Assembly (NCBI RefSeq): GCF_032854445.1
Contig: NC_088297.1
Location: 14,993,335-15,057,334 of the forward strand
Direction of reading: 5' to 3'
DNA: 64,000 bases
From: Liolophura sinensis
Lineage: Eukaryota; Mollusca; Polyplacophora; Chitonida; Chitonidae
Shown one piece after another: positions 1-64,000 of the stretch. How positions within the stretch are numbered: the stretch's first letter is position 1; each line of letters begins with the position of its first letter. A model generated the notes under the pieces. It was not told where the DNA came from and ran no database searches. It saw nothing but the letters and a program-made list of their open reading frames with translations. The position numbers and the translations under genes were made by a program.

Positions 1-27
1 ACCGATATTTCACCTTTATAGAAATAT

Positions 28-229
28 TTATTTATTTATTTGATTGGTGTTTTACGCCGCGCTCAAGAATATTTCACTTATACGACGGCGGCCAGCATTA
101 TGGTGGATCGAAACCGGGCACAGCCCGGGGGAAACCCACGACCAACCGCAAGTTGCTGTCAGACCTTCCCACGTACGGCCGGAGAGGAAGCCAGCATGAG
201 CTGGATTTGAACTCAGAGCGACCGCAATT
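28..229 (-). mobile_element. SINE family 1, copy lacking the tRNA-like head
   Basis: An (AAATA)-type tail on the minus strand is followed by the conserved body with CGGCGTAAAACACC-like and TATAAGTGAAATATTC blocks. It reaches the GAGTTCAAATCC-like B box, then stops. It lies in the gene A intron. Confidence 0.8.
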
Positions 230-286
230 ATAGAAATAAGAAATGTTTATACAAAACCAAGGAGAAATGTCTGCTGAATGCCTTAC

Positions 287-454
287 ATTCCATCTTCTTC
301 TTCGCCACGTACTCCTCGTGCAGTTTCTTCAGGTGAGCGGATACGGCCATCATGCAAGGCCCTAACTCCTTCTCGGTATCCTCCCAACTGCCCTTCATCA
401 GATCCATTCCTGCTTTCATCTTCATCATCATCTCCATCATCTCATGGGCACAGT
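287..454 (-). CDS. Gene A exon 13: Met-rich exon, last visible
   Basis: 168 bases, phase 1 to 1, acceptor TCACTCAG, donor T|GTAAGG. It encodes CAHEMMEMMMKMKAGMDLMK, then ELGPCMMAVSAHLKKLHEEY. At least one further exon must lie beyond position 1. Confidence 0.78.
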
Positions 455-3400
455 CTGAGTGAAGATTTAATTGGCTGATTGAGTGAGGGAGTCAGAAGTT
501 GGGGTCTAACGTCGTACTAAACAATTTTTTCAGTCATTTGACGAGGAAGGGATCCTTAGAGTACATGTTATGTGCCTCCTCCTTGCAACACGTATTTCCA
601 ACGCTCTTTTAGTGGTGCTTCACTGAGACGACTTGCTGAAGGCAAATAAGTTGCCCCGCCAGAGCTATTATACTGATACCGGTCAACCAGTCGTTGCACT
701 ATCCCTTTCAAGCTGGACGCCAGGCGATGAAGTTACTAGCTATTGTGTCTTAGGTGTGACTCGACCCTGGATTGACCCTAGATCTACCGCCTCCCGAAGC
801 GGACGCTCTACCAACTGTATTATCGGGGCCGGTCTTGAATGATTGATTGATTGCTTCATGGATTGACTGATTGGATGATTGTTTGATTGCTTCGTCAATT
901 GAATGACTGGTTGATCGATCAGAAGATTGATTGAGTGGTTTACTGATTGACTAAATAACTGATTAAATCATTGATTAACTGATTGATTAGATGAAATGCT
1001 CTTAAGTGTCGCTGTATATGAGAGTAGATTTTTATATTATTAGCAAGCACAATAAAACAGACTGATTGACGGACTAACTGACTGAATGAATGACTCGTCG
1101 ACTGACTAACTGATTCGTCGATTTATCCATTCAAAGATGTGTTAATAGATTGTTTGATTGGATGGTTTGTTAGTTGATTGATTGATTGGTTGGAAAGTTG
1201 TCAGCTAACAGTGGAAGCTTAAGAATACATTTTCAGAGGATTTTTTAACAGTGTACGAAAAGTGAAATTCTTTGCAATAATATGAAAGTCCATCATATCA
1301 TAACTATTAAAAAATATTAAACGATAACAGGCTACCTTTTTTCTGTCCTTCATCCTCTCCGTCCTTTTTGTCACCCATGTCATCCATCTTTTCGCCCAGC
1401 ATCTTCTTCATTAACATCGTCATAAAGTACTTATTCATCTCTTTCTTTTGCTTTTCTTCCATCTCCTTCTTTTCTGCTTCTTCCTTCTTCTTCTCCATTT
1501 CATTCTTCATCCATTCTTGCATCTCGGTCATTTTCTCTTCCATTTTTTCCTTCATTTCTTCCATCTCATAAGGTTTGTCTTGCGAAACTGAAATTCACAT
1601 GTTTTTAGCCAGAATTATTTTTTTGTTTATCTCAAGGAAGTTTATAGTTTATATACTTATTTCATTGTTGTTTAATGCAATACTCAGGCATTGTTAACTT
1701 TTACAACGGCGGCCATTTTTTATATGGGTTGAAGAAACCGAAATACGTGAGTAAACAACCAACCTTTGGAAAGTTACTAGGTACGATGGGTCATGGTGAT
1801 AACAGGTCGCCAGTAAGGAAACCGAAATGCTTGAGTAAACAAGCAACCTTTGGAAAGTTTTTGGGTACGATGGGCCATGGTGATAACAGGTCACCGGTAA
1901 GGAAACTCGAAAAGCCTGAGTAAACCACCAGCCTTTGGAGAGTTATTAGGTACCATGGGTCATGGTGATAACAGATCACCAGAAAGGAAACCGAAATGCC
2001 TGAGTAAACAAGCAACCTTTGGAAAGTTTTTGGGTACGATGGGTCATGGTGATAACAGGTCGCCAGTAAGGAAACTGAAATGCCTGAGTAAACAACCTAC
2101 CTTTGGAAAGTTACTGGGTACGATGGGTCATGGTGATAACAGGTCACCAGTAAGGAAACCGAAATGCCTGAGTAAATAACCAACCTTTGGAAAGTTACTG
2201 GGTACGATGGGTCATGGTGATAACAGGTCGTCAGTAAGGGAACTGAAATTCCTGAGTAAACAACCTACCTTTGGGAAGTTACTAGGTACCATGGGTCATG
2301 GTGATAACAGGTCGCCAGTAAGGAAACCGAAATGCTTGAGTAAACAACCAACCTTTGGAAAGTTACTAGGTACGATGGGTCATGGTGATAACAGGTCACC
2401 AGTAAGGAAACCGAAATGCTTGAGTAAACAGCCAACCTTTGGAAAGTTACTAGGTACGATGGGTCATGGTGATAACAGGTCACCAGTAAGGAAACCGAAA
2501 TGTCTGAGTAAACAACCAACCTTTGGAAAGTTACTGGGTACCATGGATCATGGTGATAACAGGTCGCCAGTAAGGAAACTGAAATGCCTGAGTAAACAAA
2601 CTACCTTTGGAAAGTTACTAGGTACCATGGGTCATGGTGATAACAGGTCACCAGTAAGGAAACCGAAATGCTTGAGTAAACAACCAACCTTTGGAAAGTT
2701 ACTAGGTACGATGGGTCATGGTGATAACAGGTCACCAGAAAGGAAACCGAAATGCCTGAGTAAACAACCTACCTTTGGGAAGTTACTAGGTACCATGGGT
2801 CATGGTGATAACAGGTCGCCAGTAAGGAAACCGAAATGCTTGAGTAAACAACCAACCTTTGGAAAGTTACTAGGTACGATGGGTCATGGTGATAACAGGT
2901 CACCAGTAAGGAAACCGAAATGCCCGAGTAAACAACCAACCTTTGGGAAGTTACTAGGTACGATGGGTCATGGTGATAACAGGTCGCCAGTAAGGAAACC
3001 GAAATGCTTGAGTAAACAGCCAACCTTTGGAAAGTTACTAGGTACGATGGGTCATGGTGATAACAGGTCGCCAGTAAGGAAACCGAAATGCCTGAGTAAA
3101 CAACCAACCTTTGGGAAGTTACTGGGTACGACAGGTCGCCAGTTAAGGTCACGTACGACAACGTAAAAAAGCACCGTCGACCACTTTTTAATGCCAGCAA
3201 TGAACTCACATGAACCTGTACCTCTTGTGTTGTAGAGAGGCAACAGTTTGTAATGAAATAATGTAGCCAAGAAAACAGCGCAGATAATGAGACAATCATT
3301 TCCCACCTTAAAAAGCTTGTACCAAGCTTTGTAAAAACATAGCTTCTCTGCTGTTACGCTGCAGTCCTTGTGAACAGCGACATTGCTTTATGTGCACAGT

Positions 3401-6400
3401 TGTACAGAAACACTGTACCTTTAAAGATCAGGACACATAGAGTATTCTGGTTTTCTAACTCTTGACGTCCACACTCACAATCTTTGTCCAGTTCTGGGCA
3501 CATGTCTTTCATCTTCTCCATCATTTGCTTTTTTTCCTCCTCGTCTTGAGCTTTCTGCAGTTTCTCCCACATATCCTTCCACGTTGTGAACTTGGGTAGA
3601 CACTGTCCCAGCATTTTTCCTGAAAAGTAACAGATACCTCGATATTGAAGTATGCATCACGAGACTATTCTCTCAACACCCGAATGTTATATCCTTTCAT
3701 CTTCAAAAAGAGTCAAAAAAGACTCTTTTCTGGACAATTCGAGTTCGGGTCAAATATATATATAATACTTTTCGAAAAATGAAGCAATGCGGCGAATGAG
3801 GTGCTGTGACAAATTGGAGTATCCGTTTTAAATCTGCACGGCAGACATACGGTCACGTGATCACATAACAGATTTGTATAACAACTAAGATATATGCTTA
3901 GAGATTTTCACTGCATGACCCATAGGTGGACAGCAGCGAACGAAAGAGAAACGTCAAAATTGTAAATGTACGTCAGACATATTGATGAAAACCGTGCCTA
4001 AAACTGACAGAATTCAGTTGACCGTCTTCTCGACACTGTTGCATTAACGGCAGCAGTAATGCGGCTTCTATTCATACAGCAGAACAATTTCATTCTCTCA
4101 CTGTGAAATAAAATCGCTGGAATTTGTTGTTAATCATATTTGTGTGACTCATGACATTTAGGTGTTAGTTTTTGTGACTCATGACATTTAGGTGTTAGTT
4201 TTTGTGAATCATGACATTTAGGTGTTAGTTTTGTGACTCATGACATTTAGGTGTTAGTTTTTGTGAATCGTGACATTTAGGCGTTAGTTTTTGTGAATCA
4301 TGACATTAGGTGTTAGTTTTTACCAGTCCTTTTCAATTACCAGACCTTATATTGATGACGTGTTAGTCTAAAACAATTCCCCGAAACTACTAAAAATAAT
4401 CTTTTTAACGTTCGATCTTCTTTACTTCATTAGGCGTTAAATATTGCTGAGGTAGTGAAATCTATCCACTTTCGTTTAATATAAAGAAGACAACCAATAG
4501 TATGGAGAGAGTGAGTGCTTAGGGTTTAACGTAGTACGTAACAATTTGTCAGTCATATGGCGACGAAGGAGTCCTTAGAGTGTATGTAATGTGCTTCCAT
4601 ACTGCCCCACCCGAGCTATTATACTGATACGGGTCAATCAGTCCTTGCACTATCGCCTTAATGCTGACCTCCAAGCAGGTCTTAGGTGTGCCCCGGCCCA
4701 GGATTGAAAGGAAGAGAGGAAGCCAGCATGAGCTGGACTTGAACTCACAGCGACCGCTTTGGTGAGAGACTCCTGGGCCATTACGCTCATCTACCACGCT
4801 AAGCAATAAGGCCCACATGTATAGGGATAACCACCCTCCTAGACAGCGTAGCAAGGGTTGGAGGGGTTGGGGTTGGAGTTGGAGGGGGATGGGGGGGGGA
4901 ATGTTGATGGAGAATATTTAGGATTAGAGATCTTCAGACTATTCAACCCTAGAAAAAACGTAGAAATACCTTCTTCTTGAAATTCCTCAGAAGTGTGCAA
5001 GCCTCGGCTTCTGTTTTGTAGCCAGCCTTCATTTGGCTAATGATAGTGTACGGATCAGCCGCTACTTTGAAGGTCTGAGCGCCAGCCAACATCAATTCGT
5101 TTTCCTCCGCCATTTTTGGCTATGTTGAAGGAGCACCTGTAAAATAACAGAGGAAACGTGGAAATGTCTGCTAATAAACATTGTCCGTGTATAAAACTAA
5201 ACTATTCGCCTAAATCGTGTAGTCGCAGGTTCGAATCCAGCTCTCGCCAGTTTGGCTGCGGTTTTAAATCAGTTTCCTTTCCAAATACCTGTCGAAGGGC
5301 ATTTGCTTATCAAGGACACAGCTGACTGAATAAGCATTTATAACACAATTTCCATACATAGTAATATTGACAAATAAAGTCGAAAATCTAGAGTCTATTT
5401 AAAAAATGTGACCGAATTGCAATGCGTTTTAACTTCTTAATCTTAATAATTTCAAAATATAATATAAATAATTGGAAAAATAAAAATAAATAATTTCTTT
5501 GATCATCTGTGATCAATATATGGCTAATACACCGAAGAGCTCATTCACCAGAAACATGCCAATCGTAAATTGTTTTCAGCAATCGACCCAGGGCTGGTTT
5601 CATGAAGCATACTTAGTGTTAAGTTGCCCTTAGCTAAGTGCACTCTATATCTCTACAACACATGTCGTCATGGTAGTTAAGGGCAAACTAAGTTAACTGA
5701 GTTTCATGGAACCGGCCCTTGAGCTGTTAGTAATTAAATCTAAACACAAAAAGTATCTTTTCACTGAATTACTTGAATAATTCCAGAGAAAGTGTGAATT
5801 TTATGAAATATCACCTCATTTTTAAAATCTAATTCTGCTTAAGCGATGGTGCTATGGGATGTGCAATCTGCTAATACTTTAAGTATTTATATGAACTGTT
5901 AGAATAAATTTATAACTGATGTAAACTGACAAGCAACCGTATTTCACTGTTAAGTGTGGTCATTTGCCACACTGTAGTCGTTGCTCTGGTTTTACTCTCT
6001 GTGCTGTAGTCTTTCTATATTGTGTAAGTCCTTTATAATACGTTTTCGATGGATACATATTTCTTAAGGAATCTAACACACGTAGCTGAAATGCCTACAG
6101 AGAAATTGGCTTTCGCCGGTGATGTTATTCACTTACACTGCTATAGCTGCTAACGTTTAACATGTTCAATATACGTTTATTTCTTAAACACGCGTTTATT
6201 TAATAAATAGCATTGATTTAATTCATAAATACATGCAGTTATTTTATAAATACTAACACCTGTTGTATAAAATTAAACATTAAGCACGTTTGTTTTCTGT
6301 TGCAAAGATACGTTTATCACACGTTTAAAGGTTAAACGTCTGTTTCTTAGTGTACGGTATAAGATATATATTTTATAGAAACAGAAGAGAAATAAAAAAT

Positions 6401-9400
6401 AATAATAATAAAAAATTACCTGAACTGTAGCTCACAATCGGACTCGGAATAATCCGCAGGTTGATTTCCACTTTCTTTTTTTGCTTGAACAACAGGAAGG
6501 CTTCTTCCTGCTCGCCCTGTGACGGCATGGCCGGGAGGTAAGGCACATCGCACATCCCATTGCTGACGTCACCTCCGTGGATATTAGTGACCAACCAGAG
6601 CAGCATAGGCTTCTCGGGGCTCCCGCCAGCGGGCCAGTCGGTGACCTGAGAGACGTAAGCCAGGGTAAACCAGTCCTCTGCAAAGAAAAATGGAGGGAAA
6701 GTTAGTTTTAATGAAGAACATATAAATAGAGCATGATATCTGGGTCCAGTTTAACAAAATTACATAAATCAATTCTTTTTCATATTTATCGCATAAAGAT
6801 AAGATGACTTCTGTGAAGGTGGCAGCTGACTGAATTTATTGTCCCAAACCCCAGTAACAGAACACTAATGACAACGAATGAATGTTTAATTTGCTCACGG
6901 TTCCGTTATGATTAACGTACAGAAACTGGTGTGTCATAACTCAAGCATTCGGTTTCCAAGATATAGCTTTAAAGCAGAATACGGATAAACCATAAGACAT
7001 GTACTTTGAAATTCTTGGCTTCGGTGATCAGAAAGCCAAAATGCAATTACTTATGCTTGTACTGTGTCACAGACTGGATCTATCATCTCCTAATGATTGA
7101 CTGATTGATTGACTGACTGACTGACTGACTGACTGACTGACTGACTGACTGACTGACCGACTGACTGACTGACTGTCTTACTGGCTGTCTTACAGACTGA
7201 CTGACTGACTGACTGACTTTGACTGACTGACTTACTGACTGGCTGTCTTACTGACTGACTGACTGTCTTACTGACTGATTGACTGACTGACTGACTGACT
7301 GACTGGCTGTCTTACTGACTGACTGACTGACTGACTGTCTTACTGACTGACCAACTGTGTTATTGACTGACTGACTGTCTTACTGACTGTCTTACTGACT
7401 GACTGACTGACTGACTGACTGACTGACTGACTGACTGACTGACTGACTGACTGACTGACTGACTGACTGACTGACTGACTGACTGATAGGCAGACTAACT
7501 GACTAGCTGTCTTACTGACTGGCTGACTGTCTTACTGACTGACTGACTGACTGACTGACAGACAGACAGACTAACTGACTGGTTGCCTTACTGACTGACT
7601 GACAGGCAGACTAACTGACTGCTTGTCTTACTGACTGACTGACAGGCAGACTAACTGGCTGACTGACTGGCTGATTGATTAAATAGCTGGCGTTGTGTTC
7701 AAGAATTGTTGCACGGTGGCTGTCAGATTTATAGGTGGAGGAGTCCAGGAATACCAGGAATAAACCACCGACCTTCGTCAAGCGACTGACAGACATTTTG
7801 ACAAAGCCATAGCCGAAGCAGAGAGAGTTCGATTCGGAGCTGAAGGATCTGGTAGTCGCCGAAAGCCGTCGCTAAAACCAGCTGAGCCAGCTAGCTCCAC
7901 ATCCTATCATCTCCGTCAGGTAACATCCCCGTGTACGCCCTACGGACGATGGTATACATGTTTTACCTTTCCAACTCTCGTCCCCGTCCATCGTATGATA
8001 CCAGACCCACGGAATCGTTCTGGTTTTCCGGGCGGGTACGGGTTTTCCAGTCCCAGCTGTGATCTCCACTTTATCCTCTCTGGCCACCACGAAGGAAAAA
8101 TAAGAAATAAAGACATTGCTAAAAGCTGTCACAACGAAGGAAAAAAAATAGGTATATAGACATGGCTGACAGTGGCCACGGCGAATAAAATAACAGGAAT
8201 ATAGACATTACTGAGAGAAAACAGGAATACAGGAAAGACGAAAAAACAAAAAAACAAAAAAAAAACAGGTACATAGACATTGCGATCAATAGCAATGACG
8301 AAGAAAAGAACAGGAATATGGACATTGCTGCAATGTGGTTAAACACATTGCTGAAAATATTTCACCTAATTTGTTAATGGTTTTAAGTCTTTTGTTTAAA
8401 ATGAGCGAAAAACTGTAAGAACTTGAACAACTAACTTTGCAACTGCTGCAGACCAACCCAGTAAGTGATAAGAACACCTGAAGACACGTACTTGTAGTGG
8501 AACACCCTGCCGCAGACTGGGTCTAACATTTCCCCTGGGGTGATGAACTTTGCCATCACACCCAACTTCAGCTGGTCAGCCTTATCACCGATAAGGACGT
8601 TAGCTGCGATAAAAAAGTAAATAAAAAGTTGCAGCCACAATGAATGATGACGTGATTAAACACAGATATGAGCAATATAAATACTTGATCGACGTTTAAA
8701 GCCGTATTTTTTGAATTACACTTTAAAAATTAATCTGTTAATTTTGACTGATAGTCTGTTGTCTGAGGTGATGCCAGAATGTATTCTGTTATTATTACAC
8801 AATGTTTTGTCATATTCAATGTAATATCCTAATACCCAGTAGTGTAATAGAATCTCCATGTCCAATTCACAGAATATGTGTGTTATATTTAACAGAATGA
8901 TCTGCTGCAAATAACAGAATACATTCCAGCATTACTCGGACAATAGACTTTCTGTTAAAATTAACAGATTAATTTTTTGAGTATATATAGCGGCCGTCAG
9001 AGATTACGTGTGGAGGTAAACAGAGGTGCCCTGTCTAATCCAATGAACCTCGCGAGGTATCTGACAAACCCCCTGACACCACAGAAACGGAAACATTCAG
9101 CCAAAGCTGGATTTGAACAAGTGACCTCAATAGTCAAGGGCTGGAGGAACGCAGGAGCCGGTGCTAACCTATCAATGACAATTTAATAGCAGTCATAAAA
9201 GTTATATTCTGACGTAATCTCAAGACGAATATGGTTATCACTCAAGTCGAAGCAGGTCAGAAGATAACCGCTCATGTTTAACTTTAAAAGAAAAGAAGAC
9301 ATAGAAATGTTTCAGAAAACATCAGACGAAAGAGCGTGACAATTATTTTCTAATACGGCCTTTGGCATTTTTTTCTATTTCTTAAAAAAAAAAAGCTATT

Positions 9401-12400
9401 TGAAAATATTTTTGTAGGGTGGATATTTGGGACAACCTTTTGCTATATGTCGTCTTTTTATAAAAATGCTCTAAATAAGTATTTGATGTATGTCCAATTG
9501 ATATATTTCAAGGTAAATGTGTTGATTGTATCCAAACACATGCAATTAGTTTCACTGAACTATGACAATATTTATCAATATATTAAAAATACAAATATGA
9601 TCAATATTAAGGTTGAACTTTTTTGCTAGCTGAAAATACCAAATTCTAGTGCAAATGTATTTATTAATTAATCATTGATTTTCAATTCGAACATTATTCA
9701 GCAAAGGCCATGACTTGACAATAGGCGCATTTCAACCATTACGTTTAACCATTGGCCAGCTATCACACAGATTTCGCTGCCTGGTTTTACTCTAAATGGT
9801 GCAGTCTTTTGCATTCCAAATGTTTATTGGATAATCTGGCCTTCCATAATTTTAATTCCTTACCTTTCAGATCAAATTTGTCCAACCAGAAACAGCCATT
9901 TTCAAAGAAAGGTAACGCCGTTGCAGCTGCGGTCGAATATTGATCCGTGGCAACGAGGAAGTACCCGGCAAAGGCTAGAGTCAAGGACTTGTTGGCAACG
10001 AAATCTTCGATTCTGAAGCTACACCTGTAAGGAAGAAATGGTTGACTAAAGGAATGAGCCAATAAGCATTCAGTGGCCAACCAAATGTCGAGAATGTTGA
10101 ACGGCTTTTCATGCAAGGTAGATAACCCTTACTGGAGAGTCTTTCAAATTTTCGCTCAAGTTGTCTCCCTTTAGGTAGAGTCTCATATCTATCTCAAGCA
10201 CGATATTGTGAACGACATTAAGCGAACATGCCGTCACACAGGTGAGTTATAACAGATTATTAATATGCGTGATATACTGTTTGTTGTGAAGAGATGTATC
10301 ACGAGTCATCAAGCACCGAACAGACAAAAGTCTATCGGAGAAGACTGTTGATAGGGGCCTACAATTTCGGCTACGGTACCTAGCAAGTTGGATTTACTCA
10401 CGGGTGAGTAATTGGTGCTAATCGAACTATTACAAACTATTTTACTTTTTCTTTCCGATATTGCTAATTAATGCACCGCTCTCCCCCTCTATCTAATCAA
10501 TGTTAATAGTCTGTAATGGTGTATTTGTAGAGTTTTCTGAGATATATTTCTGCAAGATTGCATTTTCAGTGAACATTAAGATCTTTCCCACTGTCAGCTG
10601 TACAGTTGTCACTGTGCTCCACGAAATTAAAACGGTGGCCTCCATAACTTAGTGGTTAGTTTGCGCAACGCAGAACAATAACCAAGGAACAATGCAATAG
10701 ATGTGAGTTCAAGTCCAGCGCATGCTAGCTTCCTCTCCAGTTAGGCTATAGGCCTTCTGCAACCTGCGGATGGCCATAGGTTTCAAACGGACTCTGTCCG
10801 GTCCCCCCCCCCCATCCCCACCATAATGCTGGAAATATTCTTGAGTACAGCGTAAAACTCCAATTAAACAAATAAACAAATAAATACATTATTTAAGCCA
10901 AGCCACATGTACAAAATTGATTGTGCTTATATTCTGTAGGTCAATCAATGCATGCAGTGTGAAAAAAATAAAAGAAATAAAAAAACAACAACAACAACAA
11001 AAAACGAAACAAAACAAAAACAAAAAACAAAAATACAAGAAATCCAGTCTTACCTGCCAGCCCCGAGATCACACTCGTTGTCTACGAATCTCGAGATTGA
11101 TGTATCCAGGGGCATTGGTCCTGCCTGAGTGTACAACATGACCAATACGATTTGGTCCTCTGACGTCACAGGTAAAAACGGCACGAATGACGTCAGCGTC
11201 AACGCTCCTTGACGACCGATCTTAAATCAAAGAACATACTTCTTGAGTTTTGTTTTGTTTTGTTTTCGACATGTTTGTCACCTCACGACGGCGTAGGTAC
11301 TAATGTCGATAAATTCTTAGCGCCACTATAAAAAAACCCATCAGTTTTGATCTATGACGAGCTAATGTTTTATGCTCGCAATGTACATCGAATTTAACAC
11401 CGGCTGACATATATACATTGACTAATAGGCATGTGCACTGATTGAGACAATTACTGACATACCTGTACACCGATTGAGACATTGGCCGATAGGCATGTAC
11501 ACCGATTGAGACATTTACGGAAAGGCATGTACACAGATTGAGACATTGACTGATAGGCTCTGGCACTGATTGAGACATTGGCTGATAGGCCTGTACACTG
11601 AGCGAGACACTGACTGATAGGCTTGGACACTACCAGAGACATTGGCTGATAGGCTCCCACATTGAGGTACTGGCTGATAATCCCCCGCACTGACTGATGC
11701 GCTCCTAAACTGACTACGCCCCTAAACTGATTGGCAGACCCCTATACTTACTGGTAAGCCCCTAAACTGACTCATAGGCTTCTATACTGACTTATAGGCC
11801 CCTAAATTAACTGATATTCAAATCACTCACTGAATATATTGCCTTCTCACCTGAACATCGGAGTTCTCAAATCATCCAGTGGATATATTCTTTTCTCACC
11901 TGAACATCAGTCTGTATATAATGGACAAACGGCCTTGTTGGCGTCGCGTACTGCATCTCTTCCTCTGGTTGTGAGGCGAGAATCAACGTGAAAAGCTGAG
12001 CTGAAAACGAAAATATACAACAACTTAAGAGCACTGTTATAGTTTGTTAGTGTCAAGAGTCTATCGTGCTAACGTAGAGGCCTCAAAGTTTGTTTCCAAA
12101 AAGTTGGAATTTTTCTTTTCTTTTCTACGCTACACGAAGAAAACGCATTAATAGGGACTAACTGTTTATTTTTGGAGACTCCTTATATCTCGTTTAAAGT
12201 AGCCCTAAACTATAAATTACGTCACTGATCATTCACACTGGCGCATTCTGGGGAAAACCCGGGCGTGAGGGCGCCATTTGTATTTGCTGTTTTATTTGTA
12301 TAATTTGCAGTTTTAGGGAGCTGCTTAAATTTCCCTGTTAACATACCACATGTTAAAGGCAATGAACACACATAGATGAAGCACATGTCAGATGACAGAT

Positions 12401-15400
12401 GAAACTATTAAATATTGTCTGGGAAAATAGTTAGATTTATTCTTTTAGAATATTTTTCGTCCTAGTAAAATGTATTTAAAACTTTGCTTTCTACTGTGGC
12501 CTTGTCTTACCATACTGGGACCAATGATATCCCTTCAACATTTTGCCATTTGACACACACCCAGGTTGCTCTATTTCATCAATCATAATGCATCTTCATC
12601 TAGAGCTATGGATGCATTCAACAAATAGATCTTTTTCAAGCCAAAAATATTGCTGTAAAGTCACTGCTACCCTCTGGGTTCCAACATACCACCATAGGAT
12701 CCTATGTTTTAAATGCAGTGTTTTAAATAAAACTTTTAACTTGTCTTTTAACTTATCTTTTAACTGATACATACTTTATTTTAATGCTTTATTTGCCTTT
12801 AATGGTTGTGTGCCAGACTGTGCATCGACAAACCGAAAGATTTCTTCCTTAACATAACAACGAGTCATGAAGCCAACGTTTAGCAACAATGCCTTGTGAT
12901 AAACAATCGATGGGGTAATTCGGTTTTAGGGCTGTTGCTATTGTTTCATCTTTGATTAATGCCGACAGTGTTTTATATTCTGATAGAGGTCGTTACTTAC
13001 TGCTAGCGGATCCCTGTATAGTCACCTGGGGAGGCACACGCGCCTCACGGGCGAAAACCCGCGATCTGGTCCTCACATCCAGCTGTGTTTGGGAGCCACT
13101 GGAAGGATAATAGAAATATCATCGTCATTTTTGGTTGTCGTCGTCGTCAGACGCGTGCAGTCAAACTCACGACACAGTGATGTCGTGGTTACAGACGTGT
13201 ACTGGTATACAGCGTTGTATACCACAGTGATGTAGTGGTTGTAGACGTGAACTGGAATACTGAAGGCATAGTAATGTAGTGGTTACAGGCGTATACTGGT
13301 ATACTCACGACACAGCAATGTATTGTTTACAGACGCGTACTGGTGTACTCACGGCACACTGATGTAGTGGTTACAGACGCGAACTGGTATACTCCCCGCA
13401 CATTGATGTAGTGGTTACAGACGTGTAGTGGTATTCACAGCACACTGACGTAGTGGTTAAAGACTAGTACTGGTATACTCCCCGCACATTGATGTAGTGG
13501 TTACAGACTTGTACTGATGTACTCACGGTACACTGATGTAGTGGTTACAGACGCGAACTGGTAATATAGTGGTACTCATGGGACACTGATGTAGTGGTTA
13601 CAGACGTGAACTGGAATACTCAAGGCACAGTAATGTAGTGGTTACAGACTAGTACTGGTATACTCACGGCACGCTGATGTATTTGTTACAAACTTGTACT
13701 GGTATACTCACGACACAGTATTGTAGCGGTTGCATACGTACACTGGTATACTCACGGCACAGTAACGTAGTTGTTACGGAGATGGTATAGGCTACTCACG
13801 ACACAATTATGTAGTGGTTACAGTGTTGAACCGGTTTAGTCACGACTCAGTGACACTGATAAAGTGGTTACAAACCTTTAATGGTATACTCACTGCACGC
13901 TGATGTAATGATTACAGGCGTGTACTGGTATACTCACGAGACAATGATGAGGTGGTTACAGACCTGTACTGGTATACTCGCGGTAAATTGACGTGGTGGT
14001 TATAAACGTATACTGGTAAATTCACGGCACAGTGATGTAATAGTTACAGACGTGTATTGGTATACTCACGGCACAGTGATGTAACGGTTACAAACAGGCC
14101 CTATCTTCTCGGTTGCACTGCGGAAATTCAAGACCACATTGTATGAAAATGTTGACGTTTCAGGAAACAGTGGATTTGTTCCATTGAAGGGTTCTGCAAA
14201 GAGAAAGACATTTCTTAATTTTTCTTCAACTGGACTATGCGGTTTTCATACACTGGTTTATGCTTTTTGTACACTGCTTTACGCTTTTCATATACTGGTT
14301 TGTGTTCTTCACATGCTTCTTTACGCTTTTCATATACTGGTTTATGTTTTTGTATGCTGCTTTACGGTTTTTATACACTGGTTTGTGTTTTTTGCATACT
14401 GCTTTAAGCTTTTCATATACTGGTTTATGTTTTATGTGTATTGCTTTACAGTTTTCATATACTGGTTTATGTTTTGTGTGTACTGCTTTACAGTTTTCAT
14501 ATACTGGTTTATGTTTTTTGTGTACTGCTTTACAGTTTTCATATACTGGTTTCTGTTTTTTGTGTACTGCTTTACAGTTTTCATATACTGGTTTCTGTTT
14601 TTTGTGTACTGCTTTACAGTTTTCATATACTGGTTTCTGTTTTTTGTGTACTGCTTTTCAAAGTTTTTATATACTGGTTTCTGTTTTTTGTGTATTGCTT
14701 TACAGTTTTCATATACTGGTTTATGTTCTTCACATGCTGCTTTGTGGTTTTCATATACTGGTTCATGTTTTTTGTATGCTGCTTTACAGTTTACATATGC
14801 TTATTTTTCGTTCGTATACTGGAGTCATATCGTTGACATTTTATGGTTTTCACACGCTTTATGTACTTTATGATTTCCACGTGCTACTTTCCGGCTTTCA
14901 AAAATTTCTTTACGGTTTTCACAAGCTGCTATACGGTGTTCACAAATTGCTTTACGCTTTTCACATGCTACTTTACGGCTTTCACAAGCTACTTTGCGGT
15001 TTTCACATGCTGCTGGACTGTGTTCACAAGCTACTTTACGGTTTTCAAATGTTACATCTACTTTACGGTTATCACACGCTGCTTTACGGTTTTATGTGTT
15101 ACTTTGTTTACGGTTCTCACATACTGGTTTTCGGCTTTCACATCCAGGCTTACGGTTTTTATATGTTGATTTACCGTTTTCATATGTTCCTTTAACGGGT
15201 AACATGTGTTTCTTTGCGGTCATCATTCGCCGGTTTTCAATTTTCCTAAGTCGTATTACAATGTCCATAGCAGGTTTACGTTTTTATATACTGCTTTATG
15301 TTCTAGATTATATATACAGATAACGATTTAGATATGTTAATAACTGATAACTTTGTCACATCTGTTTGTAGGGAGGATGCACATGATATTGATGTGCTTG

Positions 15401-15793
15401 TTTACCGTGCAGAAGTGTTGGGAAGTAATAATATTAGCATACAGGCAATTGAAGATCGAACATTTAACTAATGGGTCTGGCAGCAACCTGTGGATGGTCG
15501 TGTGTTTCCCCTAGGCTTTGCCCACCATAACAGTGAAATATCCTTGAGTACGGCGTAAAACCCCAATCAAATTTTAAATAAATTTTACTAATGCAGTTAA
15601 ATAGTGCGAGCATTGAATTACAGTGAGTGTCAAGTTAAATATATCGCTGTCAACCTCATAATGAATAGTCAATTTGAAAACAGAAACTGTTACTTTCTAA
15701 TTAGGAAATCTGAATGGAAAGTCTCCTACCTCGCTGTCCACTAGCACAGAAGATGGCGATCGCCAGTACGAGGACTTGGAGAGCCACGGCCAT
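287..15793 (-). CDS. Gene A: paralogue of gene B, tandem PEBP-like / methionine-rich protein (3' end outside window)
   Basis: Thirteen exons are visible: 15730-15793, 14070-14193, 13001-13098, 11900-12000, 11054-11220, 9864-10024, 8492-8603, 7967-8079, 6420-6677, 4970-5136, 3479-3619, 1336-1587, 287-454. The last ends in phase 1 and the gene continues past the left edge. The order is signal peptide, PEBP-like module 1 (exons 2-6), module 2 (exons 7-10), Cys linker (exon 11) and Met/Lys/Glu-rich tail (exons 12-13). Exons correspond one to one with gene B except that exons 4 and 5 together equal gene B exon 4. Apparent indels in exons 9 and 10 break the frame as assembled: either sequencing errors, since all fall in homopolymer runs, or decay into a pseudogene. 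Intact splice sites and conserved protein on both sides of the breaks favour errors. Confidence 0.78.
480..832 (-). mobile_element. SINE family 2 (tRNA-derived head, about 350 bases)
   Basis: On the minus strand it starts with a tRNA-like head GCCCCGATAATACAG...GTAGAGCGTCCG and GGTCGAGTC, and ends in the block whose plus-strand form is GGGGTCTAACGTCGTACT with GAGTGAG repeats. It matches copies at 57388-57740, 51441-51667 and, in part, 4507-4708. Confidence 0.75.
840..1195. repeat. Degenerate tetranucleotide array (TGAT/TGAC)n
   Basis: Repeated TGATTGATTGA and GACTGACTGA words with many substitutions, interrupted around 1000-1060. It lies in the intron between gene A exons 12 and 13. No coding signal is seen. 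Confidence 0.7.
1336..1587 (-). CDS. Gene A exon 12: Met/Lys/Glu-rich coiled-coil exon
   Basis: 252 bases, phase 1 to 1, acceptor AATTTCAG, donor G|GTAGCC. It encodes FSQDKPYEMEEMKEKM, a long Glu/Lys/Met helix, and GEKMDDMGDKKDGEDE. It is likely coiled coil. Antisense frames are open but non-coding. Confidence 0.8.
1727..3147. repeat. 84-base satellite array, about 17 copies
   Basis: The unit contains AACCTTTGGAAAGTTACT, GGGTCATGGTGATAACAGG and CCAGTAAGGAAACCGAAATG, and copies are more than about 90% alike by eye. Because 84 is 28 codons, frames stay open through many units (for example 2207-3166 on plus), but the frame follows the repeat, has no start context and sits inside a gene A intron. 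Confidence 0.92.
3479..3619 (-). CDS. Gene A exon 11: Cys-containing helical linker
   Basis: 141 bases, symmetric phase 1, as in gene B exon 10. It encodes GKMLGQCLPKFTTWK, a Lys/Glu helix and MKDMCPELDKD. The donor T|GTGAGT is identical in form to that of gene B. Confidence 0.83.
4141..4320. repeat. 31-base tandem repeat, about 6 copies
   Basis: Repeats of TGTGACTCATGACATTTAGG plus GTGTTAGTTTTT, with single-base variants, in the intron between gene A exons 10 and 11. Confidence 0.9.
4507..4806 (-). mobile_element. Chimeric SINE: family 2 body joined to family 1 head
   Basis: Positions 4507-4708 match the body of family 2 (with an internal deletion). At 4709 the sequence switches to the family 1 head, with GAAGCCAGCATGAGCTGG and GAACTCACAGCGACCGC, ending near 4806. 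It lies in a gene A intron. Confidence 0.6.
4850..4910. repeat. G-rich tract (GGGGTT/GGAG runs)
   Basis: Plus-strand runs of GGGGTTGGGGTTGGAGTTGGAG followed by GGGGGGGG, just past gene A exon 10 in the intron. It has potential to form a G-quadruplex on the non-template strand. Confidence 0.6.
4970..5136 (-). CDS. Gene A exon 10: C-terminal part of PEBP-like module 2 (apparent indels)
   Basis: The acceptor is TTTTACAG and the donor AAG|GTATTT; 167 bases, as in gene B exon 9. It starts RCSFNIAK, then an extra A in a run of five at about 5108-5112 moves the match to another frame: ENELMLAGAQTFKVAADPYT aligns with KGLKLVGALPFQVKADPVS. A base appears to be missing again near the donor, restoring total length. 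Read literally, the exon hits a stop. An ATG in this exon (AAAAATGG context) could be mistaken for a start. Confidence 0.7.
5215..5345 (+). mobile_element. SINE family 3 fragment (tRNA-like B box)
   Basis: CGCAGGTTCGAATCCAGCTC is a B-box-like sequence, followed by GGCTGCGGTTTTAA. The same body is found at 18480-18615 and 22770-22930. The 5' part is missing. Confidence 0.5.
5591..5718. mobile_element. Short MITE-like inverted-repeat element
   Basis: It starts GGGCTGGTTTCATGAAGC and ends with the near reverse complement (GAGTTTCATGGAACCGGCCC). Inner arms TTGCCCTTAGCTAAG and TAGTTAAGGGCAA also pair. It is 128 bases, non-coding, in the intron between gene A exons 9 and 10. Confidence 0.7.
6420..6677 (-). 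CDS. Gene A exon 9: PEBP-like core of module 2 (apparent 1-base deletion)
   Basis: The acceptor is CTTTGCAG and the donor G|GTAATT. DWFTLAYVSQVTDWP, LLWLVTNIHGGDVSNG, PYLPAMPS and EEAFLLFKQ follow the PEBP core. At about 6459-6460 the frame must slip by one (a CC where CCC is expected) for the end to read ADYSESDCELQF, the equivalent of SEYAKDTPCHYQF in gene B, and for the phase 2 junction to hold. Confidence 0.8.
7091..7690. repeat. (GACT)n microsatellite block, about 600 bases
   Basis: Long pure GACT runs alternate with GACTGTCTTACT and GACTGGCTGTCTTA variants, giving a higher-order pattern. It lies in the intron between gene A exons 8 and 9. Confidence 0.95.
7700..7905. repeat. Possible old SINE remnant
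   Basis: Contains AATAAACCACCGACCTTCGTCAAG, resembling the AAACCACCGACCTCTGGTGAG block of the element at 25720-26045, and a tRNA-like GAGAGTTCGATTCGGAGC. Degenerate. Confidence 0.35.
7967..8079 (-). CDS. Gene A exon 8: PEBP-like module 2, second exon
   Basis: The acceptor is GTGGCCAG and the donor G|GTAAAA, phases 2 to 1. It encodes EDKVEITAGTGKPVPARKTR, then IPWVWYHTMDGDESWK, matching the start of gene B exon 7 but without the GDKM array. Confidence 0.76.
8492..8603 (-). CDS. Gene A exon 7: start of PEBP-like module 2
   Basis: The acceptor is ATCGCAG and the donor AA|GTACGT, phases 1 to 2. ANVLIGDKADQLKLGVMAKF and DPVCGRVFHYK match gene B exon 6. Confidence 0.82.
8724..8976. mobile_element. 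MITE with about 65-base terminal inverted repeats
   Basis: The left end AAATTAATCTGTTAATTTT..TAGTCTGTTGTCTGAG pairs with the right end read backwards (AATTAATCTGTTAATTTTAA, GTCTATTGTCCGAG). It has no coding capacity. It sits in the gene A intron homologous to the gene B intron that holds a relative at 47105-47330. Confidence 0.75.
9864..10024 (-). CDS. Gene A exon 6: C-terminal part of PEBP-like module 1
   Basis: The acceptor is CCTTACAG and the donor G|GTAAGG, phases 2 to 1. RCSFRIEDFVANKSLTLAFA, then GYFLVATDQY, match the PEBP C-terminal pattern and gene B exon 5. Confidence 0.82.
10634..10888 (+). mobile_element. SINE family 1, nearly full length
   Basis: A tRNA-like A-box region (ACTTAGTGGTTAGTTTGCG) and B box (GAGTTCAAGTCCAGCGC), the conserved body CCATAATGCTGGAAATATTC, and an (ACAAATAAAT) tail. 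It lies in the intron between gene A exons 5 and 6. Confidence 0.8.
10970..11032. repeat. A-rich (AAC/AAAC)n tract
   Basis: A run of AACAACAAC and AAACAAAAACA words directly downstream of gene A exon 5 in its intron. Confidence 0.8.
11054..11220 (-). CDS. Gene A exon 5: second half of PEBP-like core, module 1
   Basis: The acceptor is TTTAAG (weak pyrimidine tract) and the donor AG|GTAAGA, phases 0 to 2. It encodes FVPFLPVTSEDQIVLVMLYT and ends RFVDNECDLGAGR, matching HHPVVPENITSGIHVLVY and ECGLGLR in gene B. Confidence 0.76.
11400..11830. repeat. Degenerate tandem repeat of about 40 bases
   Basis: Recurring ACTGATTGAGACATTGGCTGATAGGC words with decreasing similarity to the right. It lies in the extra phase 0 intron that gene A has within its module 1 core. 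Confidence 0.7.
11900..12000 (-). CDS. Gene A exon 4: first half of PEBP-like core, module 1
   Basis: The acceptor is GTTTTCAG and the donor CAG|GTGAGA, phases 1 to 0. It encodes QLFTLILASQPEEE, then RPFVHYIQTDVQ, aligning with KLYTYLVVDQS and RPFVQELRVNVR of gene B exon 4. The phase 0 intron after it is absent from gene B. Confidence 0.78.
13001..13098 (-). CDS. Gene A exon 3: PEBP-like module 1, second exon
   Basis: The acceptor is CCTTCCAG and the donor A|GTAAGT, phases 2 to 1. It ends ARVPPQVTIQGSAS, matching gene B exon 3. It lies just past the far end of the exon-2-derived array. Confidence 0.75.
13110..14069. repeat. 44-base minisatellite derived from the end of gene A exon 2
   Basis: About 21 units. 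On the minus strand each is close to the last 25 or so bases of exon 2 (coding VCNRYITVP), the splice donor GTGAGTATACC and a spacer. It directly abuts the true donor at 14069. Many units keep GTGAGT; others carry GCGAGT or ATGAGT. Confidence 0.9.
14070..14193 (-). CDS. Gene A exon 2: start of PEBP-like module 1
   Basis: The acceptor is CTTTGCAG and the donor CC|GTGAGT, phases 1 to 2. NPLFPE and FRSATEKIGPVCNRYITV match gene B exon 2. The last 25 or so exon bases plus the donor are multiplied as a 44-base minisatellite in the following intron. Confidence 0.78.
14240..15300. repeat. 42-base minisatellite grading into a 24-base repeat
   Basis: From 14240 to about 14810 the units read GCTTTACAGTTTTCATATAC, TGGTTTATG and a T-rich end. 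From about 14880 shorter units read TTTACGGTTTTCACAAGCTAC. Because 42 and 24 are multiples of 3, long plus-strand frames appear; these are not genes. It lies in intron 1 of gene A. Confidence 0.9.
15480..15587 (+). mobile_element. SINE family 1, 3' fragment
   Basis: Contains CAACCTGTGGATGGTCGTG, CCTTGAGTACGGCGTAAAAC and a TTAAATAAAT tail; the tRNA-like head is missing. Confidence 0.7.
15730..15793 (-). CDS. Gene A exon 1: start codon and signal peptide
   Basis: The ATG at 15793 opens MAVALQVLVLAIAIFCASGQ, a textbook signal peptide with likely cleavage near CASG. The donor is G|GTAGGA, phase 1. Coding length and phase equal exon 1 of gene B. Confidence 0.82.
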
Positions 15794-15960
15794 TTTGGAT
15801 CTGTCTACAGGGCTGGGGTAATCACCCTGGTACTGTATGCAGGGACCGCCAAGAAATGGATCGACTGTAAAGCACACGCCCCCACCTTATGAATATCCAA
15901 CACCCGTGATTGGCGTGTGCCGATGAACGCTTTTTAGACCCTGATGTGAAAGGAGTGCGG
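15794..15960 (-). promoter_or_regulatory. Probable 5' UTR and proximal promoter of gene A
   Basis: Immediately upstream of the gene A start on the minus strand. It holds GGTGGGGGCGTGTGC and CACACGCCAATCACGGGTG, GC/CACCC-like boxes, and a weak TATA-like TATTCATAAGG. Gene B has GGCGTGGCC and GTGGGTGTGTC in the same place. Function is inferred only from position. Confidence 0.3.
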
Positions 15961-16724
15961 ATTGGTAAGGCGCATTAGAGTGCAAATATGGTCCTTGAGA
16001 ACAGAATATAAAAGAGCGTTTTCAGACCTCGTAGACCCAAGATTAAATATGTCAGTCGATATTTACGTATATGTATCTAGTAAGTTACACTGAATGACAC
16101 ATTCGAACTGGAAAAAAATCTGTGTTTCAAACAAAATGTGAAGATAAACGAGACAAAGGTTTATTCCATAGCTATACTTGATCCACGTTTGACCGTATTT
16201 TATTTTTTTTTTTCACCTTCTTGTATACTATGGTAGTACGCTCTTATACTGACGCCGTGCTTTTGTCAGCGCGTAGTAAGGATTCAATGGATTTTCCCGT
16301 TTAGGTGTATAATATGCGCGGAACAAAACCTTATGGGCTTCTTAATACCATACCCCATATAAACCGGTGACCACCATATCAGCCACAGTTTACAAGTTAC
16401 AGTGGTTTAAGGTGTATTACTCCGGGGTTCAATCCCGGGGTGTGACATGGATTTGTTTTTATTCCCCAGTTTGATTGTTGGTTGGACTTTGGTGATAAAC
16501 GCTCTATGCTCATGCGGCGTTTTCTGTAGTCGTAGGTTTGCTAAAACTACTTGTATGGAAATGTTACAATGTCACACGTGGGAAATTTCGTATGCAAATT
16601 GCTAAATATCCGTGATTCATCCGATCTGATCATTCCAGTATCGGCCACCCATAAAGTGCACCACAATTGTTTAAAAGAAAAATCCTGACTATATAAAATA
16701 CTACATTACCACATGCTAAGTATT

Positions 16725-16886
16725 TATTTATTTATTTATTTATTTATTCATTTATTAATTTGATTGGGGTTTTACGCCGTACTCATGAATATTTCACTTA
16801 TACGACGGAGGCCAGCATTATGGTGGGAGGAAACCCACGGCCCACGACCGGGAAAACCCACGACCATCCGCAGGTTGCTGTTAGAC
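16725..16886 (-). mobile_element. SINE family 1, head-less copy in duplicated segment 1
   Basis: A (TTTA)n stretch on plus equals the tail on minus, followed by TTTACGCCGTACTC, TTCACTTATACGACGG and the GGAAACCCACG body, cut off near 16886. Absent from duplicated segment 2. Confidence 0.75.
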
Positions 16887-17797
16887 CGCTACAGAAAATC
16901 TAGATACTACATGAGGTGTATCTCGCGGAAGTATACACGTATACCAAATCCGAAATGGAAACAACAACCCCAACGAGACCACTCATTGGGAAATACTTGC
17001 CTTCCACCAGTAAGGCATACACTTTAATCTTGCGATTATCGACTTTACGGACTACGAATGGTATAGGAATGTCGGACTTGACGCTTATATTGTTAAGTTT
17101 GAGTAATTCCAGACCAGTGACGTGTAATATTTGCAAGTAACGAAGTAAATCCTCTTTTTAACCTATTTCTGCGTGAGCCAATGCGCAAGGGCAAGCGCAT
17201 TTACATGAACAGGTAAATTGACAATAGGCCATTTACTTGATATCACACTGTCGTTTCTGCTCTGGTTTTATTCTCTGTGCTGTGAGTACTATATTTAATG
17301 TTCTTGGAAATCCCAAGGTATGTTCCCGGCGATTGCGTGAAATCAGCATTCAAATCGTGTTCCATGCTAGAATATAAGTTGTCTACAACAAAATATATGT
17401 GTCTCTTTTGCGCTTTGACCAACATGGTATAAGTTGTGAAATAATGAGTTCGGCGTTAAATATAAGTCAAATAATAAGAATACCTCCGAGAGTGTAAATA
17501 CTGTTAAATGTGCAAACTCCCTCACTACAGAAAACACTCTGTATACATCTCCTCTCTCAGTGGTATGAAATAGAAACCCTGAATTCTAATTCCGGTCCGG
17601 ATCATTACGGATAACTCCGGTTCTTAGCGCAAGGTCTAGCTGTGCATAAAATTTTAAACAAATCCATGCATAATTTTTTCCGTGGACTTGCTGACAGACA
17701 AACAAATAGACGACAGCAAAGTGACAACCCACCTGGCAGAGGTAAATATACTTCAAAAGTATAAGGACGGTCAAGAAGCTGACAGACTACAGGCATT

Positions 17798-17984
17798 GAT
17801 TTATTTATTTTTACTATTTATTTATTTGATTGGTGCTTTGCACCGTACTCAATGATATTTCCCTTATTAGACGGCGGCCAGCATTATAGTGTAAGGAAAT
17901 CGGACAGAGCCCGGAGAAATCCAAGACAATCTGTAGTTTCCTGGCAGACCATCCCAGCACGTTAAGCACTAGGCCACGGAGGCC
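17798..17984 (-). mobile_element. SINE family 1 in duplicated segment 1 (internal deletion)
   Basis: Tail, TTGCACCGTACTC, GACGGCGGCCAGCATTA and ACTAGGCCACGGAGGCC are present, but the B-box region is deleted. The same insertion, with that region present, is at 22092-22352, so it predates the segmental duplication. Confidence 0.72.
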
Positions 17985-18479
17985 TCGTTTACATGTGTTG
18001 ATGGTTACCTGACAAGAACAGTGCACTTGAAGGGGGACAAGTGAACCTTACGGTGTGAATTTCATGAGCAAAACACATATCGTATATCATGAACTGCGCT
18101 CAGGTGAATTGAGAAACCGTGACGCATGAGCTCGGGACGTGAAATGTATACGTTAAGATTTGTTTATAATCTTTTAGAGTTTTAATACCCATAGTGTGTC
18201 CAGCGTTGGCTTTTTTTGAACACGCATGGGAAAGCCGTCAGTTTAAACGCATGATTGGAACTGAATCGATGGTAGTTGGCCTACTTCTTGTATGAGCTCA
18301 TGTACTGTTATTGTAATGGACGAAGTGGAAAGGCTAAAAATGCGATTGGGAAATATCTCAAGGCCTGGTACAGTATTTCTTTCTTTGTCTGTAATTGTAC
18401 TTCAGTTCACTTGGAAGGCCTTGATTGACGCATACAGCTAAATGGTGCTTATGCTGCAGCCAACATAGCTCTGGCCATT

Positions 18480-18620
18480 GAGGTTTCAAGTTCGATCCCA
18501 TGCACGGCTGGTTCGGCTGCGGCTTTAATTGAAGACGTTTGTGAAATGGATGGTTGTTTCCTACTGGGAATCACGGTCATATTATCAAAGAAATAATTCA
18601 GCACAGAGTAAAAATTAACC
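18480..18620 (+). mobile_element. SINE family 3 in duplicated segment 1
   Basis: CAAGTTCGATCCCATGCACG is B-box-like, followed by GGTTCGGCTGCGGCTTTAA and ATTATCAAAGAAATAATTC. The paralogous copy is at 22770-22930. Confidence 0.5.
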
Positions 18621-19179
18621 TTCTAACACACTATATAAATAAGCAATTCACTCAATGTAAAATGTGAGTTTTTACCCATGCACAGCTTTGAATGTCTGTC
18701 CCAAACAACTGTGGGAACAAACATAGAAGCAAGGATCTCAGTAAGTGGAATATTGAAACTAGTTTTGCGGCCTAGAATCTAGTTGCTCCACTGAAGAGCT
18801 TAGCATCGTAAATAAGCAAGTATCTTCGAAGAAATTCATTTTCAATATTTCGATTTAATTAAATCATCATTGTCATTATCAGGAGGAATGTAATTTTATA
18901 TAGATTGATAAATGGTGGTGACGCAAATTAAGTCAAGCTACTGAGATCGTCAAAATGAATAAATTCGAATTACTTTGCTTATTTATTTCCCAGCTTGGTG
19001 TCACGGTGTTTCTCGGTATGTTTTCTTCAGTGTAACTGAGAGATCAATACATTTCCTTACGCTGGTTTGTCCAGATAAGAAAAATGCCAAGAAACACTGC
19101 CTCATTTCGTTTGTCGCAATTCTTTCATCGAAGAAATTATGTTATTGAGCAAAAATGCAGAAAATCAAGCCAGTGAGTC

Positions 19180-20480
19180 AACCATTAAATCAGAAAGTCA
19201 AGCGTGACGAATTGTACCAATAGTTGTCATAAAGGCAGAAAACTGAATCAGTAAATCAGGCATAAGGGCGGAGAGTTGTAAGAGTAAGTTAGCCATAAAG
19301 ACAGAGAATTGAACAAATAGGTCAGTTAAAAAGGTAGAGAAGGCCATAAACTGTACCATTAGATTGGTTAAAAAGGCAGAGAACTGTACCAGTAGGTTTT
19401 TTTGAAAAGGCTGGTAATTATATCAGTACGTCAGCCAAAATAGGCAGAGAATTGCAATAAAGGGCTATAAAGTGAGAGAATTGCACCGGTAGTTCTCTCA
19501 CAAAGACACAGATGTGTACAAGCGGTTCTCTCATAAAGGCCCAGATGTGTACGAGTAGCTCTCTCATAAAGACACCGATGTGCACAAGTAGTTCTCTGAT
19601 AAAGGCACAGAAGTGTACAAGTAGCTCTCCCATAAAGTCAGAGATGTGCACAAGTAGTTCTCTCATACAGGCACAGAAGTGTACAAGTAGCTCTCCCATA
19701 AAGGCGGAGTTGTGTGCCAGTAGATTAGCCGGAAAGGCAGAGAATTGTACCAGGAGTCCAGAGAATTGCACTACTAATTCCACCAAGAACACAACAGGAA
19801 AGGCAGAGAATAGTACCAGCAGGTCAGTCATAAATGCAAAGAATTGAATCCGTAGGTCAGTCATAAAGTCAGAGAATTGCACCTGTAGATCAACTGTACC
19901 GTTAGTTCTCCCATAAAGACAGAAAATAGTACAAGTTGGTTAGCCATGAAGTCAGAGAATTGCACCTATAATTGACCGATAAAGACAGAGAATAGTGTCA
20001 GTTGGTTAGCCATAGGGTCAGAGAATTGTAACGGTAGTTCTCCGATAAAAACAGGGAATAGTACCAGTTGGTTACCCATAAAGTCAGAGAACTGTACCAG
20101 TAGATCAGTCCTAGAGTCAGAGAATTTTACCGGTAGTTCTCCATAAAGACAGAGAATAAAACCAGTTGGTTAGCCATAAAGTCAGAGAATTGCACTGGTA
20201 GTTCTCCCATAGAGACAGAGAATAGTACCAGTTGGTTAGGCATAAAGTCAGAGAATGGCACCGGTAGCTCTCCAATAAAGACAGAGAATATTGCCAGTTG
20301 GTTAGCCATAAAGTCAGAGAAGTATACCAGTAGGTCAGTCATAGATTCAGAGAATTGTACCGGTAGTTCTCCCATGAAGACAGAGAACTGTGCCAATAGT
20401 TTAGCCACAAAGGCAGGGAATTGTACCTGTAGAATCAGATAACTGCACCAACAGGTCAATCATATAGGTAGACAATTTCA
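19180..20480. repeat. 33-base minisatellite, copy 1 (about 39 units)
   Basis: Units such as CATAAAGTCAGAGAATTGTA with CCAGTAGGTCAGT or CCGGTAGTTCTCC. The 33-base period keeps frames open on both strands, giving spurious reading frames. The same family is at 23700-24660. Confidence 0.9.
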
Positions 20481-21084
20481 ATTTAAGCCCTTAAAAAATG
20501 CAATGCTGTGTATTTGCCTTGAGGAGAATCTTAAGACAAAGTTAGAGGTTAGGGGTTGCTCGGATTGCAACCTTACGCAAGTCATTTGATCCTGAGGTTA
20601 ACTCTATGTTGGGAGAGAATGTCAATAGGGCCTATACCCTGGATAAAGCAAAACAGTTCTCAAAATGTCCTAAGCTACTTGAATGTCAAAGTAGTTCACG
20701 CACCAAACAGCGCACGGTTAAATGACTCATTTCACGTTTTTGAGACATTAAGCCCAAGCAGGCTTAATAGGCGAGCTAGTAAAAAATTCTGTGTTTTGAA
20801 AAACATGACGGGATAAAAGGGTTTATTCCATTGCTATGTTTGACCCACTTTCGACCGTGTTTATTTTTTTCACCTCCTTATATGCTAGAGTGGAAGCGCT
20901 CTTATACTGACGCCGTGCTTTTTTCAGCGCTTAGTAAGGATTGAATGGATTTTCTCGTTTAGGTGTATAATATGCTCGAAACAAACCTTAGAGGTTATAA
21001 TATGGGCTTCTTAACACTATATCCCATATAAACGCGCGACCGTCATATCAGTCACAGTTTACAGTGCACTAAAATGGACAGAAA

Positions 21085-21240
21085 TCAATAATAATAATAA
21101 TTATTATTATTATTATTATAGTGTATTAATTAGTGTTAAAATGAATGAATCTAAATACTATAATAATAATTTGATATTATAATAGTAAAAGTAATAATAA
21201 TAATTATTATTATTATTATTATTATTATAATTACAAACAT
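21085..21240. repeat. (TAA/TTA)n microsatellites
   Basis: Two blocks of AATAATAATAATTATTATTATT, self-complementary, found only in duplicated segment 2. Confidence 0.9.
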
Positions 21241-21287
21241 TAATTAAATAATACAAACATTCAATCGATGATTTCTTATGGACCGGA

Positions 21288-21372
21288 ACGTATCACAGTG
21301 GTTTAAGGCGTGTTACTCCCCTGTCGAGCTCTGGCACAAGGCACAGTTCAAACCCAAGGGCTGACATGGATT
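21288..21372 (+). mobile_element. tRNA-like SINE head
   Basis: GTGGTTTAAGGCGTGTTACTC resembles an A box and CAGTTCAAACCCAAGG a B box, spaced as in tRNA-derived SINEs. A shortened counterpart is at 16400-16450 in segment 1. It is too degenerate for a functional tRNA. Confidence 0.4.
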
Positions 21373-22091
21373 TTTTTTATTTTTTCAATTTGATTTTTCT
21401 TTGGAGCTTAATGATAAGCGATCGGTGTTCATGCGGTAGTCGTAGGTTGCTTAAATCACATGTCCCCAACCAATATGGTGTGCAAGTGATACAATGAGTA
21501 TATGGTCACCGGGACAACAAATTTTCTATTACAGACATGCCAAAGCGATGTCAACAGCTAAACACAGGGAGATATCAAAACGTATTAGATTCATTCATTT
21601 TAACACTAAATGTGGATTAAGTTGTTGTATACGCACTTACATGCAAGTGGTATGGCAACAATACATTGGTCAAACAACAGATTTAATATCGGGGCTAACC
21701 GTATTTTAACGGATTTTCAATAAAAATCACCGTTTTCTTCCTGTAAAACATAAGTGTTAAATATAAGTCAAATAACGCGAATACACTTTGAGTCTGTAAA
21801 AATGTACAAGCTCCCTCACTACAGACAAAGGGAAAACACTCTGCATTCCTCTCCTCTTTCTCAGTAAAATAGAAACCCTAAATTTTAATTCCGGTCAGGA
21901 TCACTATGGATCATTCCGATCGCCCAAGGTCAAGCTGCGCATAAAATTTTAAACAAATCCATGCATAACTTTTTCCGTGGACTTGCTAACAGAAAAACAA
22001 ATAAACGACAGCAAAATCACAACCTCCCTGGCAGAGGTAAATATATTTCAGATGTATAAGGACGGTCAAGAACCTGACAGACTACAGACTG

Positions 22092-22352
22092 TTTTTTTTA
22101 TTCATTTGATTGGTGTTTTACGCCGTACTTAATAATTCACTTATTCGACGGTGGCCAGCATTAAGGTGGGAGGAAGTTGGACAGAGTTTGGGGAAACCCA
22201 GGACAATCTGTAGTTTGCTGGCAGACCATCCTATGCACAACTGGAGACGAATCCAACATGGCTGGACGACCTCACAGCGATTGCAATGGTGAGAGGCCCA
22301 TGGCTTCTTGTGCTGCTATAGCACGCTATCCACTAGGCTCGGGAGGCCCTGC
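22092..22352 (-). mobile_element. SINE family 1 in duplicated segment 2
   Basis: Full-length though diverged: tail, TTTACGCCGTACTT, GGTGGCCAGCATTAAGGTGG, ACCTCACAGCGATTGC and CACTAGGCTCGGGAGGCC. Counterpart of 17798-17984. Confidence 0.75.
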
Positions 22353-22769
22353 TTACATGTGTTGATGTTTACCTGACAAAAACAGTGCACTTGATGGGGG
22401 ACAAGTGAACCTTAAGGTGTGAACTTCGAGGGTAAAATACATGTCGTGTATCATGAACTGCGCTCAAGTGAATAGAGAAACCATGACGCATTAGCTCGTG
22501 ATGTGTAATGTATACGTTAAGTTTTGTTTGTAACCTCTTTGCATTTTAATACCAATAGAGTGTCCTGCCGAGGCTGATTTTCAACAAAATGTGAAAGCAC
22601 GATTAGAGATGAATCGAGGGTAGTTGGCCTACATTTTATATGAGCTCATGCACTGTTATTGTAATGGACGAAGTGGAAATGCTAAAAATGCGATTGGGAA
22701 ACATCTCATGGCCCGAAACAGTATATTCTTTCTTTATCTGTAAGGGTACTTCAGTTGACTGAGTATTGC

Positions 22770-22930
22770 AGGCGATTACTGAGGTTTCAAGTTCGATCCC
22801 AGGTCTGGCTGGTCCGGCTGCAGCTTTAAAATACGTGATTGTTTCCTCCTGAGAATTAGTTTTTCTTTCACCAGTAACCCTTATCGCCGTCATATTATCA
22901 AAGAAATAATTCAGTGCAGAATAAAACTTA
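22770..22930 (+). mobile_element. SINE family 3 in duplicated segment 2
   Basis: CAAGTTCGATCCCAGGTCTG, then GGTCCGGCTGCAGC and ATTATCAAAGAAATAATTC; aligned with 18480-18620. Confidence 0.5.
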
Positions 22931-23006
22931 ACCTACTAACAAAATATGTAAATAAGCAATACACTCAATATAAAATTTAAATATTTACTGATGCACAGCT
23001 TTCAAT

Positions 23007-23280
23007 TATTTATTTATATAATTTGTGTTTTACGCCGTACTCAAGAATATTTCGCTTATACGACAGCGGTCAGCATTATGGTGGGAGGAAACCGGGCAGA
23101 GCACAGGGGAAACCCACGACCATCAGCAGGCTGTTGGCAGACCTTCCCACGTTCGGACAGAAAGGAAGCCAGTATGAGCTGGACTTGAACTCATAGCGAC
23201 CGCATTGGTGAGAGGCTCCTGAGTCATTACGGTGCGCTAACGCGCTAACCAACTGAGCCTCGGAGGCCCCCCCCCCCCCC
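23007..23280 (-). mobile_element. SINE family 1, full length, with target-site duplication
   Basis: Flanked by CACAGCTTTCAAT (22994-23006) and CACAGCTTTGAAT (23281-23293). The empty site CACAGCTTTGAAT is present at 18681-18693 in duplicated segment 1. It runs from the head GGCCTCCGAGGCTCAGTTGG on the minus strand to an ATAAATAAAT tail. A C-run of 14 or so precedes the head on plus. Confidence 0.9.
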
Positions 23281-23699
23281 CACAGCTTTGAATATCTGTC
23301 CCGAACAACTGTGATACAGAGCCAAGAATATCAGTAAGTTTCGTTTAGAGTAACTGGAATATCGAAAATAGCTTCTGAGCGTAGAATCTAGTTGATCCAC
23401 TGAAAAGCTTAGCATCATAAATAAGCAAGTAACTTCGAAGAAATTCATTTTCAATACTTCGATTTAGTTAAGTCAACATCAGAAGAAATATAATTTTATA
23501 TACAGAGGTAAATGATGATGACGTAATTAACGTAACCATTTTGAAATCGTCAACATTTATTTATTCGGAATTGCATTTCTTATTTACTTCCCATCTGGGT
23601 TTGCCAAAGCCACAGTTTCACGGTATGTTTCTTTCAGTGTAACTGAGAGATCGAAACATTCAAGAAACTAATACTGAGAAAGAATACCTCACTTCTTTT

Positions 23700-24660
23700 T
23701 GTATAAATAGCTCGGTCGATAAGGCTGAGAACTGCACCAGTAGGTCAGCCATAAAGCCTGACAATTGTATCACCATATTAACCATAAAGGCAGAAAATTG
23801 TACAAACAGGTCAGACGAAAAGGGAAGAATTGCATCAGCAGTTCAGCCATAAAGGCACAGAATTGTACCAATAGGTCACTGAGAAAGGCAGACAGTTCTA
23901 GGAGAAGGTCAGCCTTTAAGGCAGACAGTTCTAGGAGAAGGTCAGCCTTTAAGACAGACAGTTCTAGGAGAAGGTCAGCCTTTAAGGCAGACAGTTGTAT
24001 CAGAAGATCAGTCATAAATGCAGAGATTTGCACTACTAGGTCAACCAAAGGTACAGATTTGTACCAATGAGTTACTTTAAAAGTCGGAGAATTATATCAG
24101 TACGTTAGGCGAAAAAAAGCAGAGAATTATACCAGTAGGTTGGCCGAAAGGGCAGAAAATTGTACCAGTAGAGAATTGAACGAGCAGGTCAGCCATAAAG
24201 GGAGAAAATTGCACCGGTAGTTCTCTCAGACAGGCAGGCATGTGTACAAGTAGTTGTCTCATAAAGGCAGAGAAGTGTATCAGTAGATTAGCCCAAAAGG
24301 CAGAGATTTGTACCATTTGGCCATTGAAACAGAGAATGATACCAGTGGAACAGCCATAAACGCCGAGAATTTGTTCCACTAATTCTACCAGTAACAGAGA
24401 CAGAAAGGCAGATAATTGTACCAGAAGGTCAGTCATAAAATAAGAGAATAATAACAGTAGATCAGCCATAATGTCAGAAAATAGTACCAGTAGGTCAGTC
24501 ATAAAGTCAGAGAATAGTACCAGTTGGTTAGCCATAGAGTCAGAGAACTGTACCGGTAGGTCAGTCATAAAGTCAGAGAACTGTACCGGTAGTTCTCGCA
24601 TAAACACAGAGAATTTTACCTGTAGCTTATAATCATAAATGCGGAGAATTGTACCGAGTT
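23700..24660. repeat. 33-base minisatellite, copy 2 (about 29 units)
   Basis: Same units as 19180-20480, including a local 3-4 copy expansion of AGACAGTTCTAGGAGAAGG near 23885-24000. A few stray units are at 25040-25170. Confidence 0.88.
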
Positions 24661-25719
24661 TTCGAGTTGGAACTATTTTGCCATCAAAAGTAAAACTTGT
24701 ACGTGAAGGTCATGTGAATGGTGAAAAATACTTGAAAAGCTTTGTTGACATTAATATACTGATCACCTGTCTCATCCTTTTCCAAAGGCACAAATGACAT
24801 CTCTTTCCCTTAATAGCATCTCAGGTTCACAAAGATTCACGTTCTCAATCTTCTCCATCATCAATCTACTCTAAATTTCTTTTTTTTATGACACTTTTTT
24901 CAGACGCCAATGTTTTAGTGAATGCGATGAAAGTTAGTTGCTTTACATTTTTGACAGGTCACATGATACAGTTGGAATTTTTCTACCTTCAACAATAAAA
25001 GAGTTCGAACTCGAAACTCTCCTATTGTGGCAGTGTGCCAGCCATGAAGTCAGGGTGCAGATTAGTCATAACGGCAGACAGATGTACCAGTAGTTTAGCC
25101 GTGAAGACAGATAACTGTACAAACAGGTCAGCTATAAACCCAGAGAATGGTTCTTTAAGGTCAGCCATAAAAAAATTTCAATGCTGTGTGATTATCGTCA
25201 AGAGAATCTTAGTCATTTTAGTCATTTAATCCTGAGTTTAAACGTTCTTTTGGGTTGTATACTCTGGACAAAACAAATCGGTTCTAAAAATATCCTTCGA
25301 TAAACAGCACACGGTTTCATGACTAATTTTACGTTTTTTGAGCTCTTCGAACTCTTTTGCCGCTAAAGGTAAAATGCGTCCACCTGTAAAATGAAACTGA
25401 TCAAAAATGTTAGGCAACTTTTATTGACATTAATTTACCGATCACCTATCCCTCTGTGTTCAGGGGGGCACAGATGGTATCTCTTTTCTTTACAAACTTC
25501 TTAAGTTCACAAACGTTCATTGTTAGTCTGGTCTTCGACACTCCCTCATCCTGTGCACCCATTCACAAAATCAATACTGACACGTGGTAACTGAGAGAGT
25601 ATGGTATTGGCTTATTTATTTTTTGCCACTGACAAACTGCTTACATAACGTCCAGAAAGATTTGACTACTTGTGTAATTATATGCATTTAGCTATATAGT
25701 TATGTTTCTTATACCACTT

Positions 25720-26045
25720 TTGTCAGTTTTATGGGTAGAAGGTATCGGACTGACCGGCGCAAACCACCGACCTCTGGTGAGTTATTGGTGAACATTCCGA
25801 CATCTGTGGAGGACAGATATGCACATCACATTAGCAGAAGACAAGTGATCTCTTCAACGAACGTTAGGCTACAAAAACGACCACGAGGGTGTCGTCGTCG
25901 ACCGATTATTGCAACCGAGATTCCACATGCAAGGAGAGCTGGTGAATCTACAAATCCAATGTGCAAAGACGGGTTTGAACCCGCGCCCTACGTGTCCTAA
26001 CGATCAAAAGGCAAGCGCCTGTACCATAAGACTATGGTCATCTCC
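25720..26045 (-). mobile_element. SINE family 4 (tRNA-like head, about 325 bases)
   Basis: On the minus strand it starts GACCATAGTCTTATGGTACAG (A-box-like), with GCGGGTTCAAACCCG (B box), and ends in a body with the AAACCACCGACCTCTGG block. A partial relative is at 30890-31125. Confidence 0.6.
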
Positions 26046-26989
26046 CATGCAGAAAATCTGCTAAATCAATGTGTTTGTGGCAAATCCCAGATTTTAAAAT
26101 ATGACGAAGATTGAAGTATGATGATATACTCACCTGGTGTAAGATTCAATATCTGGAAATGCCAGTGAAAATAGTTTTCTTATTTGTATATTTGATTGTT
26201 GTTAAACGCCATATTTAAAAAAAAGCAGTTGTGTACTTATATGACAGCAGTCAGTTTTAAAATCGGAGTAACAGCGGTAAACCACCGGCACTTGGCATGT
26301 TATATCAACTGAAAGTCAAGTTTTTAACCACTCGGTTACCAACTGAAAGCTTATAAAACTTAGATTCTTTTTTTTGCTTTAGATATTGCTTTCAAATTTC
26401 CCCTCCCCCCAAGATTCTAATGTTGATTTATTATTGTGTAATCAGCTCCCCCTAAGAGTTAACAACGCCCACGCCGGGATATGTAACATATACCTCTATA
26501 GGTAATATGGTCACTGTCACTTCACTCCTTTCTGGGCTCATTCAGATTATATTAAGATTTGAAACTTACGGACAATTTTTTTTAAAATTTCCTGATAAAT
26601 TCTGTACCTTATTTTTAGATTAATGACATTTACATTTTCTAATTCTGTAACCTGGCTGAAAATGACAGCGTATTTAATTATTTAGAACTATAAAAGCAGA
26701 TTTATCATTTAAAAATTACCCTATGCGTTCCTGTTTGGGTTACTAGACGTACATTTATATATGTCATGCCAATAGGGTTGAGTCAATAACATATAGAAGC
26801 TCGTGCCTGTGATTCACTTTGGTAGCAGTGCATTATGACTCAATCTGCATCGTCATATCTACTAACGTGGCGATGTATCTTTTATTGCACTCGTACGTAC
26901 ATAGGCCTTTGAAAGTATAATGTAAAGGAGACGAACTCTGGTTGTAGAAAATGCCGGTAGGGCCTGTATTTATCAACTTCTGAAGACCT
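26046..26989. other. Intergenic DNA, nothing recognised
   Basis: AT-rich, with short frames only. A faint SINE-like AACGCCATATT...AAACCACCGGCACTTGGC block around 26200-26300 suggests an old insertion. Confidence 0.5.
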
Positions 26990-27470
26990 AACGTAAAAAA
27001 CTAAAATATGAAGTAAGGTTCATCGTACAGACAACTGAAAACTATACTCTCATTCATTTTTTTTTTCAGATTTTTTCTAAGTGTTGAAAGGCATTCAAAT
27101 ATTTGAATACAATGGTGGGCTTTATGTGCCATACTGACGGCATCTAGGATCTCTGACGTCACATCACCTTTTTATTCTGATGTTCACCAGAAGGAAGGAA
27201 TTTTGGGAGCATTATTTCAGTAATAATTTACTCATGGGTTAAAAGAATTATTCCAACATTCCATGTCCTGAATAGAGTTGAAAAAACTTCTTGTGACGTC
27301 AGAGTTCCTAAACACTGATAAAGCCCACCTTAGAATTGAAATGTTTAAAGACCTTTTTTCACAAAAACTTTAAAAAAATAAATGAAAGTATATTTAAGCA
27401 TAGTTTTAAATGGTCTGTTTAAAGAAGAATATTTCGTTTTTTTTAAAGTCTTTTCCTTTATGTCAAAAAT
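26990..27470. repeat. Long imperfect palindrome / foldback element
   Basis: Arms of about 200 bases pair outward from a centre near 27220: GGTGGGCTTTAT (27114) with ATAAAGCCCACC (27318), CTCTGACGTCAC with GTGACGTCAGAG, and further out AAACTATACTCTCATTCATT with the reverse complement of AATGAAAGTATATTTAAGC. It has no coding frame. Likely a MITE or foldback transposon. Confidence 0.7.
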
Positions 27471-30400
27471 TCTAACACAGCTACAAATAAAAAGCTTTGC
27501 GCTGCAAAGTTTAGAATTTGTACACTGAGTCTTTACTGCAGAACAATGTACTAATCACAGTTTGAGTCCTTTCCTGTTCCGAATTTGGCTGTTTAAGAAC
27601 TTGCGATTTATGACTTAAGTCTTAAGTTGCTTGATATACACGGGCCCAGGTACGCGGTTTGCATGTACCTGCACTAAGCTGTTCCATGGAATATGCGTGA
27701 GTTTTAATTAATGCACTTATCTGGGGTTACATTATAATATGCACTATTTAACCTCTTTGTACCGGAATAGTTGATGGTGAGTGGCAAGTGGACGAGTGGG
27801 GTGTTGAAGGATGTGTCAGTACAGCGAACCTGTTCTCCAAATTCACTATATACACTGTATTTCACCTAAAGTTTCGTGTGTAAAAATGCACATTCAAAAG
27901 GGCTTAAAATTATACTTCTGATGCCAGCATATAAAGTCCCGCCAAGGAATTAAGCAAACTTCAAAAAAAATACCCTAAATGACTGTATAATATGAAAGAA
28001 TCATTCAAAACGAAGCAATATGTGTCACTTGAAAGATGGTAAACTTTATGTGAAGTACGGTAAATCTTTGAAGTGCATGACTAAACATTACACAAATAGT
28101 AGGATTCTCACGCAGCCAGTGGCCATTTTCCGAACTTTTCAGATCCATTACAAGTGAACTGTGTACACAGGACCTGCGTTTGGCCAAGTCATGATTCTGC
28201 AAGATTTGACCTTGAGAGTATCATGTGACCTCACGGAACAATGACGTCGTGATTGTGCTGCTTGCGTAGTGTTCGATTTAGGAAGGTAGTCAAAATACCT
28301 TTAAAGGCAGACACTACAGGTAGGTAAACACCCGGCTATTCAGCCGTCTGACCTCCTTACCACACAACACGAGGGAACCTGAATGGCCCATAGAGTTCAT
28401 TTCCACGTGGAAGTAATACAAATGCTCAGTCGACGCCCAGGGTACATATAAGTATATTCGGAACAACCAGGCCAAGAGTGACCAGATAGTAACTCTGCTG
28501 CATAGCGCGCGACCCAAGCATACCCGCCGCCAACATAGGCATACTTGGAATAAATGAGTATTTTTTTTTTCTTTTGGCTTATTGATTATATCGTGTGTAT
28601 AATTTTAAAGCTTTCCAACTTATTGCGAATTAGATCATGAGACACGACATGTCAGCAATATAGACATGTTAGACAGAGTTTAACATAGCTGTGATGAGCT
28701 CTATAAGAGGGCGGTCTTATTGCTGTCCTCGTTGTTCTTGTTGTTGGGGAGCACATCAGTCATTTATTGCTTGTTCTACCTGTTACTGGTTTTTTGTACC
28801 ACTCTACAGACAGTCATGATACCTCACGTAAATTTCTCTGCCCCTCACTGAATGCGACCACGTCACGTGGGGATCATCAACTGGAATGTAGTTCGCTAAA
28901 CAATGCATCAACACGCTCATATCAAACACACATGCGTCAAATTCGCTTACATTTTGAAATGTAAAGTACTTCCCCGACAGTGGTTAGATCACAAGGTTAG
29001 ATCACAAGGTTTTATTACTGGGCATTTTAATGATTCTGCTGCTTCCATTGTTTTTAGGATCTTGTTGGTAATATGCCGTCGACAGTGCTCTCTCTAGTTT
29101 ATTCTTACATGAAGTTTACTAAGGACCACTTGCCTTCCACCTTTATGACGTACATATATGCCACACATGAAGAAGTTCACCAGTATAGTTTACAACTCTG
29201 TGGTTTAATTCGACCACTCGAGTTTACTGCACCAATCATATACTATAGCCGCAATCGTTAAAAGAGTTCTTACGTGTAACGTTAAACAACAGTCAATCAA
29301 TCAATCAATCAATCAGTCTAATGATTTTTTCTCTCTCTTTAATAACATAACAGCTGTGTCTCCTTGTATAACAGGCACCGCATTATTGCCATAAATATGT
29401 ACATTAAGGATTTACCCAAACTATAGTCTAAAGACATAGATTGGTGAGTGGGGTCATGGATTCGAACTCACAACCTTATATTGCTTCAGGTTTTGCTAGC
29501 CAAGCTGTTCCTTATAGGTGCTGTTTTAATAGTACTCAGAATTGCCCGTTAACCAAACCTGTGCAGAACTCAGGTTTTCTTTCACAACAACAGAGCTCGT
29601 AAACTGGGGCAAGAATTTGCTGTGTAATCCTAACCATGATTTAACAAAAAGAAGAAAAAGAAAAAAAAAAAAAAAACATCACAAGACTAAAACGTGATGT
29701 CGGGGCATACATAAGTCTTAATGTTAGTAGTTAATAAATCATTGCTTTCATCGTGACATTTCCGAGGGGGAGGCTAAACCAACGGAGTCGACTCGTGTTT
29801 AAGATTACTCTCAGATAATTTGTGATTACATCTTAGTCCTGCGGGTTAGACCAACGTTGATTGTAACAGGAGAATTTCTCTTCCACCGGCAAGTTAGCGT
29901 ATGGGTGCTTTGTTTAGTTATGCAACAATGCAAACCTTGTATTCCTGAAAGCTGACTCAAGTCAAACTTTAAAAGGTGCCAATGCTTACTTTTCCTAACG
30001 GGATTTACAGCTTTCTCCGAACTCAATTCGCTTTTTCCGGTCCGTAAATCTGAATCTGTTGTAACAGTGAAATATTCTTGCGTACTGTGTCAAATATTCG
30101 ATCTTTGACAGAATTTGTACATTCTACCACTCTCTACTGTTTATGGGGCTTTGTTACCAGGAAGTGGTCGACGACGCATGTGTGACCGTTGGCGCAGTCT
30201 AACATTTGTTGAAGACGATTTGTATTGCACCAATATGGCGTGCACACCTGTACGTCATGGACGTGGGAAACTTAATCAGAAAATCCCAAATGTCGGTCGT
30301 ATACTTCGGGCAATGTAGTTCCTCACCCATAAAACTGACCACCATTACATAACTGAACTATTCCTAAGAATGGCGTTAAGCAACAAATGTTTGAGAACTG

Positions 30401-32220
30401 CAGGTTGTTTTTTTATATAAATATATGACTAGGCGCCTACTGTTACGTTAAAACATCGGCAAGTAGCTCTATACCATACCGTAAAGCGACGACATCATTT
30501 TGAGCCGGAATATGCCGAAATGACATAACTCGAAAACTGAGTTTTGAAATCTGACATACAAAAGTTCACGTCTTGCCTTCACTCACTTATGTTTCATTTC
30601 CAATTCAAAAAGTTCAGAAATAGCCCGCTATGTTAGCAAATGATGTTAAAGCTTGGTTATTCTACTGGTTTTGCATTTTTCTGGATCTTCAACACCATTT
30701 GAATTTCATAGAAGTGCAGGATGCTGCAACCCATTAAATTAGTTATTCGAATTCGTTAAAAACTCGATCTCGATACGGAAAATCGATCAGATCTGAATTG
30801 AACCATTTAGGTAAATAGACATACCTGAGTTTATTTCTTTGATTGTTATTTAACAAGATACTCAAGAGTTTTTTTTTTACGTGAACGATAACCGTCAATT
30901 TTATTGGTGAAAGAAACCTGAAAACTGGAATTCTGGACTTAAACCACCAACTTCTGGCAAGCTGCTGACGAACTTTCCCACGCGTTATGTACTGGTACAG
31001 ATACACACATGTAAGCACCATATTGGTCGATGACAAGTGGACGTCAAACACGAGCTTATTGACACGAACGCCCCACCTGCATTGAGAGCGTGGGGGTTGG
31101 GATCCTTGTGAACGATCCATTCTTTGTTTGACCCTGGCCTAGGCAACAGTTCGTTTGGAACATACCAAAAAGGCGGTCACAATTTTCAATGACATAGGCC
31201 TAGGCCATGATAGTGCACAGAAAAGACTGCCCTTGTCATTGTTGACTTCAAGTACATTAATACAGAGTCGTCACAAAATGACTGAAATACGGACAATGTG
31301 ATGTTGAACGCAGATAATACATGCATTCAGATAGAGTCCACCCCTGGCGGGATATAAGGCTTAGTGGCAATACATCGAGAGTTTGAAAGTTGAACCAACC
31401 AGTCGTTTATACTGCATGCCTGTGTAAACCAGGTTTATACTGGCGAACTGAAAGTCCCCAAGTCCTGGTCCCTCGGCGTTGTTTCATGTAAATGGTTGTT
31501 AAATCTGATGGCGACACAGCATTACGAGTAAAAAATGCAATTAGAGACGTTAAAAAATGCAATTAGAGACGTTTAATAAATTGCATTTAACGTTACCGCA
31601 TTTTTGTTCCCTAATTCCGATCAAGCGTGCAGATTGCTATATTTAAACGCTTACATGAGCAGTTAGAATAAATCCGTATCTGAAGTAAAGAATAAATCCG
31701 TATCTGAAGTAATTTGAGTAATTTGAAGAGGCCGGAATTCACTGCGCATGTGATATTTACCAGTTATCATACTGTCGTCCCTGCTCTGGATTTACTCTCT
31801 ATGCTTTGATATTGTATTTGCCAAGGCATACAGGGTGGGTTTCAACACATCAGAATCGCTAACAGATTTGTGGATAGTATATACACTGTGTAATTTGATT
31901 CTGCAGTGTAAATAAGGTTAAAGCTCTGGGATTTGGCCCAGAATGGTTAGTGAATCATGAAAAACAAATGCTAGTCATCTTCGAGGAAACACATAAGACC
32001 TTTGAGAAGAGCCGTATTGCTGTCCATCCTATTACCGTTATGATGCTTACTTATTTTCAGTGTATGGTCGATCGAAACCCTTGGAAAGCATCAGCGGGCA
32101 TAGTGATGAGATGATCAGGAAACCACGTACCGGTACTGCACCATGAGGAAACCATGAAAGAGAAATACAAGGGGAAATTTTGACACCGAGCTCCAATGTT
32201 AGAAACGAATTTATTTCCAC
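27471..32220. other. Intergenic DNA without recognised genes
   Basis: Frames are short and lack splice-supported context. Visible items are a TCAATCAATCAATCAATC run at 29292-29316, a 24-bp A run near 29665, a SINE family 4-like stretch at 30890-31125, and short direct repeats at 31530-31575 and 31675-31710. Confidence 0.5.
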
Positions 32221-32224
32221 CATG

Positions 32225-32455
32225 AGGGCCTCCGGAACCTAGTGGTTAGCGTGCTGGTGTAGCGCAATAACTCTGGAGCCTCTTACCAATGGAATCTGTG
32301 TGAATTCAAGTCCAATTCATGCTGGCTTCCTCTCCGTTGGCCAGCAAGCTGTGGGTGGTCGTGTGTTCCCCCAAGTTCTGCGCAGTATCCTCTCACCATA
32401 ATAGCACAAGTAACATATTCTTGAGTACCACGTGAAACACCAATCAAACGAAATT
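32225..32455 (+). mobile_element. SINE family 1
   Basis: Head GGCCTCCGGAACCTAGTGG, B box GTGAATTCAAGTCCAATTC, body TGGTCGTGTGTTCCCCC and TATTCTTGAGTACCACGTG, end CCAATCAAACG. It lies downstream of gene B. Confidence 0.78.
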
Positions 32456-32502
32456 AGATCTTTCCGCTATCTGTTTGTTTTTGTGTGGAATTATGTAATT
32501 CT

Positions 32503-32612
32503 CATCTCGGTGTTAACCATATCTTGGTGTTAACCATATCTTGGTGTTAACCACATCTTGGTGTTAACCACATCTTGGTGTTAACCACATCTTGGTGTTA
32601 ACCACATGCCAA
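32503..32612. repeat. 17-base tandem repeat, 6 copies
   Basis: TTGGTGTTAACCACATC repeated with C/T variants. Confidence 0.92.
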
Positions 32613-32692
32613 ACGAAGCATAAACAACTCCTTAAATTTAATTTTTGACAAGGTTCTGTCGTTCATCTGTTATGTAAATCCAGCACCAAATT

Positions 32693-33040
32693 ACCATGTA
32701 TGTATGTATGTATGTATTCTTGACGTTTTACGTTGTACAACCATGAGGAGTTTTTAGGTGTGATATCAAATTCCAGTAGCCATTGAGGTCTCATGTCGAA
32801 GACACAAGGCAGGATACCCTACCGAGTCCAATTCTGCTGGCACGGGGCCAACGAGTCCTGCTTTTTTGCTCTAACCTTTCAGCGATAAGCGCCAAGCGAG
32901 GCAGCAACACGTACCATTTTTAGTGTCGTTGACCTTTCAGCGATAAGCGCCAAGCGATGCAGCAACAAATACCATTTTTAGTGTCGTTGATATGACCCGG
33001 CCGGGGTTTGACCCCGGTTTTCCGACTTCGACCAATATAC
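32693..33040 (-). mobile_element. SINE-like element with a 67-base internal duplication
   Basis: A (GTAT)n start, TTTACGTTGTACAACC block and a tRNA-like end with GGTTTGACCCCGG. CTTTCAGCGATAAGCGCCAAGC ... TTTTTAGTGTCGTTGA occurs twice in tandem at about 32875-33000. Confidence 0.5.
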
Positions 33041-33413
33041 CAGTATTTGATTCTAGACAAATTGGTTGCGCTCATGTGTTGTGATTGTCCAGAGCAGTTA
33101 TATTCTCTTAATATTTTAACACATAATTCCTTATCTGTCATTCCAATGACACAAAAATATATGCATTCAAACGATTCAGAAAATCTTCACTGACAATATA
33201 AATTACAACTTATAATGCAGTGGCATTGTGATGACCGTGGCCATAAAAGACTTTGGGGTCGAGTGATTACAACAAGCAATGACGTCAATGAAAATATCAA
33301 ACGGACAGAAAAAGTAAAATAAGATGCAAGAAAAGTTTTTGGATTTTAATAAAAAATTAAAAATTTGGACAAGTAAAAGATTCATATACATTCAGCCAGC
33401 TGAAAGTTAATAT

Positions 33414-33419
33414 TTTATT
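33414..33419 (-). promoter_or_regulatory. Candidate polyadenylation signal of gene B
   Basis: AATAAA on the minus strand, about 96 bases past the gene B stop codon, at a plausible distance for a short 3' UTR. It is the first canonical hexamer I see after the stop. Confidence 0.45.
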
Positions 33420-33514
33420 TCTACCACATTACATTATTTATAACCGCTAAATAGATGTATGTAAAGCTGAAAATTACGGCTGACTTATCAAGAGACTTTG
33501 TGCAGTTTCGGGTT

Positions 33515-33576
33515 CTACATCTCTTTCATATCCCCCATCATCCCAGCCACCATTTTCTTCACGAGGGCATTTTTCT
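33515..33576 (-). CDS. Gene B exon 18: terminal exon and stop
   Basis: The acceptor is GTTGCAG. It encodes EKNALVKKMVAGMMGDMKEM followed by TAG at 33515-33517. The Met-rich end fits the rest of the protein. A polyadenylation signal lies about 100 bases downstream. Confidence 0.75.
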
Positions 33577-36500
33577 CTGCAACAAAAGAGCAAGTGTGTG
33601 CTTAACTGATATAAAATATAATAAACAGTGATTTTTGGGTATCATTTTCAACAGTCATGTGGAGATTATTGAAAATTCACTCTGGAGATAGACTTGATCT
33701 CGTGAATTAGTGGTGTCTCTAGCTCCATTGGTCTAAAACACCAAGGCCTAAAACGTATAGAACCATAAATGTATTGTGGTAAAGCAAAAAAGAATTCGTA
33801 TGCAACTGACACGGATTGTGTCTCAACAGAGTTGCAGAATTCGATGTTTTAAGACCATTATACATGTACGCCGTTGGGAAAATGAATTTAAACTAGAACT
33901 GCAAAGCAGTTTCGGCCGGAATTCATGTCGTTTGATGTTGTACCCAATCAAATAGAAGACAACATAGCTACATGTAATCGCACAACCGGAAATAATGGAC
34001 AGTGCAGCAGAAAGCATTACGTCAAATACCATAAACCTAGTCCAGTTGTCATTTAACTTAATGTTAAAGCAATAGGATTAACATCTATTTCTAAAAAAAA
34101 AGGTGTTGTCATTTAAACGGTTCTAACGAGAAAACTATTGATCTCAAATCCGGGAGCATGTCTTTGCCAACAATTGGTGCAAGTTTCACATTTGTAGCTC
34201 CCATAGTTCTCGAATCAAAGGTCATTGAAACTATGTAATTAAACTTTAATTTTTTGTCTATATCTCAAAAATTTACAAAGATACGCAAATAATAAGAGCA
34301 GGTTCGGAATCAACGACTCGAAATACACCAGAATACTAGAAAAAATTGAAATTTCAAAACTAGCTGTGACGTCACAACTTCGACTATTGGCAAACTTTCA
34401 CAGTTTTTACAGGAAGTAAACGATTTCTTCAAACTTATTGTAACTCTCAACGGCCTATCTGCATATCAAATTTCAAACCAATGCGTTCAATGGTTCCGGA
34501 GAAGATGTTTAAACGATTTGCTACAAAATCCAGTATGGCTACCAAACCACGTGACATGGAAAAAAACACAAAAGAATGACTGCTAACTTCAGGTATATGG
34601 CAATTTTTCTGCAAAGTTTCAAGTCCACCTGTCAAACGTTCTAAGCAGTAGCGCAATCACAAAATCGTGGAATAATAACAATGATCCGAACGAAAACAAT
34701 AGTTGTCCCGCAGGACAACCTGCGCGGATTCCTAAAAAATTTATTTATTTATTTGATGGGTGTTTTACGCCGTACTCAAGAATATTTCACTCATACGACG
34801 ACGGCCAGCATTTTGGTGGGAGGAAAGCGGGCATAGCCCGGGGTACCCACGACCATCCGCAGGTTGCTGCAAGACCTTCCACTTACGGCCGGAGAGGAAG
34901 CCAGCATGAGCTGGACTTGAACTCACAGCGACCGCATTGGTGAGAGGCTCCTGGGTCATTATGCTGCACTAGCGCGCTAACCGACTGAGGCCACGGAGCC
35001 CCCCCCCCCCCCCCCCCCACCAAATGGATATGTTTTCCACGTCTGATGTATTTCGTCTGATATATATTTCATTTCAGTGTTCCATTTGCCTTTAAAAGAG
35101 TAAGAACGTTTTGGTTGAAAGTTTAGACGGGAGACAAAAAAGCCATTGAAGCAAGGTTGGGCCAAGACAAGTACATGTAGGCTGCACTAGCTGTTTATTT
35201 TTTTAAACACCACTCCCACATCAAAGGGTTTGGTGGTAAAATACAGGGCTACTATGGCAGGAATAAAGCCACATCTAAAATACAAGCCATACATGTTATG
35301 CAAGGATTAAACACTATGCAAGTTGGGCATATTATGCACTGCGTGAAGCAAGGCTAAACGTAGATGAATTATGCAAAGGCTATGATTCAAGGCATAATAC
35401 CAGGGCTGTTATGCCAGGCATAAAGTTAAAAATATTTAACACTGTAATCAATGGCCTGATATCATATGATCAGATTCACTCTTAAAATTGAATTTTAACG
35501 CTGTGAAAATCACGATGAGTGACTCCGCTTATAAGAGTTATCTGACTACCTTTATATAGTGTTAATGTTTGAACACTCTCCAAAGTGTTCACATTCCAAC
35601 TCCGTTAAGAGTGGGTTAATCAACACCTTAAACCAGCACTTGATGCAGTTTTGATGGAGTTGGAATACGAACACTTAATAAACTGGTCACATACGTGTAT
35701 CTGTTATACGTGCAGTCACTTCTCGTGATCTATACAGTGTTGTTAAATTTAACACTCGATGTTACATATATATACTATAGAATATCCACATACGAAAAAT
35801 GAAAAAGCTACAATAAAAACGTGAAAAAGGGTACAACAAAAGCGTGAAAAGATTACACCGAAAACGTGAAAAAGTTACAACAAAACGTTAAAAAAGCATT
35901 CGTTTGCATGTTTGACACATGTATTAAACTATGCTGAGTTACTTTACTCTCTAGATCGTTGGTCAGCACTGAGTCTGAACTGCGCACTACTGTCAGCCCA
36001 TGGTCTAATCCTTAGCCGCTAAACAAACCCCTCCCTCCCATCCTAACACTATGTCGTGGAAAAATCATGACCCACATTCGCGCTTCACATTCACACACCA
36101 CACGTTTTACGCCGTCTTCCTCTAACGCCATTCACATGTTTACACAGCCATAATTACGTCAACTCTTCTTCAAAATAGACATAATATCTGTGTGTCTAGC
36201 TATGGAGTCACACAGAATGCAAAGACCCGCTCCTCTGTACCGTCCTATCTGTTCGACAGCTTATACGACTATACTGCTATCTGATAATGCCAGAAAATCA
36301 CACAAATTTGACATTGAGAGTACAGATAAAGCGATCATCAAATGTCATCATTAACCAAAAATTTGGCTAATTTGGGTGCAGCTGTGTGAATGACAGCTCT
36401 TTTATTACAATAGAACCCGGTTCACCATCATTTCTCACAGCTTTTGCGCTCTCAATGTAAATAATTCATTATAATTTTGGCTCCTATTTCGCATTTCGTG

Positions 36501-39500
36501 GGATATTATATACATTATCTATTTTTTTAACAAAACGACACTTTTTTGCAATCACTTCCATCTTTTAGATGGCTCGTTTTATAGGCCTGCAACCTGGGGC
36601 AGTCTTTATTACAGTTTGATGATTAAGTGAACCTTTTTCAAAACGGCTGCTTTTGCAATCACCCGCTTTCTTTGTATGTTTCATTCTCTATGGGTTTCAG
36701 TGAAACTTTAGTATATATTATTCATACTGACACTAGTTTTTTTAAAGACCGAGTTTTGCAATAACTTTAACTTGTCAAACAAAAACTACAGTATTGCAAC
36801 AATATTTTTCCATAAGCATGTTAAGTGGCGAATCTTGAATTTCTTCCTTTCTTTCCAATACTTGACTCTCTTTCTTTTTATTGATGTCATGCTACGGCTA
36901 CTGTGTCGTTAGTGTAGAAAAAAACACAGACGATTGAGGAGAACAACACCGATGTAATTCTGAATAGCGTCAGTATAAAAATCACATCAAGCAAGAAGTG
37001 AAATATAAAAATAAGATGAAACATACCTTCGTTCTTTGCTTCTTTTTCTGAAATTAAAAGAGGACGATACTGTCAATACAGATTTCTCTTATAAAGATGA
37101 AGACCAACAGAATAGAGGACTTTTGACATCGTTAAATTTTCAGACAATCCCATAAAATCAGATGACGTCATTAATTTTTAAGGTATTTTTTTCAAGCCTA
37201 TATTTCAGTTTTGTGACCGTGGTTAAGATCACCAGAGTGAGTAACCACCGCCCTCTTTCGTGTAACTGGCAAAATTCCTCATTTAAGCCAGAGCCTGACA
37301 TTTTAGCTTAATCATTATTACACAGTGGCAGCTCATCGGATGTGTGTACAATTGCAACAGCTGACTAAAACATTATTAAGAGAAAAAAATTGTCAGCGTC
37401 ATCTACGCTTATTTTCAATATATTATACGCACTGACTGTACTTTCGGGATGCGTTTATCTATTTACGCGTAGTGAACAATATTTCATCTATGTGACGTTG
37501 GATAGCATTAAGGTGGGACGAAACCGAGCAGAGCAGACCTTCCCATCTACGACTGGCTACGTCTTAGCATAATGTTAACTTGTTGTGACCAACGGACGTT
37601 AAAGATTTTGAGATGTTTTATTGTTACTTCTTTTTTACCTTCTTGCATGTCCATGAATGTCTCTTTCAGCATCTCCATCATCTTTTTCTTCATCATCAAC
37701 TCCTTCATCATCATCCCACACTTGCTGTCAGGTCCCTTCTTCAATTCTTCCTCTGAAAAAACCATTGTTATCGAAAAATAATTAACTTGGAAGAAGGTAT
37801 AAAATAAAAAAGTTTCTGAAAAAGCCATTGATATCGAAAAATAATTAACGTGGACGAAGGTATAAAATGAAAAAAGTTTCTGAAAAGCCACTGATATCGA
37901 AAAATAATTAACGTGGAAGAAGGTATAAAATGAAAAAAGTTTCATTAGAAAGACCATTAAAACTGTATCTGAAAATACCTTCACTCAGTTTTCTCACCGA
38001 TTCGCTTTTCTTAGCAATGTAATAGGTATTTAACATCATATACACATTTTCACAAAAATTTTAATTTTCAGACTGAACAACAGGTGCTATGTCTTAAAAA
38101 GTTCTTGCAACTTCAATGGCGACACGCACGGTCACTATGGCCTATGAAGACTAACATGCAACCTTTCACTGTATTTATTAACGCAGTGAATATATGCATC
38201 TGAAGAAATAAGTAAAAGTGATTTTGGATACAATTTTCAATGGTCTTTCCCATGATACTCGCATAATGTTAACTTGTCTTTGCCTTTCAATATCAGAACG
38301 CTCTTGATTAATATGAAAGGACCCTAACTTTCCGAATAGAAGGACATACATTTTCATACTTTTATTTTCTAATTTTATTTTTTGTGCGTGTGTGTTGGGG
38401 GGAGGGAGGGGAGGAAGAGGTGGAGGAGGGGGGAGGGAGAATATTAGCGGCGTTTTATTAACATGTCACACCTTCTCCGAAGTTTTCAAGAGTAGATTAT
38501 GGTAACAACAGACGTTGGGAAAACCATCAGTAGATTGTCCATCAGAATTGCCGACATTCGTCTTCGTTATTCCTACTAACCTGAACACATCTTCTCCAAT
38601 GCCATTTTCTTCTTCATGATATCGTGCACCATATCGAGTTTGTCTAAACGAAAATTCAAGAACAACAGAGCATTAGGTTCAGTTCTGGAAATGACATACA
38701 GAAATTTTATTTGGGACGGTCACCTTCCCGCCATTTACGTTAAGGGGTTTTCTTACACAGCTCAGACCTTGGGATACAAAATTCCCAGTACCAGTACTCT
38801 TATTACGATTTCGAAAAACGGCATTGTTTTCAAATTTTTCCGAAAATGTTCCGACCTTTCTGGGTGGAACTGTTACCGGTATACTATAAAATTATTCAGG
38901 ATTTCAAACAGCAAATGTTAAATACCTTTTGCGAATAATTAATGTTACTATATTAGGATGTACCTTTCATCGCCATATGCTTCGTGAGGAAGGCCTAAAA
39001 GCGTGGACTAAGAAAGCCATTTCTGTAAATAACAAACGCAAAGCACAGATTTATTTGGATCATAAACATTTATGTAAATTATTTATTAAATANNNNNNNN
39101 NNNNNNNNNNNNNNNNNNNNNNNNNNNNNNNNNNNNNNNNNNNNNNNNNNNNNNNNNNNNNNNNNNNNNNNNNNNNNNNNNNNNNNNNNNNNNNNNNNNN
39201 NNNNNNNNNNNNNNNNNNNNNNNNNNNNNNNNNNNNNNNNNNNNNNNNNNNNNNNNNNNNNNNNNNNNNNNNNNNNNNNNNNNNNNNNNNNNACAACCAC
39301 TGTGTAGAAAGTAAACAGACTGGTTGCCCCAGTATCATTATATATGACTGGCAGAGGTACCATGCTGGTTTCTGCCGCATGATACTGCAGTTTGAACATC
39401 CCTTTGACGGCATCTCCATGTGAAAGAAAAATTGTTAAGTAGTACTTAAACACCCATGCACGCAAAAAAAAACAAAAAAACATTTTAAATACGAACCAGA

Positions 39501-42500
39501 GTATAGTCAGCCATGCGAGCATTTAATTTGGCCTGTAAGGGGCCTTTTTTCTTTAGAACTTACTTTTCTCTTTCTTTTCTGTTCGGACATTTCTCCGTCA
39601 CCTTCCCCCCATTTCTTCCTCATTTCCTCCATCATTTTCCCCCACATATCCTTGTCACCATCCATCTTTTTCTCTTTCATTATCTTCATTTTGATTTCTT
39701 CCATCATCATTTCCCATTTGTCTTTCTCTCCTCCTTTGGACATTTTATCCCAAAACTCTTTCATCATTTTCTTCTTAAACTCTTCCATCATCATCTTCAT
39801 TTTGTCCCCTTCTCCATCTTTTTTCTCATCTTTGCCCCAGTTTTTCCAGCTTTCCCATTTTGCATCCCAGTCTTTTTCACCTTCCTTGTCCATCATATCG
39901 CCGCCTTTCTTCATCTTTTCCATCATTTCTTTCATCATCTTCATTTTCATCATCATCTCCATCATCATTTTCATTTTGTCCCTTCTCCATCCTTCTTCTC
40001 ATCTTTGCCCCAGTTTTTCCAGCTTTCCCATTTTGCATCCCAGTCTTTTTCGCCTTCCTTGTCCATCATATCGCCACCTTTCTTCATCTTTTCCATCATT
40101 TCTTTCATCATCTTCATTTTCATCATCATCTCCATCATCATCTTCATTTTGTCCCCTTCTCCATCTTTTTTCTCATCTTTGCCCCAGTTTTTCCAGCTTT
40201 CCCATTTTGCATCCCAGTCTTTTTCGCCTTCCTTGTCCATCATGTCGCCGCCTTTCTTCATCTTTTCCATCATTTCTTTCATCATCTTCATTTTCATGAT
40301 CATCTTCATTTTGTCCCCTTCCCCATCTTTTTTCTCATCTTTGCCCCAGTTTTTCCAGCTTTCCCATTTTGCATCCCAGTCTTTTTCACCTTCCTTGTCC
40401 ATCATGTCGCCGCCTTTCTTCATCTTTTCCATCATTTCTTTCATCATCTTCATTTTCATCATCATCTCCATCATCATTTTCATTTTGTCCCCTTCTCCAT
40501 CCTTCTTCTCATCTTTGCCCCAGTTTTTCCAGCTTTCCCATTTTGCATCCCAGTCTTTTTCACCTTCCTTGTCCATCATATCGCCGCCTTTCTTCATCTT
40601 TTCCATCATTTCTTTCATCATCTTCATTTTCATCATCATCTCCATCATCATCTTCATTTTGTCCCCTTCTCCATCCTTCTTCTCATCTTTGCCCCAGTTT
40701 TTCCAGCTTTCCCATTTTGCATCCCAGTCTTTTTCGCCTTCCTTGTTCATCATATCGCCGCTTTCTTCATCTTTTCCATCATTTCTTTCATCATCTTCAT
40801 TTTCATCATTATCTCCATCATCATCTTCATTTTGTCCCCTTCCCCATCTTTTTTCTCATCTTTGCCCCAGTTTTTCCAGGTGTTCCATTTGGATTCCCAG
40901 TCTTTATCTCCACCCTTTTCACCTCCTTTCATTTTATCCCAAAATTCTTTCATCATTTTCGCTTTCATCTCCTCCATCATTTTCTTCAGTTTGTCTTCCT
41001 CTTCGCCCTTCTTTACTTCTTTTCCCCAGTTTTTCCAGCTGTCCCATTTGGATTCCCAGTCTTTATCTCCACCCTTTTCACCTCCCTTCATTTTATCCCA
41101 AAATTCTTTCATCATTTTCGTTTTCAACTCTTCCATCATTTTTTTCACTTTGTCGTCATCTTCACCCTTTCCCCAGTCGTCTTTTTCATCTTTCTTTTCC
41201 TCCCATTTGCTCCACATTTCTTTCATCATTTTGTCCCATTCAGCTTTTTCATCTTCCTTGTCTTTCATCTCTCCTTTGCCACCCCAGCTTCTCCATTTTT
41301 CCCAGTCCTTCTCAGCTTCTTTCTTAGCCTGGTACTTTTCCCAGTGCTCTTTCATAAACATCTTTGCTGCTTTCAGACACTTGCATCCTTCTTCCATGTT
41401 CATATCGCCTTCATCGTCCATCTTGTCGTCGCCTTCCATCATCTTCTTTTTCATCATCATCATGTATTTCGTCACCACTTGAATACAGTGAGGGCCCTTC
41501 ATGTCTTCATCGGGCTTCATCACATCGCCTTCCTTTGCTTCTTTCATCTTGTCCATTTTATCCATGGCTGTAAGATAACAAATACAAATGAAACTACAAA
41601 TATGAACGATAATTACCAAAAATTTCTCTCCACAATATGTTTACCTCAGCAAAATTATTTCGTAATCTAATTGGGGACCAAACCACAAATGGGAAAGATA
41701 AATAGCAGATGTATCTTTTCAAACTGATTATAAACTAACAAAATTCATTGAAGATCCAATTGTTGACATTTTCAACATCGTCACAGAAAGGGGCCTTTTC
41801 TGAGAGAATAGAAGGTGCAATGTCTTTTTCTGTGTAATAAGGAATAGCATTTGAAGTTCAAGCAACAAGAAAATCATACCATCCATAAGGAATTTCTTGA
41901 TCAGCATTTCCATGTCTTCTTTCTTCATGTCATCTACAAACAGATACAACAGAGATAACACTTTGGTTTCGTTTGGCCATTATAGATGCCGTCAGCAGTG
42001 TTGTATGCATGTATCGCTACTAGCTGTGCGGTGTCGTGGCTAGGGGTGAGTGACATGGCTAGGCTGCGGTAACATGACTGCCGGTGTGATGACATGGCTA
42101 CCGGTGTAATGTTATGGCTACCGGTGAGGTGACGTCACCAGCTCTGGTAACAAACTAATCAAAAAACTGATATAAAAGTAATCTGATAAAACCCCTGTCA
42201 GTTAATAAAGTAACTGAGAAACTTGCACTGAGCAGTTCAATACACCTTAAATGAATTTAGTTTTATGCAATTTCTGATGAAAAAAGCAAAAATATGTCAG
42301 GCTGTTTTCACTTACCCATCATGCTCTTCATGTCGTCTTTACCTCCCATGTCTTTCATTTTTCCATACTCCTGCATAGCCCCGCCCATTTCGCCGCCCTT
42401 TTTCTCGTCTCCCCATTTCTTCATCTCCTTGGAGACTAGTTAAACAAAGGATCAAGGAACATTAGCGTTTGAATAACCATAAATGGTTTAAAACGCTGAG

Positions 42501-45500
42501 AGCTGGCCAACCAAAGTTTCGCGAGAAGTATGTTGGTAAAATGAATTTTTTTTTGGTGTCACATGACAATCTCGTGTTTAGATAAATGTCTTTTCTGTTT
42601 TATAGTCTTTTTGTTGAAAATTTTAATGTTTGATAAAAAGGAAGCTCAGGTTTAGCCTTTTAGAAAAGGAAGTGAAGACAAGTGGAAGACATCATGATCA
42701 GAAACATCAATGAAAACGGTATCTAAAATATTTATTAGTACACATTACATAAATGAAGCAAATGTCCTTTGATGTCATTCACGTCAAAGAACATAAATAT
42801 GGTTTATAAAACCCACTCAAAATTTAAATATTAAAATGTATGTAATTAATATAAAAAATCAGCAAATGTTGTTCATATAGGTATTAGCACGCATTACATA
42901 AAGGAAACAAAAGTCATTTTGATGTCATACACGCCAAAGAACAAAAACATGGTTCATAAAACCCACACAAAATTCAAATATTAAAATGTATTTAATTAAA
43001 TTATAAACAAACAAACAAACAAACAGTGAAAGTACTTTTAAATACCGGTATAGTTTTCAGCAACGCGCCTGATAAAGACGACTACTTAGTTGTTTTCTTA
43101 TCCCTAAGCCACTGATAAAGAGTCAGGCTTGTATTTGTCATCAATGAAACATACTCACAGTGCTCTCCCAGCTCTGGACACATGTTCTTCATTTTCTCCA
43201 TGATCATCTTCTTCTGGAATTCCATCACACATTCGTCCAATTCCTTCTTCAAAGCTTTCCAGGCGTCGAATTTTGGCAGACATTCTCCGAGCATGCGGCC
43301 TGAAGTGAAATCAGTAGTTTTGCCGTGCATTGGGAATGAGGTTTAATGATTCAATGTTCAATGCAATGATATTCCTGAAAAACTGACAACGGTAGCCCAA
43401 CGGAATGTACAGCAGATGTACGATCAAATCTAGCTTGTTATACAAATTTATGCACTACTATTTTGATTAATACTAACGTTTCCTGGCAGGACACGTGAAG
43501 CCAAATGCTAAACCATGATAAAAAATCTGAATTCTAGGCTAATAAAACATTGTACTATCATTAATGTTGAAGCCCTATAGGGCCTGTCTTACAAAAGTGT
43601 CAAAAAGCTATACCTCAAGTGCAGATACCATACTGACTTAACGCCACATGCTTCTGTGGACCTTATGTCACAGGCGTATTATGCGTCTACTTCTTCAGGC
43701 CGGCCCTGTGTACGCTGATTACATCAAGATGTAATTGTACGCATTCAAAATACACTAACTCACACCTTACCCGTGAGCTTCCTGGAAATTAAGTCAGTTT
43801 TGTCCCAGACTTTGCTCGGCCATTATTCCTCGATAATTGTATTGTCCCCATCTTATAAAACAATTTCTCAGACAGTGGATATTTAAAGATAAAAAGTTAC
43901 GTGTTTATTGTTTCATAGTCGCCCAGTTTTCCTCACCCTCATGGTTGAACTTAGCCAGTTCTCGGCACCCCTCTTCTGGCTTCAGCATTTCCTCTTTGAC
44001 CCAGTGGGTGATGGAGACGGGATCGGCCTTGACCTGGAAGGGCAGAGCGCCCACCAGCTTCAGGCCCTTGTCTTTCACCAGGCGACGGATATCCCAGTTA
44101 CACCTGTAATTATTGATTGATTGACTGATTGAATGACATTGAATTGAATAATATTTTATTGATTGTTCACACCTTTATTCGTTTGATTGTTTTTAACGCT
44201 GTTCTCAAGGCTTTCTCTCTTATACGATGGCTGGTCAGTTTTATGAGTGGACAAAACCGGGATGCCCGGGGTAAATTAGCAGATGATTGTATAGAACTTC
44301 ACTGATGCTTAAAGAGTTCACAAGAATAGACGAAAGGTGAGGAGAAGAAGGGATGAGGATAAAAGACATGAAAGGTGAAAAGAAAGCCGTCGAAGATACA
44401 ACAATGCGAAACATTTTATTTTAGCACCAAATTCAATAAGCCTTCTCCGCCATAACCTGAAAAGTACTGTTTTCGGAAAACAAGAAGATAGGAGAAAAAA
44501 ATGAACTTAACAAAGCTTAAGAAAGTTACCCCTGAGTCTGAGATTAAAGATACCGAGGTAGTGCACTGACCTGAATTGATAATGACAGGGCGTATCCTTG
44601 GCATACTCGCTGGGGTCTATCTCAATGTGCTTAGATTGCTTGTAGAGAAGGAAAGTGGCCTGCGCCACCCCGCGGGGCGCTAACACGGGGAAGTAAGGCA
44701 CACTGCAGTCCCCGGAGCTGAGGTCAGTGTTCTTGATGTTGGACACAACCCAGTTGGCGAAAGGCTCTTCTCTGGAGTTTGTGTCGGTGATGGTCTGGTC
44801 AACCAACAACAGGGTGAACCAATGATCTTTCTTCTCGGCTAGAAGAGGCAACCAATCAAAATTGATTATTCAATGTTTAGCTAGAGTGGATCAGACAGCC
44901 AGTCAAAACCAGACTATGACATTTGTCTAGGAGGAACGACCATATAAAATCACTTATTCACCTTTAAAATTCACTTTCTGTTTGGTTTGAATAAACACTA
45001 CGTCGATAAGAAGTAATTTTCAGAATGGCTGTACAAAACAGCTTATCAAACTCACGTTATCTAATTTGACGGCTAAGCAAACTCAGTTACTTAAGCTTAA
45101 AATTAACTTTGTATTTGCTGGAAGGTTCTATATCGTGGGTAAGTAGTTCCGATTTAGAGGAAACATATTACATACTGATGATGGATGAGTCACAAAATGA
45201 ATAAATGACGTCACGACATCACGTACAAATCTAGTATAGCACCTTAATACATGAATATATCAACTTTATCAACGCTGAGTAAAATAACGGCTTGGTATAT
45301 TAACAGATTAAAACTCCTGACCTGATTTGTTACTGGGCTTGTCGGATTCTCCCATTTTGTCGCCACCCATTTTATCGCCATCCATTTTGTCGCCGCCCAT
45401 TTTGTCACCTTCCATTTTGTCGCCGCCCATTTTGTCACCGTCCATTTTGTCTCCACCCATTTTATCGCCTTCCATGTTACCACCCTCAGTATTGGTCTGT

Positions 45501-48500
45501 TCCATCATGGGCCGAAGGTAGACATGAGGCAGAGCACGGACCTTTCTGGATGGGAAGGCCTTAGTGCTGTTCCACTTTACGTACACCTCATCATCCCTTA
45601 AAGGAGGTAAACAGCTACATATGACGTCATGTTTATATGTTTGCGATGGTAACACGAATTATGGGGGAAAAAACATTCACGTTTGTTGTTGTTGTTGTTG
45701 CATAAGTATGTTTTAGTGCTAATGGTTGTTAAACACGGTTGTTAAGCGATGTGACGTGGTGTTTAGTATGTAAACATTTCACATGTTTACTATAACAAAC
45801 CCATTTCTTTAGTTACTAAACATTGTTTTTATAAGTAATGACCAGGGCGCATTTCTAAGCTGTAACAGAAATGTGTTTAAAAATGAAACACTTGTTTTTA
45901 GTGTGTCCTATGTCTGTCATATTTTCTTACATGTAATGGAAAACGCGGGCACAGAGCGGCTCTGTCACTACTTCTTTGGTCTTGAAAACAGCCTTCATTC
46001 CGATCATCAAGTCGGCGTCACCAATAAGAGGGTTTTCTGAAAGACAAAACATAAAATAAGCACTTATTTTACAGGACAATATCAGTCTATGTGATGTATT
46101 ATATTTCAGGCTGCGTAGCCAATGACCAACGGTCCCTGGTTCAAATCCCAGTCATGCTCGAAGGTCTACGAGATTTAGAGTTTGGATTTATTCCGGTTAT
46201 GTCGTTAACAGTTCAATCGAACCACCACCAATTAAGTAAAAAGATTCTCAAAATCGTCGTAAAGAATAAATCAAACCGGAAAATGTCATACGGTGCATGA
46301 GAACCAGACCACGCGTTGGATATTGTTGGTAATTTAACAAGCTATAACAATGTTCTCCAGTCTCTTCCAACCATATAACTGGCCGATATTGAATGAGTGA
46401 AAAGCTCTAGAAAATGGCATAATAACAAGAACCAAGTACATAAATTAAGTAAGTGCTGACGACAAAGAACGATACAATCCCAGTTGTTATACTGCAATCC
46501 CCAAAAGGGCCACCCCACCATTTACTGAGTTTTTATACTGCAATCCCCAAAAGGGCTGTCCCACGATTTACCCAGTTGTTATACTGCTATCCCGAAAAGA
46601 GCCCTCCCACTATTTACCCAGTTTTTTTACTGCAAACCCCAAAAGGGCCAATCACCATTTACATAGTTGTTATACTGCAATCCCAAAAGGGCCATCCACC
46701 ATTTACTGAGCTGTTATACTGCAATCCCCAAAAGGGCCGTCCCACGATTTACCCAGTTGTTATACTGCAATCCCGAAAAGAACCGTCCCACCATTTACTC
46801 AGTTGTTAGACTGCAATCCCTAAAAGGGCCACCCCTCCATTTATATGCATCTTTCAATTTGATTACCCATAAATGGAATGGCCAAAAACAAAAACATATA
46901 ACCCATAAAAGACAGTGCTATATATTCGAGTCTGAATTTTATCAGTATTTTTCCTAATATGATTAAAACGCCTTAAAACATCAATCAAGCAAATAATATA
47001 ACTAAAATTTGTAAATTATGATCAAAAGCTGAAATATGACTCCCACTGTTTGTCATTTTGTGTAGCCCATTATCCACGAATTACGGGAAATGAGAAAACA
47101 CCGGAAAAAATCTGTTAATTTGACGAGAAAATCTGCTGTCTGAGTGATGCTTGATCTATAGTGTTATAACAAAATGTTCTGTTAGTTTAATGCAATCTTT
47201 TTGTTGAGTTAATAAAATGTGTGTGCTATATTTAACAGAGAAGCTGTTGCATTGGCAGAATAATTTGTATAGTTAAGCATCCCCTAGAAAACAGAAATTT
47301 TCTTTTAAATTTAAAAGATTCCTTTTTAGTAGATAGTTACAATACTTACTGGCAGCTCTGAAGCGCCACAGCTTGTGACAAGCCACTTGCTCGTTGAACG
47401 CGGCGATAGCAGCAATTGAAAATTCGTCCTCTTGGACCCGAAATCCTCCAGCGAACACCAAGTTTAGAGAGTTGTTCATAGCGAACTGCAGGACGTCGAA
47501 GTCACATCTAGCCAATAGAAATATAGAGCAGAAAATATTAATATCTACAACAGAAAAGTGATTAGCGAGTCAACGCCACGCAGTGACTCAGAAGTCTCTC
47601 ACCAATGAGCTCGCTATGAGGTCGAGTCCAGCTCATGTTGGCTTCCTCTGCTGTCGTACGTGCGAAGGTCTGTCAGCAACCTGCGGATGGTCGTGCGTTT
47701 CCCCGCCCGGTTTCCTGCCACCATAATGCTGGCCGTCGTCGTATAAGTGAAGTATTCTTGGGTACGACGTGGAACGCCAATCAAACAAACACAAAAATCA
47801 CTATCCGGCTGAAATTTGCCCGACATTGCGTTATTCATTCATTCTTTGGACTCTATGGCTACATTGTAAGTCCTGTTATCCCTATTTTAAAGTTGAACAT
47901 AAGACAAGAAGATCCAACTTAAGATGTCTTACTACTACAAAACTTTATATCTGTTACGACCAGTATACTGTAAATTGCAGATTTCGTACTACTGTGAAAC
48001 TTAAGATGTCTTACTACTGTAAAACTTTATATCTGTTACGACCAGTATACTGTAAATTGCAGATTTCGTACTACTGTGAAACTTAAGATGTCTTACTACT
48101 GTAAAACTTTATATCTATTACGACCAGTATACTGTAAATTGCAGATTTCGTACTAATATAATACTTAAGATGTCTTACTACTGTAAAACTTTATATCTGT
48201 TACGACCAGTATACTGTAAATTGCAGATTTCCTACTACTGTGAAACTTAAGATGTCTTACTACTGTAAAACTTTATATCTGTTACGACCAGTATACTGTA
48301 AATTGCAGATTTTTTACTGCTGTGAAACTTAAGATGTCTTACTACTGTAAAACTTTATATCTATTACGACCAGTATACTGTAAATTGCAGATTTTTTTAC
48401 TGCTGTGAAACTTAAGATGTCTTACTACTGTAAAACTTTATATCTATTACTATACTGTGAACTCAAGATTTCCTACGACTGAGAAACTTTAAGTCTCTTA

Positions 48501-51500
48501 TTACTGTAATAAATGCAAAATTTTAGATCTTTTAGATAATGTTACTACTATGAAACTGTTGATCTGTTACAAATGTAAAGCGTTACATCTGGTACCACTG
48601 TTACTACTATAAAGCTTTACATCTGGTACTACTGTTTTTACTCTAAAACTTTACATCAAGTACTACTGTTACTACTGTAAATCTTTAAGTTCGTTAATAG
48701 TGTAATATTTTAGGTCTGTTAACAGCGTAAAGCTTTAGATCTGTTACTCATGTAAATGTTTGAATATTTTACTATAGTATTACACTGGATACTTCAACAA
48801 TAATATTAGAAAATTGTTACATGCACTACTATGAGGTTGAAGATTTACTAATGATTGGAGATTTTGTACATTTGATACTATTGTTGCAATCTCGCTACTA
48901 ACTGAAGATTTCTTACCACTCTAAATCTTCAAATGTGTAAAATTAAAAATTTTGGGAATGTTGTAGATTCCCAAATTGCTTGTTCGCATTCGTTAAACAG
49001 GCAGATTCAAAAATAAAGTGGGATGCTATACCTTAAACCCAATCCACACTCGGTGTTGACGTAATCGCTGATGTCTGGGTTGGTGAACTCCGCTGGTTGG
49101 CTGTACACGAGCACGTGTATGCCACTTGTGATATTCTCGGGTACCACCGGGTGATGTGGGGCAACAACAACGCCAGTGTTGATATCTCCTCCACGGACGT
49201 TCACCCTTAACTCCTGGACAAACGGCCTCTCTCTACTACCGTACATTGGGATAATTATGCTCTGATCTACCACAAGGTAGGTATAAAGCTTGGCTGAAAA
49301 CAAGACACAATCAAAATCCAAATTTGAACCAGTGCACAAATTCCTAAACTTCCTAGAGCAAAACATTTTAACTGTAGCTGTGGTTTGAATTTTGGTTTTA
49401 GTCTTAAGACATTTAATAAATATGGGCCCAGGAGCGGTCGTCATTCACCTCTTGTCAGGTGACTGGGTGGAGTATTGTATCTGTATTTGTGGTGTTCATG
49501 ATGATATCGGCCACCATTATTTAGTGAGGCAGCAGTCTTAGCAACGGTTTCAGAACCGTCCTGTTACAAAGAGCATCTGCTGTGATGATACGAAATGATA
49601 AGGACGTTAATCCAGCACAAAACAAACGGCTAACCAGTGCAATTTAGAACAGAAGTTCTTCCACCTATGTATGTATGTATGTATGTATGTATGTATGTAT
49701 GTATGTATGTATGGATGGATGGATGGATGGATGGATGGATAGATGGATGCTTGGGATTTTACAGCAGTGTAGCACAGATAGTTATGCTAAAACTACCCAT
49801 TCCGTGTTTTGAACCAGTGGCGCCAGAATGAAACCTCTATTCGTCATCTATAATGACCTGTGTCAGGCATCTAGATCAAGTTTGTCACTAGAGATCTTCG
49901 AGGTTTCCTCACGCTTCAACTTACTTGTGTCAAGTCCTGTGAACTGAACTTGTGGGGCCGTGCGCACCTGTGAGGCTTTCCGCTCGATATCAGGGGCAGG
50001 TAAATCTATCACCGTGCTGCTCCCCCTGTAGAACAACAACAGCAACATAAGGAAGATGGTCCTATAGTTGGGAATCACCGGATATCGCCACACAAAGGTA
50101 GTGACAAAAGGCCGTATCTGAGCCAGCGGGAGCTGGCTTCGAACCTACGACCTACAGCTTGTTAACACAACTGCTTCAGTGACGAAGAGTTAGCAAAAAC
50201 TGAACTTTGAAGGTCAAGGGTACATGTCTTCTGTGGGACGTTTTGAAACTTGTAATTTTGATTGAAGTTAGACATATTTCTGGTGAAAGATAAACAGGGA
50301 GCATATATGTTTCATCTCCAGTTAATGTGCTCATGCTTCATTGTCTGACTGTCGTTCCTAGCAAGTTCTCTGACCTTCTGGCCCTGCACGACACGTGTGG
50401 GCATGTTTGGACTTTGCCTCACCACTAATATTCTTGCGCGGACTTTAAATCAACATTCCTTATAATACAAATACAAATAACAGAAATACTTCAGAGATCT
50501 TGAGAAGTATCATTTTTGGTCAATTTCCGAACAATTTCCAGTATTTCAATTACAGTCAGGAAATTCAGTATATGGGGTTGTCTCAGGGAACGGGGATTTT
50601 CGCATTTGGGTGCAGTGCTGTGTAGTCAAACATTAAATGTAAGTAAATGGAAAATTATATTTATGGACAGTGGGGGGAAGCATCGATATATACACAACTT
50701 ACTGGACATCGATGTATTGTCCACACACGGATCCCACTTTGTCGGCTGCTGTCCTGTACGTCAGTTTCACCTTTACATTGGTTGTGAAGTTCTCGGGCAC
50801 CAACGGGTTCGTGACATTAGGGCTTTGCCCCACCACTGTAACATAGAATTTTTGTTTAAAAAAATCAGATGAAGAAATGATTTATTAATTTTGATTTGTG
50901 TTATACCGTACTCTGATGGGAAGAAAGCAAGGGAAATCCCAGGTAAACCTTCCCACGTAGGGCCGGAGAGGCAGCCAGCAAGAACTGGACTTGAACTCAC
51001 AGCGACCGCATTGGTGAAAGCCTCATGGGTCATTGCGCCGCGGTGGAACGCTAACCACCTCGGCCACGGAAACCCAGATGAAGAAATGGTGTTTGTATAG
51101 AAAACAAATTGTTCGTCATGCAGTGGAACTGATATAGGTCCGGTTTATTCCGGTTTATTTAGAGTTCTTGAGTTCGCCGATCCATGGCTTGTAGCGCAAT
51201 GGTAGCAGTCAGCTGTTCACGACACTCGTGACGACACAGTCTAACCTCCATGTCTTCCACTGATGTGATGTGCATTTATGTACGTCACAGTAAGTTTGTC
51301 AGTAGCTTATCTCTCCGTTCACACTACTGACCGCTGTTTTAAGTATAAGTGAACACTTTTCGAGTATGGAGTATGGCGTTTCAGCAACAATCAAATGACT
51401 GATATAAATGAAATATTTTAGAGTTGCATTTTTGCAAATGAGTGAGTGAGATTTCTACCGCCCTTTTATCTAACGCTGCTTCACGCCTTACCCGATCCAT

Positions 51501-51969
51501 TATACTGATACATCAACCAGTCGTTGCACTATCCCTTTCATGCTGAACGCCAAGCGAGGAATTTACAACTTCATCTTGTAACGCCGTAGGAGTGACTCGA
51601 CACAGGATTGACCCTGGATCAAGCGCTCTCGAAGCGGACGCTCTGCGAACTGTGCTATCGGGGCAGGTGTAACTATCACGACTCCATGCACTAAACCGTG
51701 CACATTGCCCCGTCACTGCACTGAGATTCCTCTTACACCTATATTAATTTTATATGAAAGCCAAGAAACGTACAAAAACATGTATCTATAGGACTCTTGA
51801 TATCTGTTGATAGGTTTCTTGATTTGTTGCAAATGTAAAATGAAAACTGTTGTATGTAGTAATTTCACTAATATTGGGTTATTATTTGCAAGGTATTACT
51901 CGACCTTAAAGCAAAAAGTATAGTATAGTATATATATATACCACATAGAACTGTAATAAATTGTGCCGA

Positions 51970-52031
<62 letters not shown>

Positions 52032-54471
52032 GCACAATTTATTACAGCTCTATGGGGTACAACACTCGAGGGTTAAGTAAAGGTTAAGAGGTCAAACTCG
52101 ACAGAGACCCCCAAAAATGGACTATTTACGGTGGTAGTTATATATTATGGCTGCAGTAATAGCTGAAGTAATTAAGCAAGTTGAATGCTGAGAATCTTCA
52201 TTATGACGCATTCTTCTTGTTCTGTGGTGAATTAACGAGTGGCTACCGGTAAAACATGGACATATTTACCAGGTCATTTTGGGAGTGATCGGAGTATGGA
52301 ATCCTAGCCAGGCGACCGACTCTAATTGCTTTAGATGTTTATGATGGGCTGTGAGGATTGTACTGTAGAGTATGAAGGAGTCGTCGCTCAAATGGGAGCT
52401 CGGCCCTATCGATATTGGCTGGGAGAAGGAGCAAACTATTTTCTTTTTTAGATGAAGCCTATATCAGAGATGCGCAGAAGCATACGCTTTTCAAGGACAA
52501 ATTTCAGTAGTTAACGTAGATATCTCGAGTTTTAACAACATAGGAGTTTTATAGGTTCAGCTTATTTGAAATCGCTTTTTTTCTGCTAGAGAGGTGGGGG
52601 TGGGGGTGAGGGAGAGTGCCAGAGTTAAATATGTCAGGGTGTATGTTAGGTGCCTGGGTCATCAATGGCAGCGATGCATGCGGGCGGAGACCACCTACAC
52701 CCTGTATGACAACACTTGGAATGAATTATTTCAACTGGGTTAGAGTTGACTTTAGCCTGGGACACAAATGGTGAATAGATGTAAAGCGTTACCACTCAAT
52801 CGGTCAGTCTAAAGTCTTCTGGGCTGCTGACCCCAAAGTTTGCTTACCGATAATGTCAGTAAACATTTGTGAGCAGTTCGGGATATAATGCTCCTAATTA
52901 GTATGCTAGCCATAGAACCAACTTAAGATTAGCATCTCAACAATAAATACGTGAAAGCTTCTCTTCTGAGTTGCAAAGTCTACTAATTAGGTAGAGGGTT
53001 CAAATCCGTGATTTGTTTTCTTTTTGGGTATTTTTTTTCTTGCTATTCCTGGCTATCCTTCTGCTACTCAGGCAAACTTTGACCATGCCGTACAAATGAA
53101 TGTTATAACAGATTGGTTACCAGTTTGCTCTGAAGTGAGACGTTCTGTAAGGAAGTACCCAGTCAGTTTCCCAGGTAACATCACATTGATAAATGAATGG
53201 TTATGATTGGCATTACCAACCAGTTCAAAACAAAAGCGTAACCAGTCTGTTTCCAGATAATACGATGAGAAGTCAGTTACCAAATTGAACAGACTGATAT
53301 AGTTCGATGTGGAGCTGTTCTCTGACCATTTAGTACAAAACCTTAGGTACCGGAAGCCTTAATGCCGAATGTTCCATAATGTCTTTTATGCTTTTGTCGG
53401 TTTCAGTCTTAATTTTTTTTATTTATCTCATAGGTGGTTTACACCGTATTCAAAAATATTTCACGTATAAGACAGCTGGCTAACCTTCCCACGTGCGATC
53501 GGAGAGGAAGCTAGCATGAGCTGGACCTGAACTCACAGCTACCGCACTGGTGAGAGGTCCCAGAGTAATTGTGCTGTGATCGCATGCTAACCACTCGGCC
53601 AGAGTCATAGATACGACGATACAATGAGGAATTGCTAGTATAATAATACCTACTTTAAAGTTTGTCAACATGGAAAACGATATGCAACCACGGAAAAGGG
53701 TTAAACGTTCGGTATGCATGCATGAGAGTGGAATCAAATGTTTTCCCTTTTATAACATGCAGTGGCTGTGAGTTCAAGCCCAGCTCCTGCTAGCTTCCTC
53801 TCCGGTCGTACGTGTGGAAGTCTTGCAGCAACATGCGGATGGTCGTGGGTTTCAGAGCCCAGTTTCCTCCACCATAATGCTGGCCCTCGTCGCTTAAGTA
53901 AAATATTCTCGAATATCGGGCCCACTGGGTTGCGTGAAGGAAGTATTAAAAACAAATATTTTACGTAACTTTGTAACAATAGATGGATATGAAGTGCTAA
54001 AATATGCAGCCGGTTGGGTCAAATAAGTATGCAAGAATAGACAGTTATGCGTAATTCCTATATAAGTGACTTCGAGCTCTTGATCTCAGAATAATGTATG
54101 GAAATAATGTATCGAATAAATAGTGCTATAAAAACGATCTTAGTCCCTTCTGACAAAATTATTCCGCAACAGCAACATACCCTAACATAATCAATTCCTA
54201 TTACCGGTACATTGTAGAGTTTCAATAACTGAAGTCCGATGCGGAGTGACTTACATGAACTGCGTTAACGATACACAACATACACACAGTTTCTGTTAAT
54301 TACAAAAAGAAATTTACCAAACAAATTGCTCCCCTGGATTTGCAAAGCCATCCTGTGTTAGATCACTATAATTCTGATAAAATGGGTATATTGTAAACAG
54401 AACATACCTGTTGGTAAAAGCAGAAAGAGTCGCCAAGCGGCGATCGCCAGCATCTTCGACCGTACGCCCAT
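33515..54471 (-). CDS. Gene B: secreted tandem PEBP-like / methionine-rich repeat protein (18 exons, complete)
   Basis: Assembled from 18 exons with GT-AG borders and matching phases: 54408-54471, 50703-50835, 49925-50025, 49032-49293, 47350-47507, 45931-46036, 45322-45596, 44571-44838, 43937-44103, 43159-43299, 42316-42435, 41880-41933, 39564-41567, 38964-38994, 38581-38643, 37639-37752, 37027-37047, 33515-33576. The product is about 1381 residues: a signal peptide (1-21), PEBP-like module 1 (about 22-239), module 2 (about 240-511), a Cys-containing linker (512-558) and a Met/Lys/Glu-rich tail (559-1381) with a 58-residue tandem repeat. Two single-base deletions in exon 13 interrupt the frame in this assembly; allowing for them, the exon lengths sum to a multiple of three and every junction phase fits. 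The protein is probably secreted. Its function is unknown; a structural, matrix or redox role is speculation. Gene A downstream is its paralogue. Confidence 0.82.
34100..34737. other. Intron 17 of gene B: non-coding, possible repeat
   Basis: This lies in the intron between exons 17 and 18 of gene B (33577-37026). AT-rich with no coding signal; phrases such as TGACGTCACAACTTCGAC and AACGGTTCTAACGAG hint at an old element. Confidence 0.4.
34738..35018 (-). mobile_element. SINE family 1, full length
   Basis: Tail (TTTA)n on plus, TTTACGCCGTACTCAAG, GACGGCCAGCATTTTGG, GGAAGCCAGCATGAGCTGG, and head ending GGCCACGGAGC followed by an 18-base C run. It lies in gene B intron 17. Confidence 0.85.
35019..37026. 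other. Remainder of gene B intron 17
   Basis: No exon found. It contains short repeats of GTGAAAAAGGTTACAACAAAA-like words at 35800-35900 and TATGCAAGG/GGCATAA words at 35290-35420. Confidence 0.5.
37027..37047 (-). CDS. Gene B exon 17: 21-base micro-exon
   Basis: The acceptor is AATTTCAG and the donor G|GTATGT. Seven codons reading EKEAKNE keep phase 1 on both sides, so the exon can be skipped without a frameshift. It is supported by the good splice sites and lysine/glutamate-rich content. Confidence 0.6.
37450..37556 (-). mobile_element. SINE family 1 remnant
   Basis: Degenerate body with AATATTTCATCTATGTGACG, AGCATTAAGGTGGGACGAAAC and AGACCTTCCCATCTACGAC; both ends lost. It is in the intron just downstream of gene B exon 16. 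Confidence 0.55.
37639..37752 (-). CDS. Gene B exon 16: Met/Lys-rich exon
   Basis: 114 bases, phase 1 to 1. It encodes EEELKKGPDSKCGMMMKELM, then a Met/Lys helix to FMDMQE. The acceptor region (TTTTTTCAG) is repeated three more times upstream in the intron at 37765-37970. Confidence 0.78.
37765..37970. repeat. 64-base tandem repeat containing copies of the exon 16 splice acceptor
   Basis: Three units of ATATCGAAAAATAATTAACG, TGGAAGAAGGTATAAAATG and an A-rich end. The unit starts with CTGAAAAA on plus, the reverse complement of the TTTTTCAG acceptor used by exon 16 at 37753. Confidence 0.85.
38395..38440. repeat. GGGA-rich simple repeat
   Basis: A G-rich run (GGGGGGAGGGAGGGGAGGAAG and on), in the intron between exons 15 and 16 of gene B. 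Confidence 0.8.
38581..38643 (-). CDS. Gene B exon 15: short Met/Lys-rich exon
   Basis: 63 bases, phase 1 to 1, acceptor TCGTTTAG, donor G|GTTAGT. It encodes KLDMVHDIMKKKMALEKMC, ending with a Cys near the junction. Confidence 0.72.
38964..38994 (-). CDS. Gene B exon 14: 31-base micro-exon
   Basis: The acceptor is GCTTTTAG and the donor G|GTACAT. It reads AFLTKHMAMK. It is the only visible exon that takes phase 0 (end of exon 13) to phase 1 (start of exon 15), which supports it despite its size. The assembly gap lies in the preceding intron, so another phase 0-0 exon could be hidden there. Confidence 0.6.
39093..39292. other. Assembly gap, 200 N
   Basis: Exactly 200 undefined bases, a round size that suggests an arbitrary gap. 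It lies in the gene B intron between exons 13 and 14, right after the long repeat exon. The translated X frames across it have no meaning. Confidence 0.98.
39564..41567 (-). CDS. Gene B exon 13: large Met/Trp/Lys repeat exon (two apparent frameshifts)
   Basis: A 2004-base exon with acceptor TCTTACAG and donor AAAA|GTAAGT. The first third holds divergent units (DWESKWDSWKNWGK, MMKEFWDKMKGGEKGG). Then come six near-identical units, normally 174 bases or 58 residues: a Trp half (DWDAKWESWKNWGKDEKK) and a helical half with 15 Met among 30 residues. One unit is four residues shorter. The tail is again divergent (KEFWDKMSKGGEKDKWEMM). Single G deletions against the unit consensus near 40752-40762 and 39973-39986 split it into three frames; allowing for both gives 668 codons and a phase 0 end. 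Antisense reading frames over this exon are shadows. Confidence 0.82.
41880..41933 (-). CDS. Gene B exon 12: short Met/Lys-rich exon
   Basis: 54-base symmetric phase 1 exon with acceptor TTTGTAG and donor G|GTATGA. It encodes DMKKEDMEMLIKKFLMD, an amphipathic helix. Confidence 0.72.
42316..42435 (-). CDS. Gene B exon 11: Met/Lys/Gly-rich
   Basis: Symmetric phase 1, acceptor TTAACTAG, donor G|GTAAGT. It encodes FSKEMKKWGDEKKGGEMGG, then MKDMGGKDDMKSMMG. Its start FSKEMKK matches the start FSQDKPYEM of gene A exon 12. Confidence 0.75.
43159..43299 (-). CDS. Gene B exon 10: Cys-containing helical linker
   Basis: Symmetric phase 1 exon of 141 bases, the same length as gene A exon 11. It encodes GRMLGECLPKFDAWK, a charged helix, and MKNMCPELGEHC. 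Three cysteines are visible before the Met-rich tail begins. Confidence 0.82.
43937..44103 (-). CDS. Gene B exon 9: C-terminal part of PEBP-like module 2
   Basis: Phases 2 to 1; 167 bases, the same length as gene A exon 10. It encodes RCNWDIRRLVKDKGLKLVGA then FQVKADPVSITHWV, equivalent to exon 5 in module 1 (RCDFDVLQFA ... FRVQEDEF). Confidence 0.83.
44165..44290 (-). mobile_element. SINE family 1 remnant
   Basis: TTTGATTGTTTTTAACGCTG, TCTCTCTTATACGATGGC and GGGATGCCCGGGGTAAATTAGC are diverged forms of the SINE 3' half. It lies in the intron between gene B exons 8 and 9. Confidence 0.5.
44571..44838 (-). CDS. Gene B exon 8: PEBP-like core of module 2
   Basis: Phases 1 to 2. DHWFTLLLVDQTITD, then WVVSNIKNTDLSSGDC, PYFPVLAPRG and ATFLLYKQ reproduce the PEBP core (LxMxDPDxP, WxVVNIxGxD, YxPxxPPxG, RYxFLLYxQ), with DQT in place of DPD and no HR before the LLYKQ strand. 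It aligns along its whole length with gene A exon 9. Confidence 0.86.
45322..45596 (-). CDS. Gene B exon 7: module 2 segment carrying a GDKM pentapeptide array
   Basis: Phases 2 to 1. The first 35 or so codons (DDEVYVKWN, FPSRKVRALPHVY) match gene A exon 8. Gene B then has an insertion of eight M-x-GDK pentapeptides (x = G, D or E) between about 45350 and 45477, absent from gene A, which makes this exon 275 bases against 113. The donor is G|GTCAGG. The antisense reading of the array is open but is a shadow. Confidence 0.8.
45931..46036 (-). CDS. Gene B exon 6: start of PEBP-like module 2
   Basis: Phases 1 to 2, with acceptor TCTTTCAG and donor AT|GTAAG. It encodes NPLIGDADLMIGMKAVF followed by EPLCARVFHYM, equivalent to exon 2 of module 1 (NPLVPE ... 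VCGQYIDV) and to gene A exon 7. Confidence 0.82.
46478..46845. repeat. 46-base tandem repeat, about 8 copies
   Basis: Units read TTGTTATACTGCAATCCC, CAAAAGGGCC and a CCACCATTTACCCAG end. Downstream frames are by-products. It is in the intron between gene B exons 5 and 6. Confidence 0.9.
47105..47330. mobile_element. Degenerate MITE related to the element at 8724-8976
   Basis: Shares AATCTGTTAATTT, CTGCTGTCTGAGTGATGC and GTGTGCTATATTTAACAGA with the gene A copy. The ends are weakly inverted. It lies 20 bases past the gene B exon 5 donor, in the homologous intron. Confidence 0.6.
47350..47507 (-). CDS. Gene B exon 5: C-terminal part of PEBP-like module 1
   Basis: Phases 2 to 1, with donor A|GTAAGT. 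RCDFDVLQFAMNNSLNLVFA and the following GGF/EDEF resemble the PEBP C-terminal segment (F-x-x-x-x-F-A then an aromatic-rich NFFxAxxD block). Gene A exon 6 is the orthologous position. Confidence 0.82.
47559..47796 (+). mobile_element. SINE family 1
   Basis: Head GTGATTAGCGAGTCAACG, B box GAGGTCGAGTCCAGCTC, body CAACCTGCGGATGGTCGTG and ACCATAATGCTGGCCGTCG, end CCAATCAAACAAACAC. In the intron between gene B exons 4 and 5. Confidence 0.8.
47919..48500. repeat. 82-base tandem repeat, about 7 copies, with a degenerate tail to about 48930
   Basis: Units contain AAGATGTCTTACTACTGT, AAAACTTTATATCTGTTACG, ACCAGTATACTGTAAATTGC and AGATTTCGTACTACTG. The tail to 48930 has looser TTACTACTGTAAA-type words. 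Confidence 0.9.
49032..49293 (-). CDS. Gene B exon 4: PEBP-like core of module 1
   Basis: The acceptor is TTTTCAG and the donor AG|GTATAG, phases 1 to 2. The order KLYTYLVVDQS, then VNVRGGDINTG, then SGIHVLVYSQP, then ECGLGLR follows the PEBP fold (LxMxDPDxP, hxVNIxGxDxxxG, GxHRYxFLLYxQ). The usual DPDxP is replaced by DQS, and GxHR by GIHV. In gene A this exon is divided by an extra intron. Confidence 0.82.
49661..49750. repeat. (GTAT)n then (GGAT)n microsatellite
   Basis: About 12 GTAT units followed by about 8 GGAT units, in the intron between gene B exons 3 and 4. Confidence 0.95.
49925..50025 (-). CDS. Gene B exon 3: PEBP-like module 1, second exon
   Basis: The acceptor is TTCTACAG and the donor GTAAGT, phases 2 to 1. 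It encodes a charged segment ending RTAPQVQFTGLDT, matching ARVPPQVTIQGSAS in gene A exon 3. Confidence 0.78.
50703..50835 (-). CDS. Gene B exon 2: start of PEBP-like module 1
   Basis: The acceptor is TTACAG and the donor GTAAGT, phases 1 to 2. It encodes a segment containing NPLVPENF, then YRTAADKVGSVCGQYIDV. It aligns with gene A exon 2 (NPLFPE, FRSATEKIGPVCNRYITV), sharing a Cys that probably forms a disulphide. Confidence 0.8.
50878..51078 (-). mobile_element. SINE family 1
   Basis: TTGTGTTATACCGTACTC near the tail, an internal deletion, then CAGCAAGAACTGGACTTGAAC, ACAGCGACCGCATTGG and head ending GGCCACGG. Just upstream of gene B exon 2 in intron 1. Confidence 0.75.
51441..51667 (-). 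mobile_element. SINE family 2 with an internal deletion
   Basis: GAGTGAGTGAG start on plus, CAGTCGTTGCACTATCCC, GCTGAACGCCAAGCGAGG, and a tRNA-like head ending CGGGGCAGG. In gene B intron 1. Confidence 0.75.
51943..52056. repeat. Palindrome with a long (AT)n centre
   Basis: The left arm CTGTAATAAATTGTGCCGAT and right arm ATCGGCACAATTTATTACAG are reverse complements apart from isolated changes, and flank about 60 bases of pure AT. The arms extend through CATAGA/CTATGG. A strong cruciform former, in intron 1 of gene B. Confidence 0.85.
52057..53414. other. Gene B intron 1, nothing recognised
   Basis: No exon or repeat family stands out. TAGGTAGAGGGTTCAAATCC at about 52988-53008 resembles a B box but lacks a full tRNA-like fold. 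Short repeated words ACCAGTTTG/CCAGTCTGTTTCC occur around 53120-53260. Confidence 0.5.
53415..53606 (-). mobile_element. SINE family 1, internally deleted
   Basis: Tail, TTTACACCGTATTC, ATATTTCACGTATAAGACAG, then GGAGAGGAAGCTAGCATGAG and CTCACAGCTACCGCACTGG, head ending CCACTCGGCC. In gene B intron 1. Confidence 0.75.
53757..53925 (+). mobile_element. SINE family 1 fragment
   Basis: Starts at the B-box region GTGAGTTCAAGCCCAGCTCC and runs through GCGGATGGTCGTGGG, CCACCATAATGCTGGCCC and AAAATATTCTCGAATATCG. In gene B intron 1, about 150 bases from the copy at 53415-53606 and in opposite orientation. Confidence 0.75.
54408..54471 (-). CDS. Gene B exon 1: start codon and signal peptide
   Basis: The ATG at 54471 opens 21 codons with a hydrophobic core (LAIAAWRLFLLL) and a small-residue end, as expected for a signal peptide. 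The donor is G|GTATGT, phase 1. Exon 1 of gene A has the same length (64 bases of coding sequence) and phase and shares the 12-mer ctggcgatcgcc. A second in-frame Met at codon 7 would also leave a signal-like segment. Confidence 0.75.
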
Positions 54472-54600
54472 GATCTCTACGCGCGATGATCCACGATAGC
54501 GTGCTCGGTCATGCTGTCAGGCGGGCCTTTTTAGGACCCAGGTGAATGTATGCATATGCATGAGACACACCCACTTGGCCACGCCCAACAATCCATCAGC
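54472..54600 (-). promoter_or_regulatory. Probable 5' UTR and proximal promoter of gene B
   Basis: Upstream of the gene B ATG on minus: GGGCGTGGCCAAGTGGGTG, an alternating ATGCATATGCATAC, and an A-rich CCTAAAAAGG that might act as a TATA-like or CArG-like box. Only position supports this. Confidence 0.28.
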
Positions 54601-57039
54601 CTTTTTTTTTTTGCATTTTTCATTCCACAAATATATTTCAAGTGCATGTGGGCATATATTTACTTCTACATAATACCCTTTTTGTCCGTAGAACTCGACC
54701 GTTATATTTTCTGGGAGGGGGTATTGCACGATGGAATGATATTAAGTAGATGCGTGCGTAGGGGTTTGCACAGGGGCTGTGCTAACGAAAATACGGTCTA
54801 AAGAGAGATACGTTCTCATGGCACTTTGTTCATTTTCAGTCTGTCTATTATTAGAAAATCCGATGAATGCTGGAGCGCCACCCAGCGTGCATGCAAAGTT
54901 TTACCTCTCTTCCAAAATGCAGCATAGGCCTAAGTATATGTACACCTCGATTGGGCATAAGAAATTAAGTGGATAATAAAATAAGTGGTTTAAACATTTT
55001 ATAATATTTCGGTATGTGTCCAAATACTTTTATGTTCTAACACGATGATGTAAAAGCATCAGTTTTTACTTTCATCTTCTTTGATTATCTATTTTTTTTC
55101 AAAATAAATAAATACATAAAAGAGATGTTAATTTGTGCAGACACTAGAATAGGTTTTCAAGGTCAACTGAAAAGTACCCCTGCTACTATCTGCATGTATG
55201 TCACATAGCTGAGAAGGAGTTAGCCATACGGACGGTATGTAAGCCTGCCTCGTGATTTTGAAAAGAATTAGCCTAGCCTATGCGCCACGAGGTGTACAGA
55301 ATACCGAGAGTATTCAGGTGCACAGTCAGTGGATTAATCATAAGAGAGCGTACATTTTAATCCACAGGTGAAAATATGTGTACAAAAAGGGGCGGGGCTT
55401 GATTGACATTAAGGTACAACCTCGTCGGGGAACATGTGGGTTTTCTCTCAGCACTACAGGCAAAGTAAGGCTATATATAGCTATATTTCCAAGGTCTGTG
55501 AGGTCGTTGATTCAGGCGATTCGTGGATATTTTAATCCATTTTAACATCACATGACCGTAAGGCTTAAAATAACTTGTTTGGAGCTTGAAATAGAGAAGA
55601 TTTTTCTAATATTTTGAGGAGATGTCCGGCAAAAATAGACGGCAAAAACTTATAGGTATATACATGTTAAAATAAAAACTACCTCCAGTAGACATGTAAC
55701 ATTTTTTTTTTCTATGAAGCAGAAATGTTTCGGAGAAAACGTTGCAAACGTCAAAGTTGTAACAAGGATGCCGGCATATAGGATGGGATACAGATTTTGT
55801 GTTTTCTGATATAATTTTCATCACCGTAACCCCAGTGACCTCGGCGTTGTTCACAACAATAATTGCTGGTGGTGGAAGTTATGTAGAATGCTTCAGCGCA
55901 CGTTAGAAAGCGCAAACGGCCACATGAGCGTCTTCGACCGAAAAAGGCTCCACAGAGAAGACATATTAGAGTGCACCCAAGGAAGGTCATTGAGCAAAGA
56001 CACTGCTTTGCTACTATATCCTTATATAGCTTTTCTAATTGTGTTAATGTGAAATCTTTTTGCTGTTTGTATTTCTTTCCCATTTACAAACAATTTTTTT
56101 CTCGACAGTATCCTTAATGGGAAACTAAGTGCGGAAGCAAATTGCGGAACTCCCAAATGTTACGTTGTGCGTGGCCTTTACAAAAAACAACCTTTAACTT
56201 CTACCTGATAATTGATTAAGCGTATAGTTGATTGACCGCACGAATTTTCACGCGTTGTATGTGTGCGACTGCTCCTGTGTGTACCTATGGCTACGACCCG
56301 GGCACACCGCTCTGTTAGCCCAAAACCATGTGGTTGCGGCCAGCTAAGCAAAGACCCTCTGTTTACATTCAGTGGAAGTCTTCCGTCCATTCAATCCAAC
56401 GCACGACTCTGCCCTTTATTTCTTTGCTTGCTTAGATTCATTGGGTGACAGTATATAATCTACAGCGGCATATATTAAGGGTCAAAGCGTTAGAAGTGTT
56501 ATATACAATGGCGTATGCCAAAATGACGAAGCAGAAATTGAGTATCCAGCATACACAGTAATTTCGGGTTGATAATAAGTGTGTTAGCGGTGTCCATGAC
56601 TCACTGTCTTATAAGAACAACAAACGTCGTGAGCCGACTTATCTATTTTCGACTAACCCTCTGTATTTACTTCTGGCACATATCTATACCGTTGTTCCAA
56701 TTTCCATATACACACGATTGGTACGGATCAACCTTTCCTTTTAGCTGAATCTTTCAGCTAAAAAGATTCAGCTAAAAAAAATGCTGAAAGATGTTGTTTG
56801 CCTAAAAGTAGCTGCTATCATATTTAACCAAACATTTATTTGAGCGAGACAGTTTTCGGCAAAGAAATACACATCTTACAGCACTCCATGTATCGGGCAT
56901 TATACTCGATACGTCTGATTTGCATTCATACTATCATTTGCATGTATATACTTTCTTGGTTCTTCAGTGGTTTTGTTAAACGTCCATTTTGGTCGACGGA
57001 AGGTTATCTGGGTGTCTGTGGGTATACGCCTTTGTGTAT
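54601..57039. other. Upstream intergenic DNA of gene B, no gene recognised
   Basis: Open frames here (for example 55751-56083 minus) have no recognisable motif, no convincing splice context and no paralogue. A short inverted repeat TTTCAGCTAAAAAGATTCAGC lies near 56750-56780. Confidence 0.45.
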
Positions 57040-57248
57040 GTGGTTGCGGTCGCTGTGAGTTCAAGTCCAGCGCATGCTGGCTTCCTCTCCGGCCGTAAGT
57101 GGGAAGGTCTGCCAGTAACCTGCGGATGCTCGTGGGTTTCGCCCGGGCTCTGCCAGGTTTCCTCCTACCATAATGGCGGCCGCCGTCGTATAAGTGAAAT
57201 ATTCTTGAGTGCGGCGTAAAACACCAGTCAAATAAATAAATACATAAA
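57040..57248 (+). mobile_element. SINE family 1, lacking the A-box part
   Basis: CGCTGTGAGTTCAAGTCCAG, CTGGCTTCCTCTCCGGCCG, CCATAATGGCGGCCGCCGTC, GTATAAGTGAAATATTCTTG and a CAAATAAATAAATAC tail. Confidence 0.82.
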
Positions 57249-57387
57249 TCTTACCGAGGACAGATTAAACTACAATTAAATTCTGGGTATTCTTCATCAA
57301 GGTTTTTTAAATTTTCCTAAAATGTTTTTTCGTAATTATATTGCCTGTTGGCAATTATATACAATACATATAAAAATAAAGTTATGA

Positions 57388-57742
57388 GTGAGTGAGTGCT
57401 TGGAGTTTAACGTCGTACTTAACAATTGTTCAGTCATATGACGGCGAAGGAATCTTTAGAGTGCATGTAATGTGCCTCCTTGTTGCAGGACGGATTTCCA
57501 CTGTTCTTTTATCTTGTGCTGCTTCACTGAGACGACGACTTAACGAAGGCAAGTAAGCCGCCCCGCCCGAGCCATTTTACTGATACGGATCAACAGTAGT
57601 TGCACTATCTCCTTCATGCTGAACGCCAAGCGAGAAAGTTACAACTTCGTCTTTTAAAGTCTTATGTGTGACTCGACGAGGATTGACCCTGGATCTACCG
57701 CTTCGGAGCGGGCGCTCTACCACTGTGCTATCGAGACGGTAA
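57388..57742 (-). mobile_element. SINE family 2, nearly full length
   Basis: GAGTGAGTGCTTGGAGTTTAAC, GTGCATGTAATGTGCCTCC, GAACGCCAAGCGAGAAAG, and a tRNA-like head on minus with GTGGTAGAGCGCCCGC. Best copy of this family in the window. Confidence 0.82.
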
Positions 57743-57779
57743 TGAAGTTATGAGATTTACAAAGCGAGCTGTGCAAATG

Positions 57780-58260
57780 AAGGTGCTGCCCTTGAACAAT
57801 TTAAAATGCGCAATGATCTTGATCAACCAAAATGTGAATCTTGAACAAGTGGATATGCACACTCACCTTAAACAAGTGAAAAAGTGCGCTGACCTTGAAC
57901 AAGTGTAAATGTGCACTGACCTTGAACAAGTGAAGTATGCACTGACTTTGAACAGGTGAAAGTATGAGTTGACCTTGAAAAATTGAGAATGCGCAATGAC
58001 CTTAAACAAAGGACAATGCCCACATAACTTGAACAAGTGAATGTCCACACCGATCATGAACAAGTGAATATGCGTACTGACGTTGAACAAGTGAACGTGT
58101 GCACTGACCTTGATCAAGTGAACATGCGCACTGACTATAGACAAGAGAATGAGTGCACTATGAACAAAAGTAACTGCGCACTGACCTTGAACAAAAGAAA
58201 GTACCCACTGACCTTGATCAATTGAATGTGTGCACTGACTATGAACAAAACTTAAGTGTT
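57780..58260. repeat. 27-base tandem repeat, about 17 copies
   Basis: Units resemble CACTGACCTTGAACAAGTGA plus AAATGTG. A 9-codon period gives open frames on both strands that are not genes. Confidence 0.9.
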
Positions 58261-58613
58261 GATCCATAAACTGCAAGTGCTCAGAAAGTCAAAATCAGGA
58301 AATGAAAGTACATTTTTCTGTCCTGGCTAAGTTTGCATGTTTAACTGAGTTTTAAGACGCAATTTGACAAATATGGGACCTCGATCACAATGCTGTCTTA
58401 GATTTAAGCCAGACTTAGTCTTAACTGGGTGGTGCTATTCAAAGGTCGTAAGACTCAAGTCAAAACTTCGAACACATATATCATTAAAATATTTTGGCTC
58501 TAGGAAAATGAACATCTGTACACTGATTCATTACCGCAGAAGAAAGTACCACCCACAATTTCTAGTTAATTAATTCAATTAATTAACTTAATTATTCAAA
58601 TCAGTATGAAACA

Positions 58614-58859
58614 TTAGTATCTCGATGTAGATATTATATAATCCGCAACAGCCCGGAAAATTTTAAATCGGTGATTATTAGGACTTTGCAACCCTTCAAC
58701 AGTAAGACGTTTTACACCCAGAGCGATTACCTGTTCCTGTAAAACGAATGTGTTACTAGTAAAATTGAAGCAATGGAGTAAATAATGAGATACAGTTTCC
58801 TCCATGTTACAGTAGTCACAAAAGCCGTTAGGATGTAACCCAATCATATGGAGTCTCAC
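58614..58859 (-). mobile_element. LINE (non-LTR retrotransposon) fragment, C-terminal end of the reverse-transcriptase protein
   Basis: An open frame reads GLHPNGFCDYCNMEETVSHY, then LLHCF and an alpha-helical tail. The C-x2-C ... E-T-x-x-H-x-L-x-x-C pattern is characteristic of the region after the reverse transcriptase domain in Jockey/CR1/I-type LINEs. A stop lies shortly upstream, and no reverse transcriptase motifs are seen, so this is a dead 5'-truncated copy. Confidence 0.6.
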
Positions 58860-58860
58860 A

Positions 58861-60670
58861 CTGAGAGGAATTTAACTTCTTTCTTGTTCTGAGCTTGTTT
58901 TAAACCATTTGCTATTTATTACGTAAATCTATTGATGGTTTAAACAATTTACAGGTTTTCACAATTTTAATTATTAAATTTGGTATGCTCCGTTTCGTTA
59001 TTTTAGCCGAAATTTGTTGTACAATAAATTTAGCAGAATTTACATTGTCAAACAATATTCTGACCGTGTTACTTCAAAAAAAAACATATTTGAAGTGATT
59101 AGAAATTTCACGTAGCTTCGTGACCCTAGGGTCAGTTGTTTGATAAATACGAGATCAGGTACCGAACCAGTGACCTCAGAGAGTTATAACTGACACGTAA
59201 TACAGTTTACAAGTTACAGAAACTCCTAAATGCTGGCTATAGATAGCTGTGACTACATGGGCAGGTGTACGACTCAGTCACAACATTACTCACGACTGTT
59301 CTGTTGAACAGCACGTTCGGTAAACAACAGTTTTGTTGAAACACACCAAGTTTCTGTCGAGTCATGGTTTTCGTACCATGCCTTCGTGTCACTTAAGTAT
59401 ATATATACGAAAAAAAAACTGTTGACTGAATATGACATGATATTCAAAGCGTATATTAGAAAGGTGATGCCTACCGTAAAATATTCTAGAGTACAACATA
59501 AAACACGAACCAAATAGATAAATGAAATAAATATAAAAGTGATGTGCTATTCATTGCTGAATTCGTTTATTTATTTATTATTATTATTATTATTATTTGT
59601 ATTATTATTATTTCCATTTTGGAGTTTACTGCCGAACTCAAACAATTTTACATTTATGTTTACACGGTAATCAGATTTACTAGTTGAGGAGAGTACTAAA
59701 TTCAGAAAATCATGATTTACGCTGCAGCAACTGGTACCCCACTAGGTGTGAAGCAGCCTTCAGGTTTTAGCACCGATCAAAAAGCTTTCAGTTCTATCTA
59801 AAACAAACAAAATTCTGATACATTTTAATGAGATGCAAAATAGCAGTGCAGAAATGTATAGTGTATCAATAACCTGTAATTATGTGAATTAATGTTTAAA
59901 TGAATCATTGAGAAAGTTTAAGTAATTTGACGACCTATACGTTTGTACATGAATCCAAAGCCTTGCATTTCAGTAGATGCCTAAGAAACTTCCGGAAAAA
60001 GACCCCGTCCAAGTAAGTGAGAGCTGGATTTGAACACGCGATCATAGAAATGCCAGATGTCTAAGCATCTTCAATATGCAACAACAGTTTAAAACCAAAG
60101 GATCAAACAGGATTCAACTGATTGTTTTGAAATGCGAATAATAATAATAATAAATAATTCCCACTAATGGAATAATAATTGACCAGTGTCAGAAATAAAA
60201 TGGCACTTTTTTCCAGCTTATTTTTAAAAATGATCAGAAGTGCATGATGCTCATTTCAAAACTGACGCAAAACGACCTAAAATTCAATAGATAGAAAGTG
60301 AAACGAAAAACTATACCAGGTTAGAAATATCCCCGCAATTGTTTCCCCAGATGGCTACAAGTCACACTAAAATTGTATGCTCAGGCTACAAGTGACAGCT
60401 TTGGTATCGTGGTTTAGCCATTTTAATTAAGAAGGTGTGTTGAGTTTAAGTTTTACTCGCTTTTCACAGCCTGTGTATACACTCATACGGCCCCAGTCTT
60501 CCCTTCTACAAGAAAGTGACCTAATACCTCAGTAGCGAATTCTTTCAGTGAATAGTGACTCATACCTATAAAATTGTGTACACCTGTACTTGGTGAACTA
60601 ATTCTTAATAAAAACATATATGGTTAGATTGAAATTGTGAAAACAAAATGTGACGGTGAATGGACAAATA
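58861..60670. other. Intergenic DNA, no gene recognised
   Basis: AT-rich with short frames only. GAGAGCTGGATTTGAACACGCG near 60020 is a B-box-like SINE remnant. Confidence 0.45.
59575..59612. repeat. (TTA)n microsatellite
   Basis: TTATTATTATTATTATTATT run, next to a TTTATTTATT stretch. A second, shorter (AAT)n run is at 60139-60156. Confidence 0.85.
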
Positions 60671-60674
60671 TATT

Positions 60675-60835
60675 CGGACGTACGTGCGAAGGTCTGTCAC
60701 CATCCTGTGGATGGCCGCGGCTTTCCTCCGGGCTCTGCCTGCATGCACGGTTTTTGTCCCACCATAATGCTGGCCAGCGTTGTATAAGTACTAGATTCTC
60801 AAGTACCCCGTAAAACAGCAAATCAAATAAAAAGG
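60675..60835 (+). mobile_element. SINE family 1, 3' part
   Basis: ACGTACGTGCGAAGGTCTG, TGTGGATGGCCGCGGC, CCACCATAATGCTGGCC and AAGTACCCCGTAAAACAGC with a CAAATAAAA end; head lacking. Confidence 0.72.
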
Positions 60836-61299
60836 GGGGTTGTGCAGTTCGGATGTATCGGTGTCGGAATACCATTGATTCATCTTCTTGCATGGGAAGC
60901 TGACATGGGGCATATTTTCCATGTAACGTACCAAATAAACTCAGAAAAAAGAGTATTAAGCAAATACTTACAAATACCTTATAATAAAGAAATAGTGACA
61001 TTGCTCTTTCGTGACTATCACGACATGGACAATATAGGTTTTGTGTTTGGTGTTGATAAACATCACTTAGCCTTAGTTCAGTGCATGACTCACGGTGAAA
61101 AAACTTACTGCGATGTCCAATATAATGAGAGTTGCCCAGTCTATGTATTCAAAATGTATAGGTTGATCAAGTTTGTTTTCAAACTTGCTCTGATGAGAGC
61201 ACTACAGATGTTTCGCTCCTTTTCTCTTAAACTTAAAAAATTGTATATACCTTTAATAACGTTAAATCAAAGGATTTGGCAGTGGTGCGCGTAGGGAAA

Positions 61300-62030
61300 T
61301 CATTTATAGCGTTAGGTTGATAATTTCTGAAGTGTTAGAATTTTCAGCACTATACAAAATCCTTAAAATGTTAATAATCTAAGTCTATTTTATTATATCA
61401 AATTAACACCTCTAGGAAATGTAAATGTTAAATCGCCATGATGCGAAAGCAACATTTTAAACTTTTGGCACGTTACATATTTTACAGATTTTAATTTGTT
61501 ACACTAAGGACGTTTTCCATTTTTTAACAAATGCGTTTTAAGACGGTGTGAATATTTATCCGCCTCAAACTGTTCGGTGACAGACTGCGTCTTCATTTGA
61601 GCATGGCCATGTAATGTGTGACTCACACTGAAGGAACGACACACGTAGAACATACTTGTGAAATGATTGTTCACGAAGGAATGACTTGCAGAAAGCTTTT
61701 AATCACACGAATCTAAGGCTTTGGCCTCATCGACACCGACATTTTGTCAAAGAGATCACGGGGTCGAAACCAGCACCTGCTTGATCGCCTGCGACTTTTA
61801 AAATTTAAAGGTTTGTTCTAGCCTGGGGAAGGTCGCTAGGTTGCTTCCGTTTTTTCGATCCAGAGACCTGAAGCAACCAGTAAAAAATTAGATATAAATA
61901 AATATAAATACGAGAGCATACAACTATTTCAACCATGGACACGCCAAACCAGTTACGATAGGAATAAGAACATAATTTTTAAGAATTTTAACTGTTCGGT
62001 GTAAATTTTGAACTGTTTACCTGCTTTTAA
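61300..62030. other. Intergenic DNA, no gene recognised
   Basis: No coding signal. GGGGTCGAAACCAGCACC near 61759 is weakly B-box-like and may mark a decayed SINE. Confidence 0.4.
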
Positions 62031-62034
62031 TTGA

Positions 62035-62195
62035 CAGGAGGTGGTCGAGGTAATTTACTCTCTGGTCGTACGTGGGAAGGTCGGTCAGCAACTTGTGGAT
62101 GGTCGTGGGTCCCCCCCCCCCTCCCCACGGTTCTCTTCGGCTTCCTCCCACCATAGTGCTGACCAAGTGAAATATTCTTGAGTAAGGCGTAAAAC
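62035..62195 (+). mobile_element. SINE family 1, 3' part with a C-run
   Basis: CTGGTCGTACGTGGGAAGG, TTGTGGATGGTCGTGGG, a 12-base C run, CTCCCACCATAGTGCTGACC, then TTCTTGAGTAAGGCGTAAAAC. A deletion removes the TATAAG block. Confidence 0.75.
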
Positions 62196-62601
62196 AGGCT
62201 CATGGGACAATATACTAGGCAAATATGTATATGACGGTTAAAAACAAAATTCTGCTTTTCGTTGAAACTTTTCATTTTTTTTTTCTTTTTTTTTTTACCC
62301 AATACAGTGTATGACAGCAACAGTCATCTAGGAAGATGGAGGAACAAGAAAACCATTCCATCGAGACAGCAGTATAAATTTATCGGCAATGATTGGGGCT
62401 GGACTGGTTTAAAACGAAAGAATTACATATTTTCAAAATGGCAGCTATAAATATTGAACTCACACACATTGTATGAAACCTAACACGTTCTTCAACGAGT
62501 TATACCTCCAGATGGCGAGTAAGAATATTTCCCCATTGACTGAAAATATAGTGATTCACAACATACATCTTAAATCATCAAAATTTAGTAACAAGCCTGT
62601 A

Positions 62602-62860
62602 TTACAACCGTGCCTGGTCCACGCTCTTTGAACCGACTGCGTGGTCAAAGGGAAGCAACTCGATCATACACTCCTTCATGCGGACGAGAGGTCCTTTAAT
62701 CGCAAAGACATACCAGGTATATTTACAGCTAAATGTGTTTGGTATTGGTACGGGAGCTTTTAATTTATAATGGGTACAACATACACACAGGTGTGATGAT
62801 GTGTCGAGGCTGTCCATTTCAGCACTTGGTATGGTAACCAGATCGTCATTTCTCTGTTGT
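62602..62860 (-). CDS. Possible terminal exon of an unidentified minus-strand gene
   Basis: An acceptor-like TATGTTGCAG precedes 86 open codons ending in TAA. The reading includes SHLCVCCTHYKLKAPVP, FSCKYTWYVFAIKGPLV and ELLPFDHAVGSK, with a composition more protein-like than nearby chance frames. I do not recognise the family and find no upstream exon, so this may be chance. Confidence 0.27.
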
Positions 62861-62947
62861 CTGCAACATAGATTGACGTGGACTTCGTGTCCTGTCTATC
62901 ATCAACACCCATGAAGTATATTCCCTCAGAGTTTATACTCAGAGTTT

Positions 62948-63208
62948 ATACCCGAGGTGGTTAGCTCGCCAGCACGGCTCAATGACACAGGGCCTTCCAC
63001 CAGTACGGTCGTGGTGAGTTCAAATCCAGCTCATGTTGACTTTCTCTCCGACCGTACGTGGGTAGGCTTGCAAGCACACTGCGGATGGTCGTGAGTTTTC
63101 CCCTCGCTCTGTCCGGTTTCCTGTCACCATAATTCTGGCTGCCGCCGTATAAGTGAAATATTCTGGAGTAAGACGTAAACACTGATCAAAAAATAAATAA
63201 ATGTATGC
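62948..63208 (+). mobile_element. SINE family 1, full length
   Basis: Head CCCGAGGTGGTTAGCTCGCC, B box GTGAGTTCAAATCCAGCTC, TGCGGATGGTCGTGAG, CTGCCGCCGTATAAGTG and an AAAAAATAAATAAATG tail. It lies 200 bases upstream of the cysteine-rich exon at 63410. Confidence 0.85.
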
Positions 63209-63409
63209 ATCACAACGCTACGTTAGTATTCTTTCACAAATTTCAAACAAATGTATTTTTGGTGGCGTTAATTGAGTTTACTCGAACCTGTTTTCTTCGC
63301 CCATTATTCAGTCTTGCACTGTCGTTCCCGACAAGGTACATCATTTTGTTGCCTTCACAGAATTAAGAGTCTTTCGCATGTTAACCAATGCTAACATGTT
63401 TCTGTTCAG

Positions 63410-63520
63410 TGGACAAATGTCTTATCGACAACGTCTGCTATGGTCATGGGGAGTCGCAGCCTGATGTGCTGTGTAAGAAATGTTGCCCTGCGAGCAGCAC
63501 GACTGAGTTTACTCACGTAG
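63410..63520 (+). CDS. Internal exon of a plus-strand gene: cysteine-rich extracellular repeat
   Basis: The acceptor is CTGTTCAG and the donor G|GTGGGT; 111 bases, symmetric phase 1. It reads VDKCLIDNVCYGHGESQP, then LCKKCCPASSTTEFTHV. The C-[LI]-I-x-x-x-C-Y ... C-x-x-C-x-P-x-x-S spacing and the symmetric phase 1 borders are typical of short disulphide-rich modules repeated in large secreted invertebrate proteins. No companion exon is convincing inside the window, so the gene lies mostly to the right or has long introns. Confidence 0.6.
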   Translation, partial: WTNVLSTTSAMVMGSRSLMCCVRNVALRAARLSLLT

Positions 63521-64000
63521 GTGGGTACTATTTAAAATAGATGCGATTGTTGAAATGTAAAATTGTGAGTACTGCGTCTGTAGTTTACTGATGAATATGG
63601 TCCCTGCGTGTCTGTGTTGCTCAACTCTGTACCTTGTACTGCTTGCTTAATTAGGATAAAACATACCTTATTATAAGCTATAAATAAAAAAATTTCACCA
63701 AATGTTTTCTATTATTACTCTCAATATATATGCGGTGAAATTTTCGTGTCTGAGAATGGACTTCATGGCCAATGTTGATGATGTTTGCCATAAGTGACAT
63801 CAGGCCGACTTTTCTTAAGTGTTAAAGCAGAGGTTTGATGTCCAGTTCGATGAGGCTTTGTCAGTCGCTCTTCACATCGGTAAATATTTCAAAAGGTGTA
63901 TTCCATTTCTGTATTCCGCTTAACGTGTATTAAAATTTCCAAAATTTCAAACGCACTATAGGTATTTACAGGTGAAATATTTTTGACATGTTCATTCTAC

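Follow-up and report, generated by a model that had tools for sequence, protein, structure and literature searches.

Two tandem chiton genes predicted to encode secreted proteins with paired PEBP-like domains and methionine-rich tails

Our question was whether two neighbouring genes of the chiton Liolophura sinensis (Polyplacophora, Chitonidae) join a pair of PEBP-like domains to a methionine-rich tail, and what such proteins might be for. An earlier note, made from the DNA alone, had described two head-to-tail genes on the minus strand of the 64,000-nucleotide stretch analysed here (the window), both with signal peptides and both carrying this fusion. Exons and splice sites were read by eye from the sequence and then verified by script. 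The gene pair was confirmed, and the interpretation given in the note is supported in part: gene B starts at 54471 and extends to 33517 when a candidate terminal exon is included, and gene A starts at 15793, has its last in-window exon end at 287 and probably continues past the window edge. B is LOC135463815 and A is LOC135463402, predicted L. sinensis proteins of 888 and 404 amino acids that are both labelled 'uncharacterized'. The spliced readings are identical to these proteins over 616 of 616 residues for B (through exon 12) and 399 of 399 for A (through exon 9), so the joins up to these exons have been predicted independently. Both genes have what by eye is a signal-peptide-like start, which supports the claim of secretion; N-glycosylation motifs number 2 in the published A protein and 6 in that of B, and the two paralogues are 38% identical. 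These sequences are best explained as a pair of tandem duplicates that code for secreted structural proteins of the chiton, orphans both, and the database models of the two genes are probably truncated. The genome published as L. japonica (PMC11068029), the subject of a correction on species identity (PMC12441733), has a long-read coverage of 14x, and we infer that it is the same assembly as the one analysed here. New in this work are the identities of species and genes, a candidate exon structure of B to the stop codon, the phase pattern, the loss of ligand-site motifs, a constraint at the level of translation past the published stop and the problem of exon 10 in A.

All exons described below lie on the minus strand. 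Exon 1 of gene B (54408-54471) holds the start codon and the signal-peptide-like start, ends in phase 1 and is identical to LOC135463815. The two PEBP-like domains of B take up four exons each, with the same series of intron phases, 1-2-1-2-1, in both. The N-terminal part of the first domain lies in exon 2 (50703-50835, phase 1 to 2), which is homologous to A exon 2 (E 4e-9), and the domain continues through exon 3 (49925-50025, phase 2 to 1, from the exon reading and phases) and a core in exon 4 (49032-49293, phase 1 to 2), matching PEBP1 at residues 84-165 (E 0.0057), to a C-terminal part in exon 5 (47350-47507, phase 2 to 1). The second domain begins in exon 6 (45931-46036, phase 1 to 2), runs through exon 7 (45322-45596, phase 2 to 1) and a core in exon 8 (44571-44838, phase 1 to 2), which matches mL38 (E 4.8e-5), and closes with its C-terminal part in exon 9 (43937-44103, phase 2 to 1); exons 5, 6 and 9 were assigned from the A/B comparison and the phases. 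Duplicated class 1-1 modules and phase patterns of this kind are typical of exon-shuffled extracellular mosaic proteins. Exon 7 also carries an inserted Gly-Asp-Lys-Met repeat with a 15-base period, expanded inside the second domain of B; at this site gene A has only a brief MDGD run, which could be what the repeat grew from.

That each protein has two PEBP-like domains, as the earlier note had it, is supported by the profile searches. Run against the PDB, a profile built from the four domains gave 22 hits at E<=1, of which 21 have the PEBP fold (4.4e-8 to 2.2e-3), and the best profile match to the second domain was mL38 (E 7.2e-9). The proposed check by structure did not return another fold, as the B core exon brought up PEBP folds throughout Foldseek ranks 1-26 and VIA rows 1-36, from a weak model that covers one exon at a mean pLDDT of 57; the full-length prediction has a mean pLDDT of 33.7. 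The folds retrieved first by the profiles and this core-exon model were mL38, PEBP1 and FT. Neither the full proteins nor any of the four domains matched a Pfam family, and among the three core exons tested PF01161 reached one, B exon 8, at 14.4 bits (E 0.049) against a curated cut-off of 24.

The ligand-site motifs of PEBP proteins are a DPDxP-type loop and the HxW-type and GxHR-type histidines. In alignments read by eye none of the four domains has the DPDxP-type loop, the first histidine is kept in the first domain of A only, and of the second there is a mere remnant, in the first domain of B. On this reading by eye the motifs are mostly lost and the domains seem poorly suited to the ligand that PEBP proteins usually bind. 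Set beside the PF01161 family, the domains have the fold, score below the sequence cut-off and do not match in the ligand-site motifs. They share the fold and the order of core elements with PEBP1/RKIP, FT/CEN and PF01161 proteins, but unlike PEBP1/RKIP and FT/CEN they fall below the Pfam cut-off, lack the DPDxP-type loop, are apparently secreted and stand in tandem. mL38 is a mitochondrial ribosomal protein that has a PEBP domain and no Met-rich tail; the chiton domain, unlike it, is duplicated and, judged by eye, secreted. Four cysteines sit at matching places in both domains of B (59/182/188/230 and 268/451/457/502), which suggests disulfides.

Gene A follows the plan of B closely, but not one to one as had been claimed, since it has an extra phase-0 intron in the first domain; its phases otherwise equal those of B through exon 8. 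Exon 1 (15730-15793) holds the start codon and the signal-peptide-like start and is identical to LOC135463402. The first domain and the start of the second lie between 14193 and 7967, in exons 2-8 (14193-14070, 13098-13001, 12000-11900, 11220-11054, 10024-9864, 8603-8492 and 8079-7967), as judged from the LOC135463402 match and the phases. Exon 9 (6420-6677) carries the second core and ends in phase 1, not 2; its end is read in a different frame from that of its B counterpart. Exon 10 (4970-5136) is a disrupted counterpart of B exon 9 with no frame open across it. Three tail exons of phase 1-1 come after it: exon 11 (3479-3619), the counterpart of B exon 10; exon 12 (1336-1587), open and Met/Lys/Glu-rich; and exon 13 (287-454), Met-rich and resembling the start of B exon 13. 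With exon 10 included the frame of gene A stops at residue 405, and the last residue of the published model, 404, lies inside this exon and ahead of the Met exons. Without exon 10, exons 1-9 and 11-13 read through as a single open frame of 586 residues; in the A tail exons the two alternative frames hold 19 and 7 stops. The claim that both genes have a Met-rich tail stands for B; in A the tail is in frame only with exon 10 left out, and the published prediction has the PEBP part separated from the Met exons by the exon 10 stop.

The tail of B begins with exon 10 (43159-43299), which is Met-rich and has Cys, and continues with the Met/Lys/Glu-rich exons 11 (42316-42435) and 12 (41880-41933) into exon 13 (39564-41567), a series of Met/Lys/Glu/Trp-rich repeats with a period of mostly 174 bases, or 58 amino acids. 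Past the published model we find exon 14 (38581-38643, Met/Lys-rich), exon 15 (37639-37752, Met-rich), a candidate micro-exon 16 of 21 bases (37027-37047, its phase read from the sequence) and a candidate terminal exon 17 (33517-33576), Met-rich, with an acceptor in phase and a stop codon at its end. Exons 10-12 and 14-16 are all of phase 1-1, and exons 11, 12, 14 and 15 come from the Met-rich scan together with the phases. The end of exon 13 can be read in two ways: a strong donor at 39564 leaves no base over and does not fit exon 14, and a weaker site slightly upstream of it, seen by eye, keeps phase 1. A run of exactly 200 N at 39093-39292, between exons 13 and 14, may be a scaffold gap of undefined size, so an exon of B could be missing there.

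The composition of these tails is far from chance. In the annotated B tail, 376 residues long, Lys makes up 24%, Met 16%, Glu 14%, Asp 11% and Trp 5%, with 15 MM, 10 MxM and 17 MxxM motifs, and exon 13 as far as it can be read reaches 20% Met; a scan of the window found no Met-rich candidate exons on the plus strand. Two tail segments are homologous in A and B beyond composition. A exon 11 and B exon 10 are 54% identical (E 5e-15, with none of 500 shuffles as high), and none of 500 shuffles reached the score of A exon 13 against the start of B exon 13. For A exon 12 a comparison with five tail exons of B brought out no clear counterpart, its scores being reached in 22 to 441 of 500 shuffles, so the exon match is incomplete here too. 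The fusion of PEBP domains and tail thus seems to be older than the A/B duplication. The Met/Lys/Glu-rich tails of the earlier note are in this way borne out by composition and by homology in part, with both published models ending early. Helical structure of the tail is weakly supported. An initial peak at 100 degrees weakened once exactly encoded letters were compared with shuffles, and we dropped helicity as a fact: the helix-band signal of the whole annotated tail was matched by 180 of 500 shuffles, that of exon 13 before its first frame break by 50 and that of four repeat units past this break by 26, the last with its strongest period at 112 degrees. Of 50 short windows taken from the annotated tail, 20 peak at 90-110 degrees (shuffled mean 9.0, maximum 21 in 100 shuffles); helix-like windows number 13 of 35 in exon 13 before the break and 8 of 29 in the repeats past it, against shuffled means of 6.3 and 5.4.

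The repeats of B exon 13 deserve a closer look. Their anchors are 246, 159, 173, 174, 174, 162, 174 and 173 bases apart, and each of the two 173-base spacings carries a one-base frame break beside a run of G, the first near 40762 and the second near 39983. The published model of B stops at the first of these, inside the 58-residue repeats. Across the six units past it (one partial), seven of the eight variable sites are synonymous and one is nonsynonymous, where 10 to 22% synonymous would be expected under neutrality (P 8e-7 to 2e-4 over the transition biases); with the more diverged unit before the break added, 8 of 16 are synonymous (P 7e-5 to 1.4e-2). Variation this close to synonymous-only means that the repeats past the break were translated and under selection until recently, so the frame breaks either arose very recently or are errors of the consensus, the latter being possible at a coverage of 14x if the assembly is that of PMC11068029. 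We rejected the idea that satellite DNA rich in purines merely happens to read as Met-rich, given the synonymous pattern and the zero count of plus-strand candidates.

What could such proteins do? The reading that we prefer, at somewhat less than an even chance, is that they are self-associating matrix proteins, an orphan chiton family that builds an insoluble extracellular matrix. It builds on what we observed of the domain anatomy, the exon phases, the partial tail homology and the constraint on the repeats; the helix content, self-association, cross-linking, tissue and link to mineral are inferred. The PEBP pair would probably serve as stable docking or assembly modules and not as ligand carriers, a role suggested by the disulfides that the matching cysteines may form. 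The Met/Lys/Glu/Trp-rich exons, in B expanded to the 58-residue repeats, would probably give charged segments, helical in part, whose self-association relies on Met and Trp contacts and on Lys-Glu/Asp charges and which may become covalently cross-linked. The product would be an insoluble extracellular matrix, perhaps mineralised or chitin-bearing. Chitons have shell plates and magnetite-hardened teeth.

Parallels come from shelled molluscs, and on this reading the chiton proteins would act in the manner of the insoluble Met-rich proteins of pearl oyster shell. In the insoluble shell matrix of Pinctada fucata most of the proteins identified in one study have a Met-rich region; knockdown of one of them, NU-5, led to nacre tablets of abnormal shape, and a recombinant piece of NU-5 rich in Met and Glu formed aggregates when calcium was present at pH 8, with antiparallel sheet as its largest structural class both with and without calcium (PMC7591529). 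Met-Lys cross-links have been proposed for these oyster proteins (PMC7591529), and Met-rich proteins also occur in Lottia and Haliotis shells (PMC4094399, PMC6003135). NU-5, P,NU-5 and LMP of P. fucata and MRP_LOTGI and GMP_LOTGI of Lottia resemble the chiton pair in being molluscan and Met-rich, and some in being repetitive and acidic as well (PMC7591529, PMC4094399), a likeness of description; a PEBP domain goes unmentioned for them in the parts of these papers considered here. The Met-rich, repetitive and secreted character common to such shell matrix proteins is found in the chiton pair as well, the signal start being judged by eye. RTMP1 of the chiton tooth matrix is likewise a secreted, repetitive chiton orphan, but is Gly/Ser-rich, unlike the tails of A and B (PMC6351634). 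Counting against the matrix reading, the main text of that tooth proteome contains none of the terms methionine, PEBP and phosphatidylethanolamine. Among the 22 cusp-specific proteins of Cryptochiton teeth three are peroxidasin-like, two of these being isoforms, and one peroxidasin-like protein specific to the mineralised cusp has a chitin-binding domain (PMC6351634). One could go further and imagine the Met/Lys repeats as a peroxidasin-type substrate, welded by sulfilimine bonds into a collagen-free scaffold in a hard part such as a shell plate or tooth, where the degenerate PEBP pair would be the docking head; both side chains are abundant in the tail, and we still consider this extension a long shot.

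The family appears to be restricted to its lineage, as had been proposed, as far as word-based searches of 5.77 billion proteins reach: they returned no relatives beyond the two Liolophura proteins, the sole other match being weak and unrelated (E 0.85), and within them the PEBP and Met-rich combination appears absent from other organisms. These searches need shared five-residue words, so distant relatives could be missed; query B failed to retrieve A. NCBIfam, a prokaryote library, gave 0 families. In the open-licence PMC literature we found no paper joining phosphatidylethanolamine-binding with Met-rich, mollusc, shell matrix or biomineralization, and none joining chiton with methionine-rich; a looser PEBP search (signal peptide, tandem or mL38) gave no such fusion by title or start of abstract among the matches listed. 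At this locus the PEBP fold serves as an exon module that was duplicated within an apparently secreted mosaic protein and fused to Met-rich repeats. If the matrix reading is true, the pair could also be used to ask whether chitons have Met-rich scaffolds in common with shelled molluscs, and whether such scaffolds are held together by Met-Lys cross-links.

Other explanations have to be weighed against an insoluble matrix. Unlikely in our view is a secreted reproductive, egg or mucus protein, that is, a fast-evolving nutrient, coat or slime component. The signal-peptide-like starts, the glycosylation motifs and the divergence of the paralogues would all suit this, as would the tissues of the five public transcriptomes listed in PMC11068029 (if the genome is the same), which are gonad, foot, digestive gland, gill and heart, with neither mantle nor radula; the make-up of the repeats, however, is probably closer to insoluble scaffolds than to soluble stores. 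A little less likely again is that the tail is dying, with real frame breaks that leave B as an 888-residue protein and A as a 404-residue double PEBP without a tail. Both published models do stop at the breaks, in A the last part of exon 9 and the whole of exon 10 are out of frame relative to B, and the strong donor of B exon 13 leaves no base where exon 14 needs one. The ratio of seven synonymous to one nonsynonymous difference past the first break argues the other way, as do the open and mutually in-phase B exons 14-17 and A exons 11-13, and the shallow 14x coverage, if it applies, would allow the breaks to be consensus errors.

Metal handling, with Met-rich segments that would take up Cu(I) or protect against iron-driven oxidation outside the cell and a PEBP pair acting as their carrier scaffold, seems to us distinctly unlikely. 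The counts of MM, MxM and MxxM in the annotated tail fit this idea, as such motifs are known from copper proteins, and chitons move much iron. A copper chaperone-like protein is also among the tooth-cusp proteins (PMC6351634). Against it, the Lys/Glu/Trp repeats at near-constant spacing look structural, and no iron-responsive element was found around the genes: the Rfam model had no match in the window at the gathering score, and none at E<=10 in 54400-55400, 15700-16700 and 32500-33580. Quite improbable, finally, are working secreted PEBPs, of ligand or protease-inhibitor type, to which the low-complexity tail would be incidental. The PEBP fold is supported and secreted PEBPs do exist, for example a homologue among moth silk components (PMC9684489), but the loss, by eye, of the DPDxP-type loop in all four domains and the replacement of most of both ligand-site histidines speak against them.

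The window holds further features that should be kept apart from the genes. At 1734-3131, in an intron of gene A, an 84-base unit is repeated about 16.6 times; the array has long open frames on both strands, so openness is no sign of coding there and we rejected it as a coding candidate. Many unrelated minisatellite arrays occur in introns and intergenic DNA at 13165-15195, 19489-20427, 23786-24625 and 47916-48450. A tRNA-like match on the minus strand at 57669-57737, just above threshold (30.1 bits, E 0.03), is perhaps the head of a tRNA-derived SINE.
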